Shown: piece after piece, positions 1 to 48,900 of the stretch
How positions within the stretch are numbered: position 1 is the stretch's first letter
Layout: each line of letters starts with the position of its first letter
DNA from: an uncultured Desulfovibrio sp.
GTDB taxonomy: Bacteria > Desulfobacterota > Desulfovibrionia > Desulfovibrionales > Desulfovibrionaceae
NCBI RefSeq assembly: GCF_944324525.1
Contig: NZ_CALUWS010000021.1
Span: forward strand, 1-48,900
Direction of reading: 5' to 3'
DNA length: 48,900 nt
Made by a program: the position numbers and the translations under genes
Notes under the pieces: generated by a model
Seen by the model: the letters and a program-made list of their open reading frames with translations, nothing else
Database searches by the model: none
Told to the model about the DNA's origin: nothing

Positions 1-99
1 GTCTTCGCAAACAAATCCTAACCTGCTTGGCGAGCTGCTTCCATTTTTAAATGTGCGAAACTTTCTGTACGTTATCGGGGAGGCTCCCCTGACATGAAC

Positions 100-135
100 A
101 AAACGGCAGCCGTCATCTCTGACGGCTGCCGTTTT
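100..135 (-). terminator. Intrinsic terminator after tRNA-CAU
   Basis: A perfect inverted repeat with 16-nt arms (100-115 and 120-135) and a 4-nt loop lies 6 bp beyond the CCA end of the tRNA on the minus strand. The arms end in four A or T, so the hairpin closes with a short U-tract in either direction. It probably ends the transcript carrying the tRNA, and possibly sufC-sufBD upstream of it. Confidence 0.75.
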
Positions 136-141
136 CTTGCA

Positions 142-217
142 TGGTGGGCCCACCAGGCTTCGAACCTGGGACCTGCCGGTTATGAGCCGGAGGCTCTACC
201 AACTGAGCTATAGGCCC
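142..217 (-). tRNA. tRNA with CAU anticodon (tRNA-Met, or tRNA-Ile2)
   Basis: On the minus strand a 76-nt cloverleaf can be drawn: acceptor GGGCCTA/TGGGCCC, D-stem GCTC/GAGC, anticodon loop CTCATAA with anticodon CAU, T-arm CCAGG-TTCGAAG-CCTGG, discriminator A and an encoded CCA end. The anticodon stem lacks the three consecutive G:C pairs of initiator tRNA, so this is elongator tRNA-Met or the lysidine-modified tRNA-Ile2. The sequence alone does not decide between them. The outermost anticodon-stem pair (27-43) appears mismatched. It lies 54 bp downstream of the sufBD-type gene on the same strand and is followed by a terminator. Confidence 0.93.
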
Positions 218-271
218 GCGTGGCGCACTATAGCCGCAAGCCGGGCCGCGGGTCAAGCGCGCGATATGGCC

Positions 272-1435
272 TTACATGGCGTTGCCGCACTGCAGCAGAC
301 GGATCTGCTCGTCCATGGCCTTCCTGAGCGGCGCGGGCAGTCCCATGATGTCCACGTTGAGGAAGCCGCGTACGATGGTGGCCGCCGCTTCGTCTTCGTC
401 CAGACCGCGGGCCATGAGGTACTCGATCTCTTCCTGCGCGATCTTGCCCACCGCCGCCTCGTGGGAGAGCTCCACGCCGTCCTGATTGCTGTCCAGCTCG
501 GGGATGGCGTGCATGCGGCCGTTGCCGAGGATGAGGCCCTTGCATTCCAGATGGCCCTTGACGGGCGTGGCCCCCGCGCCGATGAAGCCGCGATTGATGA
601 TGGTGCCGCCCGTGGTCACCGCGCGGGAGATGATCTCGCCGCGCGTGTGCGGGGCATTGAGCTCGATGCGGTTGCCGCTGTCCACATGGGAGCCTTCGGG
701 CGCCACGATGACCGAATCGAAGCGGGCCACGGCCCCTTCTCCGGCCAGGGTGATGCCGGGATACATCTGCAGATCCCCCACGGGCTTGAGCAGGATGTAA
801 TTGTTCTGGAAGACGCCCCCGGCTTCCACACGTCCGGCGGAGCGCGGCCGCACGGTGGTGCTCTCGCCCCAGTTGTGGATCATGGTGAAGGTCAGCTTGC
901 CGCCCTTCTCCACATAATATTCCGTTATGCCGAGGTGGGCGGAGTGCTCCGCGTCATGGGCCGTGGCGCAGCCGCCCAGGACGTGCAGCTCCGCGCCTTC
1001 CTCCACGATGACGATGTTATGGATGCTCTGGCCCGCGCCGTGGCCCTTGATGAACATGCAGGACTGCACAGGCTCGGTCAGCTTGACGCCCTTGGTCACC
1101 CGCATGAAGTAGCCGCCGTTGCAGTGCTCGCGCGTGAGGCGGGTGAATTCGTCCTTTTCGGGATCGAGCAGACGCCAGTAGTGCTGGGGCAGGCCGTCGT
1201 ACTTGGCGAGCGCGGCGCGGATGTCCATGAGTTCGAGGCCCTCATGGCGCGTGCCGCAATGCACGTCCGCATGGTTGAGCTGCATGAAGGTGCCGCTGAC
1301 CTGCTTGTCCTGCACGTCGATGCCGGCAAGGACGAGGCGCTCGCGGTCCTGCGCGGACAGGGCCGTCAGGTCCTGGATGGGGGCGGCATGCTCGCCGCCG
1401 GTGAAGTTGAAGCGGGAAAGATCGACTGTGCTCAT
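272..1435 (-). CDS. SufB/SufD-type Fe-S cluster scaffold protein (387 aa)
   Basis: This is a SufBD-family protein, the scaffold partner of the SufC ATPase in iron-sulfur cluster assembly. The C-terminal two-thirds has the right-handed beta-helix style of the family, with stretches such as NAPHTRGEIISRAV and KGHLECKGLILGNG and the closing ELSHEAAVGKIA, which is diagnostic of SufB/SufD. The start at 1435 is preceded by GGAGG and overlaps the sufC stop codon as ATGA, so the pair is translationally coupled. At 387 aa it is shorter than SufB of E. coli (about 495 aa). No second SufBD paralogue, SufS, SufE, SufU or IscR-like regulator is next to it. The layout matches the minimal two-gene SufC-SufB systems of anaerobes. 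Whether it acts as SufB or SufD cannot be settled by eye. Confidence 0.9.
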   Translation of the reverse strand: MSTVDLSRFNFTGGEHAAPIQDLTALSAQDRERLVLAGIDVQDKQVSGTFMQLNHADVHCGTRHEGLELMDIRAALAKYDGLPQHYWRLLDPEKDEFTRLTREHCNGGYFMRVTKGVKLTEPVQSCMFIKGHGAGQSIHNIVIVEEGAELHVLGGCATAHDAEHSAHLGITEYYVEKGGKLTFTMIHNWGESTTVRPRSAGRVEAGGVFQNNYILLKPVGDLQMYPGITLAGEGAVARFDSVIVAPEGSHVDSGNRIELNAPHTRGEIISRAVTTGGTIINRGFIGAGATPVKGHLECKGLILGNGRMHAIPELDSNQDGVELSHEAAVGKIAQEEIEYLMARGLDEDEAAATIVRGFLNVDIMGLPAPLRKAMDEQIRLLQCGNAM

Positions 1436-2226
1436 ATCAGCGGGGCCTCCATGATCTTGCCGTAGCTGTCGCCGGCAAGGCAGCGCAGGCATTCCTGATA
1501 GCCGTGATTGGCGATGTGGTCGAGGATGACGCGCGGCCGGGCTTCGCAGCAGAGCTTGCCATGATACATGACCTGCCCGCGGTCGGCGTTGACGTACTCC
1601 AGAATGTGCCCGGTATGGGTGATGATGAGCCCGCTGGTGGTGCGGTTGCGGCTGCGCTCGCGCAGGGTGGCGCTACAGCAGGCGGGCACGCCGTCCAGCA
1701 GTTCGCGGACGGTATGGCCGACCAGCGCCATATTTTCCAGGTCCACGCCGGACTCCGGTTCGTCGAAGAGCAGCAGGCGCGGCTGCTGGGCCATGAGCTG
1801 GAGCAGTTCGGAACGCTTGATCTCGCCGCCGGAGAAGCCCGCGTTGACGTCACGGTCGAGGAAGGTGTCGAAGTGGACGCGTTTGGCCATCTGCGTGATG
1901 TCCATTTCCCGTCCGCGGCCGCAGAGCTCCACCATGCGGCGGGTGGGCAGGCCGTGGATGGTGGGCGGCCGCTGGAAGGACATGCCGATGCCCAGACGCG
2001 CCCGCTCGTGCATGGGGGCGTGGGTGATGTCCTTGCCGTCAAAGATGATGCTGCCCCGCGTCACTTCATAACCGGAAAAGCCCATGAGCGTCATGAGCAG
2101 GGTGGTCTTTCCCGAGCCGTTGGGGCCGAACAGGATAAAGGTTTCGCCGGATTCGATGGTCAGGTCGATGCCGCGCAGGACGGGCGTACCGTGCACCGAA
2201 ACATGCAGATCTCGTATTTCGAGCAT
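1432..2226 (-). CDS. sufC: Fe-S cluster assembly ATPase SufC (264 aa)
   Basis: This is an ABC-type ATPase that energises Fe-S assembly on the SufBD scaffold; it is cytoplasmic and not a transporter. It has Walker A GPNGSGKTT (residues 34-42), a Q-loop near 85, signature FSGGEIKRSE (131-140), Walker B LLLFDEPESG (151-160) and an H-loop histidine near 204. FSGGE followed by KRSE is typical of SufC. Two in-frame ATGs exist, at 2232 and 2226. The latter has GAGG at good spacing, whereas at 2232 the same GAGG directly abuts the codon, so 2226 was chosen. The segment between Walker B and the H-loop (about 180-199) is longer and more basic than usual. It is first in a two-gene operon with the SufBD gene. 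Confidence 0.92.
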   Translation of the reverse strand: MLEIRDLHVSVHGTPVLRGIDLTIESGETFILFGPNGSGKTTLLMTLMGFSGYEVTRGSIIFDGKDITHAPMHERARLGIGMSFQRPPTIHGLPTRRMVELCGRGREMDITQMAKRVHFDTFLDRDVNAGFSGGEIKRSELLQLMAQQPRLLLFDEPESGVDLENMALVGHTVRELLDGVPACCSATLRERSRNRTTSGLIITHTGHILEYVNADRGQVMYHGKLCCEARPRVILDHIANHGYQECLRCLAGDSYGKIMEAPLI

Positions 2227-2232
2227 GTTCAT

Positions 2233-2531
2233 CCTCAAGCTTGAGACGGGCGCCCGCAGGCGCTGTTGGCTGGCGGCAGTTCCGGCGAAGCGGCCGGGAC
2301 GCGCCGGGAAAACGAAAGGTCTCCGGCCGGTGGCGGCGGGCAGCCGTCCATCCGGGCCAGGGGATGCCGATGCGCCACAGACGGCCATCGGGCCCGCGCA
2401 TAATCGCAGACTTGTTCCGCGCTGTCCAGCCCGGCCGGACAATTTCCGCCGGGGCAAAGCTTGCGCCGGGCAGGGCAAGCGGCTAGTATCCCCCAGCAAG
2501 AGAACGCGCCGCGGCGCATGAGGAGGTTTGC
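2233..2531. other. Divergent intergenic region sufC / hldD
   Basis: About 300 bp separate the divergent sufC and hldD starts. No supported gene is seen; longer open frames here are antisense or lack ribosome sites. A perfect 12-bp palindrome (CTCAAGCTTGAG, 2234-2245) lies just upstream of the sufC ribosome site. A candidate hldD promoter sits at 2461-2489. No obvious binding site for an Fe-S regulator was recognised. Confidence 0.6.
2461..2489 (+). promoter_or_regulatory. Candidate sigma70 promoter for hldD
   Basis: TTGCGC (2461-2466), a 17-bp spacer and TAGTAT (2484-2489) lie 43 bp before the hldD start codon. Four -35 and four -10 positions match consensus. A strong ribosome site (GAGGAGG) follows. 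This is a prediction from motif and spacing only. Confidence 0.5.
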
Positions 2532-3503
2532 ATGTACATCATTACCGGGGGCGCGGGCTTCATCGGCAGCGCCATGCTGTGGCAGCTCAATCAGCAGGGC
2601 ATCGACGACGTGGTGCTGGTGGATCATCTGGGCACGGACGACAAATGGCGCAATCTGGTCAAGCTGACCTATGCCGACTACATCCACCGGGAGCGTTTCC
2701 GCGACCTTCTCCTGCGTGATGCCCTGCCGTGGAAGGTGGAGGCCATCATCCACCTCGGCGCCTGCTCCGACACCACGGAGGCCGACGGCGACTTCCTCAT
2801 GGAGAACAACTTCCAGTTCAGCCGGGACATCTGCCGTTATGCCCTGGCCAAGGGCGCGCGCTTCATCCATGCCAGTTCCGCCGCCACCTACGGCGACGGC
2901 TCGCTGGGTTTCAGCGACGATCCCGACCTGCTGCCGAAGCTGCGGCCGCTCAACCTCTATGCCTATTCCAAGCACCTGTTCGACCTCTGGCTGGTGCGCC
3001 ACGGGCTGGAGAAGGAGGTGGCGAGCCTCAAGTTCTTCAATGTCTACGGCCCCAACGAATACCACAAGGGCGAGATGCGCAGCGTCGCCTGCAAGGCCTA
3101 CAAGCAGATCACCAAGCATGGCGATCTGGAACTTTTCCGTTCCACCAGTCCGGATATCTCCGACGGCGAGCAGAAGCGGGACTTCGTCTACGTCAAGGAC
3201 TGCACGGCCCTCATGAGCTGGCTGCTGGAGAACCGCCACGTCAACGGCATCCACAACGTGGGCAGCGGCCGGGCCCGCAGCTTCAACGATCTGGGCCGAG
3301 CCGTGTTCAGCGCCATGCAGCGCTCCTGCCGCATCACCTATGTGGACATGCCGCGCATGCTGCACGGCAAGTATCAGAACTTCACCCAGGCGGACATGAA
3401 CTGGCTGGACAAGGTGGGCTGCCCCCTCAAGATGACCAGCCTCGAGGACGGCGTGACGGATTTCGTGCAGAATTACCTGTCGCAGCCCGACCCCTATCTT
3501 TAG
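2532..3503 (+). CDS. hldD: ADP-L-glycero-D-manno-heptose-6-epimerase (323 aa)
   Basis: It converts ADP-D-glycero-D-manno-heptose to the L-glycero form, the last step in making the nucleotide heptose for LPS inner core. It is an extended SDR protein: the nucleotide-binding motif GGAGFIGS is at residues 6-13, the catalytic Y-x3-K is YAYSK (143-147), and the family-typical stretches HLGACSDTTE (75-84), KFFNVYGPNE and GEMRSVACKAY are present. Its length matches the family (about 310-330 aa). The start has GAGGAGG eight bases upstream. It is monocistronic here, divergent from sufC. Its TAG stop codon is also the first three bases of repeat A1. Its presence implies a heptose-containing LPS core. 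Confidence 0.95.
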   Translation: MYIITGGAGFIGSAMLWQLNQQGIDDVVLVDHLGTDDKWRNLVKLTYADYIHRERFRDLLLRDALPWKVEAIIHLGACSDTTEADGDFLMENNFQFSRDICRYALAKGARFIHASSAATYGDGSLGFSDDPDLLPKLRPLNLYAYSKHLFDLWLVRHGLEKEVASLKFFNVYGPNEYHKGEMRSVACKAYKQITKHGDLELFRSTSPDISDGEQKRDFVYVKDCTALMSWLLENRHVNGIHNVGSGRARSFNDLGRAVFSAMQRSCRITYVDMPRMLHGKYQNFTQADMNWLDKVGCPLKMTSLEDGVTDFVQNYLSQPDPYL

Positions 3504-3610
3504 GGCCTGTTGAAACGAATTTTACAAACAATTTTAATGGGTAAAAAAGAAAATCGTTCACGTTCCATTTGTCTTTGGGGCGGGGACGCCTCGTGTTCCT
3601 GACGCTTCCC
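3501..3610 (+). repeat. Family A MITE-like repeat, copy A1 (left part)
   Basis: It begins TAGGGCCTGTTGAAAC, with the TAG being the hldD stop codon. It continues through an AT-rich segment containing TTTTACAAA and then a GC-rich block containing GCCTCGTGTTCCTGACGC. The same order of blocks is found at 5396-5539 and 33493-33610. A segment matching the right end of copy A2 (CCTTCCCCCAACAAACAGCG and onward) lies at 4097-4133, so A1 may be split by later insertions in 3611-4096. No coding capacity. Confidence 0.7.
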
Positions 3611-3746
3611 ACGGTAAAAGCACGCTGGGGAAGAGATGGAGGCTTGAGGGGAAGGATGACGAGAACGCCTTTTCTCGCTTCCTGCGAAAAGACTGGCCCC
3701 TCCCGTGCCGGCGGCGATCCGACGGGCGGCCGGAGGCCGTGTCCGT

Positions 3747-3788
3747 TAGGCGACGAAGGAGCCTTACGGACATCGACAGCAGAGCGCG
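3747..3788. repeat. 42-bp direct repeat, copy 1
   Basis: Identical over 42 bp to 4047-4088, exactly 300 bp away. It starts TAGGCGACGAAGGAG and ends CAGCAGAGCGCG. Flanking bases differ on both sides, so the repeat has sharp limits. Confidence 0.9.
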
Positions 3789-3967
3789 ACCGAAAGGCGG
3801 CCCGGAGGGCCGTGCCCGTTAAGGTCAGGACTCATTATCAGGCAATATGTTCTGACTGAGATATTTTTATAACTTGTTGTAAAATAAATACTTATTTTTA
3901 TAATCTGAGGTTTTTTGTTTCCAATTACTTTTACCCAAGTAGCGGGTTTTGGGGAAGATGGGGGAGT

Positions 3968-4023
3968 GTGAGGGGGAAGAAACCCCTTTTTGCCGCGAGC
4001 AAAAGGGGTTTCTTCCCCCTCAC
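3968..4023. repeat. Perfect 23-bp stem hairpin, purine-rich arm
   Basis: Arms 3968-3990 (GTGAGGGGGAAGAAACCCC plus TTTT) and 4001-4023 are perfectly complementary around a 10-nt loop. It sits between convergent hldD and the methyltransferase gene, so it could act as a bidirectional terminator or transcript end. It resembles the hairpins at 28877-28926 and 48300-48352. Confidence 0.85.
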
Positions 4024-4046
4024 AAAAGAGTAATGAGTCCTGAGCC

Positions 4047-4088
4047 TAGGCGACGAAGGAGCCTTACGGACATCGACAGCAGAGCGCG
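4047..4088. repeat. 42-bp direct repeat, copy 2
   Basis: Second copy of the 42-bp unit at 3747-3788; identical sequence. Confidence 0.9.
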
Positions 4089-4123
4089 GGGGTCCCCTTC
4101 CCCCAACAAACAGCGAAGAGTGT

Positions 4124-4269
4124 CGACAGGCCGCATGGTTTGGAACGCTTGCCTTCCAAACCATGCGGCCTGTCGTTGTGCGGAAAAAGCGCCGTCACTC
4201 CGCTCATGTCGGGCCGGGCGACTTGTACCGCCGCCTCGTGTCCCGCCTTTTCACCGGCAAAACGTTCTA
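4124..4269 (-). repeat. Family B MITE-like repeat, copy B1
   Basis: On the minus strand it starts TAGAACGTTTTGCC, where TAG is the methyltransferase stop codon. It continues through the family B core (GAGGCGGC, GCCCGGCC, GAGCGG, CTTTTTCCGC, CGACAGGCCGCATGG). Its far end is altered: a perfect 22-bp palindrome (4124-4145 and 4154-4175, 8-nt loop) replaces the usual terminal repeat and joins a family A right end. It is co-directional with the gene it follows. Confidence 0.8.
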
Positions 4270-5244
4270 TGCGTCCTTGCGGGCAACCACGGTCAGGGTC
4301 AGCCCTCTACCGAGACTTTCCGCCACCCTGTCGATGACGGGCGTAAAGAGGGTGCGGTCAAACCAGCAGACGGCTCGGGTCAATGCGGAAGGTCTGCCGC
4401 GCAGCATGCCGCAAAATTCGGGCCGGCGGCCGGGGGCTCTGTGCTGGGCGACGATATCGGCCAGCGGTTCGCCGGCAAGGCGTTTGAGCAGAAAGACCAG
4501 CAGCCCCCTGTGGCTGCCCGTGAAGATCTTCTGGTCGAAGCAGTGCCGGACAGGCTGCATGCCGTATTCCCGCAGCAGCCGGTCGAAGCTGCGGGGCGTG
4601 AAGAGGTTGAGGTGACGGGGGATGTCGTCCCCCTGCATATAACGGCCGGGGATGCTGTCAAAATTGGTGACAAGGGCGATGAAGATGCCGCCGGGCTTGA
4701 GCATGCGGGATATGTTGCGCATGGTGTCCCGCAGATCGTAGACATGCTCCATGACGGCCCAGGCCGTGATGACGTCAAAGGAGTTGTCGTCGTAGAGCCC
4801 GGCAAGGTCGCCGCCGTACTGGATGGGAAGGCCGCTCTGGTTGCTGAGCGATGTCGTCCAGTCGTATCCGTGGGCGGTCCAGCCCTGTTGCTGCGCATAA
4901 GCCACGAATTCCCCGCCGGCGCAGCCAAGGTCAAGCAGCCGTCCGCCCGCGGCCTGCCCCGCATGGGCGCGGACAAGCTCCATCTTGTGGCGCAGGGGGG
5001 CCTCCTGTCCCGAGCTGTCGTGGTTGGTGGCGTAGAAAGTGGGCGGATAGAAGGTACGCAGAGCGGCTTCCGTCGGTCTGTCCAGGATGTAGCCCATGCC
5101 GCACGTCCTGCAGCGGACGATGGTAAAGACATGCGGTGAGCAGCAGAACCGCAGATCGGGACGCCGGAAGGCGAGGGAATAGTCGTCGCTCCGGCAGACA
5201 GGGCAGAGGGCATGCTCCACGTTCAGGGGGGCTTCGCTCATCAT
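4267..5244 (-). CDS. Class I SAM-dependent methyltransferase with N-terminal zinc ribbon (325 aa)
   Basis: An N-terminal four-cysteine zinc ribbon (C14, C17, C45, C48) is followed by a class I SAM-binding fold: motif I LLDLGCAGGEF (about 103-113) and post-motif segments with SFDVITAWAVMEHV and MLKPGGIF. Such zinc-ribbon methyltransferases are common in polysaccharide clusters, where they act on sugars, but the substrate is unknown. The start at 5244 (MMSEAP) has GGAG upstream; in-frame sequence further upstream lies in repeat B6 and is not family-like. It is last in the minus-strand glycan cluster, 292 bp after the preceding gene. Its TAG stop forms the end of repeat B1. Confidence 0.85.
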   Translation of the reverse strand: MMSEAPLNVEHALCPVCRSDDYSLAFRRPDLRFCCSPHVFTIVRCRTCGMGYILDRPTEAALRTFYPPTFYATNHDSSGQEAPLRHKMELVRAHAGQAAGGRLLDLGCAGGEFVAYAQQQGWTAHGYDWTTSLSNQSGLPIQYGGDLAGLYDDNSFDVITAWAVMEHVYDLRDTMRNISRMLKPGGIFIALVTNFDSIPGRYMQGDDIPRHLNLFTPRSFDRLLREYGMQPVRHCFDQKIFTGSHRGLLVFLLKRLAGEPLADIVAQHRAPGRRPEFCGMLRGRPSALTRAVCWFDRTLFTPVIDRVAESLGRGLTLTVVARKDA

Positions 5245-5536
5245 GTCGGCTCCATGTCGTCCATGTCGTTTATTTTTTGTCAGCGCAAAGGTCTTGCGCC
5301 GTGTCCCGCTTCGCCCCGAATGGGGGAAACGACGAACGCCTGTCCTTAGAGCGTTTCCAGTTTGAAACGCTTTGCGTTCCAAACCCTACGACCCGTAGAG
5401 TGTCAACACAAATTTTACAAATGATTTTGATAGATAAACTAAATAAGCCATGCACGCTCCGCTTGCCTTTGGGACAGGGTTGCCTCGTGTCCCTGATCCT
5501 TCCCCCAAAAACAAGCAGCGAATAGTGTTAACAGGC
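5245..5536. other. Gene-free gap holding repeats B6 and A2
   Basis: 292 bp between two co-directional genes of the glycan cluster. About 195 bp of it is a truncated family B element joined to a family A element. The remaining 100 bp (5245-5346) shows no gene or recognised motif. Confidence 0.7.
5347..5395 (-). repeat. Family B repeat, truncated copy B6
   Basis: Only the distal third is present: the terminal TAGAGCGTTT and the stem GTTTGAAACGC / GCGTTCCAAAC. It is joined directly to family A copy A2. It is oriented with transcription on the minus strand, like the other family B copies. Confidence 0.7.
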
Positions 5537-5539
5537 CTA
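5396..5539 (+). repeat. Family A MITE-like repeat, copy A2 (most complete)
   Basis: Left end TAGAGTGTCAACACAAATT, AT-rich middle with TTTTACAAATGATTTT, GC-rich block GGTTGCCTCGTGTCCCTG, right end AGTGTTAACAGGCCTA. The right end read on the minus strand, TAGGCCTGTTAACA, matches the left end of A1 (TAGGGCCTGTTGAA), giving an imperfect terminal inverted repeat. The CTA at 5537-5539 is the stop codon (TAG) of the minus-strand glycosyltransferase. Confidence 0.75.
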
Positions 5540-6847
5540 AAAAATCAAGCCGGCCCGTGTGGCTGAGGGGATGCACCGGCGATACCACTGGCAGCCGCGA
5601 ACCATGCTGTTCCCCTGGTTGTACAGAGCAAGGCGCTGCGGGTCCTGCTCAGGGATAAACTGGCGGCTGAAGAAGGGATAGAAGAACAGCCGCATCTTGT
5701 TTTCTTCAGCTTCCGGATCGGCAAGATAATCCAGGATCTGCTGGCAGCGTTTGGCGGGGGAATACTGTTCCGCAAGATAGCGGGGGCCTTCGGCGGCAAG
5801 CTGGTTCCGGCGGCGCTGGTCGAGGATGAGCTGGGCCAGCGTTTCCGGAGCGCTTTCCGTCCGCAGGGTGACGACGGGCGCACTCATGAAGCCGTCGATA
5901 TCGTTGTGCCGCCACCAGCGATCGCGCAATTCCTCGAAGCTGCCGGAAAAGCCCAGGAGGCGCATGGTCATGGCGGCGTAACGGTCAAAGAGCTTTCGCG
6001 CGTGCGTTATGCCGTAGTCGGCCACCACGCAGCCCGCCGCCAGGGCTTCGTATACGCTTCGGCCGCTGTACTGCATGGAGTTGCAAAAGATGTCCGCTGA
6101 AGCGAACTCTTTAGCCATTTCCCCGTGGGGGATGCCCTGGATCATCTTGAAGCCGAACTGTAGTCCCAGACTACGCAGCGCCTCAAGCGTTTGCAGGAGG
6201 GGGACGGTTCCTTTGGCGGCCGTTTTGGAAGGCGCATGCAGGATGACCGGGACCTGGCGTTGCGGAGGATGCGGCAGCGGATCTTCCGGCGCCGCATACA
6301 GCCAGCCGCCGGAAACCATGCTGGGGCGCAGGCCCATGCGGGCCACGCCGATGAGCAGGTCGGCATAGCGCTCGGCCATGCGGAGATAGTTCAAACGCTG
6401 CTGCAGACTTGCCAGGTCTTTCGCCAGATAGCCGGTGGCGGTGGCCATTTCATCTTCCTTGCCGGCCTGTTCTTCCACTTCCGGTTCACGGATCTCCGAG
6501 CCGCAAAAGCGAACGACGATCTTCTTGCCGAGCTTTTTCAGCTCGGGCAGGTCGCTGGCATCTTCCCGGAAACTGTTCCAGATGAACATGCAGACGTCGG
6601 CTTCCAGCGCCTTTTGCCAAGCGTGTCGCCGCACATTCGTCGCATAGGCTCTACGTTCCTGCTCCGTGGCCTGGCGGCGGGCGAAGCGGGTATTCACGAC
6701 ATGGGCGATGTTCAGGTCCACGGCGTCGCTCGTGATGGCGCTCGATGACTCCGTGACGCAAAAGACTTCGTGCCCCAATGCCCTGAAGCCGGCGCCGTAG
6801 TCGGACATCAGGCTGCCGGTATTCTGCATGCCGATAAATATTTTCAT
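5537..6847 (-). CDS. GT-B fold glycosyltransferase, GT4-like (436 aa)
   Basis: The N-terminus (MKIFIGMQNTGS, then YGAGFRALGHEVF) looks like a GT-B acceptor domain. The C-terminal half has the GT4-style donor region: PVILHAPSK, ADIFCNSMQY and SVYEALAAGCVVADYG, resembling the E-x7-E region, though divergent. It probably transfers a sugar in glycan or LPS assembly; donor and acceptor are unknown. The start at 6847 has AGGAG seven bases upstream. The gene lies 93 bp downstream of the radical SAM gene on the same strand. Its stop codon TAG coincides with the end of repeat A2. The last 25 residues (after NQGNSMVRG) are unlike typical GT4 ends and have no clear counterpart. Confidence 0.72.
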   Translation of the reverse strand: MKIFIGMQNTGSLMSDYGAGFRALGHEVFCVTESSSAITSDAVDLNIAHVVNTRFARRQATEQERRAYATNVRRHAWQKALEADVCMFIWNSFREDASDLPELKKLGKKIVVRFCGSEIREPEVEEQAGKEDEMATATGYLAKDLASLQQRLNYLRMAERYADLLIGVARMGLRPSMVSGGWLYAAPEDPLPHPPQRQVPVILHAPSKTAAKGTVPLLQTLEALRSLGLQFGFKMIQGIPHGEMAKEFASADIFCNSMQYSGRSVYEALAAGCVVADYGITHARKLFDRYAAMTMRLLGFSGSFEELRDRWWRHNDIDGFMSAPVVTLRTESAPETLAQLILDQRRRNQLAAEGPRYLAEQYSPAKRCQQILDYLADPEAEENKMRLFFYPFFSRQFIPEQDPQRLALYNQGNSMVRGCQWYRRCIPSATRAGLIF

Positions 6848-6940
6848 AAGCGAACTCCTGCGCTTCGGTAACTTCTGCGGATCTTGCGGAGCCTGCCGGC
6901 CCCGGCAGCGCGAAAACCGCCGCGCCTGCGGGCATCGGCC

Positions 6941-8233
6941 CTACGAGGTCTGTCCGCCGCGGGAGGTCGCCTCGATGAAGAAGGCCCCTACCTGCTGCAG
7001 GCCGCGCGGGTTGCCGCCGGCACGGATCCGGGCGTCAAGCTGCCGCATGAGCGAATGCGGCGCGAAAAAGCCGAGCAGGACACGGGCGCGCCTGCCTTCC
7101 TCCGGGTCGAGGGCGGCAAATGTCGTGACGGGGAGACCGTCGACGACCGTCTGCCCCAGGGCCGGGGAATCGTCGATGAAGCCGCGTACCGGCAGACCTT
7201 TGCCGGCAAGGATGGTGCGGATGTGCCTGCCGAGCCAGCCCGCTCCATAAATATAGATGGGCTCGCCCGCAGCCGCGGACATGTCCTGCCTGTCCAGGAA
7301 GGCAAAGAAGGCCTGGAGCTCTTCTTCGTTTTCCAGCGCGCACTTGATGGCGTTCTGTCCCTGTACGCCGGCCTTATGGCATTTCTGACAGAAGGGGAAG
7401 TCCTGCTTCAGGCGGTGGATCTCTTCGGCCGTCAGATCAAGAAAGTCGCCGACTTGGCCGAATGCGTGATAGGTGGCGAAATTGCAGCAATAGATCTTTG
7501 CCGCATAGTTGATGAAAAGGATGCTTTCCTGATTGTGGCAGACGCCCGAGGAGAAGGCCGGGGTGGGGACGACCCGCCAGAAGTCCCGCGTCAGCAGGCG
7601 CGACAGGAGGGGCGCGGCTTCGGCGGGCGGGGTGTATTCCCTGCCGGACGTGACGGCTTCCAGAATGTCCCCGTAGGGGAAATAGGTCGCGGGAAAGCTC
7701 CTGAACTGGAAGCCGAGGTTTTCGGCAAATTCCTGCATGAGCAGCTCTTCTTCCGCGTTGTCGTTATAGCGCAGGAACTTGACGTAAACCTTTCCGTCAT
7801 GCCGCATTTCCGCCATGCGGCGCATGTTGCTTTTGACGATCTCCATATGGCCCCGGGCATGCCCCTTTATGTAGGTCTCCTGCGTAAAGGCGTCGAGGGA
7901 GATGTCCAGACGTTCCAGCGCCGGATGTTCGATGATGGGGGCAAGGTCCCGCTGCGTGTTGAGGTTCGTGCTGATCTCCACGGTCAGGCCCTGTTCCGCG
8001 GCGGCATCCAGCACGCCGGGCAGGTCGGGGTGCAACAGGGGCTCGCTGAGGCAATAGAGCGGTATGCGGGGATTGCCGTAATCTCTGGCGATCTTGGCAA
8101 AGACGCGGCGGCAGAAGTCCACAGGGGCATAGCGCAGCTTGCCTGTCCGGGAGATGTGTTCCGCCGGGCAGGACTGGCAACTCAGGTTGCATTGATCCAC
8201 GATGGAAAAGGTGATCATATCATACGAAGGCAT
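6941..8233 (-). CDS. Radical SAM/SPASM-like protein with C-terminal Rossmann-like domain (430 aa)
   Basis: The radical SAM cluster motif is CNLSCQSC (C15, C19, C22), followed by family features such as LYCLSEPLLHPD and VEISTNLNTQ. Later cysteines (VCHNQ, IYCCNF, FCQKCHKAG, roughly residues 225-295) look like a SPASM-type auxiliary cluster. From residue 324 a separate domain begins with IYIYGAGWLGRHI and ends near 420; it resembles the nucleotide-binding N-terminal domain of sugar-modifying PglD-like or NDP-sugar proteins. The start lies 1 nt after the stop of the next radical SAM gene (TGATATG), so the two are coupled. The reaction is unknown; the setting suggests a glycan or nucleotide-sugar substrate. 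Confidence 0.82.
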   Translation of the reverse strand: MPSYDMITFSIVDQCNLSCQSCPAEHISRTGKLRYAPVDFCRRVFAKIARDYGNPRIPLYCLSEPLLHPDLPGVLDAAAEQGLTVEISTNLNTQRDLAPIIEHPALERLDISLDAFTQETYIKGHARGHMEIVKSNMRRMAEMRHDGKVYVKFLRYNDNAEEELLMQEFAENLGFQFRSFPATYFPYGDILEAVTSGREYTPPAEAAPLLSRLLTRDFWRVVPTPAFSSGVCHNQESILFINYAAKIYCCNFATYHAFGQVGDFLDLTAEEIHRLKQDFPFCQKCHKAGVQGQNAIKCALENEEELQAFFAFLDRQDMSAAAGEPIYIYGAGWLGRHIRTILAGKGLPVRGFIDDSPALGQTVVDGLPVTTFAALDPEEGRRARVLLGFFAPHSLMRQLDARIRAGGNPRGLQQVGAFFIEATSRGGQTS

Positions 8234-8234
8234 A

Positions 8235-9818
8235 TCAGTTCCCCTGGTTTTTCAAGAAGGCGGCACGCTGCCGGATGCTTTTTTCCAGCCGGCTCACAAG
8301 ATCGTCAAAGCCCAGATGTTTTGCCATGACGTTGGCCTTGATCAGGTTGAGCATCTTCATTTCCTGCACATGGACGCCGGGATGCCGCTGCTTGTAGGCG
8401 GCAACCGCATCCCGTACGCCGCCGCCCATGTAATGGGCAAGGGCCGCCCGTACGCGCGGGTGATGCGGAAGGAAATATTCCTGCTTGACGTACTCCCGGC
8501 CGTTGAGCGGAGAGACGTGCTGCGACGTCTGCGCCGGATAGCGGGGATTCATGAAGGCAAAGGAGCCGGGATAGGACTGGATGAACATGTTCATGACGGC
8601 GATGCCGTTCATTTCCTGCACGTCGACAAGCCGTTCGAGGTTCAGGCGCACGTCTTCGGGCTCGGCTTCCGGGACGCAGACCATGAAGTTGACGCCGGAC
8701 TCGATATCCAGACTGTCGGCCGCTCGCAGCAAGTCCATGATGATGGGATCGTTATAGCCCTTTTTGTGCATGATGGGCGTCAGGAGCATGTTTTCCGAAA
8801 AGTTTTCCACGCCGAAACTGATCCGGTGGAAGCCGGCGGCCTTCATCAGGCGGAGGATCTCCATGTCCGGCCGCCGTGTCTTCAGATCGAGGAAATCCAC
8901 GACGCGGGACTGGCAGAAAAAGGCCATCTGCTGCGGCAGCCTGCCGCGCTGTTTGAGATCGACGACCCGGCGGCAGAATTCCCGCGTGAAGCGCTTGGGG
9001 CTTGTGAAGTCGTCGTCATGGATATTGAAAAAGGAGATGCCGTATGTGGAGTGGTAAAAATCGACAAGGTCGATGACCTCATCCACGCTCAGGCCGAAGG
9101 AGGCGCAGCCCTTGCCGTACACCTGCTCAAGAAAGTTGGAGGAACTGCAGTAGCCGCAACGGTTGGGGCATTTGTGCGAGGTGAAGAGACGCCAGGCCTT
9201 GAAGGCCCGGTAGCGGGAGCTCTCCACGCCTTTTTCCGGCTCCTGCCCGGACAGGGAGGGCAGCCATGCCGCCGGGATGCCCATTTCCTTGGCCGAGGTA
9301 TAGTTCAGTTCCCTGAAGAGTTCCGCGGTGAGCGGCTGCGCGGGATTTTCCTGTATGTTCGCGCCGTTGCGCCACGTCAGCCCCGGGACGTCCGTAAGGT
9401 CGGGGACGCCGCCCGCCGCCTTTTCGAGGCTTTGGGCAAGCTTGAGCATGGGAAGTTCGCCGTAGCCGCGGATAACGCCGTCAAAGCCCAGATCGAGCCA
9501 GAACGCGGCCGCGCGGCTGGGCGCCTGCCCCCCCGCGCAGGTGAAGGCCCCGCACGCGGCGGCGGCCTTCCAGTAGGGAAGGAAGGTCTGCAGCTCCTTC
9601 TCAAGGAAGACGTATGTGCTGCTCAAGCCGATAAGGGCGTATTCGCCGCGCTCCGCCCGGGCAAGATATTCCTTGTCGTCGTCAAGGCCGATCTCGCAGA
9701 TGTCGCAGCGCACACCATGATGCCGCAGATAATGCGCGATTCTGTGCAGGCCCAGATTGCGGGACTGGGTCTCCACCTGTTCCTCATGGACAGCCAGCAA
9801 AAGGACAGCCATATTCAT
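8235..9818 (-). CDS. B12-binding-domain radical SAM protein (527 aa)
   Basis: The N-terminal 140 residues have the Rossmann layout of cobalamin-binding radical SAM enzymes (HRIAHYLRHHGV, YALIGLSSTYV, GFDGVIRGYGELP). The radical SAM motif CPNRCGYC is at 217-224, followed by FFNIHDDDF, ISFGVENFSENML and SGVNFMVCVPEAEPED. A DxHxxG cobalamin-ligating motif is not visible, so any bound cobalamin may lack a histidine ligand, or the domain may be structural. An alternative start at 9812 (residue 3) is possible; GAGGTG upstream fits either. It is coupled to the downstream SPASM-like gene. The substrate is unknown; possible roles are C-methylation or rearrangement of a sugar or lipid. Confidence 0.82.
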   Translation of the reverse strand: MNMAVLLLAVHEEQVETQSRNLGLHRIAHYLRHHGVRCDICEIGLDDDKEYLARAERGEYALIGLSSTYVFLEKELQTFLPYWKAAAACGAFTCAGGQAPSRAAAFWLDLGFDGVIRGYGELPMLKLAQSLEKAAGGVPDLTDVPGLTWRNGANIQENPAQPLTAELFRELNYTSAKEMGIPAAWLPSLSGQEPEKGVESSRYRAFKAWRLFTSHKCPNRCGYCSSSNFLEQVYGKGCASFGLSVDEVIDLVDFYHSTYGISFFNIHDDDFTSPKRFTREFCRRVVDLKQRGRLPQQMAFFCQSRVVDFLDLKTRRPDMEILRLMKAAGFHRISFGVENFSENMLLTPIMHKKGYNDPIIMDLLRAADSLDIESGVNFMVCVPEAEPEDVRLNLERLVDVQEMNGIAVMNMFIQSYPGSFAFMNPRYPAQTSQHVSPLNGREYVKQEYFLPHHPRVRAALAHYMGGGVRDAVAAYKQRHPGVHVQEMKMLNLIKANVMAKHLGFDDLVSRLEKSIRQRAAFLKNQGN

Positions 9819-9998
9819 CTCACCTCATGTACGGGATATTCCCGTCGGAAAAAGCGGTCGGCGTGCGCGCCATGCCGGCGCAATGCCATGCCGCGTCCAG
9901 AGCAGGGTAAGATCTCCCCGCTTCCTCTGCAATATGTTCCGCGCCGTTACGCCGCCGCGGTTGCCCGTCGTTCCCGGCGAACGGGGACCGCCCGCGTC

Positions 9999-11165
9999 TC
10001 ACGCTTCCCGCGCGGGGGCCGACGCATCCGCCCGACGGCCCGACAGGAGCCTCGTCCAGGCCCGCATGACGCCGTCCGCGGAAAACTCCCGGGGAAATAC
10101 GCGCATATTTTCCCGAAATGCCCGCTGCACATCGGCATCAAGGATGCGCAGCATGGCGTCCGTCAGGGCCGTCTGATCATTGACGGGCACAAGAAAACCG
10201 TTCTGTCCCTGCCGGATGATCTCCGAGGGGCCGGTGAGGCAGTCTGTGGCGATCATCGGGCAGCGTTCCGCCAGAGCTTCGAGCAGAACATTGGGGAAAC
10301 CTTCAAATTCGGATGGATGGACGATGGCGCGCGCCTGCCGCAGCCAGGGACGCACATCCGCCACATGCCCGAGGAACGTCGTCCGCTTTTCCAGGTGCAG
10401 CTGTCGGCAAAGCTCGCGAAGTGGCTGCTCCAGTTCGCCGCTTCCGGCAAGATAAAGATGGAGCCGCGGAAAGCGGGAGAGCGTTTCGGCAAAGGCGCGC
10501 AGCAGCATGTCATGGCGTTTTTCCGGAGCCAGCCGGCCGATGGCGAGAAAAAAATCCTGTCCTTCGGGAAGGGGGATGGCCTGGGGCGGAGCCGCCTGGG
10601 GGAGGCAGGCGTTGGGGAGGGCATGACATTTTGCCGGCCCCACCATGCCGTTTCCCCAGTGCTGCCGGGTGTATTCGGTCTGCACGACCAGCGCGTCCGC
10701 CAGAGGATAGCTTTGCCGGCGTAAGGCTTCGTCATGTTCGCCCAGAAAGAGGGCGGGCGGATAGGTGCGCTCGCTGATGACGACACGGCACGGCAGGCCC
10801 TGCGCGGCAAACAGACAGCGCATGTTCATGCGGGCCAGGAAACTGAGCACGGGCAGGCGTTCCACGCCTTCTTCACGCAGGATGCGCAGGAAAACCTGTC
10901 GCAGCGCGCCGACGTTACGGGACTCCTGCGGCCAGGGATCGAGCCGGGGAAAAGGCGCGTCCGGCACGTCGTCAAGCAGGGTGCGCCGGACGGCGGGGTG
11001 CAGGGGAAAGTCCCGGGGCGAGGCATGGAAGGTGACCAGATGGACATGGACGCCGCGCTCAGCCCACCAGCCCGCCATATGGGCCATGACCTTTTCGGCC
11101 CCTCCCTCGTACAGGCGGGGGATGCACAACGCTGCTGCCCGGGGCAGTTCGGAAGACGATCCCAT
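9999..11165 (-). CDS. GT4 family glycosyltransferase (388 aa)
   Basis: A retaining GT-B transferase of the GT4 type: N-terminal PRLYEGGAEKVMAHMA (loop contacting the acceptor or phosphate), donor half with FFLAIGRLAPEKRHD, then VHPSEFEGFPNVLLEALA containing the E-x7-E motif, and TDCLTGPSEIIRQG. The start at 11165 (MGSSSEL) has AAGGGGG upstream; 14 more in-frame codons upstream lack a ribosome site. It is 180 bp upstream of the radical SAM pair and 225 bp downstream of another GT4 gene with the same GGGAE motif, so the two probably arose from one family. Probably cytoplasmic, acting on a lipid-linked glycan or LPS core. Confidence 0.88.
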   Translation of the reverse strand: MGSSSELPRAAALCIPRLYEGGAEKVMAHMAGWWAERGVHVHLVTFHASPRDFPLHPAVRRTLLDDVPDAPFPRLDPWPQESRNVGALRQVFLRILREEGVERLPVLSFLARMNMRCLFAAQGLPCRVVISERTYPPALFLGEHDEALRRQSYPLADALVVQTEYTRQHWGNGMVGPAKCHALPNACLPQAAPPQAIPLPEGQDFFLAIGRLAPEKRHDMLLRAFAETLSRFPRLHLYLAGSGELEQPLRELCRQLHLEKRTTFLGHVADVRPWLRQARAIVHPSEFEGFPNVLLEALAERCPMIATDCLTGPSEIIRQGQNGFLVPVNDQTALTDAMLRILDADVQRAFRENMRVFPREFSADGVMRAWTRLLSGRRADASAPAREA

Positions 11166-11390
11166 GCCGGCCCCCTTATGCGGCATGACGCGTGCGGCCG
11201 CGCTCAAGCGGCGTCAGCCGTGCGCCCGGTTTGGGACGCTTTTCGAACGGGGACGGCCGCGCAGCCGTCGCGGCGTCAGGACGGCATTCCCGGCGTGCCA
11301 AGCGGATGACGGCCCTACGGGCTGTGGCGCAAGCCAGGGTAAACGGCTCTGGAGAAGGCGCGGAGCGATGGTACGGCATCCTGGCCCGCC

Positions 11391-12551
11391 TCATATCCGC
11401 TTCTCCGCCTGCCCGGCGACGGCGGGAGCGGCCTGTGGCGGCGTGTAGCCGGGGCTCTTTGCTTCTGTGAGGCCGGCAAGGGCGCTCCATTTTTCCATGA
11501 CCCGATTTATATTGCAGTAGTCGCGCACCTTGAGGGCTTCCCTGCCGAGGGCGCTGGCCTTTTCGGGGTTGTCCAGCAGGAAGTTGAGCCGGCTTGTCAG
11601 CCCCGCGATCTCTCCCACAGGCAGCAGGATGCCGTTGACCCCGTCCTGGATGAGGTAGGCCGGGCCGGAAGGGCAGTCATAGCTGATGACCGGCCGGGCA
11701 AGGGACATGGCTTCGATGAGCGCGTTGGGAAAGCCCTCGAAGCGCGACGGCAGCACGAAAAGACTTGCCCTGCGGACGATGGCGTGCGGATTATGGATGA
11801 AGCCCGGCATGAAGACGCGCCCGGCAAGCCCCAGTTCTTCCGCCTGTCGGGTCAGGGCGGCGCGTTCCGGCCCTTCCCCGAGGATGACCAGTTTCACGTC
11901 GGGGTGGCGCGCAAAGACGGGAGGCAGCGCCTGAAAGAGCAGGTCGAACCCCTTCTGCCGGTGCAGGCGGCCCACGCAGCAGATGAATTTTTCAGGAAGC
12001 CAGTCCGGCAGGGGCGAATCGACCGCCAGCGGCAGGACCGGATTATGGATCACATGTATCTTGTGGGCGGGCATGAAACGTTCGGCCCACTGGGTCTTGA
12101 CGTTTTCGGTCAGGACGGTCAGGGCGTCGGCCCACGGATAGCACAGGCGCATGCAGAAGCGGCGGATCAGGGAATAGTTCTGAGTGCGCGGATCGATGCG
12201 CTCGGCGATGATCACCCGCTTGCCCAGGCCGCGGGTGGCCAGCAGGATCGGCACGTTGCTGCGGTCCATAAAGCTGATGACGACATCGTGCCCCTGCTTG
12301 ATGATGGCCCGGCGCAGACGGCGGATGCTCCACGGATAGCCGTTGCGGCTGAAGAGACTGTGCGGGCAGGCCAGCGTTATCCGGCGGACGCGGCCGTCCA
12401 GCGGATAGGCATCCAGCCGGGAAGGGACGGAAGTGATGATGCTGACCGCCACCCCTCGCTCCACCCAGAAGTTCGCCATGGTGGTAAGGACCCGTTCGGC
12501 GCCTCCACCCATAAGCGAGCGGATGACGCATGTGACACCTTTTGCCTGCAT
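11391..12551 (-). CDS. GT4 family glycosyltransferase (386 aa)
   Basis: GT-B/GT4 transferase with RSLMGGGAERVLTTMANFW at the N-terminus (residues 11-29), ICCVGRLHRQKGFDLL in the donor half and VLPSRFEGFPNALIEAMS with E-x7-E. It belongs to the GalNAc/Gal-transferase-like branch seen in LPS and O-antigen loci; the exact sugar is not inferable. The start at 12551 (MQAKGV) has GAAGGGG immediately upstream; the longer frame to 12602 lacks a ribosome site. It is the first gene of the minus-strand glycan cluster, with a candidate promoter at 12592-12621. The C-terminal tail (PPQAAPAVAGQ) is low complexity. Confidence 0.9.
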   Translation of the reverse strand: MQAKGVTCVIRSLMGGGAERVLTTMANFWVERGVAVSIITSVPSRLDAYPLDGRVRRITLACPHSLFSRNGYPWSIRRLRRAIIKQGHDVVISFMDRSNVPILLATRGLGKRVIIAERIDPRTQNYSLIRRFCMRLCYPWADALTVLTENVKTQWAERFMPAHKIHVIHNPVLPLAVDSPLPDWLPEKFICCVGRLHRQKGFDLLFQALPPVFARHPDVKLVILGEGPERAALTRQAEELGLAGRVFMPGFIHNPHAIVRRASLFVLPSRFEGFPNALIEAMSLARPVISYDCPSGPAYLIQDGVNGILLPVGEIAGLTSRLNFLLDNPEKASALGREALKVRDYCNINRVMEKWSALAGLTEAKSPGYTPPQAAPAVAGQAEKRI

Positions 12552-12591
12552 AACCCCTTCCACATCTGAAATATTCTGGTCAACGCGTCGG

Positions 12592-12621
12592 GTTGTAGTC
12601 AAAGAACGCGCCCGGCGTCAA
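12592..12621 (-). promoter_or_regulatory. Candidate promoter of the glycan cluster
   Basis: On the minus strand TTGACG (12621-12616), an 18-bp spacer and TACAAC (12597-12592) lie about 40 bp before the first glycosyltransferase start. The -35 matches five of six consensus positions and the -10 four. Prediction from motif only. Confidence 0.45.
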
Positions 12622-12685
12622 CCGGCGTCTTAACCCGAACAAGCATCCTGTCGGCGTTTCCCGCAAAAACATTAGGTCTGCAGAA

Positions 12686-12742
12686 TTACGGCAGAAATAT
12701 ACGCAAGCCGGCATATCCCACCACATGCTCCATGTCGCCGGA
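12686..12742 (-). repeat. 57-bp direct repeat, copy of the Memo gene 3' end
   Basis: It matches 14040-14096 with two mismatches. The minus-strand frame encodes the same residues as the last 18 codons plus stop of the Memo-family gene (DMEHVVGYAGLRIFLP). No Memo gene precedes it, so it is a detached 3' fragment. The two copies flank the sulfotransferase cassette. Confidence 0.93.
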
Positions 12743-12793
12743 AACGTCGTTTGGCTTTTCGTCAGCATGACGGCAGCGTAATTTTTGAAGAAA

Positions 12794-12832
12794 GGTATCG
12801 GGGATACCGTTCGCAATGGTACGGTATCCCCG
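12794..12832 (-). terminator. Hairpin downstream of the sulfotransferase gene
   Basis: CGGGGATACCG (12799-12809) and CGGTATCCCCG (12822-12832) form a perfect 11-bp stem with a 12-nt loop. An alternative overlapping stem GGTATC-GGG-GATACC is at 12794-12808. On the minus strand it is followed by a weak U-rich stretch (TTTCTTC). It may end the sulfotransferase transcript. Confidence 0.45.
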
Positions 12833-12915
12833 CCCTGATGAAAGCATATGGGAGCAAGTATCGTTTAGGGGAAAAATGCTATTTGCCAATTGGAAGGAAT
12901 GCAAAAAATATATGC

Positions 12916-13947
12916 TTATTTTCTGAGCTTGGCATCAATCGTTTCATAAAACTGCTGAACTAGCTCAGCGGTATGTGTATCATGGTCAAAAACGACCGGT
13001 TGGCAGAATTTATCTTCTTGTGTTACGATTTGAAGGGATAAGTTGTATTCATTATTCAATTCTTGAACTTCAGAAGTATAGTTTTGAAGTAGATAATGCA
13101 CTACGGATTTATAAAAAGGCTTCAGCTTCTCTCTCTCTCTCTCTCTCTCTCTTGAATACATTCGTGGGAAATTGGTGAAAACTTTTGCCATATTCCCAAT
13201 GATTTTTGCAAAAAAGAATTCCTGCTTTTCCGAGAAGTCGCAATGGGCATGGATCTTGTTCGTTATGCCTCGGACTATCTCTGTTTCAAAATAGCTGATC
13301 GATGCATTGACGCTTTGAGATATTTCCGAATGGCGAGTCCCCAATATCTGAGAGAACCTTTCAAGAAGTTTCTTTTTTAAGGCGTCATAATGGAGTACGG
13401 TTATTTCGATGCCTTTATTTTTTTTAAAATTTTTTAAGGCAAGAAATGGGCAGTTCAAAGAGAATTTGAAATCGCCAAATGTCGAGAATATGTTCAAATC
13501 CTTTTTCTCAATGACATATTCGGGAAAGCTGTATCTATATCCAAAATAAACGTTTTGCTTCCATAAGGAAAAGAAATAGTCATAAAGATTCCTAAATACA
13601 AGGATGACGTGCAGTTTGATATTGTTGCGCGAAAATGCGTCGCACAAAAAATTTATATGCTCAGGATAGCATTTTGTAAAAGCTTCATAACTGATAAACA
13701 TCTTGTCGGCATTTGAAAATAAATTTTGTATGTAGCTATCAATGGCGGGTGAAAAATTATAGGTTAAACGCAGCAAATCAGCTCCATTTCCTGAGTAAGT
13801 ATTCGATGTTTCAGAATACAAGCAATTGCTGAAAGGAGGAAATGCAAAACCAGCTTCGGCAAGAAAATGGGGATTCATGCCATACATGGTCTGGATCGCT
13901 GTGGTTCCTGTCTTTGGCGAGCCGATATGAAGATAAGCCGTTTTCAT
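12916..13947 (-). CDS. PAPS-dependent sulfotransferase, candidate phase-variable (343 aa)
   Basis: It is a sulfotransferase-fold protein: the 5'-phosphosulfate loop GSPKTGTT is at residues 9-16 and the 3'-phosphate motif FRNLYDYFFSLWKQ at 118-131. It should move sulfate from PAPS to a sugar hydroxyl, most likely on the surface glycan encoded next door. Codons 266-273 are (Arg-Glu)4, encoded by twelve uninterrupted GA/AG dinucleotides (13129-13152); gain or loss of one unit would frameshift about 70 C-terminal residues. As sequenced the frame is open. The DNA is clearly more AT-rich than its neighbours. The ATG at 13947 with AGAGGTG upstream is preferred to an in-frame GTG at 13953. It sits alone in a cassette between two 57-bp direct repeats. 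Confidence 0.85.
   Translation of the reverse strand: MKTAYLHIGSPKTGTTAIQTMYGMNPHFLAEAGFAFPPFSNCLYSETSNTYSGNGADLLRLTYNFSPAIDSYIQNLFSNADKMFISYEAFTKCYPEHINFLCDAFSRNNIKLHVILVFRNLYDYFFSLWKQNVYFGYRYSFPEYVIEKKDLNIFSTFGDFKFSLNCPFLALKNFKKNKGIEITVLHYDALKKKLLERFSQILGTRHSEISQSVNASISYFETEIVRGITNKIHAHCDFSEKQEFFFAKIIGNMAKVFTNFPRMYSREREREREKLKPFYKSVVHYLLQNYTSEVQELNNEYNLSLQIVTQEDKFCQPVVFDHDTHTAELVQQFYETIDAKLRK
13129..13152 (-). repeat. (GA)12 dinucleotide tract inside the sulfotransferase gene
   Basis: Twelve perfect CT units on the plus strand (AG on the coding strand), with one extra base extending the alternation. Dinucleotide tracts of this length in surface-modification genes are known to slip and switch expression. 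Nothing similar is seen elsewhere in the window. Confidence 0.97.
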
Positions 13948-14039
13948 ATGCACCTCTCACATCTTGTTTGGATTGTTATGTCTTATTTGGAAAAACCGTT
14001 GATTCTTTTGATGGACAAGAAGAAGATCTCAACGGCCAG

Positions 14040-14096
14040 TTACGGCAGAAATATGCGCAAGCCGGCATAGCCCACCACATGCTCCATGTCGCCGGA
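14040..14096 (-). repeat. 57-bp direct repeat, original copy within the Memo gene
   Basis: The 3' end of the Memo-family gene including its TAA stop; the partner copy is at 12686-12742 on the far side of the sulfotransferase cassette. The junction on the cassette side (14034-14040) is AT-rich foreign DNA. Confidence 0.93.
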
Positions 14097-14918
14097 GATG
14101 CTGCCCGAGGTATCGTGCAGGGTCTGCTCCACCAGCGGCGGCGTCTTGCCCGTCAGCTGGCGGAGCGCGTAAAGGGCCAGCGCCAGCGGGGCCGCGCCGC
14201 ACATGCTGATACCCTCCCGCTGCGTGATGTGCAGCAGGCCGTCGGGATCGCAGGCAAGGGCATGGCGCAGGGCCATGTCGTCCTTTTGCAGGGTGCGGTG
14301 CTGGTCCTCGTAATGGTTCATGTCCGAGCTCACCACGAGGGCGACCTGCGGCATATCGTCGCCATCCCCTTCAGGGGAAGCCGGCAGGAGGCGGCCGGCG
14401 AGCAGGCGGGCCAGATCGCGTCCGGCCTGATGGAGCACCTCCCGCTGCCGCGTGCCCACGCAGACCGGCACGATGCGGAAAGGCTCCGGTTGATGAACCT
14501 GCAGGAAGGGCAGGATCACCTCCAGCGCATGTTCACGCAGATGGGCATGGGTATCGGCTTCAAAGACGGTCGCTCCTTCGCAAAGGGCGGCGGCCAGACC
14601 GGCATCCACGGTGACCGGCCCCAGCGGCGTGAGCCAGGCGCCGTCCGGCCAGACGGACAGGGGTCGGCCCATGCCCGTATGGTTGGGACAGAGCAGGATG
14701 AGCGTACGGGGCAGGCGCATGCCCGCCAGCGTGGCCCCGATGATCTGCCCGCAGAAGGCATGCCCGGCGTGCGGCAGCATGAGCGCGACAGGCGTGGTGT
14801 GCCGGGGGGCGGGCAGGGCGCGTGCGCCGGCGTCCAGAAAATGGAGCACCTCCTGCCGCAGGTCCTCCGGGCCATCGGGATAAAAGCGGCCGGCGACCAC
14901 CGGCTGACGGATATGCAT
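14040..14918 (-). CDS. Memo-family protein (AmmeMemoRadiSam system protein B) (292 aa)
   Basis: It belongs to the MEMO1/AmmeMemoRadiSam B family, related in fold to extradiol dioxygenases. Family signatures are VAGRFYP at the N-terminus, LMLPHAGHAFCG (usual PHAGY), HLREHALEVILPFLQ (usual EHSLEVQLPF), SSDMNHYE and SMCGAAPLALAL. Metal-ligand histidines appear kept. The biochemical role in bacteria is not established. In many genomes it is found with an AMMECR1-domain protein and a dedicated radical SAM enzyme; neither is adjacent here. The start at 14918 (MHIRQPVV) has GGGAGG upstream. The 3' end is duplicated at 12686-12742. Confidence 0.88.
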   Translation of the reverse strand: MHIRQPVVAGRFYPDGPEDLRQEVLHFLDAGARALPAPRHTTPVALMLPHAGHAFCGQIIGATLAGMRLPRTLILLCPNHTGMGRPLSVWPDGAWLTPLGPVTVDAGLAAALCEGATVFEADTHAHLREHALEVILPFLQVHQPEPFRIVPVCVGTRQREVLHQAGRDLARLLAGRLLPASPEGDGDDMPQVALVVSSDMNHYEDQHRTLQKDDMALRHALACDPDGLLHITQREGISMCGAAPLALALYALRQLTGKTPPLVEQTLHDTSGSISGDMEHVVGYAGLRIFLP

Positions 14919-14980
14919 GGGACCTCCCAGTGCGAAAAGCGCCTGGACAGGAGGTCGCGGCCCCCTGTCCGGGCTGTTCA

Positions 14981-15123
14981 TAGGTGAGCGTTGTTTCCGT
15001 GTGGAGCGCTTCGCGCTCCACTCCGTTCGGCCTGGCGTTTCGCGGAAAAAAGCGATTTTTCCGTTTACGTTGGGCCGGGCGGCGCTGCGCGGCCGCCTCG
15101 CGTTATAAAGGCAAAACGCTCTA
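14981..15123 (-). repeat. Family B MITE-like repeat, copy B2
   Basis: On the minus strand it runs from TAGAGCGTTTTGCC (TAG being the dehydrogenase stop codon) to a distal end near GGAAACAACGCTCACCTA. The three family B stems are present. The third stem is GTGGAGCGC / GCGCTCCAC, where other copies have GTTTGGAACGC / GCGTTCCAAAC, so both arms changed together. Oriented with transcription. Confidence 0.85.
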
Positions 15124-16584
15124 CTTGTCGATGCCGCCCATGAGGAAGAGGTGGGTCTCCATGTAGTCGTTGAGGCCTTCGCGGCTGCCTTCGCGGCCCA
15201 TGCCGCTGAATTTCACGCCGCCGAAGGGCGTTTCCGCGGCGGCAAGGGTCACGTCGTTGATGCCGACCATGCCGTACTGCAGGGACTCGGCCACGCGCCA
15301 GACGCGGCCCAGATCCCGGGAGAAGAGGTAGGAGGCCAGACCGAAGCAGGTGTCGTTGGCCAGGGAGATGGCTTCCTCTTCCGTGTCGAAGGGCATGATG
15401 GCGGCCACGGGGCCGAAGATCTCTTCCTTGAAGATGCGCATCTCACGGGTCAGGCCCGTAAGCAGGGTCGGCTCGTAGAAGCGCGGGCCCATGCTGTGCG
15501 GTTTGCCGCCGGCCAGCAGGGTGGCCCCCTTGCTCAGGGCGTCCTGCACAAGGCCGTCCACGCGGCGGACGGCTTCCTCATTGATGAGGGGGCCGATGGT
15601 CACGCCCGCGTCCAGACCGTTGCCCACGCGGAAGGCGTCCACCTTTTCCTTGAGGCCGCGCACGAAGGCGTCGTGGATGCCGCGCTGCACCAGAAAACGA
15701 TTGGCGCAGATGCAGGTCTGGCCCGCATTGCGGAATTTGCTGCCCACAGCGCCGGCCACGGCGGCGTCCAGCTGCGCGTCGTCAAAGACGATGAAGGGCG
15801 CATTGCCGCCCAGCTCCAGCGAAAGACGCTTGAGGGTGGGCGCGCAGTCCGCGGCGAGCTGCTGGCCCACGGAGGTCGAGCCGGTGAAGCTCAGCTTGCG
15901 GACCACAGGGCTTTGCGTGATCTCCTTGCCGATGACGCCCGCATCGCCGGTGACCACGTTGATGACCCCGGCCGGGATGCCCGCCCGGCGGGAAAGTTCG
16001 GCCAGGGCCAGGGCGCAGTAGGGCGTTGCGCTGGCGGGCTTGACCACCAGGGTGCAGCCGGCGGCGATGGCCGGAGCGGCCTTGCGGGGCAGCATGGAGG
16101 AGGGGAAGTTCCAGGGCGTGATGACGCCCACCACGCCGATGGGCTGCTTTTGCGTCAGCGGCCGCACGCCGGCGCGCGGGGCGGGAACGACATCGCCGTA
16201 GGCGCGGCGGATCTCTTCGGCAAACCAGGGGAAATAGCTGGCCCCCTGCAGGATCTCCCCACGGGCCTCGGCCAGGGGTTTGCCCTGTTCCAGGGTCAGG
16301 ATGCGGCAGAGGTCGTCGATGTGTTCCTCGATAAGCTCGCCCCAGCGGCGCAGTTTTGCCCCGCGTTCCTGCAGGGGCACCTTGCGCCAGACGGCAAAGG
16401 CGGCTTCCGCCGCGGCGATGGCGGCGCGGGCGTCGTTGGCCGTGCAGCGCGGCACGCTTCCCAGCTCTTCACCCGTAGCGGGGTTGATGACCGCCAGCGT
16501 GGCGCCGTTTTCGGCATCCTGCCACTGGCCGTTGATGTAGGCCTGGTGGCGCAACAGGTCGGGGTCCTTCAGATGTTTGGGCAT
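15121..16584 (-). CDS. gabD: NAD(P)-dependent succinate-semialdehyde dehydrogenase-like ALDH (487 aa)
   Basis: An aldehyde dehydrogenase superfamily enzyme with catalytic Cys291 (GQTCICANRF) and general-base Glu257 (LELGGN), the cofactor segment TPWNFPSSML and KPASATP, and FTGSTSVG at 233-240. Length and the GQTCICANR motif fit the GabD branch, which oxidises succinate semialdehyde to succinate in the cytosol. Glutarate semialdehyde dehydrogenase cannot be excluded. The start at 16584 has AGGAGG upstream and lies 10 bp after the methyltransferase stop, so it is the distal gene of a pyr-linked transcript. A functional link with pyrimidine synthesis is not evident. The stop codon forms the end of repeat B2. 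Confidence 0.88.
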   Translation of the reverse strand: MPKHLKDPDLLRHQAYINGQWQDAENGATLAVINPATGEELGSVPRCTANDARAAIAAAEAAFAVWRKVPLQERGAKLRRWGELIEEHIDDLCRILTLEQGKPLAEARGEILQGASYFPWFAEEIRRAYGDVVPAPRAGVRPLTQKQPIGVVGVITPWNFPSSMLPRKAAPAIAAGCTLVVKPASATPYCALALAELSRRAGIPAGVINVVTGDAGVIGKEITQSPVVRKLSFTGSTSVGQQLAADCAPTLKRLSLELGGNAPFIVFDDAQLDAAVAGAVGSKFRNAGQTCICANRFLVQRGIHDAFVRGLKEKVDAFRVGNGLDAGVTIGPLINEEAVRRVDGLVQDALSKGATLLAGGKPHSMGPRFYEPTLLTGLTREMRIFKEEIFGPVAAIMPFDTEEEAISLANDTCFGLASYLFSRDLGRVWRVAESLQYGMVGINDVTLAAAETPFGGVKFSGMGREGSREGLNDYMETHLFLMGGIDK

Positions 16585-16594
16585 ATGGCCTCCT

Positions 16595-17395
16595 TTATGT
16601 GTTGTGCCGCCTGTGCGGCGAAAAATCGGGGCGGGAGGAAGTCGCGGGTTTTGCGGCGATGTAAAAGCCGTAGCTCACCGACGCGCCGTATTGCCGGAAC
16701 AGGCTGATTTCCGCCCGCTCTTCCTCGACGATGTGGCGGGCTTCCGGTGAAGGGTGGGCGGCCAGGAATTCGGAAAAACGGGCTTCGAGCGGGTCGTAAT
16801 AGTTTTCAGTCCAACATGATGCAGGCAGGGGGAAATAGCCGAGAGGCTCGTAACCAGCCGCTTCAAGGGTGCGCAATTTGTCCGCAGCCGTTCCCATCTC
16901 TCCATAGGCGGCATCCCAGTGGCGTTCAAGCGCTTCGGGCCGACACTCGTGCAGCCAGGTGATCTCGGAGACGGCTAGGATGCCGCCCGGCCTGAGCAGG
17001 GACAGCCACGTCCGTACGCCACTGGCAAAGCCCATGTTGTAGATGGCGCCTTCAGACCAGATCAGATCGAGCGAAGCCGGCGTAATGGGCGGGCAGTGCA
17101 TATCAGCAAGGCAACGCCGTATACGGCGAGCCACGCCGAGGGCCTGCGCCCGCTCGCCAAGGCGTTGCAGGAAGGAGGGCAGAAAATCCAGCGCAAGGAT
17201 GCTGGCCCGTGGTAGAGCCTGCGCCAGCACGAGCGTGGAGGCCCCAGTGCCGCAGCCTATATCGGCCACGCGCAGAGGGGCATCCGGAGACAGCCGGGTG
17301 AGGGAAAGAGCGAGCCGTGTGGCCTCCTCGCTGCCAGGTCCCTGTCGCTGGGCGTCCTGATGCAGTTCTGCCAGAAGGGCGAGTTCCGTCTTCAT
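16595..17395 (-). CDS. Class I SAM-dependent methyltransferase (266 aa)
   Basis: A UbiE/Coq5-like small-molecule methyltransferase fold: motif I VADIGCGTGASTLVLAQAL near residues 42-60, then LALDFLPSF, a motif near SLDLIWSEGAIYNMGF and LRPGGILAVSEITWL. The C-terminal region (YPL-type aromatic residues, ENYYDPLEARF) resembles proteins annotated as generic class I methyltransferases in anaerobes; the substrate is unknown. The ATG at 17395 (MKTELALL) was chosen; an in-frame GTG at 17413 is possible, as neither has an ideal ribosome site. It is 21 bp downstream of pyrC and 10 bp upstream of the dehydrogenase gene. Confidence 0.82.
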   Translation of the reverse strand: MKTELALLAELHQDAQRQGPGSEEATRLALSLTRLSPDAPLRVADIGCGTGASTLVLAQALPRASILALDFLPSFLQRLGERAQALGVARRIRRCLADMHCPPITPASLDLIWSEGAIYNMGFASGVRTWLSLLRPGGILAVSEITWLHECRPEALERHWDAAYGEMGTAADKLRTLEAAGYEPLGYFPLPASCWTENYYDPLEARFSEFLAAHPSPEARHIVEEERAEISLFRQYGASVSYGFYIAAKPATSSRPDFSPHRRHNT

Positions 17396-17416
17396 GGGAC
17401 CAAGACTCCGCACCCC

Positions 17417-18679
17417 CTAAAACAACTGCACGCCGCCGCACCAGTGATGCCGGACGCGGCCCCGCATCTCTTCGCCGAGGAAGGGGGTGTTGGCGCTCTT
17501 GGAATGCAGGGTCTCCGGGCTCACCGTCCATGTCTCTTCAGGGTCGAAGAGGAAGAAGTCCGCCGGGTCTCCGGGCTCGAAGCGGTTGCAGGGCAGGCCG
17601 AAGATCTCGGCCGGGCCATAGCACCAGCGCTGATGCAGGAGGGCTTCGTCCCAGATGCCTTCACGCACCAGCCGCCAGGTCAGCGGCAGGGCAAGGTCGA
17701 GACCGGTAAAGCCCTTGGGGGCCTCGTCCAGCGTGCGTTCCTTTTCATGCAGGGCATGCGGGGCGTGGTCGGTGCTGAGCACGCCGAGGATGCCGTCCCG
17801 CACGGCCTGGCGCAGGGCCTCCCGGTCTTCGGGGCGGCGCAGGGGCGGGCTGACCTTGGCATTGGCGTTGTAGCCGCGCAGGGCGCTTTCATCGAGCATG
17901 AGATAATGCGGGCAGGTCTCGGCCGTCACCTTGACGCCGCGCGCCTGGGCCCAGCGGAGCACGTCCACGGAAAGGGCCGAGGAGACATGGGAGATGTGCA
18001 CGGGGATGCCCAGATATTCCGACAGCATGACATCACGGGCGATCTGCACGGCCTCACCGGCGGCGGGCTGTCCCTTGACGCCGAGCTCGCCGCTGACTTC
18101 CCCTTCGTTCATGACCCAGCCGCGGGCCAGATCCGGATCTTCGCAATGGTCCATGACCACCATACCGAGGTCCGCGGCGTATTCCATGACGCGGCGCATC
18201 ATCTCGGCGCTGCTCACCGGACAGCCGTCATTGGAGACGGCCACGCAGCCGGCTTCCTTCAGTTCGCCCAGCGGGGCCAGCTCCTGCCCGGCAAGCCCCA
18301 CGGTGGCGGCGGCCACGGGATAGAGGCGCGGCCCGTGGGGCCAGGCGGCGCGGGCCTTTTCCAGCATGCAGCGGGTGACGGCGGCCGTATCGTTGACGGG
18401 GCGGGTGTTGGCCATGCACATGACCGCGCCGAAGCCGCCATGCGCGGCGGCGGCCAGCCCGGTCGTCACGTCTTCCTTGTATTCGTAGCCGGGGTCCCGG
18501 AAATGGGCATGGACATCGATAAAGCTCGGCATGAGCAGCAGGCCGCCGGCATCGAAGGTGTCGCAGCCGTCCGGGGGCGGCTGGTGTCCGGCGGGAGTCA
18601 TGGTGAGTATGCGGCCGTCCCGGACGAGAAGGTCCACCGGGGCGTCAAGATGACGGGCATTTTTGAGGCAGAGGGTCAT
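17417..18679 (-). CDS. pyrC: Dihydroorotase (420 aa)
   Basis: A type I dihydroorotase, closing carbamoyl aspartate to dihydroorotate in pyrimidine synthesis. The metal and substrate motif is DVHAHFRDPGYEYKED (55-70), with histidines near 178 (VMDHCED) and 231 (HISHVSS) and catalytic Asp304 in STDHAPH. All key positions appear intact, so this is an active enzyme rather than the inactive PyrC' homologue that associates with some PyrB proteins. Length fits the family (about 420-430 aa). The start at 18679 has GGAG seven bases upstream and lies 2 nt after the pyrB stop codon, so the two genes are coupled. Confidence 0.95.
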   Translation of the reverse strand: MTLCLKNARHLDAPVDLLVRDGRILTMTPAGHQPPPDGCDTFDAGGLLLMPSFIDVHAHFRDPGYEYKEDVTTGLAAAAHGGFGAVMCMANTRPVNDTAAVTRCMLEKARAAWPHGPRLYPVAAATVGLAGQELAPLGELKEAGCVAVSNDGCPVSSAEMMRRVMEYAADLGMVVMDHCEDPDLARGWVMNEGEVSGELGVKGQPAAGEAVQIARDVMLSEYLGIPVHISHVSSALSVDVLRWAQARGVKVTAETCPHYLMLDESALRGYNANAKVSPPLRRPEDREALRQAVRDGILGVLSTDHAPHALHEKERTLDEAPKGFTGLDLALPLTWRLVREGIWDEALLHQRWCYGPAEIFGLPCNRFEPGDPADFFLFDPEETWTVSPETLHSKSANTPFLGEEMRGRVRHHWCGGVQLF

Positions 18680-18681
18680 GA

Positions 18682-19650
18682 CTAGTCTCCGTGCTTGGGG
18701 GCGGCGGCCCCTTCGTTGCGGGTGGCCAGAAGATAGAGCACGGCCATGCGGGTGGCCACGCCGGAGGATACCTGATCGAGAACGCGGCTGTGCGGGCCGT
18801 CCGCCACGGCGTCGGCGATCTCCAGTCCGCGGTTCATGGGGCCGGGATGGAGCACCAGCGCGTCCGGCCTGGCCTTGTCGAGCCGGGCGGGCGTCAGGCA
18901 GAAGCGGCGGGAATACTCGGTGAGATCCGGCAGCAGGCCGGCCTGCTGCCGTTCGAGCTGCAGGCGCAGGCACATGACGGCGTCGCTGTCGCGCACGGCG
19001 GCATCCGGATCGGCAACGACCTCCGCCGGCCAGTTGTGGACGCCCGCCGGCAGCAGGGTGCGCGGGGCGCAGAGGCGGACGCGCGCGCCCAGCAGGGTCA
19101 GCAACTGCACATTGGAGCGGGCCACGCGGCTGTGGGCGATGTCGCCGAGGATGGTCACCACGCGGCCGCTGAAGTCCGTGCCCCAGTGGCTGCGCAGGGT
19201 CAGGCTGTCCAGCAGGGCCTGGGTGGGATGAGCATGCCAGCCGTCGCCGCCGTTGACGATGCCGCAGGGCAGGCGCTCGGCGAGGAAGCGGGCCGCGCCG
19301 CTGCTGGGGTGGCGGATGACGATGACGTCCGGGCTCATGGCCTGCAGGGTGAGGGCCGTATCCTTGAGGCTTTCCCCCTTGTTGAGGCTGGAGCCGGACT
19401 TGGCAAGGGAGTAGGTGTCCGCGGAGAGGCGCTTGCCCGCCACGTCGAAGGAGGTCTTGGTGCGGGTGCTGTTCTCCACGAAAAAGAGGATCACGGTCTT
19501 TCCCTTGAGCGTGGGAACCTTTTTGACGGGACGCTGGTTGATCTCCTGAAAGCTGGCGGCCACATCGAGGATGTGGAGGACATCCTCACGGCTGAGCTGG
19601 GAGATGTCCAGCAGGTCCTTGTGCGTCCACTGATAGCGATTGTCGTTCAT
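18682..19650 (-). CDS. pyrB: Aspartate carbamoyltransferase catalytic subunit (322 aa)
   Basis: It condenses carbamoyl phosphate with aspartate, the first committed pyrimidine step. The carbamoyl-phosphate motif is STRTKTSF (61-68; STRTRTSF is usual), then [28 protein letters not shown] and [11 protein letters not shown]. No regulatory subunit gene (pyrI) follows; pyrC does. The start codon overlaps the stop of a pyrL-like leader ORF (ATGA), and an intrinsic terminator ends 20 nt upstream, so expression is probably set by UTP-dependent attenuation. No independent Shine-Dalgarno is strong; GGGGC upstream is weak. That fits translational coupling to the leader. Confidence 0.95.
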
Positions 19651-19775
19651 GGCAGTGTGGGGCTGAGGTCAAAAAAAGCCCCGCTCGCGCGGGGATGTGA
19701 CAGATAAAAAGCAGGCGTTCCGTCAGGATGCGGACACGGGAAAATCAGCGAAAAAGGGACGGTCGCGCGCTTCAT
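19647..19775 (-). CDS. pyrL: PyrL-like leader peptide of the pyrBC operon (42 aa)
   Basis: A 43-codon frame starts [12 protein letters not shown], passes through the U-rich stretch coding PAFYLSHPR, enters the terminator hairpin and reads its U-tract as GAFFDLSP. It stops at a TGA overlapping the pyrB ATG. E. coli PyrL also ends in GAFF followed by a short tail, and its frame likewise crosses the attenuator. In that system, low UTP makes polymerase pause at U-rich sites so the trailing ribosome blocks terminator formation. No ribosome site precedes the ATG; a candidate -10 element lies 6 nt upstream, so the leader may be translated from a leaderless or nearly leaderless transcript. The frame is observed; the regulatory role is inferred from this organisation. 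Confidence 0.72.
19671..19694 (-). terminator. Attenuator upstream of pyrB
   Basis: On the minus strand CCCCGC-GCGA-GCGGGG is followed by seven T (19677-19671). It lies wholly inside the leader ORF and 20 nt before the pyrB start codon on the same strand, so it must be read through for pyrB expression. A T-rich pause-like stretch (TTTTTATCTGTC) precedes it. Confidence 0.85.
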
Positions 19776-19781
19776 AGCGCA

Positions 19782-19810
19782 ACGCTAGACCGGCGCGCCC
19801 GCTTTGTAAA
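19782..19810 (-). promoter_or_regulatory. Candidate pyr operon promoter
   Basis: Minus strand TTTACA (19810-19805), 17-bp spacer, TAGCGT (19787-19782). A start site six or seven bases downstream would fall at or next to the pyrL ATG (19775). The -10 is weak, so this is tentative. Confidence 0.4.
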
Positions 19811-19825
19811 GGAGAAAATGCCCGG

Positions 19826-19854
19826 TTGACGCTGACCCGCCCTTTGACTAGGGT
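19826..19854 (+). promoter_or_regulatory. Candidate promoter for the yitT-family gene
   Basis: TTGACG (19826-19831), 17-bp spacer, TAGGGT (19849-19854), about 77 bp before the start codon. It lies back to back with the candidate pyr promoter. Confidence 0.45.
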
Positions 19855-19930
19855 CAGGCTGCGTGCTCACGCCATATGGGGAACGTCCTTCGCGGTGTGC
19901 CGCGGCTCTTCCCCTGACCCTGGAGACCTC

Positions 19931-20800
19931 ATGAAACTTGTACAGACATATAATCGCAAACTGGCCGAATCCGTCTGGTGGAACCTGCTCTGGCTCACCG
20001 TCGGCGCGCTGCTGGTGACCATCTGCATCCAGTCCGTGGCCACGCCGCACAATTTCGTGGCCGGGGGCATCCTCGGCATGGCCTATCTGGTCTGGCACTG
20101 GACGGGCACGCTGGATCTGCTGCTCTGGTATCTGCTCCTGTCCGTGCCCATCTGGGTCTGGGGCTGGTTCTTCGTGGGACGGCGCTTCCTCCTCTATACG
20201 GCTTACGGCACCATCTGCACCACGGTCTTCGGCATGTTCCTCACCGTGCAGATCCCGCTGCAGACCGAAGTGTATGCGGCGGTCATCGCCGGCGTGCTGC
20301 ACGGCGCGGGCATGGGCATCATGCTGCGCACCCTGGGCAGCAGCGGCGGTACGGACATCATCGCCGTGGCGCTCAAGCAGCGCTGGAACGTGCCTATCGG
20401 GCAATTCTCCTTCGGGGTCAACGCCGTGGTCTACCTGCTGGCGGGCTTCAGCCTGAACCTTGACCTTATCGTGGCCTCCGTGCTGATGATGTTCATCTCG
20501 GCCAACACGCTGGAGTATGTGCTCGGCATGTTCAACCGGCGCAAGCTCGTGCTCGTCATCTCCGAACGCGGCGAGGAGATCAGCGAGGCCATCCTGGTGA
20601 CCGAACGTTTCGGCGTGACGCTCATGCGCGGCAAGGGGGCCTATTCCGGCGCGGACAAGGAGATTCTGCTGACCGTGACCAACAACGTGGTGCTCAAGCG
20701 GCTGGAAAACCTGGTGTACACCATCGACCCCGGCGCGCTCTTCATCGTGGAGAATACGTTCTATGTGTCCGGCGGGCAGTTTGCCCGGCGGGACAGATAA
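19931..20800 (+). CDS. YitT family membrane protein (DUF161 / DUF2179) (289 aa)
   Basis: About five hydrophobic segments in the first 200 residues (for example LLWLTVGALLVTICIQSV and LLLSVPIWVWGWFF) carry the family phrases ATPHNFVAGGILGMA, GSSGGTDIIA and LAGFSLNLDLIVASVLMMFISA. They are followed by a soluble C-terminal DUF2179 domain (EISEAILVTERFGVTLMRG, KEILLTVTNNVVLKRLENLV). The family is found in inner membranes of many bacteria and its transported substrate, if any, is not established. The start at 19931 has GGAG upstream. The gene is divergent from pyrB and 86 bp upstream of the amidohydrolase gene. Confidence 0.88.
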   Translation: MKLVQTYNRKLAESVWWNLLWLTVGALLVTICIQSVATPHNFVAGGILGMAYLVWHWTGTLDLLLWYLLLSVPIWVWGWFFVGRRFLLYTAYGTICTTVFGMFLTVQIPLQTEVYAAVIAGVLHGAGMGIMLRTLGSSGGTDIIAVALKQRWNVPIGQFSFGVNAVVYLLAGFSLNLDLIVASVLMMFISANTLEYVLGMFNRRKLVLVISERGEEISEAILVTERFGVTLMRGKGAYSGADKEILLTVTNNVVLKRLENLVYTIDPGALFIVENTFYVSGGQFARRDR

Positions 20801-20886
20801 GGCGGGCATCGCCTGTGTGCCGGGAGCTGTCGGGCCGTTTCCCGCGTGTGCCGAAACCCTCTTGCCGGATCGCATGAGGAGGTTTT

Positions 20887-22101
20887 ATGTCCGACTGCCT
20901 TGTTATCCGTGCGCGAACTCTCGTGAGCATGGCAGGGGAGGCCCCCGCGCGCGGCGAACAGCTTTTTGCGCCCCTGCGCAAGCTGGATGACGCGGCCCTC
21001 GTCCTTGCGGACGGCCGGGTGGAAGAGGTCGTGAGCTGGAAACGCTGCTCGCCGCCCGCCGGAGCCGTGGTGCGCGATCTGGGGGACGTCTGCCTGGCCC
21101 CGGCCGTCATCAATGCCCACTGCCATCTGCAGCTCTCGCATCTGGCCGGCAAGACGCGCTGGGGGGATGGCTTCAGCGCCTGGCTGGAAAGCCTCATCGC
21201 CCATTTGCGGGAACCGCTGTCCGTCGAAGCCGTCACCGAGGCCTGCGAGGACATGGCCGCGCGCGGCACGGGGCATGTGGGGGATTTTGCCGGAGAGGGA
21301 CTGGCCCTCGTGGATGCCGCGGCCCGGCGGGCCGGTCTGGGCATCACGCACTTTTGCGAATGGTTCGGCATGGATGCGCCGTTCATCGACGCCGTACGCC
21401 CCTGGCCGCCGCGCTGCCGCGCCGCGCTGGAGCAGGATGACGACCGCCCGGTGGCGGATGTTTCCGTGCCGCTGGAGGCCCGTTGCGCCCCGGCGGGACA
21501 TGCCCTGTATTCCACCGCGCCGGACGTGCTGCGCGATGCCCGGCAGTGGTGCGCGGCAAAGGGGCGGGTCTTTGCCCTGCATCTTGCCGAATCCCCCGAG
21601 GAGACGGAACTCCTGGTGAGCGGGAGCGGCCCGCTGGCCGAACTCTATGCGGGCATCGTGCTGCCGGATGACTGGCAGGCTCCGGGCATGCGGCCGCTGG
21701 CCTGCGCCATGAAGCTCGGCCTTCTGGGGCCGGGGACCCTGGCCGTGCACGGCGTCCAGCTCGATACGCAGGAGATGACGGTGCTGGCGGCCTCCGGGGC
21801 GGCGCTTTGCCTTTGCCCGCGCTCCAACAGGCATCTGGGCGTGGGCGAGTCGCCGTTTCTTTCCGCTGTGGAAAGCAATGCGCTGTGCTGTCTGGGGACC
21901 GACGGGCTGACCTCCAATACGGATCTGGATGTCCGCAGGGAGGCGGTCTTCCTGCGCGAGGCCTGCGACGCGCCGCCGGAAGCCCTGCTGCGCCTCCTGA
22001 CGGTCAACGCGGCCGAAGCCCTGCGCCTGCCGTGCGGCGGACGGCTGGAACCGGGACAGCCCGGCGGCTTCTGCGTCCTGCCGGAGGCCCTGAGTTTTTA
22101 G
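20887..22101 (+). CDS. Amidohydrolase / metal-dependent deaminase family protein (404 aa)
   Basis: A cytosine-deaminase-like amidohydrolase: metal motif INAHCHLQLSHLAG (about 76-89), HLAESPEE near 233, VHGVQLD near 287, CPRSNRHLGVGESP near 310 and CLGTDGLTSN near 338. The pattern resembles SsnA/TrzN-type chlorohydrolases and the aminodeoxyfutalosine deaminases of the futalosine menaquinone pathway. That pathway fits an anaerobic sulfate reducer, but substrate assignment from sequence alone is uncertain. The start at 20887 has GAGGAGG upstream. It may be transcribed with the yitT-family gene. The histidine of the usual GHTHTH is here HCH, as in futalosine-type enzymes. Confidence 0.75.
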   Translation: MSDCLVIRARTLVSMAGEAPARGEQLFAPLRKLDDAALVLADGRVEEVVSWKRCSPPAGAVVRDLGDVCLAPAVINAHCHLQLSHLAGKTRWGDGFSAWLESLIAHLREPLSVEAVTEACEDMAARGTGHVGDFAGEGLALVDAAARRAGLGITHFCEWFGMDAPFIDAVRPWPPRCRAALEQDDDRPVADVSVPLEARCAPAGHALYSTAPDVLRDARQWCAAKGRVFALHLAESPEETELLVSGSGPLAELYAGIVLPDDWQAPGMRPLACAMKLGLLGPGTLAVHGVQLDTQEMTVLAASGAALCLCPRSNRHLGVGESPFLSAVESNALCCLGTDGLTSNTDLDVRREAVFLREACDAPPEALLRLLTVNAAEALRLPCGGRLEPGQPGGFCVLPEALSF

Positions 22102-22341
22102 AGACCGCCGACACGAATGTACAACTTCTTTCAGATTGATGAAGAGCGCGGATCGGGCATGGGCCGCATGTCGCCTGACGGACGTCCGTCGCAGGCCATG
22201 TCCGTCAGGGCCTGCTGCCGCTATGCGCTCGTGCGCCGGGGGGATCCCCACAACATGGACGGCGCATCGTGCCGGCGGAGCCCGGCGCAGGCGGCCGGGT
22301 CGGGAAAACATATGACGGCAAGAGCTGTTTGAGGAGGAAAT
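22102..22341. other. Intergenic region with palindromes, before the Hpt gene
   Basis: 240 bp without a supported gene. It contains the 14-bp palindrome GACGGACGTCCGTC near 22178 and further copies of the same words (CATGTCCGTCAGG, GCCTGCTGCC), so several mutually exclusive stems can be drawn. A 71-codon frame from 22117 lacks a ribosome site. No known riboswitch class was recognised. Confidence 0.4.
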
Positions 22342-22680
22342 ATGGGAGAACATTTTCTGGATGTGAAGGAAGCCCTGCCCCGCGTGGGCGGGAATGAGGC
22401 CCTGTACCGCAGGCTGCTGGGCACGTTCATGGAAGACGAGCGGGAAACGGCCGTCCAGGTGGAGGGAGCCCTGCGCAACGATGACCGGGACACCGCCTGG
22501 AAGCTGGTGCACAACCTCAAGGGGGCGGCGGCCAACCTGGGCGCGAAACCGCTGGCCTCGGCGGCCTTCGAGCTGGAGATGGCCATCCGCGCCGGGGCCG
22601 ACACCGCCGCGCTGCTGGGCCGGTTCAGCCGGACCCTGACCGATACGCTGGTGGCTATGGCCACCTACCGCTCGGCCTGA
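22342..22680 (+). CDS. Hpt domain phosphotransfer protein (112 aa)
   Basis: A stand-alone histidine phosphotransfer domain: the phospho-accepting histidine is in KLVHNLKGAAANLGAKPL (about residues 54-71), inside a four-helix bundle pattern. Such proteins relay phosphate between hybrid sensor kinases and response regulators. No kinase or regulator gene is adjacent, so the partner is elsewhere. The start has GAGGAGG six bases upstream, a strong ribosome site. It is 78 bp upstream of livJ, which seems to have its own start region, so a link to branched-chain amino acid uptake is not implied. Confidence 0.9.
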   Translation: MGEHFLDVKEALPRVGGNEALYRRLLGTFMEDERETAVQVEGALRNDDRDTAWKLVHNLKGAAANLGAKPLASAAFELEMAIRAGADTAALLGRFSRTLTDTLVAMATYRSA

Positions 22681-22758
22681 GAAGACAGGGCTTTTCCTTT
22701 GCGGCGTTTTGGGGTAGACTGCCCCTCTGCCAATTTTTTATCCTGCATCGGGGGTTCT

Positions 22759-23892
22759 ATGAACATCTGGAAACGCATTCTGGCCGGAGGCGCACTGTGC
22801 GCCGTGGCCCTGGGGCTTGCGGCTCCGGCTCTTGCCGAGACCATCAAGCTGGGTCTCATGTGTCCGCTGACAGGCAAATGGGCCTCCGAAGGGCAGGACA
22901 TGAAAAATATCGTCAGCCTGCTGGTGGACGAGACCAATGCCGCCGGCGGCATCAACGGCAAGAAGATCGAGCTGGTGGTGGAGGACGACGCCGGCGATCC
23001 GCGTACGGCGGCGCTGGCGGCCCAGAAGCTTGCCGGGGCCGGCGTCATCGCCGTCATCGGCACCTACGGCTCGGCCGTGACGGAAGCCAGCCAGAACATC
23101 ATCGCCGAGTCCGGGCTCGTGCATGTGGGGACGGGCTCCACCAGCATCCGGCTCACCGAAAAGGGCCTGCCGCTCTTTTTCCGCACCTGCCCCCGCGATG
23201 ACGCGCAGGGCGCGGCGGCGGCCGCCGCCATCGTCAAGGGCGGCTTCAAGAAGGTCGCCCTGCTGCACGACAAGTCTTCTTACGCCAAGGGCCTTGCCGA
23301 CGAAAGCCGCAAGGCGCTGGAGAAGGCCGGCGTGGAGATCGTTTTTTATGACGCCCTGACGCCCGGCGAGCGCGACTACACGGCCATCCTCACCAAGCTC
23401 AAGGCCGCCGCGCCCGACGTGGTGTTCTTTACCGGCTACTACCCCGAGACCGGCATGCTCCTGCGTCAGAAGAAGGAAATGGGCTGGGACGTGCCCATGA
23501 TGGGCGGCGATGCCGCCAACCATCAGGATCTCGTGAAGATCGCGGGAGCCGAGGCCGCCCGGGGATACTTCTTCATCAGCCCGCCCCTGCCGCAGGACAT
23601 GGACACGCAGGAAGCCCGGCATTTCCTGGAAGCCTACAAGGCTCGTTACCAGACCGTCCCCGTCTCCGTGTGGGCCGTGGTGGCCGGCGATGCCTACAAG
23701 GTCATCGAGGCCGCCCTTGCCGCCGGCAAGACCGACCCGGAAGACATGGCCGAGTGGCTCAAGCAGCTCAAGGACATGCCCGGCCTGACCGGCAAGCTCG
23801 GTTTTGACGAGAAGGGCGACCGTGTGGGCGAATTCTACCGCTCCTACATGGTGGACGAGCAGGGGAAGTTCGTTCTTCTGCCGCAGCAGTAG
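22759..23892 (+). CDS. livJ: Branched-chain amino acid ABC transporter substrate-binding protein (377 aa)
   Basis: The periplasmic receptor of a high-affinity Leu/Ile/Val uptake system. A signal peptide (MNIWKRILAGGALCAV through PALA) is cut before ETIKLG. The mature protein has the type I periplasmic-binding fold: GLMCPLTGKWASEGQDM, INGKKIELVVEDDAGDPRTA, AVIGTYGSAVTEA and VVFFTGYYPETGMLLRQ. The start at 22759 has GGGGG upstream. The stop codon TAG is also the first three bases of repeat B3, which fills most of the 249-bp gap before livH. That gap may allow livJ to be made in excess of the membrane parts. Confidence 0.93.
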   Translation: MNIWKRILAGGALCAVALGLAAPALAETIKLGLMCPLTGKWASEGQDMKNIVSLLVDETNAAGGINGKKIELVVEDDAGDPRTAALAAQKLAGAGVIAVIGTYGSAVTEASQNIIAESGLVHVGTGSTSIRLTEKGLPLFFRTCPRDDAQGAAAAAAIVKGGFKKVALLHDKSSYAKGLADESRKALEKAGVEIVFYDALTPGERDYTAILTKLKAAAPDVVFFTGYYPETGMLLRQKKEMGWDVPMMGGDAANHQDLVKIAGAEAARGYFFISPPLPQDMDTQEARHFLEAYKARYQTVPVSVWAVVAGDAYKVIEAALAAGKTDPEDMAEWLKQLKDMPGLTGKLGFDEKGDRVGEFYRSYMVDEQGKFVLLPQQ

Positions 23893-24037
23893 AGCATGTT
23901 GCCTTTGAACAAGGTGAGATGCGAGGCGGCGGCACCGCGCCGCCCGGCCAAAGCCAAGCGGAAAAAACGCGTTTTTTCCGCGAAACGACAGGCCGCATGG
24001 TTTGGAACGCAAAGCGTTGCAAACTGAAGATGCTTTA
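23890..24037 (+). repeat. Family B MITE-like repeat, copy B3 (full length)
   Basis: 148 bp from TAGAGCATGTTGCC (TAG being the livJ stop codon) to GAAGATGCTTTA; the two ends form an imperfect inverted repeat (TAGAGCATGTTG / TAAAGCATCTTC). Internal stems: GGCGGCG / CGCGCCGCC, the self-complementary GCGGAAAAAACG/CGTTTTTTCCGC (about 23957-23980) and GTTTGGAACGC / GCGTTGCAAAC. Oriented with livJ transcription. Confidence 0.9.
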
Positions 24038-24141
24038 GGAGAGGGCGCAGACGCCCTTTCCGTAACAGACTCTCTACATGCAAAAGGCGCCGCGCGCCCG
24101 GAACCGCCCCGCGGTGACGGGCCGCGGCGCACAAGTGCCCT

Positions 24142-25047
24142 ATGGAACAATTTTTTCAGCAACTGCTCAACGGACTTGCCGTCGGCGGCATCTATGCGCT
24201 GGTCGCGCTGGGCTATACCATGGTCTACGGCGTGCTCAAGCTCATCAACTTCGCCCACGGCGACCTGTTCACCATCGGCGCGTATCTGGGGCTGACTCTG
24301 TTGGTGAGCTGCAATCTTTCCGGCATCCTGGGCCCCGCCGCCGCCGTGCTGGCCGTCTTCGTGATGGTGGCGCTGCTGGTGGCCCTTCTCGGCTGCCTGC
24401 TCGAACGCGCGGCCTACCGGCCCCTGCGCAAGGCCAACCGCCTCTCCGCCGTGGTTTCCGCCCTCGGGGCCTCCATCTTTTTCCAGAATGCGGTCATGCT
24501 CATCTACGGGGCCCGCTTCTACGTCTACCCCGACTATCTGCGCCCTGACTTCACGGTCAGCCTCTTCGGCATGGCCGTGCCCGGCGTGCGCCTGCTGGTC
24601 ATTGCCGCCAGCGTTCTGCTCATGCTCGCGCTCTGGGCCTTCATCCAGCGCACCCGCACCGGCGCGGCCATCCGGGCCGTGGCCATCGACCAGGGGGCGG
24701 CCCGTCTCATGGGCATCAACGTCAACCGCGTCATCTCCCTCGTCTTCTTCATCGGGCCCGGGCTGGGCGGCGCGGCCGGCCTCATGGTCGGCATCTATTA
24801 CGGGCAGATCGACTTCACCATGGGCTGGAGCTATGGCCTCAAGGCCTTTACCGCCGCCATCCTGGGCGGCATCGGCAACATCCCCGGGGCCATGCTGGGC
24901 GGTCTGCTGCTCGGCGTCATCGAGGCGCTTGCCGCGGGCTACATCGCCATCGCCTGGAAGGACGCCATCGCCTTCCTGGTGCTCATCCTCATCCTCATCA
25001 TCCGGCCCACCGGAATCCTGGGCGAACGCACGGCGGACAAACTATGA
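24142..25047 (+). CDS. livH: Branched-chain amino acid ABC transporter permease LivH (301 aa)
   Basis: An inner-membrane permease with about eight hydrophobic segments and the family opening LLNGLAVGGIYALVALGYT, followed by YGVLKLINFAHGD (residues 33-45), both diagnostic for LivH. Length is typical (about 290-308 aa). No good ribosome site precedes the ATG; the upstream 100 bp separates it from repeat B3. Its stop overlaps the livM start by 4 nt (ATGA), indicating translational coupling of livHMGF. Confidence 0.93.
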   Translation: MEQFFQQLLNGLAVGGIYALVALGYTMVYGVLKLINFAHGDLFTIGAYLGLTLLVSCNLSGILGPAAAVLAVFVMVALLVALLGCLLERAAYRPLRKANRLSAVVSALGASIFFQNAVMLIYGARFYVYPDYLRPDFTVSLFGMAVPGVRLLVIAASVLLMLALWAFIQRTRTGAAIRAVAIDQGAARLMGINVNRVISLVFFIGPGLGGAAGLMVGIYYGQIDFTMGWSYGLKAFTAAILGGIGNIPGAMLGGLLLGVIEALAAGYIAIAWKDAIAFLVLILILIIRPTGILGERTADKL

Positions 25048-26015
25048 ACCTGCGAACCCTTGCCGGACTGCTGCTGGCCGTCTGCCTCGCCTTTCTGCCG
25101 CTGGTGGCCGGCCCCTACTGGATCTCGGTCTGCGTGAACGTCGGCCTTTACGCGCTGCTGGGCCTGTCCCTCAACGTCATCCTCGGGCAGGCGGGCATCT
25201 TCCATATGGGGCACGCGGCCTTTTACGCCGTGGGCGCGTATACCACGGCCATCCTGAACACCCTGTACCAGTGGCCCATATTCGCCGCCATGCCGCTGGC
25301 CGGAGCCGTGGCGGCGCTGGTGGCCGTGGCGGTGGCCCGTCCCATCATCCATCTGCGCGGGGACTATCTGCTCATCGTCACCATCGGCATCGTGGAGATC
25401 GTGCGCATCGCCCTGCTCAATGATGTGGGCGGCTATACCGGCGGCTCCAACGGCATCTTCGGCATCGGCCGTCCCAACTTCTTCGGCTTCAAGATCGTCA
25501 AGACCATACATTTTTACTATCTGGTCTGGGGAATGGTGGCGGTGAGCATCCTGCTCTTCTACGGCCTGTGGCGCTCCCGTTTCGGACGCGCGCTCAACTA
25601 CATCAAGGAAGATGACGTGGCCGCCGAGGGCTGCGGCGTGCATGTGACCAGCTACAAGCTGTCCGCTTTTGTGCTGGGCGCTTTCTGGGCAGGCATGGCC
25701 GGCACGCTCTACGCGGCGCAAATGACGACCATCACTCCGGAATCCTTCAACTTCATGGAGTCCGTCATCATCTTTGCCGTGGTCATCCTTTCCGGCGGCA
25801 GCATGCTGGGCGTGCTTGTCAGCGCCTTCCTCTTCATCGGCCTGCCGGAACTGCTGCGCGAATTCTCCAACGCCCGTATGCTCATCTTCGGTCTGGCCAT
25901 GATGCTCATGATGATCTGGCGGCCGCAGGGCCTGCTGCCGCCGCGTCCGCGCCGCTACCAGGCGGCGGAAGAGTTCTGCGGAGCGGGGAGCGCCCCGGGG
26001 AGAGATGCGGCATGA
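25044..26015 (+). CDS. livM: Branched-chain amino acid ABC transporter permease LivM (323 aa)
   Basis: The second permease of the Liv system. The LivM signature LGLSLNVILGQAGIFHMGHAAF occurs near residues 33-54, with the loop FGRALNYIKEDDVAAEGCGVH (EAA-like contact to the ATPases) around 190-210. Eight to ten hydrophobic segments. It overlaps livH by 4 nt upstream and livG by 4 nt downstream. The C-terminal tail after RPQGLLPPRPRR is a short soluble extension. Confidence 0.93.
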   Translation: MNLRTLAGLLLAVCLAFLPLVAGPYWISVCVNVGLYALLGLSLNVILGQAGIFHMGHAAFYAVGAYTTAILNTLYQWPIFAAMPLAGAVAALVAVAVARPIIHLRGDYLLIVTIGIVEIVRIALLNDVGGYTGGSNGIFGIGRPNFFGFKIVKTIHFYYLVWGMVAVSILLFYGLWRSRFGRALNYIKEDDVAAEGCGVHVTSYKLSAFVLGAFWAGMAGTLYAAQMTTITPESFNFMESVIIFAVVILSGGSMLGVLVSAFLFIGLPELLREFSNARMLIFGLAMMLMMIWRPQGLLPPRPRRYQAAEEFCGAGSAPGRDAA

Positions 26016-26782
26016 ACCTGCTCGAACTGCACGAAGTCAGCAAGATTTTCGGTGGACTGGTGGCGCTGAACGAGCTCTCCTTTTCCGTTGAGGAGGGCAG
26101 CGTAGTGGGCCTCATCGGGCCCAACGGCGCAGGCAAGACCACGGTCTTCAACTGCATCACCGGCAACTACCGCCCCGAGCACGGGCGCATCTCCTTTGCC
26201 GGGCGCGACGTGACCGGCCTGCGGCCGCATGCGCTGGTCAAGCTCGGGATCGCCCGCACCTTCCAGAGCATCCGTCTCTTCGGACGGTTGCCGGTGCTGG
26301 AAAACGTGCTGGCCGGGCGGCACTGCCGCCTTAAATCGGGCCTGCTGGCCTCCATGCTGCACACACCGGCCCAGCGGCGCGAAGAACGCGAGGCCGTACG
26401 CCGCTGCATGGAAGAACTGGATTTCGTGGGGCTGGCCGCCCATCATGCCGAAGAGGCGGGCAGTCTCTCCTACGGCAATCAGCGTCTGCTGGAGATCGCC
26501 CGGGCACTGGCCTCGGATCCTCATCTGCTCATCCTGGACGAGCCCGCGGGCGGCATGAACGACCAGGAAACGGTGGCGCTCATCGACCTGATCGGCGCCA
26601 TCCGGGACAGAGGCATTACCGTGCTGCTCATCGAGCACGACATGCGTCTGGTCATGCGTATCTGCGAGAAACTGGTCGTGCTGGAAAACGGCTGCCTGAT
26701 CGCGCAGGGAGAACCGGCCGTCGTCCGGGCCAATCCCGCCGTCATCGAAGCCTATCTGGGCGCGGAATCGGAGGTCTGGTAA
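26012..26782 (+). CDS. livG: Branched-chain amino acid ABC transporter ATPase LivG (256 aa)
   Basis: Cytoplasmic ATPase: Walker A GPNGAGKTT (34-42), signature LSYGNQRLLEIARAL (LSxGxQR variant typical of LivG), Walker B LLILDEPAGGMN, H-loop IEHDMRLVM. The AGGMN motif after Walker B separates LivG from LivF. Coupled to livM (4-nt overlap) and to livF (stop and start share one base, TAATG). Confidence 0.94.
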   Translation: MNLLELHEVSKIFGGLVALNELSFSVEEGSVVGLIGPNGAGKTTVFNCITGNYRPEHGRISFAGRDVTGLRPHALVKLGIARTFQSIRLFGRLPVLENVLAGRHCRLKSGLLASMLHTPAQRREEREAVRRCMEELDFVGLAAHHAEEAGSLSYGNQRLLEIARALASDPHLLILDEPAGGMNDQETVALIDLIGAIRDRGITVLLIEHDMRLVMRICEKLVVLENGCLIAQGEPAVVRANPAVIEAYLGAESEVW

Positions 26783-27492
26783 TGGCGCTGCTGGAACTGA
26801 AGGGTATCCGTGTCCGCTACGGCAACGTGGAGGCCCTGCACGGCATCGATCTGTCCGTGGAAGAAGGCGAGATCGTTACCCTGCTGGGCGCCAACGGAGC
26901 GGGCAAGAGCACTACGCTCCTGACCATCAGCGGACTGGTACGCCCTTGCGCGGGCGACGTGCTTTTTGACGGCAGATCCCTCCTGCGCATCCCCGCGCAC
27001 GACGTGGTACGGCAAGGTATCGCCCAGTCCCCGGAAGGGCGGCGGGTCTTCGGGACCATGACCGTGCTGGAGAACCTGCGGCTTGGCGCGTTTTCCGTGC
27101 GCGACAAGGACAAGTGCGAAAAAACGCTGGAGTGGATATTCGATCTTTTCCCCCGCCTTTTCGAACGTCGGGATCAGCTGGCCGGGACGCTCTCCGGCGG
27201 CGAGCAGCAGATGCTCGCCATCGGCCGCGCCCTCATGGCCCAGCCCCGTCTGCTCCTGCTGGATGAACCGTCCCTCGGCCTCGCGCCGCTCTTTGTCCGC
27301 TCCATCTTTGAGACCGTACGCAATATCAGCGCCAGCGGCGTGACCGTCCTCCTCGTGGAACAAAACGCCCGCGCCGCCCTCAAACTGGCTTCGCGTGGCT
27401 ATGTCCTCGAAGTGGGTAACGTGGTCATGCACGACACCGCGCAAAATCTGCTGGCCGACCCCAGCGTCCGCGAAGCCTACCTCGGGGGTTAG
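26782..27492 (+). CDS. livF: Branched-chain amino acid ABC transporter ATPase LivF (236 aa)
   Basis: Second ATPase of the Liv complex: Walker A GANGAGKST (35-43), LivF-typical IAQSPEGRRVFGTMTVLENL, signature LSGGEQQMLAIGRAL, Walker B LLLLDEPSLGLAP. It is last in the livJHMGF operon; a strong intrinsic terminator follows at 27570. The stop codon is followed closely by a degenerate family B remnant (B5). Confidence 0.95.
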   Translation: MALLELKGIRVRYGNVEALHGIDLSVEEGEIVTLLGANGAGKSTTLLTISGLVRPCAGDVLFDGRSLLRIPAHDVVRQGIAQSPEGRRVFGTMTVLENLRLGAFSVRDKDKCEKTLEWIFDLFPRLFERRDQLAGTLSGGEQQMLAIGRALMAQPRLLLLDEPSLGLAPLFVRSIFETVRNISASGVTVLLVEQNARAALKLASRGYVLEVGNVVMHDTAQNLLADPSVREAYLGG

Positions 27493-27499
27493 CAGCGGG

Positions 27500-27566
27500 G
27501 TTTTTCCGCGGAACGGCGGGTCATATGGTTGGAAGCACAAAGCGTTTCAAGCTGAAAGTGTCCTAA
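27500..27566 (+). repeat. Family B repeat, degenerate copy B5
   Basis: Only the distal half is recognisable: GTTTTTCCGCGGAACGGCGG, then CATATGGTTGGAAGCACAAAGCG and the end GTGTCCTA. It starts a few bases after the livF TAG and is co-directional with livF. The proximal terminal repeat is missing. Confidence 0.6.
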
Positions 27567-27569
27567 AAA

Positions 27570-27605
27570 GAGCGTTTCCCCTTGCGGAGGAAACGCTCTT
27601 TTTTT
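27570..27605 (+). terminator. Intrinsic terminator of the liv operon
   Basis: AGAGCGTTTCC (27570-27580) and GGAAACGCTCT (27590-27600) form an 11-bp perfect stem with a 9-nt loop, followed by a six-base T-run. Confidence 0.9.
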
Positions 27606-27665
27606 CCATGCCGCCGGGAGACCATAGACCGAGGTCTGTCCGGCGGGGGCGCGTCGGCGTGTCAC
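27570..27665 (+). repeat. Repeat D1 (terminator plus conserved tail)
   Basis: A terminator hairpin followed by CATGCCGCCGGGAGACC and ending near GCGTCGGCGTGTCAC. The same arrangement recurs at 28741-28840 (D2), where the tail is CATGCCGTCGGGGGACC through GCGCCAGCGTGTCAT. The two flank the orphan membrane protein gene. Confidence 0.65.
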
Positions 27666-27841
27666 TTTTTCGAACAGTAGCCTGGGGAAGAAGAGGGCTT
27701 TTCTTCCGCTGGTGGCTTGTGTAGTCTGCAAGGAGCGAAGCCCCTTCCATGAAGGGACAAAGAGGAAGGGCGGGCGGCGCTGGGAAAGCACGATAACGCC
27801 GGTTTCCGGAGCACGACAGACGGCAAAAGGGAGGAGAGGTG

Positions 27842-28651
27842 ATGGCATCCCGAGTGCGCAGCCTTGTGGAAGCGACACTTTCCTCGACATGGTTCAAGGT
27901 CGTGCTGTTTCTTGTGGCCGTGCCTCCTCCAGCTGGTCTTTCTGCATGCTCTTATGCCGTTAGCGAGTGGGTGCTGCCTGGTGCCGCTCTTGTGATCGGT
28001 TTTCTGGTGTGCAAGGCTATCGTCTGGAAAAAACGCCCACGCGAAGAAACGGCGGCGCATGATCCGTGGTTCATCATGGTGCTGCTTCTTGTCGCCAGTC
28101 ATGGCATCATGATAAGCACGTTCATCTGCCTGGGCTTCTTCCTTCTCCTTGCCCCATACGGTTACACCCCGCCGCTGTACCTGGCGTTGGGCTTCATCAT
28201 TTACCGGGCGGCGCTTCAAGCGGAGCCGGGTCCCGTAGAGCTGTTCCGTCCGAAAAATCCCTGGCTCGGGGTACTGCTGATCCTCATTGGCTTTCCTGCC
28301 GTGACGGTCTATCTCTCAGGCTTCATCATCTCTCAGGCCATTGTTTTGCCGCTGCATCTGACACTCTTTGCGCTGCTCTGTCTGTTCAGCGTCATCGTGT
28401 ACATGGCTGGTCGCCGCCGGAGGAAAGAACGAGGAGATGGTGGAAAACGAGGGAAAAATGCGTGGCTTTCGCTCCTGCTGCACCTCATGATCTTTCTCCC
28501 GCTGCCTTTTGCAGAAATTTTTTTCCTTGACGGCAACCGTTTTCTCCGCCGCATATGGCCCCCTCTGGAGTTACTTCCCTTGCTTCTTGCTTTGATCTTC
28601 TGCGGCTACAAGGCCATGACCTGGAAGCAGCGTCAGCAGGCGGAAAGGTAA
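27842..28651 (+). CDS. Hypothetical multi-pass membrane protein (269 aa)
   Basis: Not recognised as a named family. About six hydrophobic segments are visible (VVLFLVAVPPPAGLSAC, ALVIGFLVCKAIVW, FIMVLLLVASHGIMISTFIC, LGVLLILIGFPAVTVYLSGF, LHLTLFALLCLFSVIVYMAG, LLPLLLALIFCGYKAM). They are separated by basic stretches (GRRRRKERGDGGKRGK), so it is an inner-membrane protein. The ATG at 27842 with GAGGAG upstream is preferred to an in-frame GTG one codon earlier. It stands alone, with its own terminator at 28676, between two related repeats (D1, D2). Its composition is somewhat less GC-rich than the liv genes. A recently acquired cassette is possible. Confidence 0.7.
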   Translation: MASRVRSLVEATLSSTWFKVVLFLVAVPPPAGLSACSYAVSEWVLPGAALVIGFLVCKAIVWKKRPREETAAHDPWFIMVLLLVASHGIMISTFICLGFFLLLAPYGYTPPLYLALGFIIYRAALQAEPGPVELFRPKNPWLGVLLILIGFPAVTVYLSGFIISQAIVLPLHLTLFALLCLFSVIVYMAGRRRRKERGDGGKRGKNAWLSLLLHLMIFLPLPFAEIFFLDGNRFLRRIWPPLELLPLLLALIFCGYKAMTWKQRQQAER

Positions 28652-28675
28652 CGTGTCCCCACGACCAGCAAATCA

Positions 28676-28705
28676 AAACCACCCGCATAGCGGGTGGTTT
28701 TCTGT
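28676..28705 (+). terminator. Intrinsic terminator of the orphan membrane protein gene
   Basis: AAACCACCCGC (28676-28686), loop ATA, GCGGGTGGTTT (28690-28700), followed by TCTGTTT. Perfect 11-bp stem 24 bp after the stop codon. Confidence 0.88.
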
Positions 28706-28740
28706 TTCGCGCCCTGGGCGCTCTGGCTAACGCCATAATA

Positions 28741-28840
28741 AAAAAGCGTTTCCCTCCAGCGAAGGATACGCTTTTTTTGTCATGCCGTCGGGGGACCACC
28801 GACTGGGGGCTGGCCGATGGTGACGCGCCAGCGTGTCATC
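28741..28840 (+). repeat. Repeat D2 (terminator-like hairpin plus conserved tail)
   Basis: AAAAGCGTTTCC and GGATACGCTTTT form a stem with one mismatch, followed by a T-run and then CATGCCGTCGGGGGACC. It matches D1 in order and partly in sequence. The junction of T-run and CATG(C/T)CG(C/T)CGGGGGACC also recurs in the 146-bp tandem units at the window's right end. Confidence 0.65.
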
Positions 28841-28876
28841 TTCCAAGGCAAGAGTTTTTGTGGGAGGAAAGGAGGC

Positions 28877-28926
28877 GCGGGGGAAAGGAGGGGGCTTTTT
28901 GCAAAAAGCCTCCTCCTTTCCCCCGC
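28877..28926. repeat. Long hairpin with purine-rich arm
   Basis: GCGGGGGAAAGGAGGGGGC plus TTTTT pairs with AAAAAGCCTCCTCC plus TTTCCCCCGC: 24 pairs with one mismatch around a TTGCAA tip. It lies 22 bp from the stop codon of the minus-strand permease gene and between convergent transcripts, so a bidirectional terminator role is likely. Confidence 0.85.
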
Positions 28927-28947
28927 AAAAGAAAACGAACCCTTCAC

Positions 28948-29616
28948 TCAGCGTGCGCCAAAGCCGGGGATGTAGAAGCGCTTTTCCAGCCAGCGGAGCA
29001 GCCAGGTGGCCAGGGTGACCATGACGAGATAGTAGGCGCCGACGGCAAGGAAGACCTCGGTAAAGCGGAAGGTATCCGACGCGACCACCTTCCCCTCGCC
29101 CATGAGTTCCATGCAGGTGACCAGATAGGCCAGGGAGCTGTACTTGATGAGGTAAATGATCTCATTGCCGCAGCCGGGCAGGGCGCGCCGGGCCGCCTGC
29201 GGGATGACGATCCAGACGATGGTCTGGAGCGAGTCCATGCCCAGGGCCTGCGCGGCCTTGATCTGCCCCTGTCGGATGGAGAGCAGCGCGCCGCGGATAT
29301 ACTCCGACTGATAGGCGGAATTGCAGAGGATGAAGCTGATGAGCGAAGCCCCGTAGGGCTCGAAGTAGATGCCTACCTTGGGCAGGGCGAAGTAGATCAT
29401 CATGAGCTGCACGGCCAGGGGCACGCCGCGGATGATGGACGTGTAGGCATCGCCGAGGCGACGGGCCCAGGGGCTGCCGAAAGCGCGTACGCAGCCCAGC
29501 AGGATGCCGCCGATGAAGCCGAGCAGACCGGACGGGACGATGAGCGCGATGCTGACGAGCAGGCCCCGGTTGAGCGCGGGCAGAAGCTCCTGAGATACAA
29601 AGGCCGCATCAAACAC
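28948..29616 (-). CDS. Polar amino acid ABC transporter permease (222 aa)
   Basis: A HisM/GlnP-type inner-membrane permease. The EAA loop is visible as GQIKAAQALGMDSLQTIVWIV (about residues 118-138), with RGVPLAVQLMMIYFALP typical of the family and about five hydrophobic segments. The start codon is GTG (29616) with GGGAG upstream, 2 nt after the ATPase stop. It is last in a four-gene operon (receptor, permease, ATPase, permease). Its C-terminus (WLEKRFYIPGFG) closely parallels that of the other permease (ALENRVHIPGYS), so the two are paralogues forming a heterodimer. Confidence 0.92.
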   Translation of the reverse strand: MFDAAFVSQELLPALNRGLLVSIALIVPSGLLGFIGGILLGCVRAFGSPWARRLGDAYTSIIRGVPLAVQLMMIYFALPKVGIYFEPYGASLISFILCNSAYQSEYIRGALLSIRQGQIKAAQALGMDSLQTIVWIVIPQAARRALPGCGNEIIYLIKYSSLAYLVTCMELMGEGKVVASDTFRFTEVFLAVGAYYLVMVTLATWLLRWLEKRFYIPGFGAR

Positions 29617-29618
29617 GG

Positions 29619-30404
29619 CTAGGCTCCCATCTCCAGAAGGTGCTTGCAGAAATCCCGCGTACGGGTGGCGCTGCCTTCGGCCAGCAGCACGTCGGGCGCG
29701 CCCTGTTCGATGATGATGCCCTGTTCCATGAACAGTATCTCGTGAGCCAGGGCCCGGGCAAAATCCATCTGGTGGGTGGCCATGAGCATGGTCATGCCGC
29801 CGCGGGCAAGATCCTTGATGACGGCCAAGACTTCGCCCACAAGCTCGGGGTCGAGGGCCGAGGTGGGCTCGTCCAGCAGGATGACCTTGGGATCCATGGC
29901 CAGAGCGCGCGCGATGGCCACGCGCTGCTTTTGCCCGCCGGAAAGCTGGGCGGGGTACAGCCCGGCACGACGGCTCATGCCGACACGGCCGAGCTCTTCC
30001 TGCGCTCGGCGCTGCGCGTCCTGCCGGTTCATGCCGCGCACCTTGCGCAGGGCGATGGCCACGTTCTCTTCCGCGGTCAGGTGGTCGAAGAGGTTGAAAT
30101 CCTGAAAGATCATCCCCACCTGTGCCCGGAAGGCGCAGAGGGCGCGCCTGTCGGCGACATTAAGTGCGCGGCCTTCCAGGAGAATCTTTCCCTCGTCCGG
30201 GGGGATAAGGCAGTTGATGCACTGGAGCAAGGTGCTTTTGCCGGCCCCCGAAGGGCCGATGAGTACCTTCAGCTCGCCCCGGTTCAGCGTCAGGGAGCAA
30301 TCCTGCAGAATGGGCTTGCCGCCAAGCTTCTTGGAAAGGTGGGCCACCTGCAGGACCGGGCTCGCGCCGGTTTTCTTGGAAAGTTGGGCAACAGTTTCGC
30401 TCAT
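29619..30404 (-). CDS. Polar amino acid ABC transporter ATPase (261 aa)
   Basis: GlnQ/HisP-type ATPase: Walker A GPSGAGKSTLLQCIN (about 52-66), Q-loop MIFQDFNLFDHLTAEEN, signature LSGGQKQRVAIARAL, Walker B VILLDEPTSALDPEL, H-loop MATHQMDFARAL. About 20 extra N-terminal residues (MSETVAQLSKKTG) precede the usual start, but GGGGT lies before the ATG at 30404. It sits between the two permease genes with 2-nt gaps on each side. Confidence 0.94.
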   Translation of the reverse strand: MSETVAQLSKKTGASPVLQVAHLSKKLGGKPILQDCSLTLNRGELKVLIGPSGAGKSTLLQCINCLIPPDEGKILLEGRALNVADRRALCAFRAQVGMIFQDFNLFDHLTAEENVAIALRKVRGMNRQDAQRRAQEELGRVGMSRRAGLYPAQLSGGQKQRVAIARALAMDPKVILLDEPTSALDPELVGEVLAVIKDLARGGMTMLMATHQMDFARALAHEILFMEQGIIIEQGAPDVLLAEGSATRTRDFCKHLLEMGA

Positions 30405-30406
30405 GC

Positions 30407-31099
30407 TTACCCCGCCGCTCCCATGCCGACCGTGCCGCCGGTGGAATAACCGGGGATGTGGACCCGGTTTTCCAGAGCGCGCAGGAGCTTCAGCACCACG
30501 AGCGTGAGAATGAAGTAGATGACGCCCGCAAGGGCGAAAAGAGCAAGATGCTCATGGGTCCGCTGGGCCACGGCCGTGGCGCGGGACATGATCTCCTGCG
30601 TGCCGAGGACATAGCAGACGGCGGAATCCTTGAGAAGGATGGAAAATTCATTGGCCCAGCCGGGAAGCGAGAGGCGCAGCGCCTGCGGAAGGATGATGCA
30701 GGTTATGCTGCAGCCGTCGGTCATGCCGAGCGCGCGGGCGGCCCTGAGCTGGCCCTGGGGCAGGCTTTCGATGGCGCCGCGAAAGATCTGAGACTGGTAG
30801 GCCGTGCTGATGCAGCCCATGACGAGACAGGAGGCGAGAAAGGGCGGTACGGCAAGTCCGAGACTCATGCACAGGCCGTAGCTGAGGAAGAGCAGCACCA
30901 GGATGGGGACGCCGCGGAAAAACCAGACATACAGCCCGACGGCGGCCCGAACCAGCGTTCCGCCGTAGACCTGTCCCACGGCCAGAGGGATGCCGAGCAC
31001 GAGCCCCATGCCGAGGGCCAGCGCCACGGCGCTGACGGTGGTCAGCGTTCCGCCGAGGATGAAGGGCAGGGCATCCCAGATGACTTGCAGTGAATTCAT
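30407..31099 (-). CDS. Polar amino acid ABC transporter permease (230 aa)
   Basis: HisQ/GlnP-type permease with the EAA-loop GQLRAARALGMTDGCSITCII (about 121-141) and FFRGVPILVLLFLSYGL. Five hydrophobic segments are visible. The ATG at 31099 (MNSLQVIW) was chosen over an in-frame TTG at 31108 that lacks a ribosome site. A strong 14-bp hairpin lies in the 100-bp gap between it and the receptor gene, which probably allows unequal expression. Confidence 0.9.
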   Translation of the reverse strand: MNSLQVIWDALPFILGGTLTTVSAVALALGMGLVLGIPLAVGQVYGGTLVRAAVGLYVWFFRGVPILVLLFLSYGLCMSLGLAVPPFLASCLVMGCISTAYQSQIFRGAIESLPQGQLRAARALGMTDGCSITCIILPQALRLSLPGWANEFSILLKDSAVCYVLGTQEIMSRATAVAQRTHEHLALFALAGVIYFILTLVVLKLLRALENRVHIPGYSTGGTVGMGAAG

Positions 31100-31129
31100 G
31101 TCGTCCAAATGGTTGATGGGAGAGACAGG

Positions 31130-31161
31130 GGCAAGGCCGCCACATCTGTGGCGGCCTTGCC
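31130..31161 (-). promoter_or_regulatory. Intercistronic hairpin between receptor and permease genes
   Basis: GGCAAGGCCGCCAC (31130-31143) and GTGGCGGCCTTGCC (31148-31161) form a perfect 14-bp stem with a 4-nt loop. No U-run follows, so it is not a standard terminator. Such stems after receptor genes commonly protect the upstream mRNA or limit read-through. Confidence 0.8.
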
Positions 31162-31199
31162 GTCGTCAGCACAGGCGGGCCGCTGGCCCGGGCCTGGAC

Positions 31200-31940
31200 T
31201 TACTTGCGCAGATACTTGTCCTGCAGTTCCTTCCAGTACGGATCGGCCTGGAGCTTGCGGAAACCTTCGTCGATAAGGGCGCGAAGTTCGGTATCGCCCT
31301 TGCGGATGGCCACGCCGAATTCGTCCGGCGCGCCGTGGGTGCCGGCCTTCTTGACGGCCTTGCCCTTGGCGATGGAATCCTCGGCCGGGAGCTGGTCCAT
31401 GAGGGCGGCGTCGATGCGGCCGTTGAGCAGGTCTTCCACGGCCAGGGGGCAGGATTCATAGAAACGCAGCTCGAAGGGATAGCCCTTTTCCTTCTGTTCC
31501 TGCTTGATGGCGTCGGCTTCAGAGGTGCCGCGCTGCACGCCCAGCTTGATGGGCTTGGACAGGATGTCCGCAGGCGTGAGGGAGGAATCCTTCTTCACCA
31601 GGAACACGCGGGAGACCGTCCAGTAGGGATCGGAGAAATCCACCATCTTGCGGCGCTTTTCCGTGATGCTCATGCCGGAGCAGATCATGTCGATCTGCTT
31701 GTTGGCAAGGGCGGGGACGATGCCGTCCCAGGCCATGGCCTTGTGGGTGACCGTGAAGCCCATGGCCTTGGCGATCCAGTTCATGGCGTCCACGTCAAAG
31801 CCGGCGGGCTTGCCCGTTTTTTCGTCAATGTAGGCAAAGGGCGGATAGTTGGCGTCGATGCCGTTGACGTAGGTTTTGGCAAAGGCAGGCACAGCGGCCA
31901 GCAGCCCCAGCAGCAAGGTGCAAAGAAAGATTTTTTTCAT
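31200..31940 (-). CDS. Polar amino acid ABC transporter substrate-binding protein (246 aa)
   Basis: A type II periplasmic-binding protein (SBP_bac_3). The signal peptide ends PAFA (residues 18-21), followed by KTYVNGIDANYPPFAYIDE and GFDVDAMNWIAKAMG. Ligand-site landmarks are MICSGMSITEKR, VDFSDPYW and GVQRGTSEADAI. It likely binds a polar amino acid (Glu/Gln/Asp/His/Arg group); specificity is not decidable by eye. The ATG at 31940 starts the only credible signal peptide. It is first in the operon and has a candidate promoter at 31991-32019. Confidence 0.93.
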   Translation of the reverse strand: MKKIFLCTLLLGLLAAVPAFAKTYVNGIDANYPPFAYIDEKTGKPAGFDVDAMNWIAKAMGFTVTHKAMAWDGIVPALANKQIDMICSGMSITEKRRKMVDFSDPYWTVSRVFLVKKDSSLTPADILSKPIKLGVQRGTSEADAIKQEQKEKGYPFELRFYESCPLAVEDLLNGRIDAALMDQLPAEDSIAKGKAVKKAGTHGAPDEFGVAIRKGDTELRALIDEGFRKLQADPYWKELQDKYLRK

Positions 31941-31990
31941 GGTTGTCCCCGATTTCTGAAAAACAGCCGCAGGCACGGCAGAACGGGATT

Positions 31991-32019
31991 TTTCTAGCAG
32001 ATGGCGACCTTGGGCGCAA
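31991..32019 (-). promoter_or_regulatory. Candidate promoter of the amino acid transporter operon
   Basis: Minus strand TTGCGC (32019-32014), 17-bp spacer, TAGAAA (31996-31991), about 50 bp upstream of the receptor gene start. Confidence 0.5.
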
Positions 32020-32035
32020 GCCCGCAGCCTTTCCC

Positions 32036-32064
32036 TTGAGTTGTCCCGAGGATGGGTGTATGGA
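32036..32064 (+). promoter_or_regulatory. Candidate promoter of the sugar-phosphate transferase gene
   Basis: TTGAGT (32036-32041), 17-bp spacer, TATGGA (32059-32064), 27 bp before the proposed start codon. Confidence 0.35.
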
Positions 32065-32091
32065 ACAGGGATTCCCCATGATGGATACGAC

Positions 32092-33495
32092 ATGCTGCTG
32101 AACGCTTCCCTCGCTGACTTTCTGCGCCGGGTGGGATTCCCCCCCCAACAGCTTGTACTGTGCCTTGGCGACACGCTTACCCTGCTTCTGGTTTCCGCGC
32201 TGGTCTTGCTGGTGCGCAACCTGTTCGGTGGCGTGAACCTGGAACAGTACAGCTGGATGGTGCTCTTCATCATCGTGCTCATGCCGATCATCGGCTTTCT
32301 TTTCGGCCTGTACCAGACGCTGCCCCTGCCGCCCCATCGTGAGTTGCGCTCCCTTGTGCTGGCAGGCAGCATGGTGTTCGCCATGCTGCTGCTTTTCCTC
32401 TTTGCGGGCAAGAGCAGCATAAGCTATTCGCGGCTGGCTCTGCTGGGGTCCTGGGGGCTGAGCTGCGCGGCTCTGCCGTGCTGGCGCTTTCTGGCCCGGC
32501 GCTGGTGGGCCCGGCGGCGCTGGTGGGGGGCCCCGCTCATCATCCTCGACCGCAGCCAGCGGGGCAGGGCCTTCTGGCATTATCTCAAGCGCAATCCCCA
32601 GTACGGCCTGCTGCCCTGCGACATCATGTCGCTTCCCGATGACCGGGAAGCGCTGACGGCCAGTCTGGAAAGGTGCGTGCGGCGCTATCCGGACGCCACC
32701 GCGCTGCTGCTGCTCGACGCCGCGCAAACGGTCGACGGGGGGTATCTTTCGCTGGTCAGCCGCCATTTCAGCAAGACGCTGGTGGTGCCCCGCTTTGATG
32801 CCGGGATGCAACATTTCTGGCTGACGCCCTGCGACCTTGGGCTGCATACGGGCCTGCTGGTCAAGCAGAACCTGCGCAGCCGCTGGCGCTGCCATTTGAA
32901 GCGCTTGCTGGATCTGGGCATCTGCCTGCCGCTGGCGGTGCTCCTGCTGGTGCCGGGCCTGTGCATCGCGCTGGCTATCCGGCTGGACAGCCGGGGACCG
33001 GCCATCTACCGGCAGCGCCGCCTTGGGCAGGGCGGGAAGGAGATCCGCATCTGCAAGTTCAGGACCATGATCGTCAATGCCGATGCGGCGCTTGCTCGCT
33101 ATCTGGATGAACGGCCGGAACTGCGCGCCGAGTGGGAGCGTGACCACAAGCTCAAGCATGATCCGCGGGTGACGCGGGTGGGGGCCTTCCTCCGCAAGAC
33201 CAGCCTTGACGAACTGCCGCAGCTCATCAATGTGCTGCTGGGGGACATGAGCCTTGTGGGGCCGCGTCCCATCGTCGAAGGGGAAAGGAAAAAGTACGGA
33301 CTGGTCTACGAGAACTACTGCCGGGTACGGCCCGGCGTCACCGGTCTCTGGCAGGTCTCCGGCCGCAACAACACCTCGTATGAGGAACGGGTGGCCCTGG
33401 ATAACTACTATGTGACCAACTGGTCGGTCTGGATGGATCTCTGGATCCTGGGCAAGACGCCCTTTGTGGTTGTGACCGGGTACGGGGCGTACTAG
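32092..33495 (+). CDS. Undecaprenyl-phosphate sugar-1-phosphate transferase, WbaP/WcaJ-like (467 aa)
   Basis: A polyprenyl-phosphate phosphoglycosyl transferase that starts O-antigen, capsule or exopolysaccharide repeat units by placing a sugar-1-phosphate on undecaprenyl phosphate in the inner membrane. Four N-terminal hydrophobic segments are followed by a central soluble region. Next come a membrane-entry helix ([18 protein letters not shown]) and the catalytic domain with [38 protein letters not shown] and [15 protein letters not shown]. Full length for WbaP-type enzymes. The ATG at 32092 was chosen (GGA upstream, weak); an in-frame TTG lies at 32041. The sugar is unknown. The stop codon TAG opens repeat A3. 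Confidence 0.9.
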
Positions 33496-33610
33496 GGCCT
33501 GGCAAGACAAGCTTTATAAATAATTTCAGCGGATAGCGGATAATCAGAGCGAGTCGTGCACGCCGCGCAGGCATTTGGGCGGGTTTGCCTCGTGTCCCCG
33601 ACTCTTCCCC
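33493..33610 (+). repeat. Family A MITE-like repeat, copy A3
   Basis: It begins TAGGGCCTGGCAAGACAAGC, TAG being the stop codon of the sugar-phosphate transferase. It continues through TTTATAAATAATTTC and the shared block GGTTTGCCTCGTGTCCCCG and ACTCTTCCCC. No right terminal repeat is seen; the sequence beyond (33611-33762) has small hairpins (GCACGC / GCGTGC) but no gene. Confidence 0.7.
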
Positions 33611-33762
33611 AGCACGCTTTTGGAGCGTGCGATCTTTGAAAAAGATAATACGCGCTGCGGCGACACAGCGCCGCACAACGCCTTTTGGGGGCAGGTCTGA
33701 GAGCGCGTCGAAAGAGGCGGGAGCCCCTCCGGCGCGCCAAAGCCTGCCACCCCTGACCGGGC

Positions 33763-34863
33763 CTATCTGCCTAGTTCCGCGAACCCCTGTTCGACTTCGG
33801 CCTTGAAGGCCTCGGCAAAGCGGGCTTCCGAAAATAGCTCGGCATGCGCATGCAGGACTGCCGGGGAAAAGCCGTCTTCCTGCGTCTCGAAGCGTTCGAT
33901 GGCCGCTTGCAGGCTGTCCGCGCTCTGCTCCTCGAAGAGCAGGCCGGTCACGCCGTCCTGCACGGTCTCACGCGCGCCGCCGCGTCCGTAGGCGATGACG
34001 GGCACCCCGGCGGACATGGCTTCCACGGGGATGATGCCGAAATCTTCCTCGCCGGGGAACAGCAGGGCCCGGCTCTTGCGGAGCAGCTCCCGTACCGCAT
34101 CGTCGTCAAGACGTCCCAGAAAGCGCACCGTCGGCCCGGCCTGGGCTTCCAGCCGTTGCCATTCCTCGCCGTCCCCGATGATCAGCAGCGGACGGCCCAG
34201 CCGGTTGCAGGCCTGGATGGCCAGATCCACCCGTTTGTAATGCGTCAGGCGTCCGAAGCAAAGATAGTGCTCGCCGCCTGTCCGTTCACGGGCGGTGTAG
34301 GCCTGGGTATCCACCGGCGGATGCACCACATGGGCTTCACGCCGCCAGTATTTGCGGACACGGCGGGCCACATGGCGGGAGTTGGCCACGATGCGATCCA
34401 CCCGCATGGCGCTGAGCACGTCCCATTGCCGCAGGCGCGGCAGCAGCAGACGCGAGCAGAGGCGGGTGACGCGGCCCGCGTTTTCCTGATAGACGGGCCA
34501 GTTGTCCCAGAGGTAGCGCATGGGGGAATGGCAGTAGCAGAGATGCAGGGCATCCGGCCGGGTGATGACGCCCTTGGCCGGCCCGGACTCGCTGGAGATG
34601 ACAAGGTCATACCCCGTCAGATCCAGCTGTTCCAGAGCCAGCGGCATGAGCGGCAGGTACTTCTGATAGTGCCGCGCGCTGCCGGGCAGGGCGTTGATGA
34701 AGGTCGTACGGATTCGATGACGCCTCAGCTCCGGCAGAAGGTTCTCTTCGCGCAGCACATGCGTATAGATGTCGGCCTCGGGATACAGGCGGCAGATGGC
34801 TTCGAGCACCTTTTCTCCGCCGCCCATGACGGAGAGCCAGTAATGAACCAGGGCGACGCGCAT
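33763..34863 (-). CDS. GT4 family glycosyltransferase (366 aa)
   Basis: A GT-B transferase of the GT4 group: MRVALVHYWLSVMGGGEKVLEAI at the N-terminus, LCYCHSPMRYLWD mid-protein, then YLCFGRLTHYKRVDLAIQAC, LFPGEEDFGIIPVEAMSAG (E-x7-E) and AYGRGGARETVQDG. The close relation to WbaZ/mannosyl-type transferases suggests an LPS or exopolysaccharide role; the sugar is unproven. The start at 34863 overlaps the fabZ stop by one base (TGATG), so it is coupled to fabZ. That position is often held by lpxA in Gram-negative lipid A clusters. It converges on the WbaP-like gene. Confidence 0.88.
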   Translation of the reverse strand: MRVALVHYWLSVMGGGEKVLEAICRLYPEADIYTHVLREENLLPELRRHRIRTTFINALPGSARHYQKYLPLMPLALEQLDLTGYDLVISSESGPAKGVITRPDALHLCYCHSPMRYLWDNWPVYQENAGRVTRLCSRLLLPRLRQWDVLSAMRVDRIVANSRHVARRVRKYWRREAHVVHPPVDTQAYTARERTGGEHYLCFGRLTHYKRVDLAIQACNRLGRPLLIIGDGEEWQRLEAQAGPTVRFLGRLDDDAVRELLRKSRALLFPGEEDFGIIPVEAMSAGVPVIAYGRGGARETVQDGVTGLLFEEQSADSLQAAIERFETQEDGFSPAVLHAHAELFSEARFAEAFKAEVEQGFAELGR

Positions 34864-35324
34864 CAGGCAGCGGGGCGGTCGCCGATGGCGGCGGTTATCT
34901 GGGCTTCGGCGGCCAGCTTGCCGTCCACAAAGGCCTTGGCGTCCATCTTGCACATGCGCAGCTTCATGCGCAGATTGCTGCACTCGAGATCAAGGCGGTC
35001 GCCGGGGACAACTTGCCGCCGGAACTTGACGCCGTCCAGTCCGGTGAAGAGGAAAAGCTTGTCCGACAGGTCGCCCATGCCCGAGGCGGCCAGCAGACCG
35101 CCCGTCTGCGCCAGGGCTTCAAGGATGAGCACGCCGGGCATGATGGGCACCCCGGGGAAATGGCCCTGGAAGAAAGGCTCGTTCATGGTGACGTTTTTGT
35201 AGGCGCGGATATGGGAACCGGGGACGCACTCCACCACCCGGTCCACCAGAAGGAAGGGGTAGCGGTGGGGAAGTATGGCCTGGATGCGTTGTATATCCAT
35301 GCTGATGGGCGTTTCCTGACTCAT
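34863..35324 (-). CDS. fabZ: 3-hydroxyacyl-[ACP] dehydratase FabZ (153 aa)
   Basis: It dehydrates 3-hydroxyacyl-ACP in fatty acid elongation and shares its substrate with lipid A synthesis. The hot-dog fold signature is complete: ILPHRYPFLLVDRV (residues about 17-30), FFQGHFPGVPIMPGVLILEA with the catalytic histidine and the glutamate of the next helix, and FTGLDGVKFRRQVVPGD. The start at 35324 has AAGGAG at ideal spacing. Repeat B4 ends only 15 bp upstream of the start codon, directly before the ribosome site. It is coupled downstream to a glycosyltransferase. Confidence 0.96.
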   Translation of the reverse strand: MSQETPISMDIQRIQAILPHRYPFLLVDRVVECVPGSHIRAYKNVTMNEPFFQGHFPGVPIMPGVLILEALAQTGGLLAASGMGDLSDKLFLFTGLDGVKFRRQVVPGDRLDLECSNLRMKLRMCKMDAKAFVDGKLAAEAQITAAIGDRPAA

Positions 35325-35339
35325 GCGGACTCCTTTCAG

Positions 35340-35487
35340 TAGAGCAGTTTCCGTTTGAAACGCTGCGCGTTCCAAACCATACGGCCTGTCGTTTCGCGGA
35401 AAAAACGCGGTTTTTCCGCTCACGTTGGGCCGGGCGGCGCTATGCCGCCGCCGCGCGTTTTCCCTTTTTCAAAGCGAAAACGTTCTA
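35340..35487 (-). repeat. Family B MITE-like repeat, copy B4 (full length)
   Basis: 148 bp with ends TAGAACGTTTT (minus strand, at 35487) and AAACTGCTCTA (at 35340). Internal stems GGCGGC / GCCGCC, GCGGAAAAA / TTTTTCCGC and GTTTGGAACGC / GCGTTTCAAAC. It is oriented with fabZ transcription. Unlike B1-B3 it is not at a stop codon; it lies between skp and fabZ, so the fabZ transcript may begin in or beyond it. Confidence 0.9.
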
Positions 35488-35553
35488 GGGTCGATTTTTC
35501 CCAGTTTAGCGTGTGACGTGCCGGGGCACAAGGGCTGCCTTGCCGTCACCCAC

Positions 35554-35580
35554 AAAAAAACCCGGCGCGAGGCCGGGTCC
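35554..35580 (-). terminator. Intrinsic terminator after skp
   Basis: Minus strand CCCGGC-CTCGC-GCCGGG followed by seven T, 23 bp beyond the skp stop codon. It separates skp from fabZ, which therefore probably has its own promoter. Confidence 0.92.
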
Positions 35581-35603
35581 TTTTCTTTTCTGGCGGTGGG
35601 GAC

Positions 35604-36137
35604 TTACTTCTTGTCGCCCTTTTCCTTGAAGATCTTGTTGACTTCAGCCAGCACGTCGGGGGTCAGATCCATGCTCTGGTCGGCATAGAGGACGCCGCCG
35701 GCCGTGATGTCCACCACGAAGGTGAAGCCCTTGCGCTTGGCCACTTCATAGGTGGCGTTGAAGACCATGGTCACCATGTCCTGACGCAGCTTCACTTCTT
35801 CCTGTTCGACCTTGCGCATGAAATTGCGGGTCTTCTGGTCCAGTTCCTGCTTGGACTTGATGAACGCGAGCTTCTTTTCTTCGCTCGCCTTGGGGCCCTT
35901 GAGGCCTTCGGCCTTTTTCTTCAGAGCTTCGCCCTGCTTTTCCAGGGACTCACGCTCCTTGCCGAACTGCTTTTCCATCTTTTCCTTGGCGGCCTTGGCG
36001 GGTTCGCTCTGGGTAGCCACGGCCTGCATGTCCACCACGCCGATCTTGGGCGTCAGCGAGGCGGCGGCATCGGCGGCAAAGGCGGAACCAACCAGCATCA
36101 GGCTCAGGGCAAGGGTCAGGAACAGGACTTTACGCAT
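35604..36137 (-). CDS. skp: OmpH/Skp-family periplasmic chaperone (177 aa)
   Basis: A signal peptide (MRKVLFLTLALSLMLVGSAFA) leads into KIGVVDMQAVATQSEPAKAA, the standard Skp N-terminus. A highly charged coiled-coil arm follows (KEKMEKQFGKERESLEKQG through KKAEGLKG, residues about 50-110), then the C-terminal body with FVVDITAGGVLYAD and DLTPDVLAEVNKIF. Skp trimers hold unfolded outer-membrane proteins for BamA. The start at 36137 begins the signal peptide; the in-frame GTG at 36146 is less likely. It lies near bamA, its usual neighbour, but separated by the amidase gene. Confidence 0.92.
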   Translation of the reverse strand: MRKVLFLTLALSLMLVGSAFAADAAASLTPKIGVVDMQAVATQSEPAKAAKEKMEKQFGKERESLEKQGEALKKKAEGLKGPKASEEKKLAFIKSKQELDQKTRNFMRKVEQEEVKLRQDMVTMVFNATYEVAKRKGFTFVVDITAGGVLYADQSMDLTPDVLAEVNKIFKEKGDKK

Positions 36138-36254
36138 GGGAAACACTCCATTTCAGTAAATCGATCGTGGTGAATGTGTCAAAGCGCAGCAACGCTTTCA
36201 GGCATGGTCAGCGGAACGGAAAGAGCTGGCTGGCTGCTTCGTTCAACGCGCCTA

Positions 36255-38552
36255 TCACATAGCACCAGACGTGGCGTCCGTCAATGAATTCTGTGCGGTA
36301 CGGCGCTTGGAGAGCCGGTCACGATAGGCAAGGATGCCTTCCGCCAGTCCTTCCGCCAGCGCGTGCCGGTACTTGGCATCCAGAAGGCGCTTCGCTTCCT
36401 GTCCGTGCGTGCAATAGCCCACTTCCACCAGTACGGCCGGCATGTTGGCGCCCAGCAGCACATGGAAGGGCGCGGACTTGGTGCCGTTGTTGCGTACCTC
36501 ATAGCCCCGCCGCTTGAGGCGGAAGAGGGAGAGCCGCTGGATGTCCGACGCCAGACGGCGCGACTCGTCCACCCGTGCCGAGAGCATCACTTCCGCCAGC
36601 ATGCTCTGCATATTGCCGAGCCGCCGCTCGCTGCGGGCGTTTTCCAGCGCGGCCACGCGGGCGGCGTGCTGGTTGCTCGCAAAGTCGAGATAATAGGTCT
36701 CAAAGCCCTGTACCGAGCGGTCTTCATTGGCGTTCACATGGATGGAGACGAAGAGATCGCACTCCTTGCGGTTGGCCGCCACCGTGCGCTGGCTCAGGCC
36801 CACGGCACGGTCATCCCTGCGGCTGTAGACCACATCCAGCCCGTTGGCTTCCAGCAGACGGCCGAGGCGCAGGGCGATGTCCAGCGTGATGATGCGTTCC
36901 ACCACCTTGTTGTGGCTGGTGCCCGGGTCCCTGCCGCCGTGTCCGGCGTCGATGAACACCCGCTGCACGCTCAGGCCGAGCTGGCTCGCCATATCGGCCA
37001 CCTGACGCGCACTGACGCGGCGACTCCGCCGGGGAGCCTCGGCGACGTCGATGTCGCCCTTTTCCGCTCGGGGCAGGCGGTTCTTGCCCGCGGTCACGCG
37101 CACGATGATGCGGCTGGGGTCCTCTTCCGAATCGGTGTCGAAGCGGGCGACTTCCCGGAACGACAACTCGACCTGCGCATCCTTCTTGAGCTTCTTGACC
37201 GCGATATTCTGGAGCAGGCTGCCATTGACCTTGACGCCCTTGCGCACCTCGTCGGCAACGGCCGTATTCTTGAGGCGCAGGACCAGGCGGTCGGGCTGCG
37301 ACTTGTTGCCCCGCACCAGCCGGGTATCGTAATTGGTGGTGGTGTTGAGCTCAAGCACGACTTCGACGCTGTTCTTTCCCGGCGAATCCCAGGAAAGCAT
37401 CTGCAGCTCAGGCGCAACGGGACGCGCCGCCGCGCGTACGCTCTCGTTTTTGGGCGCGCCGCCGTCCAGTTCGGCCATGAGCTGCCGTCCCTTGGGGGCC
37501 ATGTCGCCCTTGGCGTAGTTCTTCAATTGTTCGCCGAGGAAGCGCCGGGCCTGTCCGGCATCCTTCAGCTCTTGAGTCGAAAGCACAGCAGCCTGATAGA
37601 GCGCGTCATCCGCCAGAGCGCTGCGCGGGTATTCCTGCTGGACCGCGGCATACAGATCGATGGCTTCCTTGAATTCCCTGTCGAGATGCGAGCAGCGGGC
37701 CAGCGCTTCGCGGCAGACCGCGGCACGGTAGAGCGCCCCCGCGCCTATGGCCGCCGAAGGCTTGGCGGCGTGCACGGAAAGGAATCGCTGTTCGAGCTTT
37801 TCCCAGGGCTCTCGCCAGCAGGCGCGCTTCTTGTCCTTGCGCAACGCGTCCATGTCCGCCTTGGCCTGCTGGTAGACGGCCTGCGGGCGCTGGGCCGGCC
37901 GGACTTCGGGCAAGGCGGCTTCCGGGGCCGCTTGTTGCTCGGCCGCCGGCGCGGCAGGCGTGGCCACCGCATCGGTCAGGCTGGCGGTGAGATTGCGCCG
38001 CAGCTCGCGGGCCTGAGGACGCATGTCCCCACGCGGGTACTGCCGTTCGAGCCGGTCCAGCAGGCTCAGCGCCGCCTTGTCGTCCTTGAGGTAGGAGGCC
38101 GTCAGCAGGGCGGCCCGGAACAGGGCGTCGTCGGCAAGGCGGCTGTCCGCGTGCTTGAGGGCCACTTCCTCGTAACAGTCCACGGCCCGCTGTGCGTCCT
38201 TGCGGGTAAACGAGCGGCGCGCCAGCTGTTCCAGGCTTTCGCCGGCCTTGAAGAGGGCAGCGGCGCGGTTGGGCCAGTCCGCATCGCTGCGGTAGATATC
38301 GTTGAATTCCTTGGCAAGGTTTTCCCACGGCTCACGCTGCATGGAACGTTTTTCATCCAGCTTGAGTCGTTCGACCCCGGCCTTGGCATCGGCATAGCGC
38401 TTTTCTGTGGGAGGGAGCGCCGAGTATCCGGCATCATAGCAGAGCACGACCAATACAAAGAGCGCCAGCATGAACGCCAGCGGGGGAGCAAGGCGTCTCA
38501 GGGCGCCTGTGCCGTATCCCGTCTTTTCGGAAGGCTTAGTTCGCTTTGCCAT
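36255..38552 (-). CDS. N-acetylmuramoyl-L-alanine amidase, AmiC-type with duplicated TPR-like modules (765 aa)
   Basis: A cell-wall amidase cutting the peptide from N-acetylmuramic acid. The order is: N-terminal membrane anchor (FMLALFVLVVLCYDAGY, about 27-43); two related TPR-like modules (about 65-185 and 235-355), each beginning REPWE and containing DSRLADDALFRAA or RSALADDALYQAA; an AMIN domain (about 385-490); and a zinc amidase_3 domain from about 545. The amidase keeps FIDAGHGGRDPG, a glutamate in VVERIITLDIA, the histidine in VSIHVNAN and the glutamate in VLVEVGYCTH. At 765 aa it is much longer than E. coli AmiC (417 aa). It lies between bamA and skp. Confidence 0.92.
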   Translation of the reverse strand: MAKRTKPSEKTGYGTGALRRLAPPLAFMLALFVLVVLCYDAGYSALPPTEKRYADAKAGVERLKLDEKRSMQREPWENLAKEFNDIYRSDADWPNRAAALFKAGESLEQLARRSFTRKDAQRAVDCYEEVALKHADSRLADDALFRAALLTASYLKDDKAALSLLDRLERQYPRGDMRPQARELRRNLTASLTDAVATPAAPAAEQQAAPEAALPEVRPAQRPQAVYQQAKADMDALRKDKKRACWREPWEKLEQRFLSVHAAKPSAAIGAGALYRAAVCREALARCSHLDREFKEAIDLYAAVQQEYPRSALADDALYQAAVLSTQELKDAGQARRFLGEQLKNYAKGDMAPKGRQLMAELDGGAPKNESVRAAARPVAPELQMLSWDSPGKNSVEVVLELNTTTNYDTRLVRGNKSQPDRLVLRLKNTAVADEVRKGVKVNGSLLQNIAVKKLKKDAQVELSFREVARFDTDSEEDPSRIIVRVTAGKNRLPRAEKGDIDVAEAPRRSRRVSARQVADMASQLGLSVQRVFIDAGHGGRDPGTSHNKVVERIITLDIALRLGRLLEANGLDVVYSRRDDRAVGLSQRTVAANRKECDLFVSIHVNANEDRSVQGFETYYLDFASNQHAARVAALENARSERRLGNMQSMLAEVMLSARVDESRRLASDIQRLSLFRLKRRGYEVRNNGTKSAPFHVLLGANMPAVLVEVGYCTHGQEAKRLLDAKYRHALAEGLAEGILAYRDRLSKRRTAQNSLTDATSGAM

Positions 38553-38900
38553 AGTGTTTCCCGCCGGGCCCGCGCAGCAGGCAGGCCGCCATGTCTCCCC
38601 GTGTGCCTTGTGATGCGCGGAGCAGGGGGGATGACAAGGCTCAGGAGTACTCTATGATTTCTTTCTTATCCTACTCGTAGTCTGTCACGATAGGTTTGGC
38701 AAGCGATTTTTTTTTAGAGATGCTCTAAAAAATTTTTATATCATGAGCGAATTTGTTCATAGTTCATATAACATGTGTGTTCTTTTCTGCAGTAGCTTGT
38801 CTGTCAAATGGCTTTTTGCAGAAAAAGAATGTCGCTGTACTTTAGAAATAAAAAAGGCGCTCCGAAGTGGAGCGCCTTTTTTGCAGTGCATTGGGTTGGA
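38553..38900. other. Intergenic region with AT-rich block between bamA and the amidase gene
   Basis: 348 bp. The stretch 38640-38850 is strikingly AT-rich for this genome and may hold the amidase promoter. It includes the palindrome TTTTAGAGATGCTCTAAAA (38712-38730), whose core resembles two family B ends back to back. The bamA terminator is at 38850-38882. No open frame with a ribosome site is convincing. Confidence 0.6.
38850..38882 (-). terminator. Intrinsic terminator of bamA, bidirectional shape
   Basis: GGCGCTCC (38856-38863) and GGAGCGCC (38869-38876) with a 5-nt loop, flanked by six A and six T, 18 bp beyond the bamA stop codon. It could act on either strand; bamA is the only adjacent gene ending here. 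Confidence 0.93.
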
Positions 38901-41660
38901 TCAGAAGAACTGGCCCATGCTGAACTCAAGCCGTCCGGGCTCGCGTTCATTATCGTAGTCCTTGCTGAGCGGGATGCCGTAAGCTATGCGCAGATCGCCC
39001 ATGGGCGAGCGCCAGCGCAGCTCCAGACCGGCGGAGTAGACGATCTTGTCGTAGAGCTCGTCAGACTGGGTCCTGGAGTCGATGTTGAAACCGGCATCCA
39101 GGAAGGGGACGAGAGCAAGGCCCATATCCTTCTGGAAGGTCCAGACATACTCAAGGTTGAGCACGCCCATGCGGTCGCCGCCGATCTGGTCGCCGCCGTA
39201 CTTGTAGTCGCGGGGCGAGAGGTCGGAGTAGGAATACCCGCGGATGGTTTCCATGCCGCCCACCCAGAAGCGTTCAAAGACCGGGACGCGCTTGTCCGTA
39301 TTCTGGAAGACGCCGCCCAGGCGGGCCCGGACATGGACGGTGTTCTCGGGATTGAACGACCAGAATCCCTGCCAGTCGGCCACAGCCTTGATGAAGTTGT
39401 CCGTACCGCCCAGACCGCCGCCGCCGTATTCGGCCCAGAGCCGGGCGATGGTCCCCTTGGTGGGTCTGTCGCGGGCGTCCGTGGTGTCGCGCAGGATGCG
39501 GGCGTTGATGGCGCTGGTCCAGTTGTAGCCCTTGTAATCGGTGATGTAGGGAGAAGCGTTATCCCCCACATCGGAGAGATAGTAGCGCTCCAGGCGGTAG
39601 CCTACGCCCACGGAGGTGTATTCGCCCAGCGGGTAGGAGAAGTTGATGGTGTCGCCCAGCGTTTCCTTGGTGAAGTCGTCCCAGTAGTCGCGGATATAGT
39701 ACAGATCGTTGCCGATGCTGAGATCCGTGTCGTACACACGGGGATTGGTGAAGGACAGGATGCCCGACGTGCGCCGCCAGGAGAAGAAGCCCTGCAGCTG
39801 CAGCCAGTAGCCGCGGCCGAAGAGGTTGCGCTCCATGATGGAGGCGGACACGCCCACGTCGTAATAGGTGGAGTAGCCGATACCGCCCATGAGCGCGCCG
39901 GTATTGGTCTCGTTGACCTTGACCTTGAGGTCCACCTCATCTTCCTTGCCGGTGGGCACGAGCTCCGTATCCACGGCGGAGAAGTAGCGCAGGCGGTTGA
40001 GGCGCTCGGTGGAGCGGCGCAGCTTGGCGCCGTCGTACATGTCGCCGTCGCCAAGGCGCATCTCGCGAAGAATGACGTTGTCGCGCGTCTTGACGTTGCC
40101 TTCGACGATAAGGCGGCGAATGAAGACCTTCTGCTTCTTGCTGATCTGGTAGCCCACGTCCACCAGGGGCTCTTCGCCCTCCACCTTGAGGATGCGGGTA
40201 TCCACTTCGGCAAAGGCATAGCCCTGGTCGGCGTAGTAGTTGGTCAGGCGTTTGGTGTCCTCCTGCATGACGGTAACGGAGAAGTAGTCGTTCTCGTCAC
40301 GCCAGTTGTCCATCTCCACCTGAGCGAGCATGGCCTGCTCGTCGTCGATGACGTCCCCGGCGAACTTGACGTCGCGCACCTTGTAGCGGGGGCCTTCGCT
40401 GACGAGGAAGGTGATGTAGATGCCGTCATCCTTGTACTGGATGTCGGGAGCGGAGACCTGGATGTCCACGAAGCCCTGGCTCAGGCCGTACGCGGCGATG
40501 GCGTTGGTGTCGCGCTCGATGTACTCGTCCTTGAGCACGCCGGTGCCGGTGAACCAGGAGAGGATGGTGCGCGGACGCAGGGCCAGATATTTGTCCAGAC
40601 CGTCGCGATCCAGGTCCTTGATGCCGTCGATCTTGACTTCCTTGATGTAAAGCTTGTTGCCTTCTTCCACGGAAATGATCAGGACGGCCCCCTTGCCGCC
40701 CTGCCGGGATTCCAGCCGGTAGGAAGCCTTGGCCAGATAGTAGCCCTCCTTGCGGTAGAGCTCGTTGATCTTCTGGAGGTCGTCTGAAATGAGCTGTTCG
40801 TTGAGCACGTTCCCGCTGCGCGTGCCCATGGCCGCCAGGACGTCGTCGGCGTCCACGGCGTCGGAGCCTTCGACGATGATGTTTTCGATGCGGGGCTTCT
40901 CGGTGACGGTAAAGACGAGCACATTGCCTTCCAGCGTGGCCTGCACGTCGTTGAAATAGCCCATCTCCCAGATGCGCTTGACTTCTTCGTTGATGGCGTC
41001 GGCATCCGGGCTGTCGCCACGGCGGATGGTCAGGCGGGTCAGCACCACATCAGGATCCATGACCTGCAGGCCGCGCACCTGCACATCGGCAAGCCCCTTG
41101 GCGGCTCCCTGCATGGGGACGAAGCTGGGCGCGCGGTCGGCAGCGGGAGCGGCAAGGGGCGCGGCGGCAGGCGTCGGGGCTCCCGCGCCCATGACGCTGG
41201 CGGCGCGTCCGGCCAGATCGCCGGCGCATTCGGACAGCGCAAGGAGCGAATCCCGCTCGAAGCGGGCGGGCACGGCCTGTCCTTCTTCCACAGGCACAAG
41301 GCGGGTATCCATGCTGAAGCCCGCCCCCACCTGACTGAAGCTGCCGTAGACGACCATATCAGCCCCGGCCATACGGCCAAGACGCCGGGCTTCGGCAAGG
41401 TCCACGCTGCCGTTGCCGCCACGGGCCAGCAGGCCGCGGGCCTTGTCCATGGGGATGGGGCTGAGTCCATTCTGCGCAAGCTGGTCACAGATAAGCTGGG
41501 GCACATCCTGCGAGGCATTGGGCATTTCCGCGCCGGCCGTGGCCTGGAAGGGCAGCACGAGCACCGTCCGCCCGGCCGCGTCCGCCACCGTGACGGCGCA
41601 CAACAGCAGCAGCGCCGGCAAAATGAAGAGGGAGGAGAGCCTACGCAAACACTTTTTCAT
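38901..41660 (-). CDS. bamA: Outer membrane assembly factor BamA with extra N-terminal domain (919 aa)
   Basis: The central Omp85 protein folding outer-membrane beta-barrels. A signal peptide ends near VTVADA (residue 28). POTRA repeats run from about 190 to 560 (for example RIENIIVEGSDAVDADDV, KEVKIDGIKDLDRDGL, RRLIVEGNVKTRDNVI). The barrel ends in the aromatic RLEFSMGQFF and contains the conserved VRARLGG, WVGGMETIRGY and ELRWRSPMGDLRIAYG. Residues about 30-165 are an additional domain (RTVLVLPFQATAGAE, DMVVYGSFSQVGAGFSMDTRLV) resembling TolB-N/FlgO-type domains, which is why the protein exceeds E. coli BamA (810 aa). The start at 41660 gives the signal peptide and overlaps the lolD end by 20 nt. 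Confidence 0.95.
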   Translation of the reverse strand: MKKCLRRLSSLFILPALLLLCAVTVADAAGRTVLVLPFQATAGAEMPNASQDVPQLICDQLAQNGLSPIPMDKARGLLARGGNGSVDLAEARRLGRMAGADMVVYGSFSQVGAGFSMDTRLVPVEEGQAVPARFERDSLLALSECAGDLAGRAASVMGAGAPTPAAAPLAAPAADRAPSFVPMQGAAKGLADVQVRGLQVMDPDVVLTRLTIRRGDSPDADAINEEVKRIWEMGYFNDVQATLEGNVLVFTVTEKPRIENIIVEGSDAVDADDVLAAMGTRSGNVLNEQLISDDLQKINELYRKEGYYLAKASYRLESRQGGKGAVLIISVEEGNKLYIKEVKIDGIKDLDRDGLDKYLALRPRTILSWFTGTGVLKDEYIERDTNAIAAYGLSQGFVDIQVSAPDIQYKDDGIYITFLVSEGPRYKVRDVKFAGDVIDDEQAMLAQVEMDNWRDENDYFSVTVMQEDTKRLTNYYADQGYAFAEVDTRILKVEGEEPLVDVGYQISKKQKVFIRRLIVEGNVKTRDNVILREMRLGDGDMYDGAKLRRSTERLNRLRYFSAVDTELVPTGKEDEVDLKVKVNETNTGALMGGIGYSTYYDVGVSASIMERNLFGRGYWLQLQGFFSWRRTSGILSFTNPRVYDTDLSIGNDLYYIRDYWDDFTKETLGDTINFSYPLGEYTSVGVGYRLERYYLSDVGDNASPYITDYKGYNWTSAINARILRDTTDARDRPTKGTIARLWAEYGGGGLGGTDNFIKAVADWQGFWSFNPENTVHVRARLGGVFQNTDKRVPVFERFWVGGMETIRGYSYSDLSPRDYKYGGDQIGGDRMGVLNLEYVWTFQKDMGLALVPFLDAGFNIDSRTQSDELYDKIVYSAGLELRWRSPMGDLRIAYGIPLSKDYDNEREPGRLEFSMGQFF

Positions 41661-42324
41661 ACAATATCCCCGCTCTGAGTTCCAAACTGCGATGCATGAT
41701 GGCGGCCAGTTCCCTGTTGTGGGTGACGACCACAAGCGTCATGCCCAGTTCCTTGTTCAGCTCCGTCAGCAGTTCGCCCACCTGCGCCCCGGTATGCTCG
41801 TCGAGGTTGCCTGTGGGCTCGTCGGCCAGCAGGACCCGCGGGCGCATGAGGATGGCGCGCGCTATGGCCACGCGTTGCCGCTCGCCGCCGGACATGGTGG
41901 CTACCGAGCTCTCGATGCGATGCGAAAGCCCGACCCTGTCCAGCATCTCACGCGCAAGGGGCAGGACGTCGGCAGGGCGACGCCCTGCCACGAAGGCGGG
42001 CATCGCCACATTTTCCACCGCCGTGAATTCCGGCAGCAGATGATGGAATTGAAAGACGAAGCCCAGCGACACATTGCGGAAATGCGCTTTTTCATCCGCG
42101 TTCATGCTGGCCAGGTCTTTACCGTCGAACAGGATACGTCCTGATGAGGGAGTATCAAGAGCTCCCATAAGATGCAAGAGGGTCGACTTGCCCGAACCGG
42201 AGGCCCCTACAATGGCCAGGGACTCTCCTTCATCAATTACCATATTGATATTCTTGAAAATCTCTAGATTTTCAGGGCCGTCGAAATGTTTGCTCACATC
42301 GAGAAATCGGTACAGTTCGGACAT
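41641..42324 (-). CDS. lolD: Lipoprotein-releasing ABC transporter ATPase LolD (227 aa)
   Basis: The ATPase that drives release of lipoproteins from the inner membrane. Walker A is GASGSGKST (about 41-49), with LGFVFQFHHLLPEFTAVENV (Q-loop, LolD-type), signature MSGGERQRVAIARA, Walker B VLLADEPTGNLDE and H-loop THNRELA. The gene lies 5 bp after lolC. Its last 20 nt overlap the start of bamA in another frame, indicating coupled translation of the Lol and Bam genes. Confidence 0.95.
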   Translation of the reverse strand: MSELYRFLDVSKHFDGPENLEIFKNINMVIDEGESLAIVGASGSGKSTLLHLMGALDTPSSGRILFDGKDLASMNADEKAHFRNVSLGFVFQFHHLLPEFTAVENVAMPAFVAGRRPADVLPLAREMLDRVGLSHRIESSVATMSGGERQRVAIARAILMRPRVLLADEPTGNLDEHTGAQVGELLTELNKELGMTLVVVTHNRELAAIMHRSLELRAGILYEKVFA

Positions 42325-42329
42325 GGCGT

Positions 42330-43565
42330 TTATTCGTAGCGCAGAGCTTCGGCCGGAACGAGCCGGGCGGCCTGCCGTGCCGGGTAGAGAGTGGCCAGAA
42401 AGCAGAGCAGCATGGCGCTGGCGCCCACGATGACCACATCCTGGACAGTGATGATGATGGGGAGATGATCGAGGGTATAGACGTTTTCCGGCAGCTTGAT
42501 GAAGCGGTACTTGCGCAGGGCCCAGCCCAGGGTGAGCCCCATGCCGTAGCCCAGCAGCGTGCCGACAAGGCCGATGATGGTGCCCTGGAGCATGAAGATG
42601 TTGCGGATCATGCGGCTGGTGGCCCCCATGGACATCATGATGGCGATATCGCGCGTCTTCTCCATGACCAGCATGACCAGGGAGGTCACGATGGAAAAGG
42701 AGCCGATGAGCACCACCATGGCCAGCAGGATGAACATGCCGACCTTTTCCAGCTTGAGCGCCGCAAAGAGGTTGGCGTTCATCTCCATCCAGTGCCGGAC
42801 GTAGAAGGGACTGCCCAGCTCCCCGGCCAGCTCGTTGGCGATGACGTCGGCCCGGAAGAGGTCGTCCACGGTGATCTCGATGCCGGTCAGGTAGCCGTCC
42901 GGCAGGCCCAGCACGTTGCGGGCCACGTCCAGCGCCACGAAGGCCAGCGAGGAATCGTATTCGAACATGCCGGTCTTGAAGGTGCCCACCACCACGAAGG
43001 GCCGGACGTCGGGCTGGTAGCCGGCCGCGCCCTTTTTGCCCGACGGGGTGAGCAGGTTCACCCGGCTGCCGAGCACCACGCCGAGGCGGCGGGCCAGTTC
43101 ATCGCCGATGATGATGCCCGGCAGGCCTTCGCGCACCAGATCGCCCACCGCGCCCTGGCGCAGCCTGGCCAGCATGGTGACCACCTCCGGCGCCGTGGCC
43201 GGATCCACGCCGCGCAGCACGATGCCCTTGACGCTGCCGTTGGCGGAGACCATGCATTCGGTATAGATGAAGGGCGTAGCCCCGGTGACGTGGGGGACCT
43301 TGAGCGTCCGCTCCCGCAAGTCGGGCATGCGCTGGAAGGCCGCCGGCTGATAGGACATGACGATGCCGTGCGCGTTGGCGCCCAGGATCTTGTCCCGCAT
43401 GTCGGTGGTCAGACCGTTGTAGACCCCCAGCACGACCACCAGCGCGCCGACCCCCAGAGCCACGCCCAGGATGGACATGAGCGAGATGACCGAGATGAAG
43501 GTCTGCTTGCGGCGCGAAAAGAGATAGCGCCGGGCCACGAAGAGGGCGAAGGAGGATCGGCCCAC
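42330..43565 (-). CDS. lolC: Lipoprotein-releasing ABC transporter permease LolC/LolE (411 aa)
   Basis: The inner-membrane part of the Lol export complex: an N-terminal FALFVARRYLFSRRKQTFISVISLMSI, a large periplasmic domain (about residues 50-260) and three C-terminal membrane helices (MFILLAMVVLIGSFSIV, IFMLQGTIIGLVGTLLGYG, VVIVGASAMLLCFLATLYP). It ends with PARQAARLVPAEALRYE, the MacB-FtsX type tail. Only one lolC/E gene is present, so the complex is probably a homodimer. The GTG start at 43565 directly follows the lysS stop codon with GGAG at good spacing. Confidence 0.94.
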   Translation of the reverse strand: MGRSSFALFVARRYLFSRRKQTFISVISLMSILGVALGVGALVVVLGVYNGLTTDMRDKILGANAHGIVMSYQPAAFQRMPDLRERTLKVPHVTGATPFIYTECMVSANGSVKGIVLRGVDPATAPEVVTMLARLRQGAVGDLVREGLPGIIIGDELARRLGVVLGSRVNLLTPSGKKGAAGYQPDVRPFVVVGTFKTGMFEYDSSLAFVALDVARNVLGLPDGYLTGIEITVDDLFRADVIANELAGELGSPFYVRHWMEMNANLFAALKLEKVGMFILLAMVVLIGSFSIVTSLVMLVMEKTRDIAIMMSMGATSRMIRNIFMLQGTIIGLVGTLLGYGMGLTLGWALRKYRFIKLPENVYTLDHLPIIITVQDVVIVGASAMLLCFLATLYPARQAARLVPAEALRYE

Positions 43566-45152
43566 CTAATACTCCGGCCGCAGCAGCGGGAAGAGGATGA
43601 CCTCACGGATGGAGGCCGAATCCGTCAACAGCATGACCAGACGGTCGATGCCGACGCCCTGTCCGGCGGCGGGAGGCATGCCGTATTCCAGCGCGCGGAG
43701 GTAGTCCTCGTCCATGCAATGGGCTTCGTCGTCCCCGGCTTCCTTTTCGCGCACCTGCGCCTCGAAGCGGTTGCGCTGATCCATGGGATCGTTGAGTTCC
43801 GAGAAGGCATTGGCCATTTCCCGTCCCGTCATGAAGAGCTCGAAACGGTCCGTGATGTCCGGGTTCGCGTCGTTGCGCCGGGAAAGCGGCGAGATGGCCG
43901 TGGGGTAGTGGTAGATGAAATGGGGCTGGATGAGCTTTTCTTCCACATCCAGATCAAAGAGCTTGGCCTGCATCTTGCCCAGCTCCTCGCCGTCCGCCAC
44001 CTTTTCTCCCCGTTCCTTGAGGTAGGCCTTGACCTTGTTGTAGTCGGTGTAGAACGACGGCGCGTGCCCGCCGACCTGCTCCAGCGACTCATGGAAGGTC
44101 ATCCGCTTCCAGTGGCCGGGCGTCAGGTCGATCTCCTGTCCCTGATAGGTGATGACGGTGCTCCCGCACACCTTCTGGGCCAGCCGGGCAAAGAGCTCTT
44201 CGGTCAGGTCCATGAGGTCGCGGAAAGTGGCGTAGGCCCAGTAGAATTCACACATGGTGAATTCGGGATTGTGGCGGGTGTCGATGCCTTCGTTACGGAA
44301 ATTGCGGTTGAGCTCGAAGACCTTTTCAAAGCCGCCCACCAGCAGGCGCTTGAGGTAGAGCTCCGGCGCGATGCGCATGTAGAGCTGCAGGTCGAGCGCA
44401 TTGTGATGCGTGATGAAGGGGCGGGCCGTGGCCCCGCCGGCAAGGGGCTGCATCATGGGGGTCTCCACCTCCATGAAGCCCTTTTCCTGCAGGAAGGAGC
44501 GGAACTCGCTCACGATGAGGCTGCGCTTGCGGAAGATGTCCCGCGCGCGCTCATTGACCGTCAGGTCGACATAACGCTGGCGGTAACGCGTCTCCATATC
44601 CTTCAGGCCATGATACTTTTCCGGCAGGGGACGCATGGAACGCGTGATGAGCTTGAGGCTGCGGCAGGCGATGGTCAGTTCATTGGTCTTGGTGCGGAAC
44701 AGATGCCCGGACACGCCGACGATATCCCCCACGTCCAGCTTCTTCACCACCGCAAAGACGTCTTCGGGCAGCTCGTCGCGACTGGCGTAGCACTGGATGC
44801 GGCCGCTCTGATCCATGAGGTGGAAGAACAGCACCTTGCCGAAACTGCGCAGCGACACGATGCGCCCGGCCAGGGCAAAGACATCCCCGGCCTGCTCCAG
44901 CGCCTCGCCTTCCAGTTCCCCGAACTGCTCGAGCACTTCGCCGATGGCATGCTCCTTGCGGAAGTCGTTGGGGAAGAGCGGCACGCCGGCGTCCAGCAGG
45001 TCACAGGCCTTGACCACGCGATTCTTGACCACCTCGTTGAGGTCGTCGCGTTTGGCAAGCCCTTCCAGCATGGGCATGAAGTAGGCGGCATGGGCGGACT
45101 TGGTGTTCAGTTTCACCCTGGGCTTCTGCGGACTCTTTTCCCGATCTTCCAC
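43566..45152 (-). CDS. lysS: Lysine--tRNA ligase, class II (528 aa)
   Basis: It charges tRNA-Lys. An OB-fold anticodon-binding domain (about 75-170, VFALAGRIVSLRSFGKVLFFHLMDQ) precedes the class II catalytic core: motif 1 FMEVETPMMQP, motif 2 FRNEGIDTRHNPEFTMCEFY and motif 3 GVGIDRLVMLL. The start is GTG (45152) with GAGGAG seven bases upstream. It heads the minus-strand run lysS-lolC-lolD-bamA, an order common in Desulfovibrio-type genomes, and has a good candidate promoter at 45195-45223. Confidence 0.96.
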   Translation of the reverse strand: MEDREKSPQKPRVKLNTKSAHAAYFMPMLEGLAKRDDLNEVVKNRVVKACDLLDAGVPLFPNDFRKEHAIGEVLEQFGELEGEALEQAGDVFALAGRIVSLRSFGKVLFFHLMDQSGRIQCYASRDELPEDVFAVVKKLDVGDIVGVSGHLFRTKTNELTIACRSLKLITRSMRPLPEKYHGLKDMETRYRQRYVDLTVNERARDIFRKRSLIVSEFRSFLQEKGFMEVETPMMQPLAGGATARPFITHHNALDLQLYMRIAPELYLKRLLVGGFEKVFELNRNFRNEGIDTRHNPEFTMCEFYWAYATFRDLMDLTEELFARLAQKVCGSTVITYQGQEIDLTPGHWKRMTFHESLEQVGGHAPSFYTDYNKVKAYLKERGEKVADGEELGKMQAKLFDLDVEEKLIQPHFIYHYPTAISPLSRRNDANPDITDRFELFMTGREMANAFSELNDPMDQRNRFEAQVREKEAGDDEAHCMDEDYLRALEYGMPPAAGQGVGIDRLVMLLTDSASIREVILFPLLRPEY

Positions 45153-45194
45153 AATACATCTCCTCGCGGCGTACGCGCCAATAATTGCTGGAGC

Positions 45195-45223
45195 AGCCTA
45201 GTCCAAGCCTCGGCGGCAGTCAA
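45195..45223 (-). promoter_or_regulatory. Candidate promoter of lysS-lolC-lolD-bamA
   Basis: Minus strand TTGACT (45223-45218), 17-bp spacer, TAGGCT (45200-45195), about 43 bp before the lysS start codon. The -35 matches five of six consensus positions. Confidence 0.55.
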
Positions 45224-45345
45224 GAACCCGGCCCGCGCGGGAGGGCGTTTCTTCCCCCGGTGTCTTCTCCCTGTGCGGGACGGCGAGCGATCGAGCGTGA
45301 TGTGCCTTCCTTCTGCTTTCTTCTCCCGGCACGAGGGACGGCGAC

Positions 45346-45374
45346 TTGTCTTTCTTGGCGCGATACGCCATAGT
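45346..45374 (+). promoter_or_regulatory. Candidate promoter of the ACT-domain gene
   Basis: TTGTCT (45346-45351), 17-bp spacer, CATAGT (45369-45374), 35 bp before the start codon. Divergent to the lysS promoter. Confidence 0.5.
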
Positions 45375-45409
45375 GCACCCCTTGGTGTCCTATTACAAAC
45401 GAGGCGCAG

Positions 45410-45973
45410 ATGAAAAAACTGAGTATTTCCTTTCTGGGGCGGGACTGCCCCGGAGCCGTGTCCACTGTGAGCCAGATCCTCGGCCAGAGCGGCTGCAACA
45501 TCGTGGAGGTGACGCAGACCATCCTGGCCGGCGAGTTTGCCGCCATTTTTATTGTGCAGGCCCCCGACTCGCTGGAGCAGGAAGAGTTGCGGCGGTTGCT
45601 GCTGACCGGGCTGGAGGCCGCAGGGCAGGATCTGTCCGTCCTGGTGCGCCCGGCCGTGGAAGGCCAGTGGGGCACGGGGCTCGTCTGCGAGCCCTTCGTG
45701 GTGACGGCCGACGGGCCGGACCATACCGGGCAGATCGCGGCCATGAGCCGCATATTCGCCCAGCACAGCATCAATATCGAAAGCCTCAAGGCCATCCTGG
45801 GCGAAGGCGGGCCCAACCATGCGCTCTTCGTGTTCGAAGTCATGGTGCCGGAGGATGTGGACCTCGGCCGCCTGCGCCGTGAACTCATGGTGGAAGGCAA
45901 GAAGCATGACCTGCGCGTGAGCGTGCAGCATCGAGACATTTTCGAGGCGGTGCACCGCGTGGCCTCGTTCTGA
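45410..45973 (+). CDS. Double ACT-domain protein, GcvR-like (187 aa)
   Basis: Two ACT domains are visible: KLSISFLGRDCPGAVSTVSQIL with GCNIVEVTQTILAGEFAAIF (residues about 3-80), and FVVTADGPDHTGQIAAMSRIF with SINIESLKAIL (about 95-175). The layout matches the glycine cleavage repressor GcvR and UPF0237-type amino-acid-sensing proteins; no DNA-binding domain is present. The family often pairs with PFL/UPF0210 genes, as here, but the job of that pair is not established. The start has GAGG upstream. Confidence 0.85.
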   Translation: MKKLSISFLGRDCPGAVSTVSQILGQSGCNIVEVTQTILAGEFAAIFIVQAPDSLEQEELRRLLLTGLEAAGQDLSVLVRPAVEGQWGTGLVCEPFVVTADGPDHTGQIAAMSRIFAQHSINIESLKAILGEGGPNHALFVFEVMVPEDVDLGRLRRELMVEGKKHDLRVSVQHRDIFEAVHRVASF

Positions 45974-45983
45974 GGGACCGGCC

Positions 45984-46814
45984 ATGCGAAGCGCCGCGCT
46001 GCTTTTGCTGGCTGTCTGGCTCGCCTGTCCCACGCTTGCGGCTGCCGCCGCGCCGGGCGAGACCGCGGAAGGAGGGCAGGCCGCCGCGCCGGCGGCCTCG
46101 CTGGAGGTCAGCCCTCCCGAGGGCTGGACGGCGTCAGGCGAAGCGCCCGAGGGCGTGTTCGCGGGCTGCCGGAGCTATTCGCGCACGGACCAACTGTTCG
46201 CCCTCATGGCCTGCGCCGAAGACATCGACCTGTCCACCAGCACGGAAGAAGGCTACCGCCGCCTGGGGGATGCCCTCGTCCGCAGCAGTGAGGAAGGGCT
46301 CCTCCTGCTTGCTCCCCGCAAGCAGGGAAAGGGGGCCGGGCTTTTCGTCCTGCTCGGACAGCCGGAATCCATCTGGCGGCGGCAGGAGGCCGCCCCCATG
46401 CTGGCCGCATTCGCGGGCGCCTATGCCGTGCCGGGAGAGTTGCTGGCCCCGCCCGCCGATCCGATCCGTTATCTGGGGACCTTTTCCCCCGAGGATCAGG
46501 GCCGGGAGGAGGAACTCGGCTGTACGGTCTATGTGCGCTCGCTGCCGGGCGCTGCCGAGGGCAAACTGCTGGCGGCCATCCTGCCCTATTCCGCCGCCTG
46601 GCTGGAAAAGCCGGAACTGCTGGCGGCCCTGGAAGCCTTCTGGGGAGAGCTTGCGCCGGAAGGCGCGCACTGGACGGCCGGGCCGAAACGCCATGCCGCC
46701 CTTTCCTCTGACGGGCGGGCGCTCTGTCTGCTCATGGCCGCCGCCGAGGAAACGACGGACACGACCGAGGCGATGCGGCAGGCCATGCGCGATCTCTCCG
46801 CTTTTGTCTGGTAG
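45984..46814 (+). CDS. Secreted protein of unknown function (276 aa)
   Basis: Not recognised. A signal peptide is clear (MRSAALLLLAVWLACPTLAAAAA), followed by a low-complexity Ala/Gly/Pro linker to about residue 40 and a mixed alpha/beta body. The body starts near LEVSPPEGWTASGEAPEGV, and GCRSYSRTDQLFALMACAEDIDL looks like the start of a compact fold. The protein is probably periplasmic. Two cysteines in the mature part (near 61 and 76) could form a disulfide. It lies 10 bp after the ACT gene and 74 bp before the PFL gene, all on the plus strand. Confidence 0.75.
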   Translation: MRSAALLLLAVWLACPTLAAAAAPGETAEGGQAAAPAASLEVSPPEGWTASGEAPEGVFAGCRSYSRTDQLFALMACAEDIDLSTSTEEGYRRLGDALVRSSEEGLLLLAPRKQGKGAGLFVLLGQPESIWRRQEAAPMLAAFAGAYAVPGELLAPPADPIRYLGTFSPEDQGREEELGCTVYVRSLPGAAEGKLLAAILPYSAAWLEKPELLAALEAFWGELAPEGAHWTAGPKRHAALSSDGRALCLLMAAAEETTDTTEAMRQAMRDLSAFVW

Positions 46815-46888
46815 CCGCCCCCGTACGCCGCTCCATAACGCAACAGCAATCAACGGCGTCCCTGTGGCGCTCTTTCTGGAGATACCCT

Positions 46889-48274
46889 ATGCTTTCCGAA
46901 CGCGAAGTCACCAGTACCCTGAACATGCTCCGCAACGAACACCTTGACGTGCGCACCGTCACGCTCGGCGTCAGCCTTTTCGATTGCGTGAGCCATGACC
47001 TGCAACTGTTCACCGACAACGTGCGGGCCAAGATCCGCCGTTATGCCTCGCAGCTCGTGAGCGTCTGCGATGAAGTGGGCGACAAGTACGGCATCCCCGT
47101 GGTCAACAAACGCATCAGCGTCAGCCCCATCGCCGTGGTGGGCGCTCCCTTCGGCCCGGACGGCATGGTGCGCGTCTGCCGTGCCCTGGACGAGGCCGCC
47201 AAGGAGGCGGGCGTGGACTTTCTGGGCGGTTTTTCCGCCCTCGTGGAAAAAGGCTTCGCCAAGGGTGACCGCGCACTCATCGAAGCCCTGCCCGAAGCGC
47301 TGGCCTCCACGGACCGCATCTGCTCCTCCATCAACGTGGCCTCCTCGCGCAGCGGCATCAATATGGACGCCGTGGCCCTCATGGGCCGCCAGATCCTCAA
47401 GGTGGCCGAAGCCACGCGCGACCGGGGCGGCCTCGGCTGCGCCAAGCTCGTGGTCTTTGCCAACATCCCGCAGGACGTGCCCTTCATGGCCGGGGCCTAC
47501 CTCGGCGTGGGCGAGCCGGACGTGGTCATCAACGTGGGCGTCTCCGGGCCCGGCGTGGTGAAAAAGGCCATCGACCGCGCCCTTGAGACCGGCCGCAACG
47601 ACCGCGGCCAGCCCATGACCCTGCTGGACGTTGCCGAAGTCATCAAGCGCACCGCCTACAAGGTCACCCGCGTGGGCGAGATGATCGGTACCGAGGTGGC
47701 CCACCGTCTCGGCCTGCCCTTCGGCGTGGCCGACCTCTCGCTGGCCCCCACCCCCGCCGTGGGCGACAGCGTGGGCGAGATCTTCCAGTCCGTGGGCCTG
47801 TCCAGCATCGGCGCGCCCGGCACCACCGCCGTGCTCGCCATGCTCAATGACGCCGTGAAAAAGGGCGGCGCGTTCGCCTCCTCTTCCGTGGGCGGGCTCT
47901 CCGGGGCCTTCATCCCCGTCTCCGAAGACTCCAGCATCGAGGCCGCCGCCACTTCCGGCATGCTCAGCCTCGAAAAGCTCGAAGCCATGACCAGCGTCTG
48001 TTCCGTGGGCCTCGACATGATCGCCATCCCCGGCGATACCCCCGCCAGCAGCATTTCCGGCATCATCGCCGATGAAATGGCCATCGGCATGATCAACCAC
48101 AAGACCACCGCCGTGCGCGTCATCCCCGTTCCCGGCAAGGGCGTGGGCGAGGAAGTCTCCTTCGGCGGCCTGCTCGGCAAGGCCGCCATCATCCCCGTCC
48201 CCCGCGGCGACGCCTCCGGCTTCATCAGCCTCGGCGGACGTATCCCCGCGCCTATCCATAGCCTGAAGAACTAG
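46889..48274 (+). CDS. PFL family protein, UPF0210/DUF711 (461 aa)
   Basis: A UPF0210 protein of the pyruvate formate-lyase-like superfamily fold. Characteristic phrases are LDVRTVTLGVSLFDCVS, VSPIAVVGAPFGPDGMV, ICSSINVASSRSGINMDAV, VINVGVSGPGVVKKAIDRAL, SLAPTPAVGDSVGEI, GLDMIAIPGDTPASSISGII and a closing GRIPAPIHSLKN. No glycyl radical motif is visible, so it is unlikely to be a radical enzyme. No reaction is established for the family; structures are known but function is not. The start has GGAG nine bases upstream. It is very GC-rich and highly conserved in style, ending a three-gene plus-strand run. Confidence 0.93.
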   Translation: MLSEREVTSTLNMLRNEHLDVRTVTLGVSLFDCVSHDLQLFTDNVRAKIRRYASQLVSVCDEVGDKYGIPVVNKRISVSPIAVVGAPFGPDGMVRVCRALDEAAKEAGVDFLGGFSALVEKGFAKGDRALIEALPEALASTDRICSSINVASSRSGINMDAVALMGRQILKVAEATRDRGGLGCAKLVVFANIPQDVPFMAGAYLGVGEPDVVINVGVSGPGVVKKAIDRALETGRNDRGQPMTLLDVAEVIKRTAYKVTRVGEMIGTEVAHRLGLPFGVADLSLAPTPAVGDSVGEIFQSVGLSSIGAPGTTAVLAMLNDAVKKGGAFASSSVGGLSGAFIPVSEDSSIEAAATSGMLSLEKLEAMTSVCSVGLDMIAIPGDTPASSISGIIADEMAIGMINHKTTAVRVIPVPGKGVGEEVSFGGLLGKAAIIPVPRGDASGFISLGGRIPAPIHSLKN

Positions 48275-48299
48275 TCTGCTTTCTTGCAGGGACTGCATT

Positions 48300-48352
48300 G
48301 TGGGGGGAAGGGGACCCCGCGCCTCGCGCGGGCGGTGTCCCCTTCCCCCCAC
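48300..48352 (+). terminator. Long hairpin after the PFL gene
   Basis: Outer stem of 16 bp (GTGGGGGGAAGGGGAC at 48300-48315 with 48337-48352) stacked on an inner 7-bp stem CCCGCGC-CTC-GCGCGGG (48316-48332). No U-run follows. It resembles the purine-arm hairpins at 3968 and 28877 and probably marks the transcript end. Confidence 0.7.
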
Positions 48353-48510
48353 GCCCCCCATCCCTCCCCCGCGCGCTTTATCCAGGCAATGGTGCGCTGT
48401 CGTATCGTCCCGGCTTTCCTTCATTGACATCAAGCGTAACGCAACAACTGCTCTCGCCGTCGTTTCGGCCGTCTTTCGGAGCTTCCCTGCTTCCTGTCTT
48501 TCCAGTTACG

Positions 48511-48900
48511 CCGCCGGGAGACCGGCGGACAAAGTGGCGGCAGGCGCGTTGCGAAAGCTTGGAGCGACCAGAGTAAAGTTTTCGAGGGGAGGGGGACCTC
48601 TCCTCTTTTTTTCTGCCGCCATCCGGCGTAGCTTTTTTCCCTGCCTTTTTGTCATGTCGCCGGGGGACCGGCAGGCAAAGTGGCGGCAGGCGCGTTACGA
48701 AAGCTTGGAGCGACCAGAGTAAAGTTTTCGAGGGGAGGGGGATCTCTCCTCTTTTTTTCTGCCGCCATCCGGCGTAGCTTTTTTTCCTGCCTTTTTGCCA
48801 TGCCGCCGGGGGACCGGCGGACAAAGTGGCGGCAGGCGCGTTACGAAAGCTTGGAGCGACCAGAGTAAAGTTTTCGAGGGGAGGGGGCGCGGGGGAGGGG
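48511..48900 (+). repeat. 146-bp tandem repeat, at least 2.7 units
   Basis: Units start at 48511, 48657 and 48803, each with (C/T)CGCCGGG(A/G)GACCGGC, then GCAGGCGCGTT and CGAAAGCTTGGAGCGACC, then a terminator-like hairpin GAGGGGAGGGGG / CTCTCCTC with a T-run. Spacing is exactly 146 bp twice. A shorter, diverged start of a unit is seen from about 48470. The last unit is cut by the window end. Confidence 0.93.

Follow-up and report, generated by a model that had tools for sequence, protein, structure and literature searches.

Introduction

YPAL repeats tend to lie just downstream of stop codons, and a 5' GTAG tag is the defining feature of the GTAG-tagged REPs. Elements of the IS630 family duplicate TA (PMC2170065), and a title in the reference list of that paper gives the TA in CTAG as the preferred site of IS630. 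The target of IS5 is described as Py-T-A-Pu, most commonly CTAG (PMC5493358). Among MITEs, RUP of pneumococcus (PMC2229807) is over-represented between convergent genes (PMC3049150), and MITEPlu5 of Photorhabdus is an IS630/Tc1-mariner MITE (PMC6267812).

Here we describe repeats of families A, B, C and D in a gut Desulfovibrio genome, beginning with a stretch of 48,900 nucleotides (the window), which is contig C21 of a 2.9-Mb genome in 93 contigs. As far as the cited passages describe them, IS630/Tc1-mariner elements and the MITEs RUP and MITEPlu5 share with these repeats a TA target with its duplication, short TIRs, copy numbers of about a hundred to several hundred, and hairpins. The sequence families of B and C differ from RUP and MITEPlu5, for which the cited passages do not state a stop-codon placement. 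Likeness to the IS5 family lies in PF13340 elements of this genus with matching ends and in a YTAR preference like that of IS5 (PMC5493358); unlike IS5 elements, A and D are non-autonomous, and the partner of A is only partly matched. The IS427 group of that family is comparable in repeat length, with target repeats of mostly 2 bp and one of 4 in a published table (PMC3281130). YPAL/RU-2, ERIC/RU-1 and Coxiella QMITE2 are likewise short repeats, some of them at gene 3' ends: one RU-1 copy has fused with the end of a gene (PMC2759123), and a stop lies immediately upstream of one QMITE2 copy (PMC5896051), but in both of these cases the protein end is altered. YPAL also differs in having no TA termini and duplications of 3-26 bp (PMC2229807). 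In the open-access papers searched, we found no description of element ends that regenerate stop codons. The 5' tag of the GTAG-tagged REPs is absent here; the base before the TA of our elements is mixed, with C or T the commonest and G rare. The elements belong to known MITE kinds and occupy a well-documented neutral niche.

Repeat elements begin at six TAG stops of the window

A preliminary description of the window reported six repeats starting exactly at TAG stop codons. All six coordinates check: each TAG opens an A or B element, supplying its first three bases (Table 1). A hexamer gene caller placed predicted stops exactly at all six TAGs, although it was seeded with ten window genes, including five of the six stop genes, and is not independent for those five. 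Pfam gave firm support for five of the six proteins with an element at the stop; the glycosyltransferase had one weak match, below its cut-off. The element end at the stop of that gene reads TAGGCCTG, one G short.

Table 1. Repeat elements of the window
Feature	Position	Strand	Remarks
Family A element, composite	3501..4134	+	Left end at hldD TAG stop (3501-3503); right end near 4134 without its TA; interrupted by the D element
Family D MITE, 229 bp	3820..4048	+	Nested at a TA within the A element 3501..4134
Family B element	4138..4269	-	Methyltransferase TAG stop (4267-4269); fused with an A end on the far side
Truncated family B end	5347..5398	-	Adjoins the next A element; consensus match 5350-5398
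Family A element, about 144 bp	5396..5539	-	R end at glycosyltransferase TAG stop (5537-5539)
Family B element	14990..15123	-	gabD TAG stop (15121-15123); boundary at 14990 approximate because the far end is decayed
Family B element	23890..24037	+	livJ TAG stop (23890-23892); TA at both ends
Family A left end	33493..33612	+	TAG stop (33493-33495) of WbaP-like sugar transferase
Family B fragment	33623..33677	+	3' of the A end 33493..33612
Family B element	35340..35487	-	TA at both ends; away from stops, internal control

The position of the control element at 35340..35487 carries no element in three congeners. An Rfam search of the window returned only a tRNA above the gathering score and no match to the elements. 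By our own count, six of about eight window elements lie at stops, compared with 27 of the 81 paired elements in the genome sample described below (P about 0.02); the window's six are a somewhat lucky cluster.

Element ends coincide with stop codons across the genome sample

The sample comprised 41 stretches (the window and 40 others) totaling 842,996 bases, 29% of the genome, with 654 predicted genes, of which 633 had a stop. Gene calls were made in this analysis; a caller trained on the longest ORFs picked antisense ORFs, and one seeded with known genes was used instead. The choice of stretches was non-random, since some came from contigs with already listed copies, which raises element density and should not fix position relative to stops. 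Element ends were found by a fixed consensus match that left out the TAG triplet, together with a reversed-sequence control, in place of iterated weight matrices that drifted into AT-rich noise. This search passed 382 ends, against 30 in the control, and a TAG precedes 133 of the 382.

Relative to predicted stops, 41 ends lie at offset 0 and 3 at -1, compared with zero to three at any other offset between -60 and +80. At offset 0 or -1, ends were found at 43/236 TAG stops and 1/142 TAA stops, and at none of the 255 TGA stops in the sample. Ends within predicted genes numbered 51 of 382, some of them surely false matches. For genes scoring at least 20, ends occupy 41/353 TAR stops versus 16/623 TAs located 1-100 nt downstream (Fisher p=1.8e-8). 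In the 843-kb sample, the coincidence with stops is more than chance. An exception was found on stretch L016, where an A-like end sits one base past a TGA stop. Further TAG stops followed by decayed A-like sequence fall outside these counts.

Congeners show the same tendency in small numbers, with TA ends at stops in 3/29 cases in genome G022, 1/2 in G008 and 3/5 in others; several of these stretches were chosen for containing matches, and two of the last three stop ends are gabD cases. That the elements drive overall TAG usage is unsupported, since TAG makes up 24 of 46 stops in the element-poor G008 stretches.

The excess at stops largely reflects a preference for YTAR

Non-stop elements with TA at both ends lie in YTAR in 14 of 27 cases, compared with 482 of 4185 noncoding TAs (p=4e-7). 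The preference extends to the stops: TAR stops preceded by a pyrimidine carry an end 2.7 times as often as those preceded by a purine (31/176 vs 13/202, p=0.001). Within 100 nt downstream of stops there are 63 free YTAR sites, and the ends found there are pyrimidine-preceded in 15 cases and purine-preceded in one. Occupancy of these downstream YTAR sites does not differ from that of YTAR stops (p=0.86, or 0.57 after discounting as YTAY an estimated third of the 15). Given the YTAR preference and the similar downstream rate, recognition of stop codons is not needed, and the excess is largely a target preference for YTAR, not for stop codons as such. Noncoding YTAR sites overall are occupied less, at an estimated 5.5% or so, which may be due to removal from upstream regions or to missed genes.

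Element ends resemble those of IS630 and IS5 relatives

Judged by their termini, B and C look like IS630-derived MITEs. The IS630-type domain PF13358 was found in three of eight genomes (G022, G020 and G002), and no PF13358 or IS630 transposase was found in the genome studied here. A 995-bp PF13358 element of G022 agrees with ends BL, BR and CL at 16-19 of 24 bases and with CR at 14-15 of 24, and B and C therefore have TIRs in common with an autonomous IS630-family element; their mobility is inferred from congeners. D looks like an IS5-family MITE and A is probably one too, less surely than D. Seven congeners were searched for the IS5-type domain PF13340, and five have it; this genome has two matches. 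The PF13340 element at G000:C45 shares its TIRs with D (18/18 bases on the right, 16/18 on the left), and the one at G000:C19 agrees with the A ends at only 11-14 of 20 terminal bases. These matches suggest past mobilization of the elements by transposases of the matching ISs. The A and B repeats seen at stops in the preliminary description stand; the two transposon superfamilies and the YTAR preference had gone unseen there.

Empty sites reveal duplication of a single TA

We searched for empty sites with joined flanks (87 queries), of which 18 matched across the junction, several of them being the site itself, and six were examined in detail. For the D element of the window, 12-base flanks joined by one TA occur exactly in two other places, and flanks joined by zero or two TAs in none; this empty junction, which lies in other copies of the same host repeat, demonstrates TA duplication by D. 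Similarly, an A element nested in another repeat gave five matches with one TA and none with zero or two. A second nested A copy, on L019, is instead flanked by GTTA at each end, which makes a 4-bp repeat there. The two genes of a paralogous pair on L072 differ at the stop: one carries an A element there, the other a C element inserted at the TA in front of A. When joined with one TA, the flank of this C element gives an ungapped alignment of 89 bases to the paralogue, 72 of them identical, which shows TA target duplication by C. Family B has 21 non-stop elements with TA at both ends, and at livJ a single TA is read by eye in congeners: subtraction of the element and one TA leaves a plausible native stop and hairpin, with alignment resuming only 25-46 nt further on; we infer TA duplication for B as well.

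The preliminary description had proposed that elements starting with G insert at a TA and restore TAG, sparing the protein, a proposal that the single-TA empty sites, the C-termini described below and the 0/255 TGA stops support. Nested and paralogous empty sites show a precise TA junction for D, one A and C, and a GTTA repeat at the other nested A.

Proteins at occupied stops largely keep their C-termini

The protein encoded by gabD of the window is 93-97% identical to its matches in five Desulfovibrio metagenome genomes, in all of which it has 487 residues and a C-terminus of equal length. Two of these congeners have an orthologous-looking B element at the stop, a third a shorter B-like one, and the remaining two a bare TAG; elsewhere the stop is bare in G008 and followed by small B-like hairpins in G002 and G017. 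The livJ element is absent from five congeners, four of which end in TAG or TAA at the same codon and the fifth, by our own reading, in a TAG one codon earlier. None of five congeners, nor G008, has an A end at hldD; in each the gene stops with TAG or TAA at the same codon, and in one of the five B-like sequence follows slightly further on. Of the four congeners matched for the WbaP-like gene, two stop at TGA and one at a bare TAG; in the fourth, the same TAG carries an IS5-family element end.

Outside the window, the 3' ends of 23 of 38 element-bearing genes (23 from 28 listed sites) were compared with three congeners. Examination of 34 of 40 matches gave 32 orthologue matches for 14 of the 23 genes, nine genes having no usable orthologue. 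The 31 matches readable to a stop end in TAG (18), TGA (9) or TAA (4), with TGA in all three congeners for one gene. C-terminal length is identical in 22 of the 31 and within two residues in 29, the other two differing by 11 and 9. With nine TGA stops among the orthologues, stop type evidently varies across this divergence. These relatives therefore do not fix the stop that preceded insertion, and in some genes a change of type must have come first. By eye, no clear A, B or C end was present in the 50 bases past the orthologue stops of the three congeners; one stop in G006 begins TAGGCCTG and then departs.

Elements at stops are biased in orientation

Family A elements at stops present the R end, which bears the strong hairpin, first in a ratio of 15:3, versus 9:15 elsewhere (p=0.0045). 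B elements are L-first 16:7 at stops versus 32:45 elsewhere (p=0.03), and for C the corresponding ratios are 3:0 and 4:13 (p=0.03); these tests are post hoc, with small numbers in three families. In example folds, the R-first 110 nt of one A element reached -60 kcal/mol and the L-first 110 nt of another -31. A G-rich hairpin motif occurs within 120 nt of 33/236 TAG stops, compared with 19/397 TAA and TGA stops. Intrinsic terminators, taken as G+C-rich hairpins with a T run behind them, were sought in one region, the livJ element; none was found on the gene strand, and the sole match, on the minus strand, did not exceed shuffles. Beyond the element at both livJ and gabD, by our reading, the hairpin-like sequence of the congeners is still in place.

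Discussion

We consider it highly probable that the arrangement arises by MITE insertion at TA, preferably YTAR, which regenerates TAG and is neutral for the protein. MITEs of two DDE superfamilies (B and C IS630-like; D and probably A IS5-like) would insert at such sites and duplicate the TA. With G as the first inner base, an element that enters a TAA or TAG stop at its TA would recreate TAG and leave the protein unchanged, and insertions within genes would presumably be purged, as we assume. A regenerated stop would be open to further insertions, giving rise to stacks. Selection appears to hold the stop-side TA as the far end drifts. In line with this, a TA was scored at the far end of 7/24 stop elements versus 61/89 non-stop rows, where the latter include some elements twice and the former miss at least one real TA (the element ending at 5539, whose pairing is off by one base). 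Among the lost ends, CAG and TGG are frequent, which is what C/T changes in CTAG would give. Points against the model are the GTTA repeat on L019, the A-like end past TGA on L016, the TGA stops in 9 of 31 orthologues, the partial match of A to its autonomous relative, the failure to find an IS630 transposase in this genome, the 51 ends within predicted genes and the orientation bias, which plain neutrality does not predict.

Selection rather than target choice could instead concentrate the elements, if they were kept at stops as 3'-UTR hairpin modules for mRNA end protection or termination. The orientation bias in A, B and C and the enrichment of the G-rich hairpin motif near TAG stops, compared with TAA and TGA stops, fit such retention, yet other downstream YTAR sites are occupied at a similar rate (p=0.86 and 0.57), the hairpin-like sequence of congeners persists beyond the element at livJ and gabD, the sole terminator-like match in the livJ region lies on the opposite strand and does not exceed shuffles, and five congeners do without an element at livJ. 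We regard this explanation as unlikely. The preliminary description had offered it as its alternative; it is not needed for the placement, and the orientation bias leaves some room for it, in that elements may have been co-opted as 3' hairpins or modules.

The TAG could also be a new premature stop, created when elements insert inside genes near the 3' end, as an in-frame TA insertion in any gene would likewise give a boundary TAG. The other frames should then be equally represented, but offsets of about -10 or -16, where reading continues to a stop within the element, occur once each against 41 at offset 0. Together with the C-termini of orthologues (22/31 equal, 29/31 within two residues) and the same stop position at gabD and hldD in five congeners, this makes truncation very improbable; unchanged protein lengths largely refute it. 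We give equally little credence to a transposase or MITE complex that actively recognizes stop codons or terminating ribosomes. Although the rate per TA at stops is about 4.5 times that of near downstream TAs, the excess is gone once only YTAR sites are compared, and purine-preceded stops are occupied less.

Insertion at TA with regeneration of TAG gives a simple, testable rule for harmless insertion sites in compact genomes, namely the product of target motif and stop-codon spelling. Elements can in this way provide many genes with stop codons and RNA hairpins; of the 236 TAG stops in the sample, 43 are element ends. The same result is a caution against taking a repeat to be regulatory because it ends exactly at a gene.

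More tentatively, and with the balance of probability against it, stops could serve as self-regenerating safe harbors for TA-targeting transposons that start with G, refilled by different elements or in different species, with a hairpin-first orientation favored afterwards so that the elements become 3'-end modules. Each landing would rebuild TAG, and often YTAR as well. Stops that bear different elements, or elements in different species, are those of gabD, the WbaP-like gene and the paralogous pair.

At the stop codon of gabD, B-like elements of differing forms occupy the identical position in the genome under study (G000), in two congener Desulfovibrio genomes (G002 and G017) and on the sequence stretches L169, L171 and L172. 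Because several species bear different B-like forms there, this suggests that occupation of the stop by these elements has been repeated or is very old. The paralogous genes of stretch L072, one with an A element alone at its stop and the other with a C element stacked on A, are a filled/empty pair within a single genome.

In the G000 sample, a G-rich hairpin (GGGGGGAAGGGGAACCCC...) follows many TAG stops and is enriched downstream of them, mostly 20-40 nt from the stop. This hairpin belongs to the R end of A and is present even where the terminal part is unrecognisable. In a congener (L285), near the contig end, the WbaP-like gene has what appears to be an IS5-family end lying exactly on its TAG stop; the available sequence ends soon beyond it.

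One nested A element, on L019, differs from the others in its flanking repeat, which is 4 bp rather than TA. A tandem array lies at the window's end.

Coordinates of the features described
Feature	Location	Strand	Details
Nested A element	L019, around 3807	minus	GTTA at each flank
Paralogous gene stops bearing elements	L072, 13680 and 18082	minus	A alone vs C stacked on A
Tandem array, 3 repeats of 146 nt	window, 48505-48887		copies 94-98% alike
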